Shown piece by piece: positions 1-64,000 of a stretch of 64,000 nt of DNA; position 1 is the stretch's first letter; each line of letters opens with the position of its first letter. This DNA comes from Auricularia sp. M13 (taxonomy: Eukaryota; Basidiomycota; Agaricomycetes; Auriculariales; Auriculariaceae). Both the position numbers and the translations under genes were made by a program. A model generated the notes under the pieces. That model was given only the letters and a program-made list of their open reading frames with translations. It was not told the DNA's origin and did no database searches. Location: the NCBI GenBank assembly GCA_037042915.1, contig CM073199.1:992001-1056000 (forward strand), given 5' to 3'.

Positions 1-700
1 GCGTGCGCTATTCGTATTTATTCCTTCATTCTTTTGTAGCTTTCATTCATTTTCAATTCCATAATTCTATTTCTCGTCGGCAAGCAGTCATAAAATTCTT
101 GGATAAGTGAGGCAAATTTAAGGACTCTCTCTGTCCTCCCAGGTTCTATCGACCTGAGGAAGTGCTCTGGAAAGCCAGTGGCAATAAAGTGGCTACGGGC
201 TTTAGCCGCTTACGCCCGGCGATTTTACAGACTCCGCTGTGCTAGTTCTTTCAGCGCGACGATGCTCTTCAATCTCGAACGAGCTCATAAAGAGGCCCGC
301 TCACCAGTAATGACCGCTCAATGGCTCCAGTTGCTTGTATTCTCGTCTGCATCTGTGTCAGCGCCGCTTTCAGGGCTCAGGGCGAACTTCGGGCTGGACA
401 CAACGCTCAAAGACGACTTGCTCCGGCTCTCTTTGCGACACGATTGACCTAGACCCTTTGCTACAGCTATGACTTGGGCTTTCTGGCAACAATACGGCTG
501 GCGCAGTGTGCTATTTTTGTTATGTCTGCTGGTGCTCTCGTCGCTCGATGATCCGGCGCCAGTGTGCAGCTCGAGCGCCTGACCACCCAGATCTGCTGCG
601 TCCTCAAAATGGCGACTTTACCCCACCCAGGCACATGCACCGTGCACGCGTCACTGTGTTCGACTCTGGCGATCCTGGTGGCGCGCCCCACGACCTCGTC
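1..700. other. No recognisable gene at left edge
   Basis: I see no coding region I can support here. Only short unpatterned open frames occur. The right part (from about 520) resembles the region upstream of the paralogous gene at 9888-10768, so it is probably upstream promoter sequence of the CsbD-like gene starting at 826. Confidence 0.6.
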
Positions 701-705
701 ATGGC

Positions 706-734
706 TACGTCAAACAGCCCGGAGCGTATAAAAG
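706..734 (+). promoter_or_regulatory. CRE-like half site plus TATA box of CsbD-like gene 1
   Basis: TACGTCA lies at 706-712 and TATAAAAG at 727-734, about 92 bp before the ATG at 826. The same pair with the same 15-bp spacing occurs upstream of the paralogue at 9888-10768, and a full TGACGTCA plus TATAAA occurs upstream of the third paralogue at 32892. Control by a bZIP (ATF/CREB-type) factor is an inference from the motif. Confidence 0.6.
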
Positions 735-825
735 GCGGTCCCTGTCTGCTTTCCTTGCCTCACAAATTCAACTACACACCCACTACAAACCACCTTTTCA
801 CGACCCACTTACGACTAGTTTGACG

Positions 826-1608
826 ATGTTCTCCCGCAAGCACCAGAAGAACAACTCCCTCGACGCCCAGGCCCAGCAGCCCCAGCAGCAGCAGCAGCAG
901 GGCTTCGCTCCCCAGCCCGGCCACAACGGCGCCGCGAACCCGACCAACATCACCATCCAGATCCCCGCGCCCCAGCAGATGGCCCAGGGCGCCCAGCCGC
1001 ACATCCAGCACCAGCCGCAGCCCGGCATGGGCATGGGCGGCGGCTTTGCGCCCGCCGGCCAGACGTTCCACACGAACGACGGCCAGATGCACCAGTTCGG
1101 CGCGCCCGGCACCGGCGCCCAGCCGCAGTTCCAGCAGCCCACTGGCATGGGCACGACCTCGCTCGCCGGCGGCCAGCCGCACCCCGCGGACTTTGCGCAC
1201 ATGGGCAACCAGAACCAGAACCAGCACGCGCACACCGACGCCGGCATGCACCCCACCACTGGCAACGTCGCCGGCCAGACTGGCAAGCTGCACCGCGGCA
1301 CTGGCGCCACTGCCGGCGCTGAGCGCCATCTGCCCAACCCCATGAACATCCAGCAGGCTCCCGAAGGTTCGCTTATCTTTCATTTAGTCTGCACCTCTGG
1401 CTGACTGGATTTTGTAGGCGGCGTCGCTGTCGACGGACGTGCTGGTCTGCCTCTTGGCCGCCCTACCATGGGCGACAAGGTCGTGGGCAAGATGGAGCAG
1501 GGCATGGGCAAGATGGTCGGCGACTGGAAGATGCACAACCAGGGCGAGCTCCGCGCCGCTGGAGGCAAGGCCGCCGCTGCTGGACAGGCCCGTGCGCCCA
1601 TCCAGTAG
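826..1608 (+). CDS. CsbD-like stress protein 1 (Q/G/H-rich)
   Basis: Two exons, 826-1366 and 1418-1608, give 243 residues; the intron is 51 nt (GTTCGC...TTGTAG). The first 180 residues are low complexity: a polyglutamine run near residue 25, then repeats of the type GGGFAPAGQTFHTNDGQ and HQFGAPGTG. The C-terminal 60 residues carry a CsbD-like segment (GDKVVGKMEQGMGKMVGDW, then GELRAAGGKAAAAGQA), a small helical domain found in bacterial and fungal stress proteins of unknown mechanism. The apparent frame extends 6 nt upstream, but the first ATG is at 826. The gene is a close paralogue of 9888-10768; both have a last exon of exactly 191 nt and homologous upstream DNA. Stress induction is inferred, not shown. 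Confidence 0.8.
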
Positions 1609-1947
1609 ATCGTTTTCTCCTTTGCACACCTTGGACATTTCTCGCACTATTGCGATCTAGTAACTTACTCTCCAGTTGTATTCCATTTGAAACCAAATAA
1701 TACCCTGTTTCACTGCGAAGAAATTGAGCGATCTCGCGTTTGCTCGAAAATGTGGACGAGTGCTCATCAGGAACGATGTCTTTGTGCAGACGCTGCCAAC
1801 ATTGATATCGAGCCTTTCTGGCTCATTCCAAGGCTTTTGCCTGGGCGATTTACGAGGGCCGTTCGAGAAATTTGTCTTCTAAAGTTTCGTGGCAAGAAGA
1901 TCACGTGATAGAAAACTATAATACAGATAGGATATCGACCAGCCCAC
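1609..1947. other. Convergent 3' spacer
   Basis: Short AT-richer stretch between two genes that converge. It probably holds both 3' UTRs and polyadenylation signals. No further gene is visible. Confidence 0.5.
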
Positions 1948-3984
1948 TCAGGCCGGCTTGGAGATAATATGCGCGACATGGCCCGTCGTTTGATGCACGC
2001 GCGCAATCTGCCACCCGGCGTCGCGCAGCAGCCGCTCGAAGTGCGACAGCGTGCGCTCTTGTGCGCCGGAATCCCATATCATCATCTGCCAGTCGACCGT
2101 GACCAAATTCGTCAGAGTTCCAACAACATCGAGAGTAACCCAGTCACGGTGCGGCTCACCTGCATGTCGGAGAGGTATCCGTACGCGCTGACGATGCCGA
2201 GGTTCGCGAGTAGCGGCTCGGGAGCGGCGAGTGTGGAGGTCAAGTTGGATTCTGCCGCGTCCCCGCCGAGGATAAGGTGTGACTGCGCCGTCGGATTTGG
2301 AGTCGGGCAGGCGTACGGGACGAGGCCGTCGATCACGATGAGCGTCGTGTGCGCGCCCGCCGCGTCGCGGAGACGTCGGAGGATTTGCAGGGAATGCGCG
2401 TCCGACCAGTCGTGCAGGACGTGCCGCAGGATGTAGACGGCTGATGCGGTCCGGGGCTGTTTCTCGAAAAAGTCGTGTGCTACGTTCAAGCGGCGAGGGA
2501 ATCAGCTCAAGATGATAGCTCGGAACTCCGAGTCCTGCCTCTCGCTGGCAGTTATAGCGCGCGGTAAGTGTACTCACCCTCGAGCTGGACTCTTCCGGAC
2601 GACACGGCTTCCGGCATGTGGTCGTTCCAGAACTTTTGGGGGGAAAGCGTCAGAGGAGCACTGAAAGTGACATGTTGTGAGAGGAGAGGGTGACGAACCT
2701 GACGCGCATCCACCTCAATCGTCTTCGCGCGATCCTGAACCACAATCTTTATGTGCGGGTGCGCTTTGGCAAGGACGAGCGAAGCAGACCCCACGCCGCC
2801 GCCGACATCCACGACCGTCGCACCTTCCGGGAGAGCGTCCCACTCGAAAGCTGGGGTATGAAATCGAGTCAGTTCCAACTTCCGAGTCGCACCACGACGA
2901 ACAGGCTGCGAACCTTGGAGCATTGCGCTGGGCGGCGCGACGATCTTGCCCGCGGCCATGCCGACGCCGAAGCGCTGGAGCCGTTCGCGGTTCTCCGGCA
3001 GCTCCATCCAGTCCCAGAAACCGACCTCCGAGCCGAATGCCAGCTGGAACGCCGTTTTCTCTGACTTCTTCGGCTCATCTTGAATACTGTCAGCCACTGT
3101 CAATGCGTCGGTGAGGTATCCCGAGGCTTTGAATCCTTCGTCCGTGAAGTGCTCAATTAAGGCGACGAGCCCCGAGGTGCCTTGGTGTTTGTTCGTACTG
3201 GCAGGCCTGCGACGCAAGTGTCGACTCAGAGGCGAAAGACAAGGAAGGTGGGATTTTGACGCTCACTCCGCACTGCGCAGCTGCGCGACGGGTTTCCCGG
3301 TATCGAGCACGGAGGAGAGGCGGTTGTTGGCGAAGACGTCGGGCGAGACCTCGCGGAAGATGTGTTTGGTCGCAAGCAGGCGGAGGATGCGCGCTATACA
3401 CACGGTTTCAATAGTCCCACGCCAGCGTCAGTCGCACGTCACGAATGTTTGAATGAATTTCAAGGAAGACCGCACCGAGTTTCTGCGGCCCAACAGTGCG
3501 TGGGAGGCGGCTGCTGACCTCGTCGACGTGGGCGCCCTAACAGGTCCAAGTTGAGCCGCAACATGAAGTTGAGAAGCTGACAACACTCGGCTCGAAAAGG
3601 AGCAGTACTCTACACACTTTTGGACCCGCCTCCCGGAGCACCTCCGCCACATTGCACGTCGTGGCTACGCGTATGGCCGAGGAAACATGCAACTACGCAG
3701 CACATCTCAGCCCCACGGAGCACTGGAAAACTATGACATACGCCGAGGGCGGCCTGCAGAAGCGTCGCGCCCGGCTCCCAGACGGTCGCGATGAGTTGTT
3801 CGGCGGCGGCGGCGAGCACGGATATCGCGCGCCTGACGTCCGGGTCTGCGCGTATGTCGTCCGAGGTCGCGGGAGACGGCTCGTCGAGTGAGGGGAAGCT
3901 TGTGCCCTTAGCTTTGCAGATATTGTCGATGTGCGCGGCCGACTGGGAGATGAGGGCAGAGAGCGCGAGGACGGTCTGAGCCAT
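1948..3984 (-). CDS. O-methyltransferase 1 (class I, SAM-dependent)
   Basis: Member of the fungal plant-like O-methyltransferase family (sterigmatocystin 8-O-methyltransferase/COMT fold), which transfers methyl from S-adenosylmethionine to a phenolic or other hydroxyl. Exon 1 is 3984-3742 (243 nt), exon 2 is 3692-3618 (75 nt), exon 3 is 3536-3476, and further short exons follow, ending in IISKPA. Visible parts: the N-terminal winged-helix/dimerisation region, the SAM loop VVDVGGGVG, the segment VVQDRAKTI, and LHDWSD holding the predicted catalytic histidine. The last intron is GTGAGC...TGGCAG, followed by an exon starting MMIWDSGAQERTL. Exon 3 encodes a slightly longer loop than in its paralogues. 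It is the most diverged of four same-strand copies. Substrate unknown. A probable TATA-like ATAAAAGG lies about 75 bp upstream. Confidence 0.85.
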
Positions 3985-4878
3985 GATGCAGATGGACCAG
4001 TAGGCAGTAGCTAATCGTGCAAGAAGTTGCCCCAGCGCGATAGCGAGTCGACATTGGTTCCAGCCATCCTTTTATCATGGGTGCAAGAGTACCAATTGGG
4101 AGTTCGCCGGTTTGGAACGTTTGGATCCCGCGATTCTCGAGCCGAGAATGCGTTGGGCGCCAGATGTGCGGGGTGAGGTACTTACCTGCAATGGTTATCA
4201 GCGTCGCGGACACGTGTTGGAGCCAGCACTACGTACGTTATAGAGCCTAATGATTGCATTTTTTAGAGACCGGGACAATTTGGAGACATTCGAAGAATGT
4301 TTGCAAGGCCGCCAACGGCGCTCGCATCGTGCGGGGCCGCGTGGTACACAGGGGCTGCTGTACTGATCTGCGCTATCAGAGAGCCATGTCACAGCTTCAA
4401 GTCAACAGAAAGAGAGTCACCACAATTTGCAGCGGAACAAACCCAATTAAGGTGCCCGGGTGCGAGCCGACAGTGATTATAACCAGTCAAGGTCTAGCGA
4501 GCGCGTCGAAGTGTCTGAGTGGACTCGTTCTGGTCTGTGTGTGAGCAATGGACGAGGCGATAGCAGGTTGAGCGGAGCAACCGCGCTTTCAAGGTCCGCT
4601 CTTGTCCTCCTACATTTTGGGCTTTTGCTTGGCAAAAGATCATCAGGGCCAATTTGTTTCCAGACAATACGCAAATGCTCTATCAACCCAGACTTGGGAG
4701 ATGGTTCTCGTCCCAAAGGAGAGATCGCCCCCTTGCTAGACGTGAGTTTGCATCATCCAGCTTCAAGTTGGGTTCAAAGATAGAAGAACTGTTACGTTAC
4801 AGAAAGATAGCATGGCTTGGAGTTTATCTATGCAGCGGATATCTCGTCTGCTTGGGGAAAGCCTGAGGTCACAGAAGT
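3985..4878. other. Intergenic region between OMT1 and OMT2
   Basis: Upstream region of OMT1 and downstream region of OMT2. Apart from a TATA-like sequence near 4062-4069 and the inverted-repeat motif at 4570-4601, I see nothing that reads as a gene. Confidence 0.5.
4570..4601. repeat. Short dispersed inverted motif, copy 1
   Basis: GAGCGGA and TCCGCTC form an inverted pair around an 18-nt loop that begins GCAACCGCG. The core GAGCGGAGCAACCGCG recurs at 14421-14450 and, slightly changed, at 7431-7458. Each copy lies upstream of an O-methyltransferase gene. Confidence 0.55.
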
Positions 4879-6762
4879 TCAAGCTGGTTTGGCAATGATA
4901 GTTGCAGCGCCTCCCGGCGCCTGGTGCACGCGTTCGATTTTCCACCCGGAGCGATGCATCAGCCGCTCAAAATGTATGAATGTCCTCTCCTGTCCATTAA
5001 AGCCGACCAGCATCTGCAGATTTCCGTTAATGTGCAGCCGGAATAAGGTAACGAGGAGATAGCACAGTGACGCACCTCGAGATCGAGAAGATATCCACCT
5101 GCGTTGACGATACCCATGTTAGAGAGCAGCGGCTGCGGCGCAGACGTGGGCTCTTCTACGCGTATCTGGGTTGCTGCGAGGTTGACGCTCGGATCTCTGC
5201 AAGCATAAGGGACCAGGGCGTCGACGACGATGAGGCATGTATTCTCTCCAGCTGCGTCGCGTAGACGTTGAAGGATCTTTGCGGCGTAAGCATCGGACCA
5301 GTCGTGGAGGATGTACCGCATGATAAAGACGGCCGCCCCAGTTCTCGGTTGCTGCTCAAAAAAGTCGTGCGCTGCGGTATGTGTTGAATGTCTACATCAT
5401 GCCGCACAGACATGACTCTCGGAGCAGAGAATGCACTTACCCTCAAGCTCGACTCTGCCAGACGTGATAGCGTCTGGCATATTGTTCCTCCAGAACTGGA
5501 CCTTATTAATGACTCTGACAGAGCGGAAATGGATGAGGGCGCACGAGGGAAGATTCATTATCAATGGTCTTTGCGCGATCTTGCACCACGAGATGCAGCT
5601 TTGGGTATTCCTGCGCAAGAACAAGGGAGACGCCTCCGACCCCGCCGCCGACATCCACAACAGTCGCCCCATCAGGTAGACCAGCCCAGTCCAAAGCTAC
5701 GATTGCGACCGTAACCGCATTTTCAGAAGTGCGCGGTAGCCATTATAATGGCAGCGTACCCTGAAATATCGTACTCGGCGGGGCAGTGATCTTGCCAGCG
5801 ACCATCCCCATCCCGAAGCGCTGCAGCCTCGCGCGGTTTTCAGGCAGGTCCATCCACCCCCAGAACGTCGTCCCCTTGGCGCTCGGGAACGCAAGATGGA
5901 ACGCGGTGTCGTCGGGATCCTCGGACGCGGCTGTCGCTTCGTCCATCAACGCCTCAGTCATGTATGCAGACGCCTTGAACATCTCGTCTGTGCAGTGTTC
6001 AACCAGCGCGACGAGGCCGGATGTGCCTTGGTGCTTGTTTGCTGGACTGCCAGTGGTATAAATTAGCCAGTACTAAAACCGGTCTGGGGAATCGCTAACG
6101 CACTCCGCACGCAATTGAGCAACAGACTTGCCAGTATCGAGCATCGAGGATAGGATGTTGTTGCAGAAGACGTCGGGAGTGACCTCGCGGAATATATGCT
6201 TTGTCGCAAGCAGGCGGAGAGCGCGCGCTTTATTGCCGGCCTGGTCAGTTGGTTACAGGTCACGAGTGTGTCAAAGACTTCACCAAGTTTTTGCGGGGCT
6301 ACATGGAGACCGTCACATATTTCGTCGACGTGGGCACCCTGCACATCCACAGATGAGTGAATCTGATCAATTACTGACCGTTAAAGCATACCTTGGGACC
6401 CGCTTCGCGGAGAAACTCTGCCACATTGCACTTCATCGCTAATTGCATGGCCGAGGAGATGTGGAACTGCCGGGATTTCTCAGCTTGAAATAGCGTCGCA
6501 GCTGCCATGATAGACATACCCCAAGAGCTGCTTGAATAATTGTTCCACTGGGCTGCCAGACGGTCGCGACGATCTGTTCAGCGGCGGCAGCAAGAACTGC
6601 AATCGCGTCCTTGACGCCCGGCTCTACACGAATCTGCTCGGACGCCGGCGAGAATGGCTGATTGAGCGAGGGGAAGCTTGTGCCCTTGGCTTTGCAAAGC
6701 TCGTCGATACGAGCGACAGACTCAGTTACGAGCCTAGCTAAAGAGAGGAGTTCCTGGGCCAT
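4879..6762 (-). CDS. O-methyltransferase 2 (class I, SAM-dependent)
   Basis: Second copy of the array. Exon 1 is 6762-6520 and exon 2 is 6466-6392, the same 243 and 75 nt as in the paralogues; the last exon starts MLVGFNGQERTF and ends IIAKPA. The SAM-binding loop VVDVGGGVG, VVQDRAKTI and LHDWSD (predicted catalytic His) are present. It differs from copies 3 and 4 by a distinct segment in the substrate region (ASEDPDDTAFHLAFPSAKG) and an FWGWMDLPENRARLQRFGM motif. No frame break was found in the exons I followed; I did not verify every splice junction. The neighbouring copies are in the same orientation with about 0.9 kb spacers, so each probably has its own promoter. Confidence 0.83.
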
Positions 6763-7646
6763 CGTTGCGCGGTACACCGTACTCCGGTGCGAGTGAGCGG
6801 GACTGATCGACCTGTGCCTCCAACTCCAACATCCATTTATGAGGTGACACAAGAACTCGCGCAACGATCAGGGCGTTCTTCGGCTTGAGGTCTGAGGATT
6901 CAAAGAGTTTACAGCCATCTGAATGTAGGGCGGCAATGCGTGTGAGGTACAATGACCTATAAGGCCTATCGGCGTCAAGGTAAATAACATCTGACGGCGA
7001 TACGTACCGTATACGTCCCGATAGAGGAATGACCACATGTTAGGAGCGCGGAAAAGGGCTGGGGTACCTGGAGAATGCTTCTACAGCAGGGCGGAATTAA
7101 CGCTATGACGAGGTAGAATTCTGTTCGGCAGAGCTTGACACTTCACTGAGCGCGCTGCCTGATACCCAAGCACTGATGACAAAGCTTGAGGTCCGCAAGT
7201 AGAAAGTGCCGCAAATAAAGAAGCTAGAGACTGAACGACACGCGTCGAGAAAGGGAAAACGGCGGAACTTGGCGCCGCCACGCGTGCAGTCGGTATAAAC
7301 CTTCGGCTTGGAGCCTGGCGCAGGTGCGAGCGGCCATAGAATCATGACAGAATGTAGTGTGAGCGAGTATTCACAGCACTTCGTCGGCCGTCGCGCCACG
7401 AAGGAAAGTGATGGCTACGGCTGTAGGTTGAGCGGAGTAACGCGTCTCAAACTCCGCTGATGTGCGGATTCTTCAATGGAGGCTGAATCTACTTATGTGC
7501 TGCTCTTTCATACCACCAACCAATCGATGGCACTTCATGTGCAGGTAAATTTGTAATCAAGTCTGAACAGGGATGAAGAGCTGCCGAGAAAACAAGGGCT
7601 TGACATCATCAACAACTCACACAACGCACGAAGTGCCCTGTATACA
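6763..7646. other. Intergenic region between OMT2 and OMT3
   Basis: Upstream region of OMT2 and 3' region of OMT3. A TATA-like CATAAATGG lies about 80 bp upstream of OMT2. The inverted motif at 7431-7458 is the only other structure I see. Confidence 0.5.
7431..7458. repeat. Short dispersed inverted motif, copy 2
   Basis: AGCGGAG and CTCCGCT form a perfect 7-bp inverted pair around a 14-nt loop (TAACGCGTCTCAAA). The flank GTAGGTTGAGCGGAG matches copy 1 (GCAGGTTGAGCGGAG). Confidence 0.55.
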
Positions 7647-9534
7647 TTAGTTTGGCTTCGAGATAATCTGGGCTGCCTGGCCGGGCGTCTGATGCACCCG
7701 TTCGATTTGCCACCCTGTGCCGAGCAGGAGGCGCTCAAAGTGTGGGAGCGTTCTCTCTTGCGCATTTAGAGCGACTAGCATCTACAGCACGGTTAATTTC
7801 ACTCAAGCGGCGGTTTCTGGGACTGGAGAACATACCTGAAGGTCGGCAACATACTTCGGTATGCTGACGGCGCCCAAATTGGCGAGTAATGGTTCTGGCC
7901 CAAAGCTCGTTTCGCCCCCTGCAATCGAGGATGACGTGGTCTCGGAATGTCGACATGCGTACGGGACGATGTGGTCCATGATGATGAGCCGTGTGTTGCT
8001 GCCCGCCGCGTCCCGCAAATGCTTGAGGATCTTTGAGGCGTAAGGGTCGGACCAATCGTGGATGATGAAGCGCAGGATGAAAACGTCGGGGGACTTGCGC
8101 GGCTGCGTCGTAAAGAAGTCGTTTACTTTCCCATAGGTCAGCCAAGGTAGTCTCACTGGTAGGTATGCGATTGAGACGCTATTTCTCACCTTCCAGGACA
8201 ACCTTCCCAGACGAGAGGGCTTCCGGCATGTGCTGTTTCCAAAACTACGGTCAAGTCAACAAAATGCCGGAGCTGGGAAAATAGGGATGCGTAAAACTCA
8301 CGTTACGCGCATCTGGTTCAATCGTCTTCGCGCGGTCTTGGACCACATAACGCAGGTCTGGATACTGCTGCGCGAGAGCAAGGGTGACGGACCCTACGCC
8401 TCCACCAACATCTACAACCGTCGCACCCTTTGGCAACTTTTCCCATTCGAACGCTGCGGCCCAGCCATGTTCAATGGTATGTCAAGCAAATGGAATAGTT
8501 GGACATACCTTGAAGAATGGCACTGGGTGGGGCAACCAATTTGCCAGCGTTCATCGCCATACCAAAGCGTTTGAGGATGTGTGCGTTCTCCGGAAGGTCC
8601 ATCCAGTCCCAGTACGTGAGCTTCGTCCGCATGGCGAGCTGCATGGCAGTCTGGTCCGGCTCCTCCGACAGTGCGGTCGCGGGGTCCGTCACCGCTTCGG
8701 TCATGTATGCCGATGCTTTGAACATCTCGTCCGTGCAGTGCTCGACCAGCGCGACGAAGCCGGAGGTACCCTGGTGTTTGTTCGCCGGACTGCAAGCGAC
8801 CACGCCTATTAGTGAGATAATCCCGCTAGTATGGAAGCGAATGGAATGCAAATGGTACTGGCGTACTCTGCGCGCAGCTGTGCCACGGGTTTGCCAGTAT
8901 CGAGCATCGAGGAAAGCCGGTTGTTGGCAAAAACATCGGGCGCAACTTCGCGGAAGATGTGCTTCGTCGCCAGAAGACGCAGCGAACGTGCTGAGATACA
9001 GGGGTCACCAGAGATTGAGTGAGGCGAGCCCGTGGGGCAAGCTCACCGAGCTTCTGCGGTGCGACCGTAAGTCCCCTACTAATCTCGTCAACGTGCAGAC
9101 CCTGATATAGATGCCGGGACCGTCAACATGCAGATATGCTTAAACTGCCGGACGACATGCCTCAGGGCCCGCGTCACGAAGTGCCTCGGCAACATTACAC
9201 GTCGCCGCAACACGCAGTGCAGACGGAACGTGAAACTGCAATACGATGCTTAACATATTTAGGCACTCGTAAACCTTCAATATCGACGCACCGATATTCC
9301 AGTCATAGCGACTGTGCCTCCCGGCTGCCACACGGTCGCGACCAGCTGCTCAGCAGCGGCGACGAGGACGGTGATGGCGCTCATGACGCCGGGGTCTGCG
9401 CGTATTTCCTCCGATGCTGGCGTAAAGGGCTCATCGAGCGAGGGGAAGGTCGCGCCTTTGGCCTTGCAGACGGCGCCGATCTGCTCGACGGAGCTCTGGA
9501 TGAGCGAGGACAACGCGAAGAGCGCCTCAGCCAT
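7647..9534 (-). CDS. O-methyltransferase 3 (class I, SAM-dependent)
   Basis: Third copy, very close to copy 4 (exon 1 nearly identical: MAEALFALSSLIQSSVEQIG versus MAEALFTLSSLIQSSVEQIG). Exon 1 is 9534-9292 (243 nt). Exon 2 encodes FHVPSALRVAATCNVAEAL and ends in GAG followed by GCATGTC, so the next intron appears to use a GC donor instead of GT. The SAM loop VVDVGGGVG, VVQDRAKTIEPDARN and IIHDWSDPYASKILKHL (catalytic His) are all present. The last exon starts MLVALNAQERTLPHFERLL and ends IISKPN. Expected length is about 476 residues, by comparison with copy 4. Recent duplication with copy 4 is inferred; the CsbD-like gene at 9888-10768 sits between the two. Confidence 0.85.
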
Positions 9535-9887
9535 GGTAATGGTCAGTGGGGGCGACTGGCCACCCAGGGTCCAGATGACGATGGTATTTATTCCATCGTT
9601 TATTCGTGGGTACGGCTATACGGATTAGGACGAGAAAGGAAGAAGCGGCGGTCGGCCGTTCGCTTGACGCCATCCTGCCGCCGACTCGACATGGATCTGG
9701 GCATGTGGGTTGGTGACAGTAAGTAATCGCTCGATTACGATAGTCAATCAAGCCTGACTTCCGTTCGCGAGTTACAAGAGAAATTTCTCGCAGAGATAGG
9801 GTACTATATAGGGATTTTGCTACAAACGGGATACAGTGATAATGTACACAGTGCGTGAATGTCCGAACCGCGCGAGAAGAGAGTACT
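9535..9887. other. Spacer upstream of OMT3
   Basis: Holds the OMT3 promoter (an ATAAATACC TATA-like sequence on the minus strand near 9580, also found at the same relative place before OMT4) and the 3' end of the CsbD-like gene. No other gene seen. Confidence 0.5.
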
Positions 9888-10768
9888 CTACTGGACGGGC
9901 GCGCGAGCCTGTCCAGCGACGGCAGCTTTGCCTCCAGTTGCGCGAAGTTCGCCGTCGTTCTGCATCTTCCGGTCGCCGACCATCTTGCCCACGCTCTGCT
10001 CGAGTTTGCCAACGAGCTTGTCGCTCGCTGTGGCGTGGCCAAGAGGGAGGCCAGAGCGTCCGTCAACAGCGATACCGCCTGGGGAGGGATAATCAGATAC
10101 AACAGGAATGCAAAACGCCGGAGATTCGACGAACCCTCAGGAGTTTGTTGGATGTTCATGGGGTTGTGCAGGCTGCGCTCAGCGCCAGTGTCGCGATGAA
10201 GCTCTCCGGTCTGGCCGGCGTTAGAGTGCATGCCGGTTGCGGGGTGCATGCCAGCGGCGGTGTGCTGGTGCTGGTTGCCGGCGTGCGCGAAGTCGTTCGA
10301 TTGACCACCGGCGAATGAGCTTGTGCCCATGCCCATGCCAGCGGGCTCCTGGAAATGCGGCGCGGCGCCAGTGCCGGGAGCACCGAACTGGTGCGCCTGG
10401 CGATTGTCCGTATGGAACGTCTTCCCGGCGGGCGCGAAGCCGCCACCCACGTCCATGCCGGACTGCGGCTGCTGGAGCTGCGGCACTGCGCCAGCACCGG
10501 GTGCGCCGAATTGGTGCAGCTGGCCATCGTTCGAACGGACTGTCTGGCCGGCGGGCGCGAAGCCGCCATCCACGCCCATGCTGGGCTGCGGCTGCTGCTG
10601 GATGTGTGGCTGACCGCCCTGGGCCATCTGCTGGTGTGCGGGGATTTGCACGGTGATGTTGGTCGGGGTCGCGTCGTTGTATCCGGGCTGAGGTGCGAAG
10701 GGCTGCTGCTGCTGCTGCTGGGCCTGGGCGCCGTCCGTACTGGCCTTCTGGTGCTTGTGGGAGAACAT
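9888..10768 (-). CDS. CsbD-like stress protein 2 (Q/G/H-rich)
   Basis: Two exons, 10768-10135 and 10078-9888, give 274 residues; the 56-nt intron is GTTCGT...CCCCAG. As in gene 1, the N-terminal part is low complexity with a polyglutamine run and two clear copies of a block (GGGFAPAGKTFHTDNRQ / GGFAPAGQTVRSNDGQ, each followed by HQFGAPG), so the block has been duplicated here relative to gene 1. The last exon is again exactly 191 nt and encodes the CsbD-like segment. The continuous reading frame runs far upstream through the promoter, but the TATA box at 10850-10855 and homology with gene 1 fix the start at 10768. The gene lies between methyltransferase copies 3 and 4 on the same strand. Confidence 0.8.
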
Positions 10769-10849
10769 TGTTAAATTGATCGTAAGCGAGTCGTGAGATA
10801 GGTTGTAGTGGGTGTATTGTACGACAAGAAAGGCAGACAGGGTCCGTCC

Positions 10850-10876
10850 TTTATACGCGCCAGACAGTTTGACGTA
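10850..10876 (-). promoter_or_regulatory. CRE-like half site plus TATA box of CsbD-like gene 2
   Basis: On the minus strand TACGTCA (10876-10870) is followed by TATAAA (10855-10850), about 82 bp before the ATG. Sequence around it (CTACGTCAAAC...GTATAAA) is homologous to the gene 1 promoter. Confidence 0.6.
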
Positions 10877-11562
10877 GCCCATGACACCATGACGAGTTCG
10901 TTGCCTGGGCCGACCGTTGGTGACGCGTGTATGTGTTTGGGCCATTTCGAGCACGCAGCAGGTCTGGTGTTCTGGCGCTGGCCCGGCCAGGCAGTACAGT
11001 GACGCGGTGCGGATCATCGAGTGCTCCAGCAGAACGAAAATAAGAAGCGCACTGAGCCAGCCATACTGTAGCCAGAAAACAAAAGGCAAAACTTTGAGAA
11101 CGGGCGCCGGGTCAATTCGTGGGGCGACGGGAGCCAGAGACCTATGCAAGAGTATCGTATGGGCGTAGTACGGCGTACGTTGGCTGCGCAGGAAACAAGC
11201 CAAATGATTCTGCCCTCTGCCCTCAGCCCTGACCGCGGCTCAGACGCGAGATGTGCAGACGAATGTCAGAGTTAAGAGCCATTGAGGGCGGGCAGGGTTC
11301 CAGTGATACCGTTAGAAATTGGAGAGCGCTGCAACTGTACATGTGGAGTCAAACCACGATAGCGGAGTCCGTCGGGCGTAAGCGAGACTGGCTCTCAGCG
11401 TGGTCGAAACTCTCTCTAGCTTCCTGCAGGGCACCTATTATCATCAATTTCTCTAGCTGAATTTATTTTTGCGGAAGGTTGACTCCGAGTTACAAGTGAG
11501 ACTTTCGCGAAGATCCCATGACAGGCTGGCCGCTGCTGTACAGTTGTTCGACAACTTCGGCC
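10877..11562. other. Intergenic region between CsbD-like 2 and OMT4
   Basis: Distal promoter of the CsbD-like gene (homologous to 520-700) and the 3' side of OMT4. No supported gene. Confidence 0.5.
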
Positions 11563-13482
11563 TCAGACTGGCTTGGCAATAATCTGTGCAGCAGCGCCCG
11601 GCGTCTGATGCACACGTTCAATTTGCCATCCGTTGCGAAGCAGGAGGCGCTCGAAGTGCGCGAGCGTCCTCTCTTGCGCGTTCAGCGTGATGAGCATCTA
11701 TGGCACGATTAGTTCAACATTGTCATGGAGGTTACGTTTATGAATGGCACTTGCGAGCCTTTGAACAGACTTACCTGAAGGTCCGCGACATACTTGGATA
11801 TGCTTGCGCTGCCCAAATTCGCGAGCAAAGGCTCCGGTCCAAAGCTCGTTTCGCCTCCCTCGATTGGAGATGACGTGGTTTCTGAATGACGGCAGGCGTA
11901 CGGGACAATTTGCTCAAGAAGAACGAGCTTTGTTTTACTACCCGCCGCGTCGCGAAGGTGCTTGAGGATCTTCGACGCGTAGGGGTCGGACCAGTCGTGG
12001 ATGATGAAGCGCAGGATGAACACGTCTGCAGACTTGCGCGGCTGCCCCGCGAAGAAGTCGTTTGCTGTTCAAGTTGCATGTCAGCCAACAAAGTCTTGTT
12101 CATGCATCCCCATCGCAGCGTTGCGACTCACCTTCAAGGACAACCATCCCTGACGAGAGGGCCTCCGGCATGTGATCATTCCAAAACTACAGATGCAATT
12201 GTCAACGATATGCAGGGATCCCGAGGAGGCGTACCGCTCACATTACGCGCATCGGGTTCGATCGTCTTCGCGCGGTCTTGGACCACGTAGTGCAGATCGG
12301 GATACTGCTGCGCAAGAACGAGCGTGACGGTCCCGACTCCTCCACCAACGTCGACAACTGTCGCGCCCTTCGGCAAAGAGCCCCACTGAAATCCTAAGAG
12401 CGCGTCGAACTGGTCTGTCAGCGACATGGAATCATTCCATCATATAAAGTACACACCGTTCAAGATGGTGCTGGGCGGTGCGAGCATCTTGGTGGCAGTC
12501 ATCGCCGCACCGAAGCGTCGCAGGATGTGCGCGTTCTCCGGGAGCTCCATCCAGTCCCAGAGTGTGAGCTTCGTCCGCATGGCGAGCTGCACAGCGGTCT
12601 GGTCTGGCTCCTCCGACAGCGCGGTCGCGGGGTCCGTCAGCGCCTCGGTCATATACGCCGACGTCTTGAACATCTCGTCCGTGCAGTGCTCAACCAGCGC
12701 GACGAAACCTGACGTGCCCTGGTGTTTGTTTGCAGGGCTGCATACGCGAGAGCGTAGATTTAGCGAATCCCGCGACTAAAGCATCGATATGAGGGCATGG
12801 ATAGGCTTACTCGGCGCGCAGCTGGGCCACGGGTTTGCCGGTGTCGAGCATAGAGGAAAGCCGATTATTGGCGAAGACATCGGGCGACACTTCGCGAAAG
12901 ATGTGCTTTGTAGCAAGAAGACGCAGCGAGCGGGCTAAAACGCACAATTTAGCTATCAATTAAAAGGATCGAGCCTGCAAAATGCGCTCACCGAGCTTCT
13001 GCGGTGACACCGCAAGTCCCTTGCTAATTTTATCAACGTGCAGACCCTGGCGAGGCCGGGACCATCAGCATGCATACAGGTTAACGCGCGTGAGCGTACC
13101 TCGGGTCCCGCGTCGCGAAGCGCCTCCGCAACATTGCACGTCGTCGCAAAACGCAGCGCGGACGGGACATGGAACTGCATTCAAATAATAATGAGCAAAA
13201 CATGCTTCAGCCACTTGCAACCCATCTAAGTCGACACACCGAGAGTGCGGTCACAGCGACTGTGCCTCCTGGCTGCCAAACGGTCGCGACGAGCTGCTCG
13301 GCGGCGGCGACGAGAACGGTGATGGCGCTCATGACGCCCGGGTCCGCACGTATTTCCTCTGACGCCGGCGTAAAGGGCTCGTCGAGCGATGGGAAGGTTG
13401 CGCCTTTGGCCTTGCAGATGGCACCGATCTGCTCGACAGAGCTCTGGATGAGTGACGACAGCGTGAAGAGTGCTTCGGCCAT
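11563..13482 (-). CDS. O-methyltransferase 4 (class I, SAM-dependent)
   Basis: Nine exons splice cleanly in frame: 13482-13240, 13174-13100, 13046-12992, 12934-12811, 12737-12457, 12414-12242, 12186-12132, 12064-11775 and 11697-11563, giving 476 residues, the usual length for this family. Residues 1-150 are the N-terminal dimerisation/winged-helix region (FHVPSALRFATTCNVAEAL, then LLATKHIFREVSPDVFANNR). The SAM loop VVDVGGGVG is at about 279-287, VVQDRAKTI follows, and IIHDWSD has the predicted catalytic His at about 358. The last residues are IIAKPV. Cytosolic; no signal peptide. Acceptor substrate unknown. This is the reference model for the other three copies. A TATA-like ATAAATACC lies about 50 bp upstream. 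Confidence 0.9.
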
Positions 13483-14758
13483 GGTGATGTGGGGTGCGAC
13501 TAGCCAAGCGATGTCCCAATGACGCCGGTATTTATGTGATCATGGGTAGGTAAGTTACGGTTATACGAATTAGGACCAAAAGAGCGAAGCGCAGGTCGGC
13601 GGATCGGACTCGGAGGTTTGGGTCGCTGTCCAACTCGATTTGAATTATTGGTTGGCATCCGGGGGTTGTGCCAGTCCTGTACAGTATCTCGGCAGTGCAG
13701 GAAGGAAGGGTCAGGGACACATGACCTGTCACCGTGAAATTATCCTTAGGCAGCGCACCCAGAGGATGTACGTTTTGCCAACAACCCAGCTGATACAAAG
13801 CGAATGCGCAAAGGCGGGCGCGGAGGTGTGGATGGAGCTGGAATATGTTGCTGAACACCAAGTTGGTGCTCGTCCACGATGATGATCACGACGTCGGTAT
13901 ATCAAGGACATCGGAGCCTGCGGTAGCGGTGTAGAGTCTCCGAGTGTCCGTTGGCCGCAATATTACTCCCTGACCGTGCGCCCGCAAGTCCAGATCCGAT
14001 GAAGGTGAGCGACGACGTCTTCCCGTACATATATGAACCTTGCACTGTGGACTTCGACATGTCCTAGAACATCGATTTCGTCGCAGGCTGAGGCATAGAC
14101 AAGCCGGCAAGCACATCCATTTGGACCGATTGGCGCCAGATAACATGATTAAGACAAGGCGCACCGTCAGACCTGGTGACTCCTGGGCCAGAAGGATGAC
14201 AGATGTAGTAAGAAGCCTGGGATTACAGCGGCACAACCGTGCGGCGCCGCGACCCGTGGGTGAAAGGCAAAACGTTGTCACGAGGTCGCCGCACGTTCCG
14301 AAGCTGCCTTGCGCTGTTGGTTCCCTGTAAAATCACGAGGGAAATTCCAAAGGCGTTGCGGTTGAGCAAGGATAGATTCAGTGGAGGGCGCATTTCCTTA
14401 GTGAACGAGCAAGCGACTCGGAGCGGAGCAACCGCGCTTTGGGGCTCCGCCGAACAGGCTCTCTTCCGCTCGTGGTTAAGTAAGTACGCTATCTGGATCG
14501 GCATTCAAGGTCAAAGAGCAATACAATCGACAGACACGCTTTTTGTGACATGCCTGGCCACACTGCTGATTTTTTTTACGCGGCGGACCAGCTTCAACGG
14601 TTTGAGCATCGCTTTTCGAGTCGAAGACTTCCATCATGAACGCAATGTGTGTCTTTTCCGGGAACATGTGCTATATAGGTATATTCTACGACTAGGACTT
14701 TTCATCACACTGTGATGTCGGCGCTGGTTGGACATAGACCTCGAAGAATGCGGTTTCT
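13483..14758. other. Intergenic region upstream of OMT4
   Basis: No gene I can support; the open frames here show no family features. It holds the OMT4 promoter and the third copy of the dispersed inverted motif (14421-14450). Confidence 0.5.
14421..14450. repeat. Short dispersed inverted motif, copy 3
   Basis: GCGGAGC and GCTCCGC form a perfect inverted pair around a loop reading AACCGCGCTTTGGG. The left half plus loop is nearly identical to copy 1 at 4570. Confidence 0.55.
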
Positions 14759-17558
14759 TCAGCGCGTTACCGACGATTCTGCCATGCAGGAACAGGATGG
14801 CGCGCACTCTCCGTTTACCTCCCCGCCGGGCAGCAACCCACGACGGATCCTTCCCACAAAGGCAATGTCATCCTCGCCTAGAGCAGTCTCGCCGCCATTC
14901 GGATTCTCCAGTTCATCGCAGATATGCAGCATATCAGTGAGCGACAGTCGCGCACAATGCCTTGCCATCGTCATCGCCCTCTCATGTTCCGCCCTTGCCA
15001 GTAGCTGGCGGAACTGAGTCTTCAAAAATGGGCCAGTGAAGAGGTGTTCAAAGAGGTCCGTGTCATCAATTTGACGGCGCTGTCTGTGGCGCAGGATACA
15101 AGAAAGTCCCTCGGCTAGTTTGATGAATGAACTGTACCCCATCATTTTGTACAGATCATGGACCATCCCAGAGCCGACCGTACTTGGGATTTGGAGGAAC
15201 ATCAAGAGGATGGCGTCGGATGAATGATCCAGAAAAGGAAGCGCTCTCCGCGGGTCGTTCAATAAATTTTCGACCTTCTGGGCCAGCCCGCGGCCCTCGC
15301 ACATGTGGATGTCGAATGGCAATTCGAATTTGCAGCTGAGGTTAAGAAGCGTAGCAACACAGGTCCAGTACTGCCTGGATGACTCTGTTCCGAGTCCCTC
15401 GTGGCTAGAGTCATCCACTGTGCCGAGCAGTCTGACGTATCCCGCAAGTTCCAAGGGCGAATCGCACTGTTCGAGGTTGGCTAGCCTCGTGACGAATGCC
15501 GCGAAGCCCGGGAGTTGTGCCCATCGCACTGACTCGAGTTTTGGCATCCTCGAGTGGTACAATAAAATGCCAAGATGATGTGCAAAGAGGCGAGCAGATT
15601 CTTCGTGCATACGGCCCCGCTTAAGGGCGTTGACGATGGCAAATGAGCAGTCCAAGAGATCGGCAATATCATCATCCCTTTGAAGGCATCCGCACACGGC
15701 GCGGAGGGCTAGCTCCAGTTCGTGTGAATCTGCCTTTGAGAAGTTGCCGGCGCAAAACGTCAGCAAGATGAAGGGGGCCGGATTTCGCCCAAGTTCTATG
15801 ACTCCCTGCGAAAGCATGACCAAGAACAGCAGGCATGTTGCACGGCCTGGGCCGGTGCTGAGGCTTCCACGTACGCTCTCTGGTCCCAAGGGCTCTGCGG
15901 CAACATACGCGGAGAGTTGTAGCAGTAAACTAGAAACGGTCGTGTTATGGTCTCGCTGGCTATTCGCGGCGTCTCCGTGACAAGCTCCCATCAACTGGAG
16001 CATCATGCCCTCAATGCCTAGAGACGGGTATAGGTCCGTCATAAGTCGTTGATCAGGGTATGCGAAGGAGCCGCCTCTCAGCTGCATGAATCTGATGGAC
16101 CATAATGCCCGCACACGTCGTGCATCGCTCATCACAGCAAAGGCGCTGGACGTGGCGCATGTGCGCAAAAAGTCCCTGTTAGTGCGATGATGAATGATTT
16201 TGGGTGGGTCACGCATCATAATATCGAGGGTTGCCACAGAAGTCACACCGATGGCCTCGACACTGGCATCGATGATTTCTGCATCGTTGCTTGTTGTGAG
16301 AAGGGTGGTGAGGGCCCAACCATCGAGTTTGAATTGTTGTGCATCAATAGCAGCCGTCTCCAGCGGCAAGCGTAGTTCTGTGGCCCCGCCGCCCGCGCCT
16401 AAGTCGAACTCCAAAGAAACGAAACGGCCCGGCCAAGGTAACGCAATGGCCCAACAAAGCAATGAAAGACCAAAACCAACCACAAGCTGCGCTTGCGCTA
16501 GCAGCGGCGTGTATGAGGGGCATTCGACGCGCAGGGCGGGAATTACGAGAGCGAGGACATAGAAAAGCAGCACAAATGCAAAGATAGCCAGCAGTGTATT
16601 GGCTATAGCACCGTCCAGAGGCCGAAGAAAGAGAATCAACCCGACGAAGAACAGAAATAGCGAGATGTGCAGGAGCAGCGGCAAAAGAGAGACGAGCGCA
16701 GGGACACCCCACGCGTTCAGACCTCGGTAATAGAGTTGGTGGCGGCGAGCCCATTCCCGGAAGGATGGCGCAGAGCGTGCGATGCGGCCATGGTATTCGT
16801 CAAGCCATTGCTTGACCAGGATGCATAAGAGCGCGACGGTCAAGCTGGTGACCAGACTAGTGAACCACAGCCCGTTCGCCCAGCGCGACGTCGCGGAGGG
16901 GTGGACGAAGCTATCGGGAGGTCCCAAGGAGGCCGCAGTCGGATACATCTGAATCAGAATACCGCCGTTCACAACCGAACTGTTCGTCGCAGCAGCGTAG
17001 AGGAAATTCGCGATGTATTGGGTGTAGTCCGGCTGCAGCGACTTGTAGGACTCGACGATGAAGGCGGTAGACACCGCTGAGAATAGACCAGCCTGTAAGT
17101 AGCACAGCTTCAGCCACAAATCTAAAGTAACCGGCGTTCTGCACTGTGGCACGGGCTCACAAAGATGAGAAGCACATCTAGGGTGCTGTTCCACGATTTG
17201 AGCGTCGCCGCGTCGGCGGTCGTTCTATCGTCGCGGTATATCTTCCACACGCGCGCGTTCGGAAAGGCCTCCTCGCCCCATGGGTCGGGCGGGTAGTCCT
17301 TGTAGAACTGCGTATCCGGAACACCTCGAGCAACGCGTCAATTAAGGCAGCTATAAGGTCTGTTCGATACTCACCATCTTTCATCCATTCAGGATCTAGG
17401 TACTTGGGCCTGAGAGGTTCATCCTGTACCGCGTGCTGCGACTCAGAGGCTGGCGCAGATGCAACCAGTCCTGGCGGCCCAGCACCCGTGGCTCCGGTAC
17501 TTTCATCTGCAGAACCAAGCACGCGAGCGTCGATAAAAGCAGTGGGGGTCGTGCTCAT
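14759..17558 (-). CDS. DUF6535-type multi-pass membrane protein
   Basis: Three exons, 17558-17375, 17324-17161 and 17092-14759, give 893 residues. After a short polar N-terminus comes the block PDTQFYKDYPPDPWGEEAFP...WKIYRDD...LKSWNSTLDVLLIF, then transmembrane segments starting AGLFSAVSTAFIVESYKSLQ, next LWFTSLVTSLTVALLCILVKQWLDEY, then a very hydrophobic pair (LLPLLLHISLFLFFVGLILF and TLLAIFAFVLLFYVLALVI) and one near LVVGFGLSLLCWAIALPWPG. This is the arrangement of the DUF6535 family (function unknown) common in mushroom-forming fungi. The remaining roughly 550 residues are soluble and helical-repeat-like. The first intron (50 nt) was placed by keeping the conserved block in frame. Pseudogene relatives lie at 29705-30420 and 36900-37630. 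Confidence 0.78.
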
Positions 17559-18883
17559 GACTAGACAAATGCCAGGAAGGTGTCTCCGTGAGAGTCGACA
17601 ATGACAGTCCTGAGAGGAGAAGCGGCAACTCCGAATCGGCCGGACGACGAGCAACTGCTTGCGCATTTGGTGTTCGGCAGCGCTTCTGCCTTCTAATGCG
17701 TAGCATTCCCGAGTGAGAGCTTCCACCGCGACGGAAAAGCAAATGCGGCCGAAGGACGGCCAGAAGAAACCCGTTGGGACTTGGGACAACGAGCGCCTCG
17801 AGGCATTGGTGCCGAGCGTCACAGTTGGTTTCTGTGAATCAAGATGTCCCTGCGGGGGCTTGTCCGGGAGGGGTTTCACGGGGAAGCAAATGCGGTGGGA
17901 GGACAGGAGGAGAGACACATACGAGCGCTGAGCGCTCGATGCACCGCGAGCAATGAGTGGCGTCCGTAGCAGTCGGATTCATCGACTGAGGAGAGCTGCA
18001 GCGCGAGGCGCGGCAGCAAAAAAGACCAGGGGAAGCCTGCCATATGCCATGTCCACAGAATTAGGTACGAGTACTTCGCTCGGCGCTTCCAAGTCGTGTT
18101 ATCGGCTGAATTGTGCAGGAGCTTTTCGAGAATCGAACGCGCACCGCGAGTCGGCGGCGTGCAACTCGCTCCAAGCCTCTACGGCCCCGATCAGCCACCG
18201 TAGTAAGTATGAATCGGAAAGCTTAGCTGACAAGGAGCGGCAGAAGCACGGAGACATAGCGGAGTTGGAACGGTCCGCCAGCTCTTCGTCTCGCGAGAGA
18301 GAGTTAGATGTTGAACGATCATTTCCCTGGGTAAAACACGCCCCTTTGCTAGCCATGTCATCTTATATCAAGTTCTCATTAAGGCTCATCGTTGGCCATT
18401 GTGATCGAGGGCGGTTTCATGCCAGCATTAGACTCTGAAAACTCTTCATTCACCATCACTGATTCGCATGACACATTCGACTATTTCAAAGAGTCTTGTA
18501 ATTATTGCATGTATTGACGCTGAATGCTATGGCATGTCAGCACAAGAATACACAGATACTTTCACTTCGACAAAAAGTGGTCATCGACATCCTTCCCTTC
18601 CCCTTTAAGGCTAAGACTTCGGCTATACGAGACGTTGTACTCTGAGCTAGCTCTCTTTGCGGCTTGATACCTCGTTCTATGCCTTGTGCATCCGGCTCTA
18701 GCCACGCGCAATTGGGCTTCATCAGCCCAGTTTTGTTCAAATCCGCGCAGCCATTCTCGCTATTTCACACGAACGAGTTACCCCTAAAGCATTCGAGGAT
18801 GCCTAGCTCTTCCTTGAAATTATGAGGAAGAAAATTTACAGGCTAAGTTCTCTTGTTTTTGGTAGTCTCGGAGACAAAGGATG
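17559..18883. other. Intergenic region between divergent DUF6535 and Hsp90 genes
   Basis: Shared upstream region of two divergently transcribed genes. Several open frames exist but none shows protein-family features or convincing codon structure. Nothing else recognised. Confidence 0.5.
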
Positions 18884-18896
18884 GAAAGTTCTGGAA
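18884..18896 (+). promoter_or_regulatory. Heat-shock element upstream of Hsp90
   Basis: GAAAGTTCTGGAA contains three contiguous alternating nGAAn units (GAA, TTC, GAA, each separated by 2 nt), the binding site of heat-shock factor. It lies about 180 bp before the Hsp90 ATG and about 85 bp before the start of the probable 5' UTR intron. Confidence 0.7.
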
Positions 18897-18979
18897 CAGG
18901 CGCGAAAAGATTCAAGTACGCGTCCCGCGGTCTTTCTTTTCCTTTGCTCTTCGCACCTGCCACCCCCAACCCCCGCACG

Positions 18980-19043
18980 GTGAGTAGCCACATCTGCCGC
19001 CATCGTCTGCAACAGCGCTGACGCTTACCATAATCCGTGGCAG
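18980..19043 (+). other. Probable 5' UTR intron of Hsp90
   Basis: GTGAGT donor at 18980, GCTGAC branch-like sequence near 19017, and a GGCAG acceptor ending at 19043, just before the ATG at 19076. The length (64 nt) matches introns in the coding region. Inference from consensus only. Confidence 0.5.
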
Positions 19044-19075
19044 ACCCATTCCCGCTCGCCAAAAGACTGAACGCC

Positions 19076-21646
19076 ATGGCCACTGAAAGCTTTGGATTCC
19101 AGGCTGAGATCTCCCAATTGTTGGATTTGATCATTAGTGCGTGCCCTTGCTTGTGCTCGCTGCTGGCGCTGGTACTGAGTGCTGGCTGGCAGACACGTTC
19201 TACTCCAACAAGGAAATTTTCCTGCGCGAAATTATCTCGAACGCGTCCGATGCGCTTGACAAAATCCGGTACCAGTCGCTGACGGACCCGTCTGCGCTCG
19301 AGAGCGAGCCCGAGCTCTACATCCGCATCACGCCCGACAAGGAGCACAAGGTTCTCACCATCCGCGACACTGGTGTCGGCATGACCAAGGCCGACCTCGT
19401 CAACAACCTCGGTACTATCGCCAAGTCCGGCACCAAGGTCTTTACCTACGCTGCTCACACTCGTTCATTGTGTTCATATATCTTTGATTCGATTCGCAGG
19501 CGTTCATGGAGGCGCTCTCGTCCGGCGCCGACATTTCCATGATCGGCCAGTTCGGTGTCGGCTTCTACTCCGCGTACCTCGTCGCCGAGCGCGTCCAGGT
19601 CATCACCAAGCACAACGACGACGAGCAGTACATCTGGGAGTCGGCCGCCGGCGGCACCTTCACCATCACCACCGACACCGTCAACCCGCCGCTCGGCCGT
19701 GGCTCGGAAATCCGCCTTTACTTGAAGGAGGACCAGCTCGAGTACCTTGAGGAGAAGAAGATCAAGGACATCGTCAAGAAGCACTCCGAGTTCATCTCGT
19801 ACCCCATCCAGCTCGTCGTAACCAAGGAGGTCGAGAAGGTGGGTTCATATTCATAGCGTTGCATTGTGGCAATTTGCTGATTATTGGTCCCGCAGGAGGT
19901 CGAGGACGAGGAGGAGGAAGTCAAGGAGGAGGAGGAGGACGGCAAGGCCAAGGTCGAGGATGTCGACGAGGACGAGGAGAAGAAGAAGAAGACGAAGAAG
20001 GTCAAGGAGACCACGACCGAGAATGAGGAGCTCAACAAGACCAAGCCCATCTGGACGCGCAACCCGCAGGACATCACCGCGGAGGAGTACGGCGCGTTCT
20101 ACAAGAGCCTGACGAACGACTGGGAGGACCATCTCGCTGTCAAGCACTTCTCGGTCGAGGGCCAGCTCGAGTTCAAGGCCATCCTTTTCATCCCCAAGCG
20201 GTATGCCGTCGTCCATTCTCCTGTTGTGCAGCAGCCGTATTTATTTCTGTCGCTACAGCGCGCCGTTTGACCTCTTCGAGACCAAGAAGAAGCGCAACAA
20301 CATCAAGCTCTACGTCCGCCGCGTCTTCATCATGGATGACTGCGAGGACCTCATCCCGGAGTACCTCAACTTCGTCAAGGGTATGCATCGGCTTGAGCGC
20401 TGCTGCTCTATCTGCTCACAAATTCTTGTTAGGCATCGTCGACTCGGAGGACCTGCCGCTGAACATCTCGCGTGAGACGCTGCAGCAGAACAAGATCCTG
20501 AAGGTCATCCGCAAGAACATCGTCAAGAAGTGCATGGACATGATCAGCGAGATCGCGGAGGACAAGGACAACTTCAAGAAGTTCTACGAGGCGTTCGGCA
20601 AGAACATCAAGCTCGGCATCCACGAGGACTCGCAGAACCGCTCCAAGCTCGCCGAGTTCCTGCGCTTCTTCTCCACGAAGGCGCTCGAGGAGCAGATCTC
20701 GCTCAAGGGTGCGTTTGTCTCAGTCTCAAGTTGATGTGCAATTGTGCTCACGCTTCGCCGCGGTGCAGACTACATCACGCGCATGCCCGAGATCCAGAAG
20801 TCGATCTACTACCTGACGGGCGAGTCGCTGAGCAGCGTGCGCGAGTCGCCGTTCCTGGAGGTGCTGAAGAAGAAGGGCTTCGAGGTCCTGCTGCTCGTCG
20901 ACCCGATCGACGAGTACGCAGTGACGCAGCTCAAGGAGTTCGAGGGCCACAAGCTCGTGTGCGTGTCCAAGGAGGGCCTCGAGCTCGAGGAGACCGAGGA
21001 GGAGAAGAAGCAGCGCGAGGAGGAGGAGAAGCAGTTCGAGGAGCTGTGCAAGACGGTCAAGGACGCGCTGGGCGACAAGGTCGAGAAGGTGCTCGTGTCG
21101 AACCGCATCACCGACTCGCCATGCGTGCTTGTGACCGGCCAGTTTGGATGGAGCAGTAACATGGTGCGTGCTTGGTATCGTTTTTCCATTTTTTAGCCAT
21201 TGCTGACGTTCCTTCGTAGGAGCGCATCATGAAGGCGCAGGCGCTGCGCGACTCGTCGATGTCGTCGTACATGGCGTCGAAGAAGACGCTCGAGCTCAAC
21301 CCGCACAACCCGATCATCAAGGAGCTCAAGCGCAAGGTCGCCGAGGACAAGGCGGACAAGTCCGTCCGCGACCTCACCTTCCTGCTCTTCGAGACCGCGC
21401 TCCTTACCTCGGGCTTTACCCTGGAGGAGCCCGTGAGCTTCGCCAAGCGCATCCACCGCATGATTGCGTACGTCCTTTCCCCTCCTCCCACTTCTTCGGC
21501 CTCGTGCTGACGTCGTATTCCTGACTTGTAGGCTGGGCCTCGACGTCGACGAGGACGAGGAGTCGGCGCCCGCGCCCGCCGCGGCAGCGTCCGAGCCCGT
21601 CGAGGAGATCTCGACGTCCGCGTCGGCGATGGAGGACATCGACTAG
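19076..21646 (+). CDS. HSP90: Cytosolic heat-shock protein 90
   Basis: ATP-dependent homodimeric chaperone for kinases, steroid-receptor-type clients and others. Nine exons: 19076-19136, 19193-19437, 19500-19838, 19896-20200, 20259-20380, 20433-20708, 20769-21163, 21220-21467, 21532-21646, giving 701 residues, the normal length. Visible in order: the GHKL ATPase domain with the motif [20 protein letters not shown] (catalytic Glu and ATP-site Asn), DTGVGM and [14 protein letters not shown]; an acidic/lysine-rich linker around residues 215-260; the middle domain ([39 protein letters not shown]); and the C-terminal dimerisation domain. No signal peptide or KDEL, so cytosolic. The C-terminus reads MEDID, not the usual MEEVD that binds TPR co-chaperones. 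Heat-shock control is supported by the element at 18884. Confidence 0.97.
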
Positions 21647-22263
21647 ACTAGACTGATTAGACTTGCTGTGTCATATTCACGACTACTACTAACGGGAACG
21701 GGGCGCGGGGTTATCGGTGGGGGTTCCTCAGGCTCGCATTGGCATCATTTTGTCGTCGTCGTCGTCGCATTGCAGTACTATCTCTACATCTGTCTGTCAT
21801 TAGTCTCGTCTCGTCTGCTCCGCAACAAAAGCTTTCATTCTTGCTTTCTGTGTGGGTCTGGGTATAATATGGTCTGGTATGTGCAGGTCTGTGAACAGTT
21901 TAACATTCTGGATTGTGCAGGAGTGTACGAGCAGCAATGGCTATACCATGTGTCCATTGCTTGCAGAACATCATGTAGTTCCAACCGTCTTTGCGCGAAG
22001 CTATCTCGGAACGTGCAGACATAAGAATGGCAACATTCGCCGATACCAATTCACTCGTTTCCTTGCCGCATTGCTCGTCGATGAATATCGATGAATGTTG
22101 AGCGCAGATGACTGTTTTCAAAGCGCGAGGATGGCAGGACCATTGGGAAGCGCGAGCGCAGTTTTCAAAGACTCTGATTCTGCTCCGCATCCAAACCTCG
22201 TTTATGGCGAGCATACTGTACAGGGTCAGTGCTCTTGATCACTCCACCTGACGCGAATGGGAT
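21647..22263. other. 3' region between Hsp90 and hydrolase
   Basis: Two genes converge here. The stretch holds pyrimidine-rich and AT-rich 3' UTR-like sequence after Hsp90 and no gene that I can support. Confidence 0.5.
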
Positions 22264-23304
22264 TTATGGTTTGGCAAGCCAGCCCAAGAGCGCAGCGTGG
22301 AAGCGATCCGGGTCCGAAATCTGCGGCGCATGTCCCAGGTCGAGGAAGTGGATGAGTTCGCCATTGGGAATCTGCGCGACAACCGCAGGGCCGAGCACGT
22401 CGAAGTGGCCGAGCTTCGCGGCGACGTCGGGCGGCGCCCACTGCTTGCCAATGGCGGTATTGTCCTTGTCGCCAATGATGAGCAGCGTGCGAGGCTGGAG
22501 AAGCGCGAACTCGTGCGCGACGGGTTGCGTGAGCACCATGTCGACCACCTGCGCCTGGTCGCGCGCGTAGACCGCCGCGCGGGAGCCGTGGTAGATCGCG
22601 TCGAGCATGTCGACCCAGACGTCGTACGCGGGCTTCCACATGCCGACGTAGTAGGTGTCCTGCTCGTACGCGCGGATCGACGCGCGCGTCGTCGCGGCCT
22701 CCGTCACAAAGTTCGCGTCGACGTCGTGGTAGGGCACGCCCTGCGCGATGTAGTCCTCCAGCCCCAGAGCGTTGACGATGACGAGCCTATCGATGCTCGG
22801 TGCAAACATCCGCCCGAAGCGGATGGCGAGCATGCCGCCCATCGAGTGCCCGATGACAGTCACGTTGCCCACGCCCAGCGCCGTGAGCAGATTCCGCGTA
22901 TTCGTCGCGAACTGCGCCAAGCTGAACTGGTACCTCTCTGGCTTCGTCGACTTGCAGAACCCGATCTGGTCGACGGCGACGACGCGGTACCCCGTGCGTG
23001 CCAACTCGCGAATGGTCTGCTCCCACGTCGCCGCGCAGAAGTTGCGCCCGTGCAGGAGGAGCGCGGTACGCCCGTTCGGCGCGCGCGTGGGCGGCACGTC
23101 CATAAACGCCATCTCGAGCTGCTGGTCCTGCGAGGCGAACTGGAAGAGCTTGACCGGGAAGGGGTACGTGAAGTTCGACCCATTGAGGTCGTATGCTGCG
23201 GGCGGGTGGCCGTCGAGCGTCCAGATTGTGCCGTTGGCGTCTAGCTGCGCGTTGGCGAGACCGACAGCTAGGACCAACAACTTCAAGGCGCTACAGGCTT
23301 TCAT
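22264..23304 (-). CDS. Secreted alpha/beta hydrolase
   Basis: Intronless gene of 346 residues. Residues 1-19 form a signal peptide (KACSALKLLVLAVGLANA), so the product is probably secreted or enters the secretory pathway. The alpha/beta-hydrolase fold is clear: oxyanion motif LLLHGRNF near 83-89, nucleophile elbow GHSMGG with Ser154, acid in GDKDNT (Asp279 or Asp281), and His325 in DLGHAPQ. The order and spacing fit the epoxide hydrolase/haloperoxidase-like group, where Ser at the elbow points to an esterase, lipase or perhydrolase-like activity rather than an epoxide hydrolase (which uses Asp). Substrate not deducible. The frame continues 23 codons upstream, but the ATG at 23304 immediately precedes the signal peptide. 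Confidence 0.88.
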   Translation of the reverse strand: MKACSALKLLVLAVGLANAQLDANGTIWTLDGHPPAAYDLNGSNFTYPFPVKLFQFASQDQQLEMAFMDVPPTRAPNGRTALLLHGRNFCAATWEQTIRELARTGYRVVAVDQIGFCKSTKPERYQFSLAQFATNTRNLLTALGVGNVTVIGHSMGGMLAIRFGRMFAPSIDRLVIVNALGLEDYIAQGVPYHDVDANFVTEAATTRASIRAYEQDTYYVGMWKPAYDVWVDMLDAIYHGSRAAVYARDQAQVVDMVLTQPVAHEFALLQPRTLLIIGDKDNTAIGKQWAPPDVAAKLGHFDVLGPAVVAQIPNGELIHFLDLGHAPQISDPDRFHAALLGWLAKP

Positions 23305-23973
23305 TCTGTCGAGAAAGAGCCACGAAGCGCTGGATTCTGGCGGGCGGGGAGCAGAGCAGCGTAAGCTGGGCACGCAACGCCAGCGTCATAAATGCGCCGA
23401 AAGGAAGCGCGCGCGATGGCCGGTTGCTGCCAATGATTCTGCAGCCGCAACCAGGCGATATAGAACAAAGGCTGGTTCGGACGGTCAAGGCGAGACGCTG
23501 CTCATGTGCGGGAATAATCAAGGGATAGAGGCTACTTCTGCTAGGGACGTCACATATCAGGTGCAAGACAGCAAGTACTCCCTGATAGTCCCTGATGACC
23601 ATTGACCAGTATCGTGGTTGAACAAGCCATAATGCTGGTATCCCGGAATCCAGCAAGCCGCGCGCATATAGAGCTCGAGCGGGAGCCAGAGCATAGCTTG
23701 GACGGCGATGATTGGACCTAGGAGGCTGGCAATGTGTTGATGCTGGACGGCAGGGCGGAGCTGGAAAGCGTGTCTTCTCGACAAATGAACATGATAATCT
23801 CAATCTTGGTCGCAAACACGTTTATAGAGGATATAAATGCGGGAAAACGTCCACCATATCAGGAAGATCCAATAGCAAAGCTCAATTATCATCATGAGAC
23901 CTTTAAAAGGGAAGGGTCGGACCCAGAATGCAAGTGCCACTTGTCCTCTTCCTTTGTCCACTCACCATCTGCA
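23305..23973. other. Intergenic region before the A/B cluster
   Basis: No gene recognised. From about 23900 the sequence becomes similar to the leader of the A-family genes (TTGTCCTCTTCCT stretch before the ATG). Confidence 0.45.
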
Positions 23974-24560
23974 ATGACCTCCCCGCCTATAAATACTTAT
24001 TGGCATCGATGCCTGTATCTCGAAAACGCCTTCGCATCGTGGGGAGCACCGAATTGGACCGTCCCAAAGCTGCCTGGCGCGGTGCCAGAGAGCGAGACTG
24101 AGGGCCAGGCAGAGAGCGAGGAAAAGGGCGCAGACAGCGAGGCGGACGGACTGATGCTGGGTTCGCGCATGGGGTCGGTCACGCCACGAGTCCAACGCAC
24201 GCGGTCGTCCACGCAGTCGACCCCATCACATGAAACCACCAACAACGCGGCGGCACCTGCTGCTGCGACCGCGTCACGCGCTCGGCTACGTCCGATACGG
24301 TGCGTGGCACCTCACTCTTTCATTCGGAGGTAGCGTTGACGTATCTCACCCAGGGCGCGGCTATGGACGACGACTCACGGAAGCGTCGAGCTTACGGCTG
24401 CCGAGGCCACCTTCCTCGCATCGCTGCGCGCGAGAACGGCGATGTTGTCGTGCGACGACCTGTACGGCCTGTATGCGAGCGACATAGGCGGCTCGGTCTT
24501 CGGATCGCTGCCTGCGCGGACGCTGGGACAATCCATTGGCCGTGCTCAGTCAGAATGCAT
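23974..24560 (+). pseudogene. Orphan family A, copy 1 (frameshifted)
   Basis: Starts like other A genes (N-terminal block AFASWGAPNWTVP, then the acidic block and DSEADGLMLGSRMGS corresponding to NEADGLTPGSRLGS). The frame is lost before the conserved splice-like segment at 24300-24353 and again after it; the expected C-terminal block is found in a different frame (ARTAMLSCDDLYGL, GGSVFGSLPA, corresponding to ARTAMLVHDAPYGL and GGSVFGSLPA). At least two frame disruptions, so a decaying copy. Function of the family unknown. Confidence 0.7.
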
Positions 24561-24689
24561 GTCTGCGACGGACTCGTCATTTCCTCCCGACAGAACGACC
24601 ACAACGATTATGCTTCTCACCTATCGTGTTCCTTCAACCGATACCTTGCCGTGTTTGCCCAGTTCCCGAGAAATGCATGCCGCGATGCG

Positions 24690-24735
24690 AGCACGCGACC
24701 GCGGCTGCGATGGTCCACTTGGGCCGGGACGCGAC
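24690..24735 (+). promoter_or_regulatory. Degraded copy of the B-family upstream element
   Basis: GCACGCGACCGCGGCTGCG followed by TGGTCCACTTGGGCCGGGA corresponds to the intact element (CACGTGACCACGCCTGTGG, then TTGAGCCGGGACGCG) before the other B genes. The E-box CACGTG has become CACGCG, and the gene it precedes is itself broken. Confidence 0.6.
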
Positions 24736-24775
24736 AGGTTTTCCATGCCTCTTACCCACATCCTCGCCGTCCCCG

Positions 24776-25376
24776 ATGGCCAGTGCAGCTTTGATCGATG
24801 CAGCGTATCACGCGTCGCTGCCCAGCGTCGCGGACGTTCTGGCGGCATATCAACAAGCCCATATGCCCGCGCCAATTGCTGCCGCCACACACCACCACCC
24901 CGTGCCCGCCGACGACGACGCCAACTACTCCTCCGATACCAACGACAGCGGCAGCGGCGAGACATCCGCCAGTGGGCGTCGGATAACGACGCGCCGCATG
25001 CGTCTGCGGCGCCCCTGTACCAGACGCTGCGCGCCGCGTACCTACAGTTCGGAAACGGCGACAGCAGACACAGCGACGCTGAAGACGACACAGAGGCGGG
25101 TCCAGCGATAGCGAGGATGACGCCGCGACAGAGGGCTGGTCCGACGAGGACGGCGACGTGACAGCGTCCTCCGACGGCAACGGCGACGCTGAAGCGGAGT
25201 GGGACAGCGAAGTCGAGGGATTCACGACGTCGTACACCGGGTCTAGCGACACCACGGAATTGTTCGGGAAGACCGAGAGCGACATGGAGTCCTCATACAA
25301 CGAGGAGGACGCTGTATCGGAGTATTGGACCCGTGGTGCGGAGCTCGAAACCGTGTCAAGTTTCGTCAAGAAATGA
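24776..25376 (+). pseudogene. Orphan family B, copy 1 (frameshifted, 3' truncated)
   Basis: Starts normally (ALIDAAYHASLPSVADVLAA, then the His-rich and Ser/Asp-rich part), but the frame shifts after GSGETSA near 24970 and again near 25110, where matching acidic sequence continues in other frames. The second exon carrying the family signature PFDPLAEAYNACR is absent; at about 25333 the sequence joins leader DNA of the next A gene. This is a remnant. Confidence 0.7.
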
Positions 25377-25446
25377 ACGCAGACGGCAAGCTCCGACAGT
25401 TGTCCTCTTCCTCTCGCCATTCTCCGCTCTCCAGACACCATCTGCG

Positions 25447-26166
25447 ATGACCTATCACCAGCCTCAAGCCCCTTACTGGCGCCAGCCTTTGCCCGCCGGT
25501 AACGCCTTCGCGTCTTGGGGTCCGCCCGCGTGGACCATTCCGAACGCAGCGGCGGGGACGGAGACGCAATCGCCTGGTGCGACGACGAAGCCGGCGACGA
25601 AGACAAAGGGGGCGATGAATACGAAGAGCGACGCGCCTAATACGACGCCTGACGCGAGGGCGGACGACACGCCCGAACCAGAAAGCGAGCCGGAGAGCGA
25701 AGCTTGGAACGCAGACAACGAGGCGGACGGGCTGACGCCTGGTTTGCGCCTGGGGTCGCGCACGGCACGCACGGGATCGTCGACGCGGGCGACCCCAAAA
25801 CACCAACAAAGTTTCAACGCGGCGGCACCTGCTGCCGCGACCACCACCACGTCCCCTATGGTGAGTGGCACACCTCGCTCGTTCATCCCCGAGTCAGCGC
25901 TGACGGTGCTCGCCCAGGACGCGGATATGGATGAAGACGACGTCGTCGAAGGGATCACGCCTCTTACGCCCGCCGAAGCCGCATACCTTGTCAAGCTGCA
26001 GGCCCGGACGGCGATGCTGGTGCACGACGCACCGTACGGCCTGGCGGGGAACGACGTGGGCGGCTCGGTCTTCGGGTCGCTGCCTGCGCAGGCGGGCACC
26101 AGCACCGTCCATTGGCCGCGGTTGCGCGACGAAGCCGTCCAAGATATGCGCATCCGCAGTGCGTGA
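25447..26166 (+). CDS. Orphan family A, copy 2 (intact)
   Basis: 239 residues if read as one exon, 220 if the 57-nt segment 25861-25917 is spliced. No known domain recognised. Regions: N-terminal block WRQPLPAGNAFASWGPPAWT (about residues 10-30); a Lys/Thr-rich part; acidic block EPESEPESEAWNADNEADGL; Ala/Thr run AAAPAAATTTT; then a well-conserved C-terminal block TPAEAAYLVKLQARTAMLV, APYGLAGNDVGGSVFGSLPA and HWPRLRDEAVQDM near the end. No signal peptide or membrane segment. Copies at 42036-42740 (opposite strand) and a chimera at 41019-41747 share this C-terminus. It sits 288 bp upstream of B copy 2 on the same strand, the recurring A-B order. Confidence 0.7.
   Translation: MTYHQPQAPYWRQPLPAGNAFASWGPPAWTIPNAAAGTETQSPGATTKPATKTKGAMNTKSDAPNTTPDARADDTPEPESEPESEAWNADNEADGLTPGLRLGSRTARTGSSTRATPKHQQSFNAAAPAAATTTTSPMVSGTPRSFIPESALTVLAQDADMDEDDVVEGITPLTPAEAAYLVKLQARTAMLVHDAPYGLAGNDVGGSVFGSLPAQAGTSTVHWPRLRDEAVQDMRIRSA
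25861..25917 (+). other. 57-nt in-frame intron-like segment (possible exitron)
   Basis: Begins GTGAGT, has GCGCTGAC 15-20 nt before its end and ends GCCCAG, the full consensus of a short basidiomycete intron, yet it is a multiple of three with no stop. The equivalent segments at 24300-24353 (54 nt), 41309-41253 and 42341-42285 (57 nt each) keep both the splice signals and the open frame. Confidence 0.6.
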
Positions 26167-26346
26167 TACAGCGGGGACGAGCGGGGCGATGAGTAGATAC
26201 GACGGACATTCCTCCATACGATGCTGCACTGTATATGCGTTTCTGCTATGACTTTGTCAATATGCCCTGAGCGATCGCTACGATTACGACTACGATTTGC
26301 TCACCTTCAATCGATATTTTGCCGTGTTTACATAGAGATGAATGAG

Positions 26347-26390
26347 CACGTGACCACGCCTGTGGTGGTCGACTACCTTGAGCCGGGACG
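26347..26390 (+). promoter_or_regulatory. Conserved palindromic element of B copy 2
   Basis: CACGTG (26347-26352) overlaps the imperfect palindrome GACCACGCCTGTGGTGGTC (26352-26370), followed by GAGCCGGGACGCGCC. It starts 108 bp before the B copy 2 ATG. The same block occurs 91-108 bp upstream of all intact B-type genes in the window. Confidence 0.75.
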
Positions 26391-26454
26391 CGCCGGGCGT
26401 TTCCACACATTGTCTCTTGTCTCTTGCCTCTTGCGTCCATCCTCGCCGTCCTCG

Positions 26455-27459
26455 ATGTCCACTACACTTCGCATCTCCGACGCAGAGTACGACGCGTCGC
26501 TGCCCAGCGTTGCGGACATCCTTGCGGCGTATCAGCAAGCGTATATGCCGGCGACAGTTCCTGCCGCCACACACCACCACCGCGCGTCCGACGACGACGA
26601 CGATAGCTGCTCCTCCGACACCGACGACAGCGACAGCGGCGAGACCTCCGCCACGTCGTTGCCATCGGACGACGATGTGCTCGCGCAGCCCCAGAACCAA
26701 CACCAGCACGCCGCGTTAATGGTTTTGGGACCGCTTTGGTATTATTTCCCTGTGCTCCAGTTCGCCGACAACGACAGCAGCGACAGTGAAGAAGACGGCA
26801 CGACCGAGGGCTCGTCCGGCGAGGACGACGACGGGACAGCGAGCTGGTCCGACGACAGCGTGGGCAGCGACGCGACGGAATCCTCCCAAGGCGACAGTAA
26901 TGACGAAGAGGGGTGGGACAGCGAGGACGAGGACTCCAAAGCGTCTTACAGCGAGCTGGACGACGCCACTGAGTCGGACCATGAGACCGAGAGCGACAGG
27001 GACGCTTCCGAGTACGCCGACAGCGAGGAGGACGCTGTACAGCAGTATCCGTCTCTGGGACCGACTACAGCGCTCTCCGCCTACCAGACGGGGTCGTCCA
27101 CTGTGGCGGCCCCAATTCACGAATACTACTTTACCGCGGTGGCACCTGCTGCTGCTGCGGGCCCGGATGCGCGCTCGACTGCAGCCAACTCTGTCAGTCA
27201 TTTCTTTTCCGTGATACGCTTGAAAGCTGGTACTGACCGTCGTATCTAGAATACGAGCGCTGTCCAGGGTTTCTCGGCGCGCGTCGAGGGCAGCCGATCC
27301 TCCACGTCAGTCGCCGCCGCCGTTGAGCAGGCTCCCGAGGCTCAGCAGCCTGACGGTGACGGAACCGCGGCGACGATGCCCTTCGATCCGTTGGCTGAGG
27401 CATACAACGCCTGTCGCATTCCCGATGACGAGACTGGCGACGGCTGGCCTTGGTTCTGA
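26455..27459 (+). CDS. Orphan family B, copy 2 (intact)
   Basis: Two exons, 26455-27192 and 27250-27459, 315 residues; intron GTCAGT...TATCTAG. No known domain recognised. Residues 1-30 hold the conserved block SDAEYDASLPSVADILAAYQ; then a His-rich turn and Ser/Asp stretch (SSDTDDSDSGETSATS); a short hydrophobic patch (LWYYFPVLQF); a long strongly acidic region of Asp/Glu/Ser; an aromatic motif EYYFTAVAPAAAA at the end of exon 1; and an exon 2 signature PFDPLAEAYNACRIPDDETG followed by GWPWF and stop. No signal peptide. The acidic low-complexity make-up suggests a disordered, possibly nuclear protein, but this is speculation. Four intact copies are in this window. Confidence 0.72.
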
Positions 27460-27679
27460 GCGACACAAGCTTGCTCGATGCGCGCGTGCGACGGAATACA
27501 CGGCTGAGCGCACGCGCGATGGAATCTATGCCTTTATTCTGTTACTGTCCTCATGCTGCCTGTCTCGACCTCGTCGGTCCCGGGTGTACTGACTACTATG
27601 CAATGCTCACCTGATGTACATATCCGCTATGTTCCACGTTCCACGACTTTTTAATCGATCTCTATCCAGTGTGACCACT

Positions 27680-27910
27680 CCAGCAAGGCCGCTCGGGTCG
27701 CTGCCAGCGCACGCGAGCAAGGAGAGTGTCCATTGGCCGCGGTTACGGGACGAAGCCGTCGCAGACATGCACACCCGCGGCGCGTGAGAGAGCGGGATCG
27801 AGCTGAGCGGTGCTGAGCCGGCGGCCACGCCGACGGAGGCGGCCGCGAGCATCCATTGGCCGCGGCTGCGTGATGAAGCCATCGAAGACATGCGCACCCG
27901 CGGCGGGTGA
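27680..27910 (+). pseudogene. Two relics of the family A C-terminus
   Basis: Two successive fragments encode the A tail: HWPRLRDEAVADMHTRGA ending at a stop near 27787, and HWPRLRDEAIEDMRTRG ending near 27910. Upstream A sequence is missing. DNA following the second relic matches DNA following A copy 2, so this is a truncated A gene in the expected position before B copy 3. Confidence 0.7.
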
Positions 27911-28106
27911 GAGGGCGGGGACGAGCTGGATGGCGATGAGGAGACACGACGGACATTGCTCCTGCTTCCGATGCCGCACTGTAAATGCATTTCTGCTACA
28001 ACTTATCAAATTTCCGCTTGAAAGAAATACGAGTACGATTATGCTCTACTCACCTGCGTCCTCAATCGATATTTTGCCGCATTTGCCCAGTGCATGGCGA
28101 CACGAG

Positions 28107-28155
28107 CACGTGACCACGCCTGTGGTGGACCAACTTGAGCCGGGACGCGCCGAAC
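28107..28155 (+). promoter_or_regulatory. Conserved palindromic element of B copy 3
   Basis: CACGTGACCACGCCTGTGG followed by TGGAC and TTGAGCCGGGACGCGCC, 91 bp before the ATG. Nearly identical to the element before B copy 2. Confidence 0.75.
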
Positions 28156-28197
28156 ATTTCCACACCTTGCCTTCTGCCCACATCCTCGCCATCCACG

Positions 28198-29234
28198 ATG
28201 GCCAGTGCGGCACGCTTGTCCGACGAAGAATACCACGCGTCGCTGCCCAGCGTCGCCGACTTCCTTGCCTCTATGCCGGGACCGACCACGCTCGCCGGCG
28301 CTGCCACAATCCACCAGAACGCGCCCGTCGCCGCCGACGCCAGTTCTTCCGAAAATTCCGACGCATGCGACAGCGACGGCGCCGAAGCCTCCGCCGAGTT
28401 GTTGGCGTCGGACGATGATGCGCCGCAAATGCCCGCGCAGCCCCAGCCCCAGCACGCCGCGAACATGGGCTTGGGCCTGCTTTATGTCTATTTCCCAGTG
28501 CTCTATTTCGGCGACGGCGATACCAGCGATGGCGACGATGACGATGCCACAGAGGTTGGTTCAGGCGACGACGGAACCGAGACGTTCGATGGCGACAGCG
28601 ACGACGCGACGCATTCGCTTAACGGCGCCAATGAAAATACGACCGATTCCTACGGCGATGACGATGACGAAGCCGAGTGGGATACCGAGGACGAGAGCTC
28701 CACCGCGCCTGACTACGGGACGGAGTCATACGGAGAGACTGAGAGCGACGCGCAGTCCTCGTACGGCGACAGCGGCGTCGCTTCCGAATACACGTACAGC
28801 GAGGAGGACGCAGTATGGCAAGATGCGTTGCTGGGGTCCCCGGCGCCGCTTCCCACCGTTTACACGGGGTCGCCAACGCCAGCGGCTCCAACAAACGAAT
28901 ATTACGACACCGCGGCGGCACCTGCTGCTGCTGCGAGCCCGAATGCACGCTCGACCGCCCCTAATTCGGTCAGTTAATTTCTGTGATACACTTGAGAGCT
29001 GATACTGACGGTTGTGCCTAGGATGCCAGCGCTGTTCAGGGTTCGTTGTCGCGCGTCGAGACCGATACGGGCGCACCCTCCACGTCCGCTGCCGCCGCCG
29101 CTCAAGCACACGAGGTCCAGCAGCCTGACGCTGACGGAATCGCGCAGATAATGCCGTTCGATCCGTTGGCCGAGGCGTACAACGCTTGTCGCGTTGCCGA
29201 TGACGAGACTGGCGACGGCTGGCCATGGTTCTGA
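28198..29234 (+). CDS. Orphan family B, copy 3 (intact)
   Basis: Exons 28198-28968 and 29022-29234 give 327 residues; intron GTCAGT...GCCTAG. It keeps the family plan: SDEEYHASLPSVADFLAS at the N-terminus, a shortened region lacking the AAYQQ and His-rich segment, a hydrophobic patch LLYVYFPVLYFG, a long Asp/Glu/Ser/Thr region, EYYDTAAAPAAAA, and in exon 2 PFDPLAEAYNACRVADDETG before GWPWF. Differences in the N-terminal third from copies 2, 4 and 5 show substantial divergence while both ends are kept. Function unknown. Confidence 0.72.
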
Positions 29235-29704
29235 GCGATGCAAACTTGCTCGATGGCGCGTACGACGGAATACATGGCTGGGCGCGCGTGCCCAATGGGC
29301 TCTATGGCTTTTCTTTCTCCTAGAGTATGCGCAACGACTGTCACGCCCTCGTCAGTCCCTGGTGGACTGGCTGCTATGTAAGGCTCACCTGATGTCTATT
29401 ACCGCTACGTTCCGTATTCCATGGCTTTGCAATTAATCTCTTTCTAGTATTACCAGTCCAGCGAGGCCGCGAGAGAGAGAGGAGGAACAAAGCGCTAGGG
29501 GAGCGGAGACTGGGATCGATGCCAAACTAAATTCTTTTCGAATTCAAGTGGTGCGGCACCACGCATCTCCGCTCGGTCATTCTTGACTTCGTCCGTGTCG
29601 GTTGATCAGAACGTTCAGAAAACCGCGACGCCAGGCTCCCTGCAAGCAGGTCTCGCATCTGCGCATTGCTCAGCCTGAGGCTGTTCCAGAGATGACAAGT
29701 CATA

Positions 29705-30420
29705 GCAGGGCTAGTCCAACGCGCGCGTGTGAATTTAGGAACGCCTAGCGCGACGAGCGCACGACCCTCATTCAGATCGTGGAACAGCACACAAGATATG
29801 TTGCTCGTCTTTGTGAGCGCTGCAGCGCCGACAAAGCGCTCGAATTTTGACTGTGAGCCTCGTACAACCGTCTGCGTTGTTCTCTGCGGTGTCTACCGCC
29901 TTCATCGTCGACTCCCACAAGTCCTTGCAGCCAAGCCACACGCAGTGCACTATCGGTAAAATTTTCTATGCTGCAGCAACGAATAAATCGTTTGCAAATG
30001 TCTCTGGGACGATGATAGCGCTGCGCTCTGCGCACACGGCCAGGCAACATCGTGCGACCTTCCGCGACGAACTGGCTGTGATTTCGAGCCTGGCGTGGGC
30101 TTCACGCTGTATACATCCCGTTATGCATTCTTGTCAAGCAACTGCTCCACAAGTACCATGGGCGAAGCACGCTCTGCGCCATCCTTGCGAACATATCGAC
30201 TTCATTACCACCGCCTGAACCCGCCGTTCTAATCGCTCGCTTACTTCCCCTCCTGCTCATCCCTTTTTTTATCGTCTTCGCTGCTCCCCTTCTCTCCTCG
30301 TGGTTCTCGGCTGTTCCTGCTTTCGCGCTGCCGTGCTACCTTCTCGTGCATAGAAACACGATATCCGTCTTGCCTGGCTCCTGCTCCGTCGTCACCCTAT
30401 CCGATACGCAGATCGGGTGA
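29705..30420 (+). pseudogene. DUF6535 gene relic at inner tip of left arm
   Basis: Scattered frames match the intact DUF6535 gene at 14759-17558: WNST-DMLL-F before a GTGAGC donor, then LFSAVSTAFIVDSHKSLQPS, YAAATNKSF, CILVKQ-LHKYHGR and a hydrophobic LLPLLLIPFFIVF. Frame changes and the absence of the last two thirds mark it as a pseudogene. Confidence 0.7.
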
Positions 30421-31455
30421 AAAAGAGGACCCGTTGCCCAGCGTTGCGCTGCTGATGCTCCGGGCCATCTTCACACTGCGACTTGATTCAGACCGCGACG
30501 CGCGACCTGAAGCCTGAAGCTGAAAGCCATGTGTACCGCTCCGTCAGCTTTCAGGGGAAAGCGCCTGGAAGTACCAGAGGCAATGTATACCTGCGCGATC
30601 AGCCACCAGGAGCCAACGGGGCTCAAGCGGGAGTGAGCGCGACACCCTTTGTCATCGTTGTCGATTTGGGCGCGGCGATGACCGTGTCATCCACGCGGTC
30701 AGGAAGAATCGTCCTGTCGACGCTGTGCTTGGCTGCCGTCGGCTTTGGCGCCGCCATGAAGGGCTTGTTGCATGTTGCACCAGTTTCTCGCGGTCATCGT
30801 CTACTCCAGCATCGTCGCCCGCAACACCGATCGCGCTGGTTCAGAAGCAGGATGCGGCATCCCGTCCGTCTCTGCTACGCGATCTGTGCCAGCCTGTGGC
30901 ACGAAGAGCGTGAATTGACGCGAAGGCGTACAACGACGATGAGTCGGACTCTGGTCGAGAGTCGAAACATCCACAACTACATGGAGCTCTCCGAGGCGAA
31001 GGCGCGCGCTGCGGGCGAGGAGTCCGACGAGTACAGTATATGTGCATTATGAACAATAATCCGTACTTGCGCCTGATTCTGCGATTGGACGAGCCCGGGC
31101 ATCCCCTTTCGCTGTGACAGACTGAACCTGTACCCAGCGTAGTACAGTATAATATGTCGTTATTGACGATGCCTTCAGAAATGCTGTTTATATTGAGTAT
31201 GGTTTGTCCTTGTCGCTGAATGAAGGGCGCGCGGGGAAAAGACCTTGTCCCAGTAAGTCTGCATGGTCGATCCAGACTGTGCCCGTCCTCCGGGTCGACG
31301 CGCGCGAAGTGGACTGTCGGACGTGAAGCGCGGTGCGCCGCTAGAGACGAGGAGACGGAGCTTGCGTGCAAGGTGGACAAAGTGGCTCGGTGGCGGGCGT
31401 GTATTACGATGGGATCTGACTGTGTGAGTAAAGCGGGAGTATGCGCGTGATGTGT
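30421..31455. other. Spacer at inner edge of left arm
   Basis: No gene I can support. An open frame at 30483-31052 has no recognised features. This is where similarity between the two arms ends. Confidence 0.4.
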
Positions 31456-32235
31456 TCATCCACTGTAGTCGTAGTACTGTTTTTCCGCGGGCATGGGCGC
31501 GGGCGAGGGCACGAAGGGCGCAATGACGATGGTGAAGGGCGCGTTCTCGCGCACCTTGGCCTCCTGCGCGTACTGCGAGTAGTCCGTCGGCATCCGCAGC
31601 GTGTCTAGTCCGGCGGGGAAGGGCCCGCTCACGCGTTTGTCGCCCTTCATGAGGAACCTGCAATGAATTCAGCGTCAGCTCCGAGTACAGTCAGAGTGAA
31701 GCTAAACGCACACATCCACTCTCCGCGGGCGGAAAAAGCGCTCATTCCACTCGGCCACGACGTCCATGACGCCGCGCACCTTCTTCTTCTTCATCCCATG
31801 CTCGATGAGCAGCGTCACCGGCAGCCCGAACACGCCGAGGCCCGCGACGAACGGCACGCCGCCGCTCACGACGCGCTGCCCGATGCTCAGATCCGCCGCC
31901 TTCTTCATGGCGTCCCAGAATTGCGACCAGTCTTGCGCGGAGACGTCGTGCAGCGGCAGCGGCGGCGGCAGCTGGTCCCCGAAGGCCGGCGTGCTGTAGA
32001 TCCCGCGGTCGAGCGAGATGTGCAAGGAGGCGGTCAGGTGCGCCGTTGAGGACGAGGAAAGGGTGATTGGTGCGAAGGAGGGGCAGGGCAGGCCGGGTGG
32101 GACGGGGCGCGACATCCAGTTGTGCTCGGCGTCTGCGCTGCCTGCTGCTGGTTGACGAGACTGACTTTGACCACCATATGCGTCGTACGGCGGCGGCGGG
32201 GGCAGATGGGTCGACGAGGAAGAAGACGAGGCCAT
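31456..32235 (-). CDS. Conserved-looking protein of unknown function
   Basis: Two exons, 32235-31712 and 31657-31456, 241 residues; the intron (GTGCGT...TTGCAG, 54 nt) restores the frame as VDVFLMKGDK. The N-terminal 45 residues are Ser/Pro-rich and probably disordered (LPPPPPYDAYGGQ contains a PPPY-type motif that WW domains bind). The middle has DWSQFWDAMKKAADLSIGQR, then a hydrophobic stretch VPFVAGLGVFGLPVTLLIEHG, KKKKVRGVMDVVAEWNERFF and PRRVDV. A single membrane-associated hydrophobic segment is possible. I do not recognise the family. Codon use and clean splicing support a real gene. Confidence 0.7.
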
Positions 32236-32774
32236 GGTGGTCGTGGAGCAAAGGTTAAAGATGCGCCGCTATAGCAGCCACTGGCGACGGCTTCTTGGGT
32301 CGCAACTGCCAGTGCTGCGCATTGCCTTGTCCTAAACACCGCGGTGCGAGCCATTGACCAAAGCTTCAGCAGCTACTCGTAAGGCAGCTGCGCCGTGTAC
32401 GCGAATAAAAGCGCATATAATTGCGGCCACAGTCTTACCGCCGAAGATCTTCCTCGAGGAAGAACGGCCTCAAGCGGACTCTGAAAAAGAACAACACGCT
32501 CAGTGCCATGAGAAGAACCTTGTTCTGCCGGATTGCCGTGCTCTCATATCATTATAGTATGTGCTTATTATTCTTAGAAGAAAAATGCTGCATTTCTGAA
32601 TCTACCCCAGATTATCTGGCTTCTCAGGGCTTGAACCTAATATTTTCGGGACTCCATGACGCTCAGCAGAGAGTTCCACGCGGCATGTGAGCAGCGTCGC
32701 AGACCATTTCGTATTCGAGACCCATGACAGACTTTACAGTTAACGGAGAGGTGGAGAGCTATGAGGTGACCGCG
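32236..32774. other. Intergenic region
   Basis: Divergent spacer between the unknown gene and the third CsbD-like gene. No gene seen. A tRNA T-arm-like sequence near 32620-32650 was considered and rejected. Confidence 0.45.
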
Positions 32775-32809
32775 TGACGTCAGTGGCGCGTCCCACAAGC
32801 GCATATAAA
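32775..32809 (+). promoter_or_regulatory. CRE palindrome plus TATA box of CsbD-like gene 3
   Basis: Perfect TGACGTCA at 32775-32782 (ATF/CREB-type bZIP site) followed by TATAAA at 32804-32809, about 83 bp before the ATG. The two other CsbD-like genes have a half site (TACGTCA) in the corresponding place. Confidence 0.65.
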
Positions 32810-32891
32810 GCCACACCTCTTGTGCACCCGCTGCTCCTTCCACTTTCACCTGAACACCCAACTCACACTCACACACTCAAACTACATAACG

Positions 32892-33730
32892 ATGTCTTAC
32901 GATTCCACCGCGATGAACGCCAACCCGAACAACACCCAGACGCCCGCGCGGCACGACGACCAGCCCGCGCAGACCGCTTCCATGCGCACCAACGCCGCAG
33001 CGCCCTCCGGGTCTGGCGGCGCAGACTACCCGTACGTCGGCGGCGGCGAGCGCCCCGAGCCCGCGAGCCTCAAGCCGCGCTTCGGCCTCGCGGCAGCCGG
33101 CCGCGTCCCGTCTCGCGAGAAAGCCCATCGCGAGCTGGACGAATACGCCGGCGACATGCCCGTGCCCGTCCCGGGGCAAGGCGTCTCGCTCGAGGGCCCG
33201 AACGCGTTCGGAGACAGCGCGCAGCGCTTGAGGGGCGGGAGTGGGCGGTACGCGGAGAAGGGGTTAGACGACGCTGTAGAGCCGCCGACGCACAAGGTGC
33301 ACCGCGAGGACGAGCCGCTGCCCGCGCCCGGCTCTGGTGCAGCGGCCGACCCGGGCTTTGGCGCGATCCCCGCGCAGGACGCGCCGCCGGTGCACCGCGT
33401 GCACTCCGAGAGCGAGCCGCTCCCTCCCCCGGGCGCGAACGCATTCAAGGAGGAGCGCCCGCTGGGCGTGCAGCCCGTGCGCGAAGGTTCGTCGAGTTTC
33501 GCATCATTTCCACAGGCGCTTTTTGCTGACGCTCTGCAGGCGGCGTAGCGATTGGCGGGCACGAAGGCCTGCCGGAGGGCAAGGCGACCGCCGTCGACAA
33601 GGTCGTCGGCAAGACGCAGAAGGTCGTCGGGAAGGTCACCAAGAACTGGGAGATGCACGAGAAGGGCGAGCTGCGCGAAGCGGGCGGCAAGAAGGCTGCT
33701 GCTGGCGAGGCCCGCGCTCCGCACGATTGA
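32892..33730 (+). CDS. CsbD-like stress protein 3
   Basis: Exons 32892-33486 and 33540-33730, 261 residues; 53-nt intron GTTCGT...TGCAG. The N-terminal part differs from genes 1 and 2: it is hydrophilic, rich in Pro/Gly/Ala/Glu, with a twice-occurring phrase (HKVHREDEPLPAPGSGA and HRVHSESEPLPPPGANA) and no polyglutamine. The C-terminal exon is again exactly 191 nt and encodes the CsbD-like domain: GLPEGKATAVDKVVGKTQK, VVGKVTKNWEMHEKGELREA, ending GEARAPHD. The exon junction falls at the same codon (Gly, phase 1) in all three genes, so they share one ancestral domain exon. Intrinsically disordered, hydrophilin-like composition suggests a desiccation or heat role (inference). Confidence 0.8.
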
Positions 33731-34178
33731 ACATTGAGCTCGCTGACTGACTCGGACTACACCTCCATAATCTAATACTGTATCATTAGTACCTAATGAA
33801 GTTACATTCTCTTCTTCATCACTGCGAATCGTGCTCATTCAGTGGTAGACCTAGAGCTGCGTGTGTAGGTGAAGGTGAGCCATTTCAGCAGAGCAGCCTG
33901 AGGCGCTCCACCGTCAAAGCACCGTAACGGAGAACCGGCACATACGCAGGCGAATCCAAATGTCAGTCACTTGATTGCGAGCAAAGCGCGAGATACTGTA
34001 CACTGTCACTGACCGACCGAGCGAAAGCCCTCCCCATACTGTACAGACACCAGAGTCCAGAGTCCGAGCCTCGAGTCTCGCCGCGCCAGCAACACACAAA
34101 GCAGAACACAGAAATCAGAAAGCAGCCTGAGAACGATACTGTACACCACCGAGCACCGCGTAGCCTTCCAGTCGTCAA
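33731..34178. other. Convergent 3' spacer
   Basis: 3' regions of the CsbD-like gene and the exonuclease gene. No gene seen. Confidence 0.5.
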
Positions 34179-35970
34179 TCAAGACGGAGCAGAATTCGCA
34201 TTCGCATTCGCAGAGCCGCGACCATGACCGCGCTGGCCACGTCCACGTCCACGTCCGCGCCCGCGACCACGCTCAGGGGCCGCACCGTCACGGTCTTCAT
34301 GCTCAGCTGGCCGTCTCCCGCGCGAGCCTGAGTTCGAGTTCGAGCCGCCGCGATACGCATTCGACGCATTCCCATTCGCGCCAGCAGGATGACCATGAGG
34401 CGCATTGCTGCTGCTGCCGCCGCGCTGACTGTGGCCGCCGCCGCGGCCAGACGGAGGCGCCGCACCATGCTGTCCACGAATGGGAGCAGAAGCGGGCGGC
34501 CCACCGCGGCCGCGCGCGCCCCAGCTTGAGCCCCGGGGTGCACCGCGAGTGGGCTGCGTCGGGGACGGACGCGGCCAGCCCGACCCCAGCCCACTCGCAG
34601 CGCCCCCGCCGCCCCTGCCGCGGCCAGTCGCTGTCCCAGGCGCAGAAGCAGACAGCCCAGGCCAGTGATTCGCAATCGTGCCCAGGCCCGGCGGCGGGCG
34701 CACATACCCAAACGCGTCCAGTCCGGTAGCACTTTCCTCGAATATCGGAGGCACCTCTTCAGGCGCGGGAGGCGGAGGGAGGGAGACGGGCGCCGCGAGC
34801 ATGATCTCGAGCGCGGGGTCGACTTCGTACGCGTCGGTGGAGAGGAAGGAGACGAAGGCGCCGTGGCAGTCGAACGCGATGAAGTGCGGCGCGCGCGGGT
34901 CGGGCGTCTCTGGACGCGCGAGTGTGGACCCAAGGCGTTTGAGCGCGATGTAGGCTGCGCGGCCGGCCAGCGCGTCGTTCGCCGCGTCTGAAAGTGGGGG
35001 TGGAGGACAAATGAATGAGTAAACGAGTGCAGCACAACGGGGAGCGACACGCACATTCCTGCTGTTCAGCAGACAGCGGCTGCTCCCAGTCCGAGCGCTG
35101 GATGCGCTTGGGCTTGTCCAGCCGCAGCTCCAGATACGCGCCGACGAGGCGCGCAAGGCCGGGCGCGTGGACGGGGCGCGGCGCGTTCGGGTCGCGCGGC
35201 GCACGCGGCTTGCCGTCTCTACCGAGCCGCACCCGAGGCTTGCGCTCACCGCCGCCGCCGCCGTCCTCCGTCGCAGGTGGAGAGGCTTGCTGAGAACCAG
35301 ACTCGGCCGTCGCGCCGTCGCCCTCGGCCTTCTCTTTCTCTTGCTCTTTCTCGGGCCGCGGCGGCGGCAAGGGCGCCTCCCAGCGCGCCGTCTCGAGCGT
35401 CACGGCCAGCGCGCCGCAGTCTATGCACTGGCGCATGGCCACGCGCCAGTCGGCGTGCAGCTTCTGCGCGTCCGCTGCAAATGCACAATGAGAAACGGCG
35501 AGTTAGTCAAGTCCAACGCCGCGCGCCGCACGCACCACGCACCCTGTATGCCCACGCCGACCTTCGCAATGTCCGGCGACTCCAGCACGCGCCTCAGCTG
35601 CTCCGGGAACGCTATTACCACCCACCAACACAATATCAGCATTTCATCTTGCCAACAACGAGAGCAACGCACAATCCATAGCGGCCACCTGCGCGAGCAA
35701 CACAAAGTCGCGGCCAGCAAGCTGGATGAGGGCGGTTCGGTTCTCCGGGGCGCCCGGGCGGTAGTTGGGTCGCCACTCGATGTCGAAGCCCAGCGGGCCG
35801 CCCGCCGCCGTGAAGCACGCCGCGATGCGGTCGGCCTCGCGCTCCGTGCGCGCGTAGTAGATGGGCGTCCGCGGCTGGAACGGCGGCAGGTGCGCGTACG
35901 GGTCCACCTTGGGCGGCCGCGGCTGCTTCTGCTGCTGTTGCTGCGGTGTGGCTTTTGCGGTGCTTGCCAT
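34179..35970 (-). CDS. WRN/RNase D-type 3'-5' exonuclease with RG-rich tail
   Basis: Four exons, 35970-35673, 35611-35543, 35474-35055 and 34987-34179, 531 residues. A DEDDy 3'-5' exonuclease domain spans about residues 15-280: Exo I FDIEW, Exo II KVGVGIQADAQKLHADW (spliced across intron 2) and Exo III YAANDALAGRAAYIAL (Tyr completed across intron 3), which together supply the metal-binding Asp/Glu residues. An unusual insertion of about 80 residues, Glu/Lys-rich and then Gly-rich (GGGGGERKPRVRLGRDGKP), separates Exo II and Exo III. The C-terminal 190 residues are low complexity with RG repeats (GRGRGGGGAASG, RGRGRGRGRGQRGHGRG), typical of RNA or nucleic-acid binding. It may act in RNA or DNA end processing; the substrate is not shown. 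Confidence 0.87.
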
Positions 35971-36899
35971 CGCGCAACGGGCGGAGGAAGGGGAGCAGAT
36001 CGGCTTGCACCGGCGACCGCCCCGGATTCATATCGCTTTCCAACGTCAGGGTCCAGGTACAATGCCCATTGTATTTTCAGATGTGTTGCCCGTGTTCCAG
36101 ACCTAACTATGTCATGAAAATACAGTGAAAATTGTTCTCCCATACTTTATGCGTGTTCAGTGACAATGGCAATGGCGTCAGAACTTGCCCAACTTCGCTC
36201 AGTGCTTGCATGTTTAACTTCACACCACCTTCTCCGGCTTCTGACGACATCTTGGATTCGAACAAACACTAGCGAGCTTTGAACGAAAGGACGAAGCCTG
36301 CGTCAAGGTGTGCGTAGCACACTGCAACGCATGACATCGATCTCCGATCCGCGCGTTGCTAAGTTCCTCAGCCCGTTTGTCCTTGCCACCTGACCGCACT
36401 TTCAGAGACCGGTTGCAGACGAATAGGAGCAGGCAATTAGATAAGTTTTCAGTCCTCCCGGGAATGACGAGACGTTATATTGCAGCAGCGACTCGGAGAT
36501 TCATCGACTCGGAGCCCGCACACGGTTGCCGAGGCCGCAGCTTGAAAGAACTGCCAGGACAGGACAGGCTGTCCGTCTTTCGAGATACATAATAACGTCG
36601 ATTCAGCCGTCGGGGTCACGAGATAAGTAGCAAGCGAGTGGTCGGCCGCGGGTGAGTACGAGCCTGCGCTACTGTCGAACGGTGCCGTACCGATAAAGTA
36701 CCAAGGGTGACATGGACGGCGCACGTCAGTACCGACTCGGGATTTGCAAGTGAACGATTGGTCACCAGTCGAGTCCAGTTCAGTCTGATGTACAGTAGCA
36801 CGTCCCCCGAAAGCGCTGCAGCTGCAGCGACAAATAAATCGTTGTTCTGGGGCCGCCGGCGTCCGCGTCGAGACGCCAGCAGCTGCTCTTCCGCTGTGC
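35971..36899. other. Spacer at inner edge of right arm
   Basis: Upstream region of the exonuclease gene and decayed sequence leading into the DUF6535 relic. No supported gene. Confidence 0.4.
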
Positions 36900-37630
36900 A
36901 GCGTCCTGCTCGCCGTTGCGGGCGAATCAGGTGTATCACAGGTGCAAATCGGCGCTTGACTGGATCAGAGAGAACGTCAGGGAGCGCGAGCATGCAGAAA
37001 GCCGCAGGGAGTAGAGCAAGATATAGAACCACTGCGTCGAAGAATGAAAATTGCGAGATGTGCAGGCGCAGAGGCAAGAGAGAGACGAGAACGGGATGGG
37101 CTGTTCAGGCTGCGGTGAAGCGTCAGTATGCGCGTAAGGACGGCACAGAGCGTCAGAACGCATGGCATTCGTCGCCCCATTGCTCGACCTGGGTGCATGT
37201 CAGCGCTACGGCCAGGCTGGCGACCATGCTCGCAAATTACAGCATGTTCGACGAGGAAGGCTGCACTGAATTGTCCAGAGGTCAGAATGTGTCCACAGTG
37301 GGCAGCACTAGCATAATCCCAGCACTGTTTTCGGCGAGATCATTCGTGTCTACAGCATAGAGGGGATTGGAGATGTATTGAGTCAAGTCTGGCTGCAGCA
37401 AGGGCTTGTAGGACGAGAGGATGGAGGCGGTAGACACCGCCGAGAACCAGCGGTCTGTGATACGGTCACAGTAAAAAATCGAGCAGCGCTGTGCTGTATC
37501 GGCAGTGCGGACAATGGTGCTCACAAAATGAGCAAAACATCCTGGTGTGCTGTTCCACGATTTGAGCGTCGGCCATGCGCTTGTCGAGCTATACATTCCA
37601 CACGCGCGCGTTAGGCACTCCAGTGGAAGC
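36900..37630 (-). pseudogene. DUF6535 gene relic at inner tip of right arm
   Basis: Minus-strand fragments match the intact DUF6535 gene: TLKSWNST, FSAVSTASILSSYKPLLQPD, TQYISNPLYAVDTND and LVSLLPLRLHISQFSFF. Stops and frame changes interrupt it. It is the mirror counterpart of 29705-30420. Confidence 0.7.
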
Positions 37631-38044
37631 ACTCTGAATGCCAGCCTGCTGTAAGCCTGGCGCCGCAGCCATGTGTGACGGCCGACTTGGACGAAGTCAA
37701 GATGCAAAAGTCAGACGGCCGAGCGGAGATGCGTGGTGCGCCATTTGAAAGAAATTGAGTTTGGCATCGATCCGAGTGCCCTCTCCACTCTCCTTGCCAT
37801 TCTCATGCAGCCGTGCTGGACTGGTTACGCTAGGAAAATATCAATTGCAAAGCTATGGGATGTAGAACGTAGCAGATATGGACAACAGGTGAGCTTTACA
37901 TATTAGCCAATCCACCAGGGGCTGACGAGGCCGTGACAGTCGTCGTGCATTCTTCAGCAGAAACAAAGGGCATATAATCCATTGGGCGCGCGCGCTCAGC
38001 CGTGTATTCCGTCGCACGCACGCCATCGAGCAAGCTTGCATGGC
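37631..38044. other. Spacer within right arm
   Basis: Non-coding sequence matching the reverse complement of 29235-29704 in patches. No gene seen. Confidence 0.5.
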
Positions 38045-39085
38045 TCAGAACCATGGCCAACTGTCGCCCGTCTCGTCATCGCGTACGCGACAGGCGTTGT
38101 ATGCCTCGGCCAACGCATCAAAGGGCATCATCGCCGCAATTGCGTCAGCACCAGGCTGCTGGGCGTCGGGCGCGTGCTCGGCGGCGGCGGACGTGAAGGG
38201 TGCGCGCGGATTGGCGTCGTTGCGGCTGCCCTCGACGCCCGCGACGCGCGACGAGGAACCATGAACGGCACCAGCGTCCTGGATGGTGTGCGTCAGTACA
38301 AACAGCAATCCTCATTACGAACGACTCACCAAGTCGGACGCAGTTGAGCGCGCATTCGAGCCCGCAGCAGCAGCAGGTGCCGCCGCGGTAAAATAGTAAC
38401 CGTTGGTTGGGGCCGCCGGCGTTGGCGACCCCATGTAGTTGGTGGTGAGCGCCGTCGGCGACCCCAGAGGCGGATATTGTGTTACAGCACGCTCCTCGCT
38501 GTCTGTGTACTCGGACGCGTCGTCCCCGTCGCTCTCGGTCTCATGTTCCGACTCGGCGTCGTCGTAAGAGCCACTATACGACGTCGTGGAGTCTCCGTTT
38601 TCGCCGCCCCACTCAGCTTCGGCATCGCCGTCGCCTTCTGGGGACTCGATCTCGTCGTCCTCCTCGCTGTGGTCCTGCCAGCCCTCTGTCGCGTCCTCCT
38701 CCTCGCTTTCGTAAGACCAGTCCTCCGTTGCACCCTCGTCTTCGCTGCTGCTGCCGTCACCGCTTTCGAACTGCAGCACAGAGGAGTTATGGACTAGCTG
38801 GAGCCAGGCTATCAACGCGGCGCGCAGCGTCTGCCGCAGCGGCGGCGCAGGCGCATGCGGCGCGGCGTCGTCGTCCGACGCCCACGACGTGGCGGAGGTC
38901 TCGCCGCTGTCGCTGTCGTCGGTGTCGGAGGATATGTCGTCGTTGTCGGCTGGCGCGTGATGGTGGAGCGTGGCGGCAGCAACTGTCGCCGGCGTATGAA
39001 CTTGCTGGTACGCCGCCAGAACATCCGCGACGCTGGGCAGCGACGCGTGGTACGCTGCGTCGATCAAGTGGGCTGCAGCGGCCAT
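38045..39085 (-). CDS. Orphan family B, copy 5 (intact)
   Basis: Exons 39085-38330 and 38278-38045, 329 residues; intron GTGAGT...CATCCAG. N-terminus LIDAAYHASLPSVADVLAAY, which is closest to the broken B copy 1. Then a His-rich turn (TLHHHAPADNDD), SSDTDDSDSGETSATS, a hydrophobic patch (LIAWLQLVHNSSVLQF), a long Glu/Asp/Ser region (SYESEEEDATEGWQDHSEED), GYYFTAAAPAAAA, and in exon 2 PFDALAEAYNACRVRDDETG before SWPWF. The final signature has Asp-Ser-Trp in place of Asp-Gly-Trp. It is the right-arm counterpart of B copy 3 by position. Function unknown. Confidence 0.72.
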
Positions 39086-39137
39086 TGAGGATGGAGAGGA
39101 TGTGGGCAGAAGGCAAGAGGCAAGCTGTGGAAAAGCC

Positions 39138-39187
39138 CGGCGCGTCCCGGCTCAAGGAAGGTGGACCACCACATTCGTGGTCACGTG
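39138..39187 (-). promoter_or_regulatory. Conserved palindromic element of B copy 5
   Basis: On the minus strand CACGTGACCACGAATGTGG precedes TGGTCCACC and CTTGAGCCGGGACGCGCC; the E-box is 102 bp before the ATG. The loop of the palindrome differs (GAAT instead of GCCT) while both arms are kept, which suggests the arms matter. Confidence 0.75.
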
Positions 39188-39364
39188 CTCGCGTCGCGGC
39201 ATGCACTGGGCAAGCACGGCCGAATTTAGATTGCAAGGTAAGGAAAGCATACTCGTTATCGTAATGGTCGTTCAGGGGAACTGACAAAGTCGGAGCAGGA
39301 ATGCATTCACAGTGCGAGTGAGGAATGCTTGTCGGCCGTTCAGTCTTAGTCTATGTATGTGCTC

Positions 39365-39520
39365 ATTGCCGCTCAGCTCGACCCCGCTCTCTCACGCGCG
39401 GCGGGTGTGCATGTTGTGCGACGGCTTCGTCCCGCAGCCTCGGCCAATGGTCACTCCCTGTGCTCGCGTGCGCTGGCAGCGACCCGAGCGGCCTTGCTGG
39501 ACTGGTACCACCGGATAGAG
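39365..39520 (-). pseudogene. Relic of the family A C-terminus in right arm
   Basis: Minus-strand remnant of HWPRLRDEAV (here CCATTGGCCGAGGCTGCGGG and following) preceded by the GSLPA-like segment, mirroring the relics at 27680-27910. The rest of the A gene is missing. Confidence 0.65.
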
Positions 39521-39714
39521 ATCGATTAAAAAGTCACGGAACGTGGAACCTAGCGGATATGTACATCAGGTGAGCATTGCATAGTAGTAAGTCCACCAGT
39601 GACTGACGGGTCGTCGTGTATACTTGTAACAGGAAAAAATGGCATAGATCCCATCGCGCGCGCACTCAGCCGTGTATCCCGTCGCACGCGTGCCATCGAG
39701 CAAGACTGTATGGC

Positions 39715-40731
39715 TCAGAACCAGGGCCAGCCGTCGCCAGTCTCGTCATCGGGAATGCGACAGGCGTTGTATGCCTCAGCCAACGGATCGAAGGGCATCG
39801 TCGCCGCGGTTCCGTCAGCGTCAGGCTGCTGAGCCTCGGGCACCTGCTGCGCGGCGGTGGCGGTTGACCTGGGGGGCACACGGGTATCGGTCGCGTTGAA
39901 CCTGCCCTCGACGCGCGCCGAGGAATTCTGCACAGCGCTGGCATCCTATATACGACGGTCAGTACTAGCTTTCAAGCGTAGCACGGAAAAGAAAAGACTG
40001 ACAGAGTTTGGTGCAGTCGAGCGCGTATTGGAGCTCGCAGCAGCAGCAGCAGCAGCAGGTGCCACCGCGGTAAAGTAGTATTCGTCGAATGGGGCCGCCG
40101 GCGTTGGCGACCCCATGTTATTGGTGGTAAACGACGCTGGGGACCCCAGCAACGAATACTGCGATACAGCGTTGTCCTCGCTGTACGCGTATTCGGACGC
40201 GCTCTCATAATCGTTATACGACTCCGTGGCGCTTTCCGAGCCGCTGTACGACATCGTGGAGTCATCGTCCTTGCTATTCCGCCCCGTTTCGTCGTCGTCG
40301 TTGTCGCAATCGTCGTTGTCGGTCGCGTCGTTGCCGTCGAAGGATTTGATCTCGTCGTCGTCCTCGCTATCGCCGGACCAGTCCTCTGTGACACCGTCAT
40401 CGTCGCTGTCGCTGTCTCCGAAATGAACCACAGGGAAATAGACCAGAAGCAGACCCCAGCCTGTGAGCGCGGCGTGCTGGGGCGGCGCGGGCACCGGCTG
40501 CGCATCGTCGTCCGACGCCAACGACGTGGCGGAGCTCTCGCCGCTGTCGTTGTGGCTATCGTCGGAATTGCTAGACGAGCTGGCATCGTCGTCGGGGGGC
40601 GCGTGGTGGTGGTGTGTGGCGGCAGCAGCTGTCGCCGGCATATACGCTTGCTGATACGCCGCAAGGATGTCCGCAACGCTGGGCAGCGACGCGTCGTACT
40701 CTGCGTCGGAGATGCGAAGTGCAGTGGACAT
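39715..40731 (-). CDS. Orphan family B, copy 4 (intact)
   Basis: Exons 40731-40003 and 39945-39715, 319 residues; intron GTCAGT...TATATAG. Very close to B copy 2 at the N-terminus (LRISDAEYDASLPSVADILA) and upstream DNA, so they are counterparts in the two arms. Central region: SSSSNSDDSHNDSGESSATS, hydrophobic LLLVYFPVVHFGD, then an Asp-rich stretch with several Asn (NDATDNDDCDNDDDE), DEYYFTAVAPAAAAAAA with a longer Ala run than other copies, and exon 2 with PFDPLAEAYNACRIPDDETG before GWPWF. Function unknown. Confidence 0.72.
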
Positions 40732-40790
40732 CGAGGACGGCGAGGATGGACGCAAGAGGCAAGAGTCAAGAGGCAAGCTGCGGAAACGCC

Positions 40791-40839
40791 CGGCGCGTCC
40801 CGGCTCAAGGTGGTCGACCACCACAGGCGTGGTCACGTG
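40791..40839 (-). promoter_or_regulatory. Conserved palindromic element of B copy 4
   Basis: On the minus strand CACGTGACCACGCCTGTGG, then TGGTCGACCACCTTGAGC and CGGGACGCGCCGGGCG; the E-box is 108 bp before the ATG, the same distance as in B copy 2. Confidence 0.75.
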
Positions 40840-41018
40840 CTCATTCATCTCTGGGTAAACACCGCAAAATATCGATTGAAGGTGAGCAAATCGTAGTCGT
40901 AATCGTAGCGATCGTTCAGGGCATATTGACAAAGACAGAGCAGAAGCACATATACAGTACGGCGTCATATGGAGGCAGGAATGTCCTTTGTATCTACTCA
41001 TCGCCGCCCAGCTCGACC

Positions 41019-41747
41019 TCATGTGCCGCGGGTGCGCATGTCTTCGATGGCTTCGTCCCGTAACCGCGGCCAATGAGTGCACGACGCCTCCGTCGACATG
41101 CGCGCGTGGGTACGCATCGATCCGAGGACCGAGCCGCCGACATCGTTCCCCGCCAGGCCGTACGGTGCATCGTGCACCAGCATCGCCGTCCTCGCCTGCA
41201 GCGACGCGAGGAACGCGGCGGTTGTGAGCTGGCCGCGGCCGTCTTCGTCCTCCTGTGTGAGTGGTGTCAGCGCTGACACGGGGACTAAAGGGCGCGGTGT
41301 GCCACTCACAGTATCAGACGTGGTGGTGGTGGTCGTGGCAGCAGGTGCCACGGTGCTGTAGTTTGGTTCTCGTTTTGGGGTCGCCTGCGTCGACGACCCC
41401 TTGCGTCGGGCGCGTGACCCCAGGCGCGAACCTGGCGTCAGCCCGTCCGCCTCGTTGTCCGCGTTCCAAGCTTCACTTTCCGGCTCGCTTTCAGGTTCGT
41501 TCTCCGAGTCCTGCTTGTGCTTCGTGTCCGTCGTCTTCTGATGCGCCTTCGCCCTCGTCTTTGCCTGACGCGACGGCATGGAGGTTTCGGCGATGTCGCC
41601 GGTATCAGAGGGCGTACTCGCGTTGTCGGCGGCGGGCGCGCCTTCGACAGTGGCGGCGGCGGCAAGGGTGGTCGACGCAAGGAAGTCGAAGACGCTGGGG
41701 AGGGACGCGTCGTACTCTGCATCGGATAGGCGAGGTGCACCGGACAT
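41019..41747 (-). CDS. Chimeric orphan gene: B-type start, A-type remainder
   Basis: 242 residues as one exon (223 if the 57-nt segment 41309-41253 is spliced). The first 30 residues are family B (RLSDAEYDASLPSVFDFLAS) and the promoter has the B element; from about residue 75 the protein is family A (ENEPESEPESEAWNADNEAD, GLTPGSRLGS, ASLQARTAMLVHDAPYGLAG, HWPRLRDEAIEDMRTRG). It lies between A copy 3 and B copy 4, just where a deletion joining a B gene to the following A gene would leave such a fusion. The frame is open throughout. A new, possibly expressed gene formed by recombination is the simplest reading. Confidence 0.7.
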   Translation of the reverse strand: MSGAPRLSDAEYDASLPSVFDFLASTTLAAAATVEGAPAADNASTPSDTGDIAETSMPSRQAKTRAKAHQKTTDTKHKQDSENEPESEPESEAWNADNEADGLTPGSRLGSRARRKGSSTQATPKREPNYSTVAPAATTTTTTSDTVSGTPRPLVPVSALTPLTQEDEDGRGQLTTAAFLASLQARTAMLVHDAPYGLAGNDVGGSVLGSMRTHARMSTEASCTHWPRLRDEAIEDMRTRGT

Positions 41748-41798
41748 TGAGGACGGCGAGGATGGAAGCAGGAGGCAAGAGGCAAGGTGTGAAAACGC

Positions 41799-41844
41799 CC
41801 GGCGCGTCCCGGCTTAAGTGGACCACCACAGGCGTGGTCACGTG
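41799..41844 (-). promoter_or_regulatory. Conserved palindromic element of the chimeric gene
   Basis: On the minus strand CACGTGACCACGCCTGTGG, TGGTCCACTTAAGCC and GGGACGCGCC; the E-box is 97 bp before the ATG. The fusion gene therefore has the B-type promoter. Confidence 0.75.
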
Positions 41845-42035
41845 CGCGCACTGGGCAAATACAGCAAAATATCGATTTAAGACGCAGGTGAGCAAAGTAT
41901 AATTGTAATCGTAATCACGGTCGTTGAGGGGAAAATTGACAGGTTCGTAGCAAAAATGCATATACAGTGCGGCATCGCAAGCAGGAGGAATGTCCGTCGT
42001 ATCTACTCATCGCCATCCAGTTCGTCCCCTCCCTC

Positions 42036-42740
42036 TCACGCGCCGCGGGTGCGCATATCTTCGACGGCTTCGTCGCGCAACCGCGGCCAGTGGACGGTGC
42101 TCGTGCCCGCCTGTGCAGGCAGCGACCCGAAGACCGAGCCGCCGACGTCGTTCCCCGCCAGGCCGTACGGTGCGTCGTGCACCAGCATCGCCGTCCGGGC
42201 GTGCAGCTTGACAAGGTAGGCGGCTTCGGCGGGCGTAAGGGGTGTGGTCCCCTCGACGACGTCGTCTTCGTCCATATCCGCGTCCTGGGCGAGCACCGTC
42301 AGCGCTGACTCGGGGATGAACAAGCGAGGTGTGCCACTCACCATATCGGACGTCGTGGTGGTGGGCGCGGCAGCAGGTGCCACGGTGTTGGAGTTAGTTT
42401 CGTGTTTGGGGGTCGCCAGTGGTCGCTGGGCCGCGGCCGACCCCAGGCGCGAACCTGGCGTCAGCCCGTCCGCCTCGTTGTCAGCGTGCCAGGCCTCGCT
42501 CTCCGGCTCGCTTTCTGGTTCGCGCGTGTCCTCCGCCACCGGGTTAGGCGCGTTGGTCTTCGTCTTCATCGCCCCCTTCTTCTTCGTCGTCGCCGGCTTC
42601 GTCGTCGCGCCAGGCGATTGTGTGTCCGTCCCCGCCGCTGCGTTCGGGATGGTCCACGCCGGCGGCCCCCAAGACGCGAAGGCGTTGCCGGCGGGCAGAG
42701 GCTGGCGCCAGTCCGGGTTTGGATGCTGGTAGTAGCTCAT
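42036..42740 (-). CDS. Orphan family A, copy 3 (intact)
   Basis: 234 residues as one exon (215 if the 57-nt segment 42341-42285 is spliced). Starts PDWRQPLPAGNAFASWGPPA near residue 10, has Lys/Thr-rich and acidic parts (TREPESEPESEAWHADNEAD), GLTPGSRLGS, an Ala/Thr run, and the conserved C-terminal block TPAEAAYLVKLHARTAMLV, APYGLAGNDVGGSVFGSLPA, HWPRLRDEAVEDMRTRGA. It is the counterpart of A copy 2 in the opposite arm. The leader upstream (GAGCTCCGACAGTTGTCCTC) also matches that of A copy 2. The frame stays open upstream of the ATG, but that extension has no counterpart in copy 2. Function unknown. Confidence 0.7.
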   Translation of the reverse strand: MSYYQHPNPDWRQPLPAGNAFASWGPPAWTIPNAAAGTDTQSPGATTKPATTKKKGAMKTKTNAPNPVAEDTREPESEPESEAWHADNEADGLTPGSRLGSAAAQRPLATPKHETNSNTVAPAAAPTTTTSDMVSGTPRLFIPESALTVLAQDADMDEDDVVEGTTPLTPAEAAYLVKLHARTAMLVHDAPYGLAGNDVGGSVFGSLPAQAGTSTVHWPRLRDEAVEDMRTRGA

Positions 42741-43008
42741 TGCAGAGGGCGTGTGGAGAGTGGAGAGTGCAGAGGAAGGAAGAGGACAACTGTCGGAGCT
42801 CGCCGTTTGGATCCGACGGTTCGCTTTTGTACTGTGGGTCACATGAAGGTAGTTTTTGCTTTTCCGCGCCATTTTCTCTAAATATCTTACAAATGTATGA
42901 TAAAGATTGGAGATTTTATAGCCTCTATAGACGTCTCGGGGCCGGTGTTCGAGATTCTCATGCGGACGGCGTTTGTCGACGCGACACGGTTTCGAGCTCC
43001 GCACCACG

Positions 43009-43997
43009 CTTTGCACCGCTGGACCATGGGCTGCTCGTCGAGTGCTGTATTAAGATGACAACGACGCGCAGCGTTGTGGACCTTGCGGGCGTATGGGACG
43101 AGCGGGTCTTTCTTCAAGTGAATTGGAAAGGCGCCGTTTGACCAGTTTGCCAACCACCATTCGAGTCATCGCCTCGTGGATTCTCGCTCCAGAACGATGC
43201 TACAACTTTATGTATTTCGCACGACGCGCATACCCCAGTATCATGTGCAATATATCCACGCAAGAAGCTACTTCTTTTCCGACTTGTGTACCGGTCCGAC
43301 GGACGCTCACCGCTCAACGCTCGTGAGTCATTGCACTTGCAGTAGGTGCTCTGCGCGCTCCAGCGACTCAGCTACAGAAGCAGACAAGTCAGATATGTTG
43401 CAAATCGATGAGGCTCAGGATATATAATAGGCTATCTTTCACCGAGCTCGAGACGCTCGTTTGAATCAGTCGGGTGTCAGGAGTCAGATCGAAAATGCAT
43501 ATACGACGCTGGCTGACGACGTCGATGGGGCTCGGATATGGTTGGGTGGACCAGTCTTGCTAGTGACCGTCCCGGTACAGGGTGTCCGACACTGGTTCAC
43601 AAAACCGCCAAGAGTGAGACTTCACTCGCGTCTCTGGAAAGACGCCCTTCGCGTGTGTTCCAGGCTGAAGCATGCACAGATCTTAGCTATAATAGAGACA
43701 GTCAAACTTTAGAAGAACTTAAACGTCGATCTCGGGCGCGCTAAAAGGTGGCCGGAGGCGCTACGGAGACGGCCCAAGCTCGAGACCGGGGACGCGTTGA
43801 GGAGACCGTCGCGAGCACGGGAGACTGCCAACGTCACTGGTGACAGCGAGGATCTTGTGGACGGGATCAATATCGTGTGCAAATCAGGGCTGCATCGGGC
43901 GCGCGCGACGTCATCGGGTTCGCGAACCAGCGAAAAATGTTGGAAGGCCGGCCTGAGTCTGAATCGAGTCGTCGTCTCTTGTCCAGACACCGTGACC
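43009..43997. other. Intergenic region right of the A/B arms
   Basis: Arm similarity ends near 43008. No gene I can support; the distal part is the upstream region of the SUR7-like gene. Confidence 0.45.
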
Positions 43998-45011
43998 ATG
44001 GCGCGCTCGTTCTGCATCCCCGGCATCATCCTGCTCGCGCTCGCGCTCGCGTGCGGCATCCTCGCCTCCATCTCCCTGCCGTTCCTGCCGGCGCTCGAGG
44101 TCGTCCGCACCAGCTTCGGCGGCGCCAGCCTGCCCTCCGGCACCGGCGCCGCCGTCCGCGAGCTCAGAGTGCGTCTTCCTGCTTTCTGACCGCCTGATTT
44201 ACTGTTACTGACGCCCGGGCACAGCTCGGCATATGGTCAGCACGGCCACTCAGTGCAAAGATTTGCATCGCGGAGCCTGACTTGAGACACCTTATGCTCG
44301 TAGGTCATACTGCACCTACAGCGTTAGCAACGGCGACAGGACTTGCAGCACTCGCGGTACGCACCCATGAACTGTTTCGAATTGACCGTGCTCATACCGC
44401 GTGTAGGCCATGCGTACTCGTTTAGTGCGTCCGGCGGGTCACCCACGCTGAATTCACTAGCTTATGTCTCGGTGCAGTCATAAAGTCGGCGTCGAACCAG
44501 ATCAAGATCAATAGCTCCTGGACGCGCGGGCTCGCTATCACGCCCGTCGGTGCGTGCTCGCCGTGTTCGCGTGTCGCATGAGGTCACTGACTTTTGACGT
44601 GACATACAGCAACCGCCGTGACATTCGTCGCGTTCCTGCTCAGCTTCAGCGAGCATCTCACGCTCACCCTGTACGTCCAACCGTCTCCCTCCCGCGGCGT
44701 AACTAACTCACACGAACCCGATCGACGGCAGAATCTCGTCGCTGGTGTCCTTCCTCGCGGCGCTGCTCATGTTCGTCGCCTTCATCTGCGACATCGCGCT
44801 CTACGCCTGGGTGAAGGCCAAGATGAACGACCTCGACGGCACGTCCGCCCACAGCCGCACCGGCGCCGGCTTCTGGCTCACCTTCGCCGCCCTCATCCTG
44901 CTGCTCCTCGGCGGCTGCACCGTCTGCTTCGGCCGCAGGCGCGACAAGCGCCTCGGCACTAACTCGTACCCCCTCAAGACCGGCGGCTTCTTCTCGCGCT
45001 TCCGCCGCTGA
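43998..45011 (+). CDS. SUR7/PalI (RIM9)-like four-pass membrane protein
   Basis: Seven exons: 43998-44168, 44225-44235, 44304-44356, 44407-44424, 44478-44549, 44610-44670, 44732-45011, 221 residues. Exons 2 and 4 are micro-exons of 11 and 18 nt; they are needed to rebuild LGIWSYCTYSVSNGDRTCS and GHAYSF. The first transmembrane segment is IPGIILLALALACGILASIS; an extracellular loop has the family signature (GIW, C-x-Y, C) and SSWTRGLAITPVA; then TAVTFVAFLLSF, LVSFLAALLMFVAFICDIAL and FWLTFAALILLLLGGCTVCF. Members sit in eisosomes or act in pH sensing with the Rim/Pal pathway. Which of these roles applies is not shown. Confidence 0.83.
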
Positions 45012-45206
45012 AACGCGGTGGACAGCCGTTCGGAAACCTACAGTAAAATGTCTGAACGAACACTCTGACCGACTCCTCGACGTGATGAACTCTTGATTTG
45101 TCTGCTTGCAATTACACTGCCTGGTTTTATGTCTTTTTTCTGGCTGCCCTTTCTTGCGATGCCCCTCCGAAGTACATACTAATACGCTTTTTGCGGTGCC
45201 GCTAAT

Positions 45207-45214
45207 CGCATGAT
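45207..45214. repeat. Target-site duplication, left (8 bp)
   Basis: CGCATGAT immediately before the left terminus; the identical octamer follows the right terminus at 47597-47604. Confidence 0.8.
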
Positions 45215-45574
45215 CACCTGTACATCACCTGATTCCGTTATGTTGATAAGGAAAAGCCAGCCTGGGATTTCCTTATGAAAGTAAACGTTTGAGGCTCCTG
45301 CCAGTTACAGCTGGAATTTTGTCTAATTCCAGCTGAACTGTGAGCCAAGTCAGCGCTGGGAGCGGAGCAAGGCGCCGGGGACGCTCGGCGGATTGCCCGG
45401 ATGCCGCCGCCGGTGCCAACTGTCAACCGCTCCACCGCCGCCGCTGTCCATCAGCCTGCCGTCATCGCCGTCGCCGTCGCCGGCGGTGAGCACGCTCTGG
45501 TGCTCATCCCTCCAATTCGTTATATGTGAACCCCTATATCGTCCGGCTCAGAATTTCGAGCTCTATTCAATGGT
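45215..45574 (+). repeat. Left terminal inverted repeat (360 bp)
   Basis: G+C-rich part around 45390-45500 lies between AT-richer outer and inner parts. It contains a subterminal hairpin, CAGCTGGAATT paired with AATTCCAGCTG around TTGTCT, a typical place for transposase binding or folding. Confidence 0.85.
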
Positions 45575-47236
45575 AAAGGTTTTCAATTGTGAAAATGTAC
45601 ACTCAGATGTCAAATGGACTACTCATGCCTCGTCAAAACTATGTCAATGATAATCCCCCTAGCGCCTGGAGACACTCAGTCTGGTGTTATATAACCCAAT
45701 GTACACTTGCAGCATTGATTTCCTCACCCATTCCTCCTTCAAACGTCCATGCAACTCTAGGCACGTGCGAGGGATCGGAGTTCCAATACGTGTTGCTGCC
45801 GTGATTCACCGGTGTTCCAAGCCAACGCAGGGCCAGTATCTCATGCTATCTTTGTAGCGTGTTTATAAGGCAGTTATACTACCTGTTTTATACTCTATTA
45901 TTAGGTCTGGAACATAGGAGACTCTCAGTGGATCAGTTTGTTGTAAATCTATCCAATTGACAGTATACCTCGTGTCATAGCCATCTGATACCCACTAAAA
46001 GTAATCTATTTATCAACAAAAGTAATTTTATAGCCTCTCTAGTGCTTCAGACGTCAGGGTTATATATGGCTAAGCCTGTGGAACTGGGTGTCAAACCCGA
46101 TACTTGAACAGCCTGTATCTCTTCACTAGGGGGACATCGCAGTATCTAGAGTGTAACATAGCCATTTATGAGCTTATTCTGTATTAAATGCGGGCTATGC
46201 AAGGGGTACAAGGTTACATGGGCTCAGAGATCAGGGCATTCCGATATATGCTTCAGAGTGCATAACCTAGGTGATCCCCCCAAGATACTCATCTCAATGG
46301 CTCAGGCAGTTATATATGAGCTCTTAATAGATGATACCAGAATTTTGTGGTGATTGGGGTGCGTTAAATGACGGGGTGCATGGTTTGTTCAGTTGGCTCA
46401 CTCTGGTTACAACCAACACTGGCGAGTGACCATTGAGATTGTTTCTCACTGCCTACAGTTGAGACTTAGTATACCAGCTGTATACATATAGGCGACTTAC
46501 ATGACGACGTTACATGCTCTTACGACGAAGAGAACTTGTGCAGTGGGCGTTACCACTGATGTAGCTCACCCCGAGTATGCACAGACTCCATCGCACTTCT
46601 GACGGGGTTACCAGCTGTTTCAAAGTGTCATACCATTATTTAAAGGTATAAACCACGTAAATACAAGCTCTGAGGTGTTTCTATTGTACGATGGGTTGTC
46701 TGTGTGGTCAATAGCCCATGGGTGGGTCTGAGCCAGTGTTCCGGCGCATCTGCACAATGCAGAACACATTATTTTCGAGTAAAATTGAATCAATGTCGTG
46801 GAATTAGGTACCCCAAAGTCTATCATAAAGGATGGAGCTGTGAGAGCGACTGTGGGCGGTGCTATGGACGATGCGGGCACTTCGGGAGTTACCTCAAAGT
46901 TGCATTACACCCCGAGCATGCACCGTCTGACCACCAATGCATCAAACAATCATCCAAATACATTTATCGTGATAGAAGGAGATGTCAAAGCGTTGGAAAA
47001 TCTCTGGGAGGTCTACACTGCACTAAGTGTTCATGACTGGGCAATAGTCGTTCATGAGTGTGGCAATAAGCACTAGTACAGCATGATCTAATTGTGAATT
47101 GGTTAACAACCCTTCTCACGAGATATTCCTGGCATATATAGAGGTTCCTGGACCTTGTACCACAGTGCCTGAGAACATGGTACATTCATTTGCAGTCCTG
47201 CACAATGGCCCGTAATCTCAGTGAGAAATGAGGTGC

Positions 47237-47596
47237 ACCATTGAATAGAGCTCGAAATTCTGAGCCGGACGATATAGGGGTTCACATATAACGAATTGGA
47301 GGGATGAGCACCAGAGCGTGCTCACCGCCGGCGACGGCGACGGCGATGACGGCAGGCTGATGGACAGCGGCGGCGGTGGAGCGGTTGACAGTTGGCACCG
47401 GCGGCGGCATCCGGGCAATCCGCCGAGCGTCCCCGGCGCCTTGCTCCGCTCCCAGCGCTGACTTGGCTCACAGTTCAGCTGGAATTAGACAAAATTCCAG
47501 CTGTAACTGGCAGGAGCCTCAAACGTTTACTTTCATAAGGAAATCCCAGGCTGGCTTTTCCTTATCAACATAACGGAATCAGGTGATGTACAGGTG
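47237..47596 (-). repeat. Right terminal inverted repeat (360 bp)
   Basis: Reverse complement of 45215-45574 with no insertion or deletion; equivalent points keep the same distance from both ends (for example 23 and 220 bp). Confidence 0.85.
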
Positions 47597-47604
47597 CGCA
47601 TGAT
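47597..47604. repeat. Target-site duplication, right (8 bp)
   Basis: CGCATGAT, identical to 45207-45214. Confidence 0.8.
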
Positions 47605-47949
47605 GGTTTCACGACTTTCCTTTGTTCGACTCGGCCCTGGCGCTGAGGGCTTCTGGTTGTCCGGGGAAGTTCCCTCTCGAGAGAGAGATTCAAGTGCTCA
47701 GCGTGTTACGCGAGGCAGCCAGCGGAAGTTGTGTCTCGAGCGATCGAGTTCTCGAACTTGCGTCTGAGTAGGTCTGTCCACAAAATAAAGGCAAATGTGT
47801 AGGTACGCAGTCAGAGGTCCAAAGAGCAAAGCATCCAGGGTTCGAGAGGAGTAGGATTGCACGGTATGTTAATATGGTTTACTATGGGGTATCAATAATG
47901 TTGACAACAGGCCGCGATGAGCAAGGTCAGACAGATTCTACGTATACGA
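47605..47949. other. Spacer right of transposon
   Basis: No gene seen; probably the 3' flank of the secreted-protein gene. Confidence 0.45.
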
Positions 47950-48643
47950 TCACAGCATGTTCCGCCTAGCGAGCGCCTCACGCTGAATGTCGCGACTGGT
48001 GCGGCGCAGCTTGCGCGCGCGGCGTACCTGGCGGAGCAGGCCGCCGTTCGTCGCCTGGCCGGGGACGCAGCCGGCGGTGAGCGCCGTCGCGGCGTTCGGG
48101 CACGCCGACTCGGACTCGCCGCCCGCCGCAGCGCTGCCGGTGAGAGTCAACACGCCGGTGGTCTGAAGGTTGAAGGGTTACAGTCAGCTATACGATACGA
48201 TGCGTGGACTCGGAGCGCACCTTTTGGTACGTGCAGGTCACACCGTCGGCGTAGGTGCACGTGAAGGCGCCTTCCATGTCACGATCGAACTCGACGGTGC
48301 CGCGCGGCGGGCAGGACCACTCGCAGGCCTGCAGTGCGCGCCGGCTGTTCGAGCCCGTGGGCCCGTTGGACGGCTGCGGTGCGTCTGCGTTGGTGGACGT
48401 CCCGTTGGACGGCGTGGAAGGACTGGAGTCGGGAGATGTCCCGTTGGCCGCCATGGACGGTGTGTCGGGAGATGTCCCGTTGCCCGCCATGGACGGTGTG
48501 TCGGGAGACGTCCCGTTGCCCGCCATGGAAGGCGTGTCGACCGACGTCCCGTTTGTTGCTGGTTCGGTCGGGCTATCGACTGCGCGGACGACGGCAGCGG
48601 CGACGACCAGGGTGAGGGCGACAGTACGGAGGTTGACGAACAT
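47950..48643 (-). CDS. Small secreted Ser/Thr/Asn-rich repeat protein
   Basis: Two exons, 48643-48221 and 48162-47950, 211 residues. Residues 1-20 form a signal peptide (FVNLRTVALTLVVAAAVVRA). Residues about 25-75 are tandem 12-residue repeats of the type NGTSPDTPSMAG, three to four copies, each with an N-glycosylation sequon (NGT) and many Ser/Thr/Pro, so a heavily glycosylated stalk is likely. The second half has Cys in a spaced pattern (CEWSCPPRG, CTYADGVTC, CPNAATALTAGC) suggesting a small disulfide-bonded domain, and a basic C-terminus (RQVRRARKLRRTSR). No GPI-type tail. I do not recognise the family; secreted cell-wall or effector-like protein is an inference. Confidence 0.68.
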
Positions 48644-49677
48644 GTTTGATGGTGGAGATCGACTTCTAGATGGATCTGAGGCGTGTAGAGCGATTGAGAG
48701 GTTATCAGCGAGGATGGAGAAATCCAGTCCTACATCCCCCATTTTTGTAGGGCAGAGTGGTGAGACTCTTGGCAAGCAGGCTGAAGCGGATGCGCCATTT
48801 CCTTCGAGGGGGATGGACTGATCGCCAACCGATCGCGTAGGTGAGACTTTGCCGATCCTCCTCTAACGGAACTCCAGACGGGACGTGCATTGGCACAGTC
48901 TTGCGACGGAGCCGCGAATACTGCCAGTGAGTGCTTCCACTTCCCCGAAAAACCGCGCGGATTCAGGCTGGAAGTTTGAAACTCGGATTTGAGTCACTGG
49001 TACTTGCTGCCAGTGTCGGCCCATGCAATCAACTTCCTATCAGAGCGCTGTAGTTGTTTGGAACGGACCCAAAGCTCGTAGTATGTCTGCGAGTGCTTCC
49101 ACTGCGAGTGCTGCTTGTTTTTGTCTGTGTCAATGTCGATGTGCGCGTCACGATCGCTGACAGGAACTTGGCTAGGAAAGAATATGGAGGGATGACTCCT
49201 CGTATGCAGACACTGATTTCCTGCCATTCCTCAGAGAAGTTCCTGTGCTCAGCATCTCCAGCTGATACGCTCGATTCGCCCTAAAGAGCGCGACAAACAT
49301 GAGGGCACGTGACCTCGCAACGCGGCCACGTGACCTGCTCCGCGTCAAACACCGCTGCGCTCCCCGAATCTTGCGATCGAGCCTTGAAGAAAGTTCACTT
49401 CGACAATGAATCGTATATTCCTTTCGTTGGCGTTGAGGACGCTGGCCTAAACGCCTGCATAGCACGTCCTGCATCGCCGTCCTGCCGTCGGTGGGAAGGT
49501 CACAAGAAGACAGTCGATGAGTGGACTACCTTCAGCATTTGACGCCACATACTGGAAATGAAGCGGTTGTTACCGGTGTTGACCAGGAAGCGTACAAACG
49601 CGACCGCGCAGCGGACTGTGAAATTCAACCACCACATCTTTCCGTTCCCTCCACACATCACGCACATTACGCTCTCC
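48644..49677. other. Intergenic region
   Basis: Promoter side of the secreted-protein gene and of orphan C copy 1. No other gene that I can support. Confidence 0.45.
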
Positions 49678-50590
49678 ATGTCCTTGCCCAACACTACCAA
49701 CGCGTCTCCGCTCCAGCCCGCCGTGTTCCCGACGAGGCCACCGTGTCCGGTGTACGGCAGCACCTGCCCGGCGCTGCCGTGCCCGCTCGGTGGCGGGTTC
49801 GCGCACAGCGACGCGGACGACGCGCGCGCGATGCCGTGCCCGCTCGGCGCCAGGTGCCTGTCGCTCATGCCGTGCGAGCACGCCGCGCCAATCAAGATCG
49901 CCTTCTGCCTCACCGACAGCGGCGTGCGCGCTCTGCGCCTCCCGCCCCGGCGAGCGCGCGCAAGCATCGGGTGGTTCCTTCCCATGGTGCCGCCGCAATA
50001 CTGCGTTATACCGCAGAAAGAGTGTACGTTGGCTGGTTCCCGGTGCCAGTACTCGATGAACGGAATGCTGACCATGACGCTGCAGTCGAGGAGGCTCGGA
50101 TGTCCAGGTCGGCGCCAGTCGTTCAGTGCGGCGACGACACGTATATCTGGTGGCCCGCGTACGCCGTCTGCCCGTTGTCGATGTATACCATCGTCTACTA
50201 TGTGAGTGCCGCGCGCGAGATTCCAATGTGTGGTGCTGAACCGCCTTGACGCAGGAGCTGGTCCTCGTAAAGCCGGATTCGGCCCTGGGGTCGCAAAGGC
50301 TCATAGCACTGGACACTGCAAAGGCCAACGCCATCGACGAAGACGACGTCGACACCGACATTGTCATCGGCGATGGGACGTCGCCCGCAACATCCTGGGA
50401 TGCGTCCACCGTGGCGATCCCAAGAACCGAAACCAACATTACCACGACGGCAGCTGCTGCGCCGCCAAGCGCCCCTTCTTCCACCACTGATGCCGCGGCC
50501 GCGGGGGAAGAGGGGGAATCCGCGCACGACGAGGCAGAATGTGAGTTAATGCCGACCGCAACCTGTCGATCTCTTATTGAATATTCGTAG
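49678..50590 (+). CDS. Orphan family C, copy 1 (model uncertain)
   Basis: First of four small tandem genes. Start at 49678 (LPNTTNASPLQPAVFPTRP) is a guess from position. Exon 1 is Pro/Cys-rich (GSTCPALPCPLGGGFAH, ARAMPCPLGARCLSLMPCEH). The exon ending at 50201 has the aromatic part YIWWPAYAVCPLSMYTIVYY before a GTGAGT donor, and the last large exon begins at 50255 with ELVLVKPDSALGSQRLIALD, then an Asp-rich stretch and an Ala/Thr/Pro/Ser-rich tail. Splicing a last intron at 50541 (GTGAGT) would create an immediate stop; without splicing the frame runs to 50590. The acceptor of the middle exon is not clear, so exact coding sequence is uncertain. Function unknown. Confidence 0.45.
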
Positions 50591-51471
50591 GATACGCACC
50601 TCTAGACCATGACCTCGCGTTCTGTACGCAGCGGATGATACCACGAGTTTCTGAACGAGCCCCACGCCCCTTTGTCAGTATTGAATCGTCTTGTCTGCTC
50701 TCGCCGTCCCTTGTCCCCAATTTCCGTAATAGAATGGTGTTTCGCAGATCCTGCGGTGTGTTGTGGCTGGGGCGAAGGATAAGAACGAGGTGCAGCGGAG
50801 CTGAGAGGCCTGGAAGAGATGGTGAGCCATTTATTCACACGGCTCTTCGGTCCCACGGTCCGAGCCAATCGATTGCCGCAAATTGGTAAGTTCAACTGCG
50901 GTACTTATTCGTCATTTTACTTTAATCAGTATATCCCGTAAGTTACCACCGCTCTCTGACTTCAAACCTCAGCATTTTTACGAGCAAAAATCTGTACCAC
51001 CTCTTCGAGAAGGACAGACGCGTGAGAGAACGATATCACGCTCATTTTGTCATAAAAACAGGAAAATCCCTTCTCTGAGTATCACATTATATTCTTCTGA
51101 TATCTTAAATGAAGGTACTGATACGTCTTTATGATGTTTTTGGGCTATACAGCGACCCCGCCGCACCGCCGGAAAAGGGGTCGCTGTATTAAACGTCGCT
51201 CTGAGGTAGACTACGTTTTTGGTGCGACGATTATCGCACCAGCAAACCGCATATTCCACCTGAACGATTCCATCTGTCCTACAAGCGTCGAGAGTCGAGA
51301 CGCTTGAAGCTTCGCGTTACCGTCGGGTGTTTCGAGATATTTTGAGCACGTGGTGCAGGCCGGCGCCGGCACCATAAAACGCGCATTGCAGCGGAGCTCA
51401 AAACACAGCACTTCTCTCCTTGTCCCAACCACGAACACACCTGAACACACTCGCATTCCCTCTGCATCTCC
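50591..51471. other. Intergenic region within the C array
   Basis: AT-richer spacer; a TATA-like CATAAAACG lies near 51373, about 100 bp before C copy 2. No gene seen. Confidence 0.45.
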
Positions 51472-52171
51472 ATGACCACGCCTTCAGGACGCGCCGTTGT
51501 CCAGATGGCGGATGGGTCCCGGCGGCCCATCAAGCCTCTCCCCAGGCGGCTCGTCATCTGCACCGGACTCACTCCTGGCAATCTGGACTTGCCGACGACG
51601 CCGACATCCCCCACGCTCTTTGACCATGACGTATTCTCTCCCCCCTCGACGCCCGCGCCGTCGACGCCTGCTACGACGCCGCCGTCGTCGCCCGTGCCAG
51701 GCCAGCAAGCTGCCCCTACTGCGCCTGGGCTGCCAGTCTTTCCCGGTACGTCAGCGGCGGTGGATTTCCTGGATCTGGAAAAACGACTCAGACTGACGTG
51801 TGTTTTGTAGGCTGGCCGGAATTCTTCCACGAGGTCATCGACGGCACGCGGCGCGAGTACGTGCTGCTGTGGCACTACGTCCGCCCGGGGCACTACCACC
51901 CGCGCTACGTGAGTGCTCCGCTGGAAACTCTGAACTCATCGTGCGTGTGCTGACGGCGCGTTGGACGCAGGAGCTGTACCGGGTCACGCCTGATTCGGGC
52001 GCGGAGTCGCGCGAGCTGGACGCCAGCGACGACGGGGAAGACCGCGCGCCCGACTGGGGAGCTCCAGCCCGGGCGACCGCCATTACCGAAACAAACCTGA
52101 ACGCGGAGGCAGCGCCCGCTCTCGTCGTAGTCGACGACGAAGAGGCCTACTTCGCTGACGACGAGATGTAA
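51472..52171 (+). CDS. Orphan family C, copy 2
   Basis: Three exons, 51472-51745, 51811-51908 and 51971-52171, 190 residues with clean GT...AG junctions. Exon 1: GRAVVQMADGSRRPIKPLPR, then a Thr/Pro/Ser-rich linker. Exon 2 (98 nt): WPEFFHEVIDGTRREYVLLW and HYVRPGHYHPRY, an aromatic and basic block. Exon 3: ELYRVTPDSGAESRELDASD, acidic, ending ALVVVDDEEAYFADDEM. The 98-nt middle exon and its phase are the same in copies 3 and 4. No known domain, signal peptide or membrane segment. The acidic C-terminus resembles in style, not sequence, that of the B family. Function unknown. Confidence 0.65.
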
Positions 52172-52594
52172 ATTCGAGTCGCGTCGGTCGACGCTTGCGC
52201 TTGCATAACATAGAGCTACGCACCTCCCATCCGCTTGTCCTTTCTGTCGTTATCTCCGGGCCCCCGTTACGGTTATGATAGTCGCGCTGCCACCAATAAT
52301 ATACTCTCGCTTTTTACCGTACGAATGGGTCCCTTTTGTGCAGACAGGTTGTGCCGCAATTTCGAACGCGCCACGCAATACTGTGATCCAATGATTAGAA
52401 GTCCGTGGGTTCGTAATAAGCAGCTGGGCCAACATACTTGATCATGAAGCCGACCGTGGATTCGTGGTGTGCGTGGGTCGGCCGCGGCGCACCACGCTTG
52501 GCCGCGGCGGGCAGGTCAAAGCGCGCGTTTGTTCGGAGCGTGCCCCCTCCCTCTTCCAACCATCTCTGCAGCCCTCGATTAACACCATCTTGCA
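52172..52594. other. Spacer in the C array
   Basis: 3' region of copy 2 and promoter of copy 3. No gene seen. Confidence 0.45.
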
Positions 52595-53316
52595 ATGTCC
52601 AACCGTGACGCCGCCCACGCCTCCCAAGGCGAGCCATACGTCCAGCAGACCGACGGGTCCTTCCGCGCTGTCAGACTGCTCCCCCGGCGCGCTTGAGATT
52701 CGCTCCCCCGGCTGTGCTGGGCGGCGCCCATCGATGAATGCGTGGCGGCTGTTCCGGAATGTGCGTGCTTGTGTCTTGTGTCTTGCGCCTTCGTCGCCGC
52801 ACAATGCAGAGCTGACGCCACATGACACGCGCAGATGAGCATCAGCCGCCCGCGCCTGTCCAGCGTGGCGGGCAGACGTACGAGTGGGTCGCGACGACGG
52901 TGCCGTTGCAGCAGGTGCCTGTTCCGGTATACGTGAGTCGGCGCCAACGATGTAGGGGCCGTACTTGTGCTGACGTTTGGGTCTTGTGGTGCAGGTACCG
53001 CACCCCGTCGAGCAAGATGCGCCGCGCGAGGAGGAGGAGGAGGAGTACTACTCGGACGACGACGAGGTGCACGAGCGGCACCCGGACCAGCCGGTTGGAC
53101 GCGAGCAGTCCAAGGAGGAACGGCAATCTTCGCCTGCGGCCACCGCATCCAAGTTGCCGTGCCGCGAGCTCGTCCTCGACGAGGATTACGATGCCGTCGA
53201 GCCGCAGGACGACCCTATGCATATGGACTCTGACTGCGCGCAAGTTGAAGGCTCGGTCAGTTTTGGGCTATATCTGGCGCACTGTCTCTGTTGCTGACCT
53301 CTGTTAGCGCTCCTAG
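52595..53316 (+). pseudogene. Orphan family C, copy 3 (premature stop in exon 1)
   Basis: Exons 52595-52760, 52835-52932 (98 nt), 52995-53255 and 53308-53316. Exon 1 begins like copy 2 (GEPYVQQTDGSFRAVRLLPR) but meets an in-frame TGA at codon 34, while the rest of exon 1 and all later exons stay in one frame: YEWVATTVPL in exon 2, then EEEEEEYYSDDDEVHERHP and the shared motif RELVLDEDYDA in exon 3. Either a recent pseudogene, a sequencing error, or a different exon 1 start. The preserved splice sites argue for recent inactivation. Confidence 0.55.
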
Positions 53317-53687
53317 TGGGGCCAGCGCCGGCGATGACGAGGACTTGTCGCCCAGGGCCTTGCGGTTATCGTAGATATGACCCGCCCTATGTGCCCATTA
53401 GCCCCTGTACACGTCGCTAGAGTCCCGCTCACAATCGAGATGATGATATTGTCTGGCTCCAGCCTCAGGCTGCATTGTCTCTTGATGCGCAGCGCGTCCG
53501 GCGCCACTGCCGTATAACATCGGCCTATCGTATGGGCGCACCACGGTTGGAGGGGGCGCAAGCGACGGGGATATTAAATTGCGCAGCATCAGGAGCTCGG
53601 GGACGTAGCCGAGGCTGACCGTGGTGCAGGCTGGCCGGATAAAAACGCGTGTTGGGTCGGAGCTGGAACGCATCCCTCCCGCCCACC
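53317..53687. other. Spacer in the C array
   Basis: Promoter of copy 4; ATAAAAACG near 53639 could serve as a TATA box about 48 bp before the ATG. No gene seen. Confidence 0.45.
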
Positions 53688-54528
53688 ATGAAGCCCAACA
53701 TCTTTCTTACGCGGATATCGTTCCTCAACTCGCCGCCGTCGCCGTGTACGACCTGGTACATGCTCATGGACGATGGCTCCATGCGCGTCGTCGTCGCGCC
53801 GCCCAGCAGCGTACTGCACGCCTCAACTAGCACTGGGAGCAAGAGGTTCTTCTTTGTCGGCGCGTCGTTCCAGACATGGATCCTTAGCGTGGAGGACCGT
53901 ACGTACCGTGTCCTACTGCAACTGCCTGCGCGCGCGCCTGACTCTCGCTCCCCCCAGACGCCCGATACGAGCCCGGCCCGCTCTACAACGGCGGCCAGAA
54001 ATACGAGTGGGTGGTCGCAACCCCGTTCGCCCCGGCCAGCCAGGCCGAATTCTACGTGAGTCGTCGTGCTCGTCCGGTCGTGGTGCGGGCATGGCTGACA
54101 GGTCTTTGGCGCAGATGCTCCGCCGCGTCCAACAAGATGCGGCGCTGGAGTCGCCAGACGAGGAGGAGTATTACTCCGGCTTGGGCGACGACGCCGGCGG
54201 CGGGTCCGAAGCCCGCAACGACGACAGCGACTCGGACCGCGAGTCCGACGACGACGTCGCTGAGTCGTCCAACGAACTGGAGTTGTCCTCCGAGGCGACC
54301 CCAACGAACGCATCTTGCTTAACGTCGGCAGCACCAGCTGCGCCGACGACCGCCGCACCCCACCGTGAGCTGGTCCTCGACGAGGACTACGACGCCCCGG
54401 AGGACGTCGCGGCTGTGTACGAGGAGGCGGACATCGTGAGTAGTCTTTCGAGCTCGCCGATACTGCTGCTGACCTGTGGTGCGATGGTGTAGATTGCCCG
54501 CTTCCTGGCGCGATGCCGCCGCCTTTGA
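53688..54528 (+). CDS. Orphan family C, copy 4
   Basis: Four exons, 53688-53898, 53958-54055 (98 nt), 54115-54435 and 54493-54528, 221 residues, all junctions in frame. Exon 1: NSPPSPCTTWYMLMDDGSMR, then VVVAPPSS and TGSKRFFFVGASFQTWILSV. Exon 2: YEPGPLYNGGQKYEWVVATP. Exon 3 is acidic (ESPDEEEYYSGLGDDAGGG, NDDSDSDRESDDDVAESSNE) and carries the copy 3/copy 4 motif HRELVLDEDYDAPED. Exon 4 is a short basic tail (IARFLARCRRL). No recognised domain, signal peptide or membrane segment. It is the best-preserved four-exon member. Function unknown. Confidence 0.68.
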
Positions 54529-57209
54529 CGCTAGGCTAGCATCGATGGCACCCACACACACGCTGATGTGGCTATGATCCGTGCCCTGTCGTTCACAACG
54601 TCCACGACCCATTCACTACGCCGCCCGCCTGTGTTTCGCTCATCGTTTACGCCGTCCTTGTCATCTCGTCTAGTCTTGTCCCTTGAATACACGGAATCGA
54701 TTCTTGCTCGTCGTCGGTGCCCATGACTCGAAGTTGAAGAGTATGTTGGATGGGAGAAAAATACAGCTGCTCAAACGGCCCGGGCCATTCGGCCCTTTTG
54801 AATCTGAGATCTGACGATGGCGTGTCATGCTTTCCCACGCACACGCCATCGATCGACTGGCCACCACGCAATATCATTATAATAATTCATCTCTCTCGCC
54901 CATGTGAGTGCACGATGCCGTATAAATTGCTACTGTGCAATTTCGTCTATTAATGAAAGCAAAATTAATGTCTATCCCGCGGAAGATGTATGCCAGTCTC
55001 CGGGCCGCACCTCGCTGCCAGTACAGACTGTGTCTTTCAACATCATCATGGTGAAGATCAATATTATACAGTAGAGACTCTGAGGGGCTACACAGCCAGT
55101 GAGATTGTTATTATCATAAAGCCGTTAGATGGAGTCACACTGACAGCAAGTCTCCGAGATCATCGTTTGCCATTCAGCGCGGCTTTGATGGTAAACAGCT
55201 CAGTAACTAGTACGGTAGAACTGCTGTCACCCTATTTGCTCAACCAGAAACCCGCACCTCACTCCTGTCCAGCGTCCTGTCAGATTGTCACGGTACCTAT
55301 ACCTATGCACGGCCTTCAGTTAATCCACGGCGAACATATATCATGCCAGTCGTTCTTCTCCGAGGAGCCGGGGAGGCGACGTTTCAGATCTCAGATTCTC
55401 AGATGCCGCGCCATTATAAATACGCGGCCCGACTCCTTTGACTGCTGTTTCTCCTCTCAGCTTCAACTCACCAACTGGCGTGCTGTCGCGAATAATCGGA
55501 ACGACGCCCTCCGAGTCACTGGCAGCTGCGATTCGGGCGAGGAACGTCATGGCAAACAGTCACGGTGCCCACCTCCGCAGTGGCCTGACCCGACTCGGAC
55601 GGTGTGAGATGCAGTCCTCTTTGGGTATAAATGCATAGGGAGAGGAGGGCAGTTGCAATGGGAATACGCTCGAGCTCAGGTAGTCCTGTGGCAGCGGGAG
55701 GCAGTGGGAAAGTAAGATCTGACTCCTGCAGCTCACGATCACGCCGTCAGCAGCAGCCACGTCCGCGACTGCGAGGGAATATACTGCATCTTCTACGAGC
55801 CCAACTCATGATCAATTACTAGTCGGTACGACATGGGCCACAGTAAGTGTTCCTTCAATGAGCTCTCACTCGTTACTCGTTCGATGAAGATGACGATCAT
55901 CTTGCAGGAAGCGCCGGTTTGCTCATCAGACGCCGTTCACTGGCACCGGGCAGGCGTACAGCCCGGCTCATCCAACCGTCTCAGCCCGGAAGAAGGTCGA
56001 CAGACAGCACCGCTACGGCCGCGGGTACACTTTACATTATTCCTGGATCGATTCTTCATGACCTGAGGAAGCTCTCGCGAACCCTGCCGGGACAGCCCAC
56101 AAGGGGAAGTCCGTACCGCATAGCCGTCTCATTGCGGGGTACGATGCTGGGTGCCACGCCCCTAGCAGGGACGGTACCGGTGTTTCGCGCCAGTGTTTGC
56201 TTGCCAACTTGAAGGATCATTGCAGTGGATGCAGGAAGGCGACCGAAATCGTCAGGCTCATGCGTGCACGATGAACCGGGCAGGCCCTTGCGCTAGATTC
56301 TGCAACGCGCCGTCGGGTTGTCCGCCAGCTGGTCGACTCGGATGTCAGGGGTCCCGACTCGAACGCTTGCATTGAACGACCACTGAGCCTCATCATCATC
56401 ATCCGTGCTGGAACTCTCCGCGCCCTGGCCAGCCGCAGACCGCGTGGCCCGTGTCCCAGTGGCAAGGGGGTGGGGACGGCAGTTGGCAGTTGCATCCGCG
56501 GCCGGCCTCTCTTCCGAGCTTCCGACATCCGTGACATCCAAATCACCCAATTTATTTATTCCAGCCCAGGATAACCTCCTCCGCCGCCCGGGCGCAGTCA
56601 AGCGTGGCCGTGGGAGCGCGTAAATGGGCCCCCACGCGGCAGCACGACTACTGGCTGCCGCTGGGGGGCCCATCCACCGAGCTGAGGTGAGAGCTCAGTT
56701 GGCCATGCGGAGCGATCGGACGCGGCCGAGCGCGCGGCTTCTATCTTCTATCAGCCGGCGAAATTCGGGATCTCACGCTGCCCCCGCCCCGTTGGTTTCG
56801 CTCCCGGCCGGGGAAACGACATTGGGCGAGATTTCCGCCTCAGTACTTAGGTACGTCAGCAGTGTTGAGCCACGATACGATCCGAATGGCCCGGAGTGCT
56901 CAGGTGCTCGCCCACGTTACACCCGACCTAGGGGCACTCCGGGATTATCCGCAGTTGCACCTCGGACACGACACTGGCTGGCAGATCGAGCGCGCGTCGT
57001 GACGTCCATGCATTGACAATCCGACTCCAACTTGGACACGATAGCCAACTTGGACATGATCGCTCGCAGTCAATTGTGATTTCGGCCTCACGAACAGAAT
57101 TGTGCAGACAACGCCTCATGCCATACACTATCATCGCCTGACTGCATAGCAGGACAGACGACACGGTACAGAATCTACAAGGGGTAGCCGAAATGAGAGG
57201 ATGTTTGAA
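54529..57209. other. Long stretch without a supported gene
   Basis: AT-richer patches around 54880-55100 and several open frames without family features. I see no gene, transposon end or RNA gene that I can support. It holds the long hairpin at 56624-56673. Confidence 0.45.
56624..56673. repeat. 50-bp imperfect palindrome (hairpin)
   Basis: Two 20-bp arms (ATGGGCCCCCACGCGGCAGC and its near reverse complement, two mismatches) flank a 10-nt loop ACGACTACTG. G+C-rich and isolated from any gene I can support. Confidence 0.7.
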
Positions 57210-58221
57210 TTAGACGCGGGCACGAGCAGCATCCACCGCCTCGAGCAACTTGTCTTCCTCGGTCGCGCTGGTCGTCCCGTTGAAAGAACACCATTTGACG
57301 TCCTTGAACGACCCGCGGTGTTCATCCAGGTCGCGCTTCATCTCAGGACTCGCGAAAGAATCACAAGACCATAGAATTCACGTGCAGTAGACAGGGACGC
57401 TTGTCAGCGAGGCACGTAGTTGGTATATGTAAGACAGACGTTGTTCTGAGTCCAGTCCTCGGCGTACGACGCGTTCGAGTAGTCGTCCGGTACGCAGGAG
57501 TCCTGAGCGACGGCGTCTTTGAACCGCTGCGAGGTGCTCATGCCCTTGTCGACGGAGTGTCCGGATTCGTGCAAGAATACCCCGGATTCAGCAATTGAGA
57601 CTTCGGATCGAATTCGGCGGATTTACTCACGACACGTCGCAATCACCCTTAAAGCGAATAAACTGGCCGTTGTAGTTGGCCGCAGAGCAGCCTAGCGGAC
57701 GGGCGTCAGAAAAGCTTCGCGACCGCATTCTTGTGCATTGCTTACCGGAAGCACTCTGTGCGGGTACACCACCGACGTAGCTGCGGATGCCGACGGGGAC
57801 GCGGGCAAAGCGGGCTTCAATGGTGTCGAGGCTGGAATAGACGTGGTGAATACAGCTTCAATAGCATTCATCACAGCATAGTTTACCTCATGTTGGATTC
57901 GCCACACCTAGAAGGCGAATGCAATGCTTGTTATTGAGTACAGTATTCATCGAAACTATTCACTGACTTGCAGAGCACCCAGGACTGGGTGAAATCGTGG
58001 TACGTCACGCGACGCGCGACAAAGTTGTTGAAGTTACATCCGGCGTCCCTTGCAAAGCTGCGGGACGGTCACGGACGAGCGCGAGACCGTCGGCGCGCGC
58101 CAGAGCGTGTCGAGCTTCTTGAGCGGCGTCTTGAGCCGTCGGTGAAGAGCACCAGCTTGCCGAGGGCAGCTGTCACTTCGAGCGAGCTGATAGCAGCTAT
58201 GGCAAGGCTTAAAAGCAACAT
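57210..58221 (-). CDS. Putative secreted HExxH metallopeptidase-like gene (model incomplete)
   Basis: N-terminus LLLSLAIAAISSLEVTAALG looks like a signal peptide. Three exons join well in the middle: FNNFVARRVTYHDFTQSWVL, CGESNMSLDTIEARFARVPV and GIRSYVGGVPAQSASGCSAA, then NYNGQFIRFKGDCD. Next comes VFLHESGHSVDKGMSTSQRF, a zinc-binding HExxH motif, and SCVPDDYSNASYAEDW; a final exon is PEMKRDLDEHRGSFKDVKWC to RARV. The pattern (late HExxH, E-D-W after it, C-terminal basic tail) recalls fungal conidiation-specific protein 13-like metallopeptidases, a low-confidence assignment. Frames do not join cleanly before the HExxH exon, after residue 30 and before the last exon, so either introns are misplaced or the gene is damaged. 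Confidence 0.5.
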
Positions 58222-61200
58222 TGTCGTGGTGGAGGGGCCGTCAGCCGGTCAAGCCCTAGAGCGAGGAAGAGTACTGGCAGAATGTATCGAAACGCATAGA
58301 TCCTAAATCCAGTTATCGCATTCAAAGGCAAAAAGAAGGTGGGCGGTAGTGGCTGCGGCATGCACGGTCCTTGGGAGCGCAGGGAAAACTCTGTGGCGGA
58401 AGGAAGCTGAGCGCTGAGTTGCGGCCGCAACCGGCCGCGTACCATTCTTCGCTCGACTTCATCACAAGCAGCTACTGTACATTGTGTTTATGGATGCCAT
58501 GGGACTCGAGATAAACTGCGCCAGCTTCTGTATTCCTCGACGTGCAACTTTGGCATCGGGTCTGGCATTGCTTCGATTTTCGCGCTCTTCGCAGTTCGGT
58601 CAGCCTCAGACTAGCCATCACCAGACGTACCTTACTGCATTGTACTCGTCGTCGTCTTACATCCGCCATGTTTCCTATACTCCGGGCACCTATCTTTGCC
58701 GCCGCATCTACAACGAAACAGGCGTGGTACTGTGGCAGCGCTGCATCCTAAAACCGGAGAGCGATAGCAGTTTCCATTCTTCACCGCTGTCTCGTTTGCA
58801 TTTGTGTGCATTTTTGGAAGCACTCCGCTGCGCTCGTTGGAGTCTATAGCGGGAATGCCGCGCTGTTTCTTGCCTCATGGCACTCAGGCTCCAAGCTCCA
58901 GCCAGGTTCTGCAGGACGATTCTGGGCTTGCGACTCATTCACTGTCGACGAAGGGAGCGCTTCTCGGGCATCTAGTCGGCAACTTCGTGGTGGTGTGCCT
59001 GTCCAGCAGAAGGTTTTGGCAGTGTCAATTCGGTGGCTTCCGAAGCACACGCTTGCCGCATTAAAGAACGTAAAGCCGTACGTTTTTGCACACAACAATC
59101 AATGAATCATGCTGTCGTCGCAATTACATCTCGGGAGACCAGGACCTGGACAAAGGCAGAGAGAGTCCCCACACCACGCAACTGCGAATTCTCCTTCTCC
59201 CGATTCCCTGCAGTTCGGTTGCTCCCGCTCGCTGTCGTAGCCGTCGACTTACTTCTGGATTCTGACACTTCTACAATCCTCCGTCTTCACTACTCAGAGC
59301 GGTACGCCACAACATCCTGGCGTCGGGGAGCACAACCGGAATTGTGTGATGATAATGCGGGTACATTGAAGGTAAAGGTAAGTTTACCTACATACGTACC
59401 TAACAGAGCTCAAACGTTCATCAGCGCCTTGGCTTTGCGAAAGACTCGGAGGATGAACAACACCATCGGACCTCATTCGGGCACTTATTCTGTTCACCGT
59501 GACGAATTTATCATTTCGTCTGAACCAATCCTGCAGTACCCGACCGCGTCACCCGTGTCGGTCTCCGGCTCCTGTGAACTGGATGCAGTACTCGACACGC
59601 CGCGATCGCGAGTACGCTGCACTTCGTGGGCGTTCATTCTGCGTCCTTCCCGCTGCTCACATGACAACAGGCCTGCAACAGGCATTCATCGTTTCATTTC
59701 CCAGATGATGACGCATGATTGGCGGCACTCCGCCGGGATGGCGTTTGCAGACGCTGTGCCGAGCCGTCGGCGTTTGCTACAGCGCGTCCTGCTGCCGCCG
59801 ACTCCGCAGTGGTGCAGACTGCGACTGGCAGAACTGACACCATGCTCATGAAGTTGATATGATGGAGTCTAGAGCTCCATCGCATGGGGTGTCTCGATAA
59901 TTGCAGAATACCGATGCCGCTCTACTATGCCTGGAATCTCGGAGGACTGAGCTGCGTAGCAAATACGAGATGTCTACGAGATCATTGAGGCTTTTTTCGT
60001 CGACCTGTGACCCATGCATTCCACGTGCCGGATCTCAATCATAAGAAGTGCGCCAGCGCTGCGGATGCAGTCGCGCCCAAGTCGCGCCCATAACCAAAAC
60101 GGGATGCATGCAGGTTAATAGTATTTCGTCCGTTCCACTTCCGGACCGAAAAAGTGAGCGGATCGCCCCGATTATTCTGCAATACTGCCGCAGCGTTCCC
60201 ATTGCTGTGCCGCCAGCAGACCGGAAGCCCTGGGGGCTGCTGTGAGGTAATTAGCCACAAAGGAGATCTGAGATCTGAGCTCAGAGCTATCACGAGTGCG
60301 AGCAGGGCGGCAGGCAGGTGCAGCACGACGAGTGACAGGAACGAAGTCCCATGCAAACTCGCTTAGATAGTGTCGGAGCCATGGTTCTCATCGGAGCCTT
60401 GTGCTTCCCCATTCCAGCGCCGTTGAACGACACCAGTGCTCTCGGGATCTGCGTTCGCGTTGAGCCCATACAGCCATTCAGCGCAAATATAGGACTATAA
60501 GTAGCCGGGGCGAGATCTTGCATGCCATAGTATGTACAGGATATGTAATCCCCGAGATCTTGTACAACTCTATGGTTTGTGCATGACACCGTGTTGGCGC
60601 TCCCCAGGCCATGAAATCTGCACAGAATTCCGCAGATCGCAGGCGTTGCGTTCTCTGCTCGCCGCGTTGATCTTCGAGTAGGAATTAGCTCGTAGGTGCT
60701 CTGGACAGGCTGCCTGTGCGGCGGCCGCTGCATGGAAGGACTCGAACAGTCCCAGAAGTGGGATATGACCGGGATGGTTGCCGAATCGCCGAGCTCCGCC
60801 GTGCATTGGAACATAGGCGCCCTGGATGCTTGATGGTAAGTGCCCGATTCAGGTATCCTCACCTCCTCTGCTCACTAGGACAATGCCACATCTACGGCGT
60901 TCTAGATTAACAGTCTCGGTGCTTCTCGGTGGTTTGCGAACGAGTCATGGTTGACTGTTACAACGAGAGATAACAAACAAGTAGTTATCCTTGATCAACG
61001 AACCTCAGCTGCTCCGCCCTGTCCTGCCGTTACAATCACCCGTTAGGGGCTTCTATCATCTCGGCTCGCCTAGCTTGTAGGCAATCTCACAGCTCAGGCT
61101 CGCTCGGAGTCGTTGGGGCACATCGTGCGCTGCATACATTGGCGTCTGTCGGTGCCTGACGACTTGCAGACGGATGTCCGATAGCACTGCCGTGATGATC

Positions 61201-61605
61201 CCGGAGGAGCTGCATAATCCCGAGATCCAAGCCCATCACTTTGTGTTTGTCAAGAACGATCCGGTGACGCGTGCGGACGATTTCGCATGCTTGGCATATC
61301 TGGGGCAGCAGAACGAGGGTTGTTCTGGGATCTTCCGGGAGCCATGTGCCCAACGGAAAGGATGTGTGCTGAGCTTCGCCATACCTGTTCACGCGTTCCT
61401 GGCGCATTTGGTGCCGCGCAATTTCAAACGCGCCTGCTCTCGGCGAATCCCTAAGTCTGTGACGCGTTATGCTATTGAATGACAACGTGGAAACAGCGAG
61501 CTTGTTTATATACAGGTAATGCCGAACCGCCTTCGACTAGCGTCCGTATAAAGTCCCCGCATCCTTTATCTGCCCCCCCCTCACCTGCTGTCCGCGCCGT
61601 CCACC
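58222..61605. other. Long stretch without a supported gene
   Basis: Several open frames (the longest about 270 codons at 59033-59851) lack family features and consistent codon structure. I see no gene here. The last 100-150 bp are the promoter of the transcription factor, with a pyrimidine-rich leader (CCCCCCCCTCACC) before the ATG. Confidence 0.4.
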
Positions 61606-63786
61606 ATGTCGCAAGTTCCCGTCGTCCGTCGCCGCAAGACCAAAGCCGACCCCGCCACACCTGCGGTGCTGCAGGCCGCCTCCGAGACGTAAGCACATTC
61701 GGTCTCAGTTCCCTGACTTGGGCACCGTGACTGATCGCGTCGATCGCCGCCGCCGCGCTTGTGCAGCCCGCCGAGCACGAGTGCCGAGGGGAGCGCCGAT
61801 GCTGAAACGAAGGGCCAGGCTGGGACGAAGCGCAAGCGCGGCAAGAACGCTGACGAGGACGCGCCGAAGCGCAAAGTCCAGTGAGTTTGTGCATTTCTAT
61901 TGTTGCCACAGCTAACATGCCATTAGACGGAAGTCCAAGATCGTCAGCTGCGAGGGATGTCGCACCCGCAAGTCGAAATGCGACCACCTCCGACCGGGCT
62001 GCAGTCAGTGCAAGCTGACCGGTCATCAGTGTGAGTACTCCAAGGATGCGCAGCCCGTCCCTGGCTTGGTGTCCGTCTTGATGCAAGGGTGAGAAACCTC
62101 GCAGCCTTGTTCTCCCCGGCACAATTACTGACCATCTTCAGCGGCAAAACGCTCCCTGAGCTGACAGCACGCATGCGCGGACTCTTGCAAGAGTTCGAGG
62201 CTGCGTTAGCCAATTCGACGATCCAAACTAAAGGTACGTCGTGCTTGGCTTTGAAGGGGCCCAATCGCTGAACATTCGCAGACGACAAGGCCCCCATCTC
62301 CACGTCTTTCGTCATTACCGCGGACGGCTACTTTGCCGGGCCATCCGCGATAGCGTCGTACACGCAGGACGAGTCGACAGCCATGAACATCGATATTCTG
62401 TCTCCGGGTGGCTACGACGCGCCGCAGGTCGCCCTCGACCCCTCGTACGCCGAGCTCCTCGACCCGGATCAGATGGCCACGGCCATCAACTGGTACTGCG
62501 ACAAGGTCGTGCACGAGTTCAGGTTCGCCACGCCGGCCGTACTTGAACGACTTTGCCGTCGCGACCCCCAGTCCCCACTGCTCCTCTTCGCTTGTGCTGT
62601 CAGCTTTTTGCACTTTCCAAACACAGGGAGCAAGAGCATCGCCGAAGTCTACTTCGATTTGGCGCAGCATGTTTCTAGGCAGCGCGAGTCCCTCGGTGTC
62701 AAGGCCGATATCGACGCTCTCGAGGCGATGCTACTGCAGGCGCAGTACTTGTTCACGACGCGCGGAGACGCCGAGAAGGTGTGGCGCCTTGCTGGAGATT
62801 GCGTGCGACTCGCTGTATCTCTGGGCCTTCACCGGGAGTCCCGCCGCAGTGCGCTCGGTGTGGCGGACGTCAACCGGCGCAGGTGGGCCCTCCACAACAG
62901 CGTTCTCCTTGATCGGTGAGTTTGAGCCGTCTCGTCTCACTTGAGAATATGAGCTAAATGAGATTTCAGGTGGACATCGTTCCTCTCTGGTCGCCCGTGC
63001 TCGCTTCGAAACTGCGACTTCAATACCGCGCTGCCCGACGTCTTGCCCGGCGACAACGACAAGTACGTCGTCCACTGCGAGGTTTTCAAGTTCATTCGGA
63101 TTCTGGGCGACGTCATGGCCGAGACGTCGTCCATCTTCGTTATGTCGCACCAGCAGGCGATGGGCTTCAACGATCGCATCTGCAGTTTCCTGAAGGGCTT
63201 GTCCGACGCCGCCACCACCACGTCCAGCAACTTCAACAAGGTCAATCTCTATCTTATGGGGCAGCATGCTCGGGCTATGCTGCACAAGCCGCGCATACAC
63301 CTATACGATGGATGTGAGGCCGTGCAGAACGAGGAGACGGAGGTCGACGCGGACGACGAGACGGAGCAGATCAATATGATCTGCGATGCCGCTAAGTCGG
63401 TGATTGTTGAGGCCGGTAACGTACCCACCACCGACCTCGAGGGGCGCCTGCCATGGGCACCTCATCTTATCGAGACGGCAGCGCGGCTGCTGGTGAAGCA
63501 CGACGCGGAGACGGCGACGCACCTGCTGCCTAGCGCCGCCCACGCATTATCCTTTTGGAAGGATGACGTCGCCGCCGCCAGAGAGCGGGAGACCGTCGCT
63601 AAGCTCATGCAGCGAGTTGGATGCGTCGTGCCCAAGCTCCAGCCGCCCCCAACACCCGCCGTTCCCGAAATGAGGCTCGCGGGGCTTCTCGTAATCGAGG
63701 ACGACGACGCGGGCTTCATGCGGCACGGCTTCTTCGAAGCGCCCGAGCCAATGCCCAGCGTCGATCCCACCTTGTTGCTCAGATGA
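61606..63786 (+). CDS. Zn2Cys6 transcription factor with fungal-specific regulatory domain
   Basis: Six exons, 61606-61688, 61767-61880, 61927-62088, 62142-62233, 62282-62915 and 62970-63786, 633 residues, all in frame. Residues 1-70 are Lys/Arg/Thr-rich. The binuclear zinc cluster is C-x2-C-x6-C-x6-C-x2-C-x6-C (Cys74, 77, 84, 91, 94, 101), which binds CGG-type half sites. A short helical part (TLPELTARMRGLLQEFEAAL) follows where the linker/dimerisation region is expected. Residues about 200-500 match the fungal transcription factor regulatory domain: FATPAVLERLCRRDPQSPLL, SIAEVYFDLAQHVSRQRESL, LLQAQYLFTTRGDAEKVWRL, AVSLGLHRESRRSAL. Nuclear. Target genes are not shown; no cluster lies beside it in the window. 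Confidence 0.92.
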
Positions 63787-64000
63787 GCAACCATTCGGTG
63801 GACTTGATACCTTCCGCCACCGCCCACTTCCTGTTTGGACATAGACTCGCCCCCGCTTTCTGTTCTTCGAGCTAATCGCTAATATTGTCGTGCGTTCTGT
63901 AGTTCTCCTCCCACGCTCTCCATCCCCCGCTCTTCCGCACCCCCTCCCCCCTCGATGTGACCCAAACTCGTGCTCTCCCCGCTCACCCCCTTCAACCCGC
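63787..64000. other. 3' flank at right edge
   Basis: Pyrimidine-rich 3' region of the transcription factor gene. Nothing else seen. Confidence 0.5.

Follow-up and report, generated by a model that had tools for sequence, protein, structure and literature searches.

Mirrored copies of two probably paralogous orphan genes in Auricularia sp. M13

In the wtf family of fission yeasts, a single gene encodes both poison and antidote, and palindromic gene-conversion arrays exist elsewhere, for example on the primate Y. The wtf drivers are described as a multi-copy fungal family with signatures of conflict (PMC9562144), disordered regions are reported for some septal-pore proteins (PMC10023807), and homology-detection failure is given as the explanation for many fungal lineage-specific genes (PMC7660931). 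Here, we describe two kinds of genes, A and B, in a stretch of 64,000 nucleotides (the window) on contig C7, together with their copies on contigs C8 and C5.

By self-BLASTN, we found two antiparallel arms in the window, at ~25.3-30.3 kb on the plus strand and 43.0-37.0 kb on the minus strand, with 69-83% identity and ~6 kb between them carrying other genes (Table 1). The matches pair 39361-41499 with 27818-25674 (78.9%, E=0), 41673-42809 with 26529-25380 (83.0%, E=0) and 37387-38532 with 29941-28766 (69.3%, E=6e-149). Direct tandem matches also occur within each arm, and a relic unit at 24.1-25.3 kb is matched as well. These arms have a common gene order and common non-coding flanks, which bears out the inverted duplication claimed by the original prediction, as do the outer junction GAGCTCGAAACCGTGTC, read in both orientations, and the PF20153 matches in the DUF6535 relics at both inner ends. 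The mirror order that it had described stands for the antiparallel arms but is not exact, since the right arm has an additional A-B unit that a deletion has turned into a chimera, and B4 is a mosaic.

Table 1. Coordinates of the A and B genes, relics and associated elements in the C7 window.
Feature	Position	Strand	Basis
A0, gene A relic left of arm	23974..24542	+	BLASTN to A1 at 24129-24542
B0, gene B relic	24776..25330	+	BLASTN 24674-25283 to B4 head 71.7%; head tree
Outer junction GAGCTCGAAACCGTGTC	25341..25357	+	read in sequence
A1, intact	25447..26166 (exons 25447-25860, 25918-26166)	+	gene model; 57-nt phase-0 intron, 220 aa
CACGTGAC E-box	26347..26354	+	~100 bp upstream of B1 ATG; motif positions and alignment
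B1, intact	26455..27459 (exons 26455-27192, 27250-27459)	+	gene model; 315 aa
Two tandem A-tail relics	27693..27910 (~27693-27787, ~27816-27910)	+	BLASTN, sequence
B2, intact	28198..29234 (exons 28198-28968, 29022-29234)	+	gene model; 327 aa
DUF6535 relic, plus arm	29476..30250, limits approximate	+	PF20153 match ~29871-30056
DUF6535 relic, minus arm	37000..37814, limits approximate	-	PF20153 match ~37018-37446
B4, intact	38045..39085 (exons 39085-38330, 38278-38045)	-	gene model; 329 aa
A-tail relic, minus arm	39392..39500	-	BLASTN, sequence
B3, intact, B1 counterpart	39715..40731 (exons 40731-40003, 39945-39715)	-	gene model, trees; 319 aa
B/A chimera, intact	41019..41747 (exons 41747-41310, 41252-41019)	-	gene model; 223 aa
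A2, intact, A1 counterpart (295/300)	42036..42740 (exons 42740-42342, 42284-42036)	-	gene model; 215 aa
Outer junction GAGCTCGAAACCGTGTC	42983..42999	-	read in sequence

The relics comprise A0/B0, three A tails and two DUF6535 pieces. A0 contains 1 TGA and 1 TAG within 24091-24522, with a possible start read in the sequence. When stop codons were read as X, PF20153 was matched in one of three frames for each DUF6535 relic (24.5 bits with E=2.7e-5 for one, the cut-off being 23.9, and 47.3 bits with E=2.8e-12 for the other); the two relics are 67.8% identical to each other, and an intact DUF6535 frame lies elsewhere in the window (14861-17083). The CsbD-like and exonuclease labels proposed earlier for the spacer had no Pfam match at E<=0.01, and again none at E<=0.1 with partly other frame pieces. 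Pfam places a DUF4646 gene in the spacer.

A second mirror-image A-B pair, also intact, was found on C8, with arms 81.9% identical over 2.8 kb, and C5 carries a broken C8-like copy (74-94% identical to C8, flanks included) bordered at both sides by C8 flanking DNA. The family is therefore not confined to the window but has copies on C8 and C5. By our own arithmetic, if orientation is random, two loci out of two are mirrored in about a quarter of cases, and there is no sign that the layout as such has a function. Inverted arms are also a classic form of misassembly, which a folded contig or unmerged alleles of two haplotypes could generate. However, the arms are 17-31% different with dS of 0.24-0.76, self-BLASTN finds no antiparallel match in the spacer or right of 43.0 kb, and the arrangement on C8 is a separate one of like kind. 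Because the arms are too diverged for a duplicated contig, we rejected an assembly artefact, which we regard as extremely unlikely. Copies on three contigs, one of them with C8 flanks at both sides, would also fit an A-B unit being the cargo or a part of a mobile element moving between chromosomes. Yet two flank DNA queries matched only loci of the A/B family (4 matches, on C8, C5 and C7, and 9 matches, all on C7), and neither a transposase nor a common terminal repeat was noticed at the A/B loci. Since the two flank queries were not dispersed, this highly improbable explanation was rejected as well.

All seven gene models of the window (A1, A2, the B/A chimera and B1-B4) are intact and open across a 51-57-nt intron. 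With relics set aside before counting, the same holds for 11/11 full-length models (7 on C7, 4 on C8), each interrupted at an equivalent position by a single 50-57-nt phase-0 intron; exon 2 begins with DA in nine of them. The original prediction had proposed comparing dN/dS between copies, and the values were below 1 in 25/25 pairs by NG86 (0.38-0.69), while YN00 gave 0.29-0.88 in 17 of these pairs and failed in the other 8. When eight chosen pairs were bootstrapped, dN/dS was below 1 in all eight and never reached 1. Also, of 400 substitution-only neutral simulations run for each gene, 0-56 left the frame uninterrupted. Together, the conserved exon-intron structure with intact frames and the purifying selection are as expected for a functional gene family, and the A and B genes look real and selected. 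Absence of homologues, low complexity and high GC might suggest that these are not genes but open stretches of a GC-rich repeat in decay, but the conserved intron and frames, the dN/dS values and the rarity with which neutral simulations keep frames open make this highly unlikely. Of the earlier claim that copies are maintained or decaying independently, decay does not apply to the main copies, given the seven open models on C7. Within B, the C-tail is the one segment with distinct constraint (dN/dS of 0.18 across the four C7 copies, 0.42 once C8 is included); the values for the N-helix and the acidic middle are similar, at 0.51 and 0.41.

A selfish two-gene system made of a killer and a protector (spore killer or toxin-antidote pair) would account for the amplification, the presence on three chromosomes, the relics and the intact B beside dead A. 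Multi-copy, lineage-limited and fast-evolving neighbours on C7 and C8, the broken C5 copy, and B2 and B4 being intact beside A-tail relics all agree with it, and the wtf drivers are likewise described as a multi-copy family in fungi (PMC9562144). However, gene-wide dN/dS stays below 1 in every pair, so that the conflict-elevated dN/dS expected of a spore killer is not seen in these gene-wide averages. Moreover, A2 is intact though the B that follows it is a chimera, and we saw by eye no membrane helix, except for a short hydrophobic patch in B. We consider this scenario very unlikely, and there is a slim chance that A and B, as paralogous neighbours retained in one order and copied mirror-wise more than once, make up a selfish or recognition system of two proteins, as yet undescribed, in a jelly-fungus lineage, with some B outliving A like an antidote.

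The DNA of the A-type gene A8R is 72.2% identical to B4 over 162 bp (E=4e-16) and 71.6% identical to B1 over 148 bp (E=1e-10). A profile comparison of A with B gave E=9.3e-5 and a probability of 58.9%, the match falling in an A/P/T-rich stretch. Because of the DNA similarity and the same phase-0 intron, A and B are likely to be paralogues that have diverged rather than two unrelated families, a relation well supported by sequence comparison. Thus, the two orphan families first described still have no relatives found, but they probably form one paralogous family.

Neither A nor B had a relative among 5.8 billion proteins (4143 and 4612 candidates, respectively), as searched with a 5-residue word filter that can miss diverged relatives, in a database that lacks the source genome, since its A and B proteins were themselves missing from the results. 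As a control, a DUF6535 gene from the window gave 26 matches including Auricularia and Exidia, showing that Auriculariales proteins are found. No match above the Pfam cut-off was obtained for 4/4 members of A (best Trypan_PARP, 16.9 bits versus 100) or 6/6 members of B (best Med3, E=0.72). NCBIfam, searched with A alone, gave at best 13.2 bits versus a cut-off of 414, and profiles of A and B gave 0 matches at E<=1 against the PDB. Two scans of viral contigs, in a collection that may omit records near the source genome, yielded 31 and 11 pattern stretches; none was confirmed as a relative, and we rejected a viral origin on that basis. In the literature, the family is absent from titles among the matches listed, and being nameless it is not searchable by name. 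The earlier claim that neither gene belongs to a recognised family thus survives all these searches, and the family appears restricted, within their reach, to one fungal lineage, probably in or near Auriculariales.

To order the duplications, we compared flanks and built trees from exon 2 together with the 3' flank, using FastTree and NJ bootstraps (300). Across arms, the B 3' flanks pair B1 with B3 (84.2%) and B2 with B4 (82.0%), the other four combinations having raw identities of 76.0-77.9%; B1+B3 was recovered in 300/300 bootstraps and B2+B4 in 174/300. The 5' flanks pair otherwise (preB2/preB4 75.0%, preB2/A2-chimera 83.3%), and coding dS is 0.76 for B2/B4 versus 0.34 for B1/B3. B4 is a mosaic with a head closer to B0 and a tail closer to B2, and the chimera joins a B head (nearest B2, 214/300) to an A body. 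The proposal of an A-B unit amplified in tandem and then inverted is therefore supported by the 3' flanks for tandem amplification coming first, but one clean inverted copy is doubtful given the B2/B4 dS, the 174/300 bootstraps and the differently paired 5' flanks. The promoter and head of B1 and B3 include a stretch 94-96% identical that could reflect gene conversion or constraint. Since similarity between the C8 arms is likewise highest in the B head and just ahead of the intron (0.93, dropping to 0.77-0.85 in exon 2), constraint is plausible for the B head, though conversion may also account for it.

Gene structure, selection and the duplication pattern on C7 are direct observations, and the layout looks like ordinary gene-family turnover. 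With moderate confidence, we favour a lineage-restricted birth-and-death family, expanded in tandem and then inverted. One ancestral two-exon gene would have duplicated into A and B, and the A-B pair would have been amplified in tandem on C7 beside a DUF6535 gene before the array was copied in inverted orientation. Unequal exchange and deletions would explain the chimera, B4 with its mosaic structure and the relics of A tails. The C8 pair would likewise have been duplicated inverted, and would be the source or nearest kin of the broken C5 copy.

B has a net charge of -51 to -62 and is polyacidic with a hydrophobic patch. AlphaFold gave pLDDT of 44.6 and 42.4 and pTM of 0.16 and 0.15, from alignments of 4 and 6 rows that include the translated intron, so this low fold confidence is not proof of disorder. 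The products are probably intracellular and intrinsically disordered, B strongly polyacidic and A smaller and mildly acidic. We speculate that B could serve as an acidic and flexible scaffold or adaptor, binding a partner by the conserved tail at its C terminus, and perhaps also by the helix at its N terminus, with A, from the adjoining gene, as its co-acting or competing relative; partner binding by B is a tentative possibility. The polyacidic B with its hydrophobic patch might also suggest members of a known disordered class that have diverged too far to be recognised, such as septal-pore-plug proteins or acidic transcription activators. Reports of disordered regions in some septal-pore proteins (PMC10023807) and of homology-detection failure behind many lineage-specific fungal genes (PMC7660931) are compatible with this, but the searches found no homologue of A or B, and we judge it unlikely. 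Upstream of the B-type heads of intact genes, CACGTGAC occurs in 5/5 cases on C7 (besides B1, at 28107 for B2 and, on the minus strand, at 41837 for the chimera, 40832 for B3 and 39180 for B4) and in 2/2 on C8. B may be under bHLH control, judging from this motif, although the exact E-box is absent upstream of A1, A2 and A8L.

The A/B array, with intact and dead copies adjoining, provides a countable case of a gene family with no detectable relatives growing and being pruned through divergence into two paralogues, tandem and mirror-wise copying, fusion and loss. Should A and B prove to work jointly, a fungal order that has been little studied would have a new functional pair. The evidence is that of a selected orphan family and not of a new mechanism. 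Like the wtf genes, A/B are multi-copy and rapidly changing, but A and B are encoded separately and their gene-wide dN/dS lies under 1. Palindromic gene-conversion arrays have, as here, inverted arms with the same genes; unlike them, the A/B arms, being 69-83% alike, have on the whole not been strongly homogenised of late. Genes of the DUF6535 type (PF20153) from Agaricomycetes, of which a relic lies innermost in both C7 arms, gave no indication of being homologous to A or B and are passengers in the duplication. A/B resemble in kind the orphan tandem families of fungi, with no detectable relatives, multiple copies, fast turnover, and relics and a chimera near intact copies, but differ from them in having two diverged paralogues in A-B order at two loci, both mirrored. 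A/B is thus a new family of a known kind rather than a demonstrated new system.

In the window (C7:992001-1056000, from a 52.1-Mb genome of 14 contigs), self-BLAST recovered the inverted arms of the original prediction as antiparallel matches of 69–83% identity between the left (plus-strand) and right (minus-strand) arms, and internal tandem matches were found within each arm. The outer junction and the DUF6535 relics that had been described with them are also present.

Coordinates of the arms and of other features in the window
Feature	Position	Remark
Tandem array of diverged genes	1-13600	
Piece of this array	2558-3196	O-methyltransferase PF00891, 23.4 bits, just above the cut-off of 22.3
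Intact DUF6535 frame	14861-17083	outside the arms
HSP90 gene	19401-21643	left of the arrays
Antiparallel matches	25.4-29.9 kb / 42.8-37.4 kb	left arm / right arm
DUF4646 (PF15496) gene	31726-32265	within the spacer separating the arms
Chimera (B head fused to A body)	41019-41747	intact two-exon frame, E-box retained
2.4-kb element	45209-47602	366-bp inverted ends, 99.5% identical; no long gene seen within

Weaker relatives (71–75%) of the ends of the 2.4-kb element form two inverted pairs on C3, ~8.7 and 9.1 kb apart, so this element may have arisen by shortening of a larger DNA transposon.

Gene modelling was limited to copies of full-length appearance on C7 and on C8, the contig with a second mirror A-B locus. 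All 11 models were intact, seven on C7 (A1, A2, the chimera and B1–B4) and four on C8 (A8L, A8R, B8L and B8R), and each has a single phase-0 intron of 50–57 nt at an identical position. This count leaves out, as relics, A0 and B0, three A tails, the copy on contig C5, and an A-like copy that lies upstream of A8L and appears broken by six-frame translation only; copy counts given by the search tool are lower bounds. In four genes (A1, A2, the chimera and A8L) the A intron maintains the reading frame and has no stop; that of A8R is out of frame and contains a stop, which argues for a true intron. The chimera is possibly a new gene created by deletion.

At DNA level, stretches of A8R at the intron or directly upstream of it match B4 (72.2% identity across 162 bp, E=4e-16) and B1 (71.6% across 148 bp, E=1e-10). 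Profiles of A and B aligned over 57 columns that extend to the intron position (E=9.3e-5, although the probability was only 58.9%), in a block rich in A, P and T whose composition contributes to the score. Because intron position and phase are shared, common descent of A and B is the simplest reading.

As for the history of the array, the 3' flanks pair across the arms (B1/B3 84.2%, B2/B4 82.0%; the remaining four pairs 76.0–77.9%), in agreement with the predicted order of tandem amplification followed by an inverted copy. In neighbour-joining trees of the tails, B1+B3 was recovered in 300/300 bootstraps and B2+B4 in 174/300, the alternative with B4 outside reaching 123/300; A1+A2 paired in 295/300. 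The heads group differently, with B1+B3 (300/300), B2 paired with the chimera (214/300) and, in 212/300, a group of B4, B0 and the C8 copies, and the 5' flanks match this head grouping (preB1/preB3 91.8%, preB2/A2-chimera 83.3%, preB2/preB4 only 75.0%). Coding dS (NG86) was 0.76 for B2/B4 versus 0.34 for B1/B3. Together, these flank, tree and dS patterns indicate, at the level of sequence comparison, that the C7 array was tandem first, inverted afterwards and reshuffled later by exchange; they do not fit a clean mirror.

In each of the three trees, the two C8 arms (2.8 kb, 81.9% identical, 19 kb apart) formed a pair, so this second mirror would be either of separate origin or homogenised; a mirror layout at both loci (C7 and C8) is by itself not significant. 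The broken C5 copy matches C8 at 74–94%, including flanking DNA on both sides. Two related pieces (69.6% identity) flank the C8 arms in mirror position. Around and between these arms (C8:2268001-2308000), frames resemble by eye single-pass membrane proteins, with a hydrophobic stretch, arginines and a long Ser/Pro-rich tail; for 8 of 10 frames scanned in this region, Pfam gave no match at a threshold of E<=0.01.

The E-box motif CACGTGAC, which we take to be a putative bHLH (Cbf1/Pho4-type) site, lies ~85–110 bp before all five B-type heads of intact C7 genes and both of those on C8. It is also found ahead of A8R, of both C5 heads and of the A-like copy that lies upstream of A8L, and is absent before A1, A2 and A8L (motif search of the C7 window and 40 kb of C8; read in the sequence for C5). 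Seven matches occur in the window, two of them elsewhere (49306 and 49327), against ~2.4 expected from base composition, and five in the 40 kb of C8, one elsewhere; these occurrences are not independent, since the gene copies are related.

Neither A nor B matched Pfam or PDB, nor did A match NCBIfam. A search of 5.8 billion proteins retained none of 4143 candidates as a homologue of A, whose query included the translated intron, and none of 4612 for B. This database contains Auriculariales genomes but not the A and B of the source genome. As a control, the DUF6535 gene of the window returned 26 relatives (best match 43% identity), including Auricularia subglabra (36%) and Exidia glandulosa, so the likely order is represented, and the host probably belongs to Auriculariales or close to it. 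AlphaFold models, with the intron translated, had mean pLDDT values of 44.6 (A2) and 42.4 (B3). Their best parts were, in A2, a single helix (170-189, with one block of ten residues at 71) and, in B3, a pair of short N-terminal helices (9-14 and 19-30, best block 64). Net charge is -51 to -62 for B and -5 to -11 for A-type proteins.

dN/dS ranged from 0.38 to 0.69 in all 25 pairs (NG86; 10 A-type including the chimera, 15 B), YN00 gave 0.29–0.88 for 17 of them and failed for eight, and bootstraps of eight chosen pairs stayed below 1 throughout. Substitution-only neutral simulations (400 runs per gene), with divergences set from NG86 dS values, left the frame open in 0–56 runs. Among C7 copies, constraint on B is strongest in the C-terminal tail (dN/dS 0.18, or 0.42 once C8 copies are added); the remaining B segments lie between 0.41 and 0.67 on C7, with no clear pattern, which speaks against a strongly conserved B N-terminus. 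It is possible that A and B form a killer-protector pair, but the gene-wide signal expected of such a pair is absent from them. The best-supported reading is a birth-and-death gene family restricted to one lineage, whose proteins are probably disordered; as to mechanism, our guess is that B would be an acidic scaffold and A its partner or competitor.
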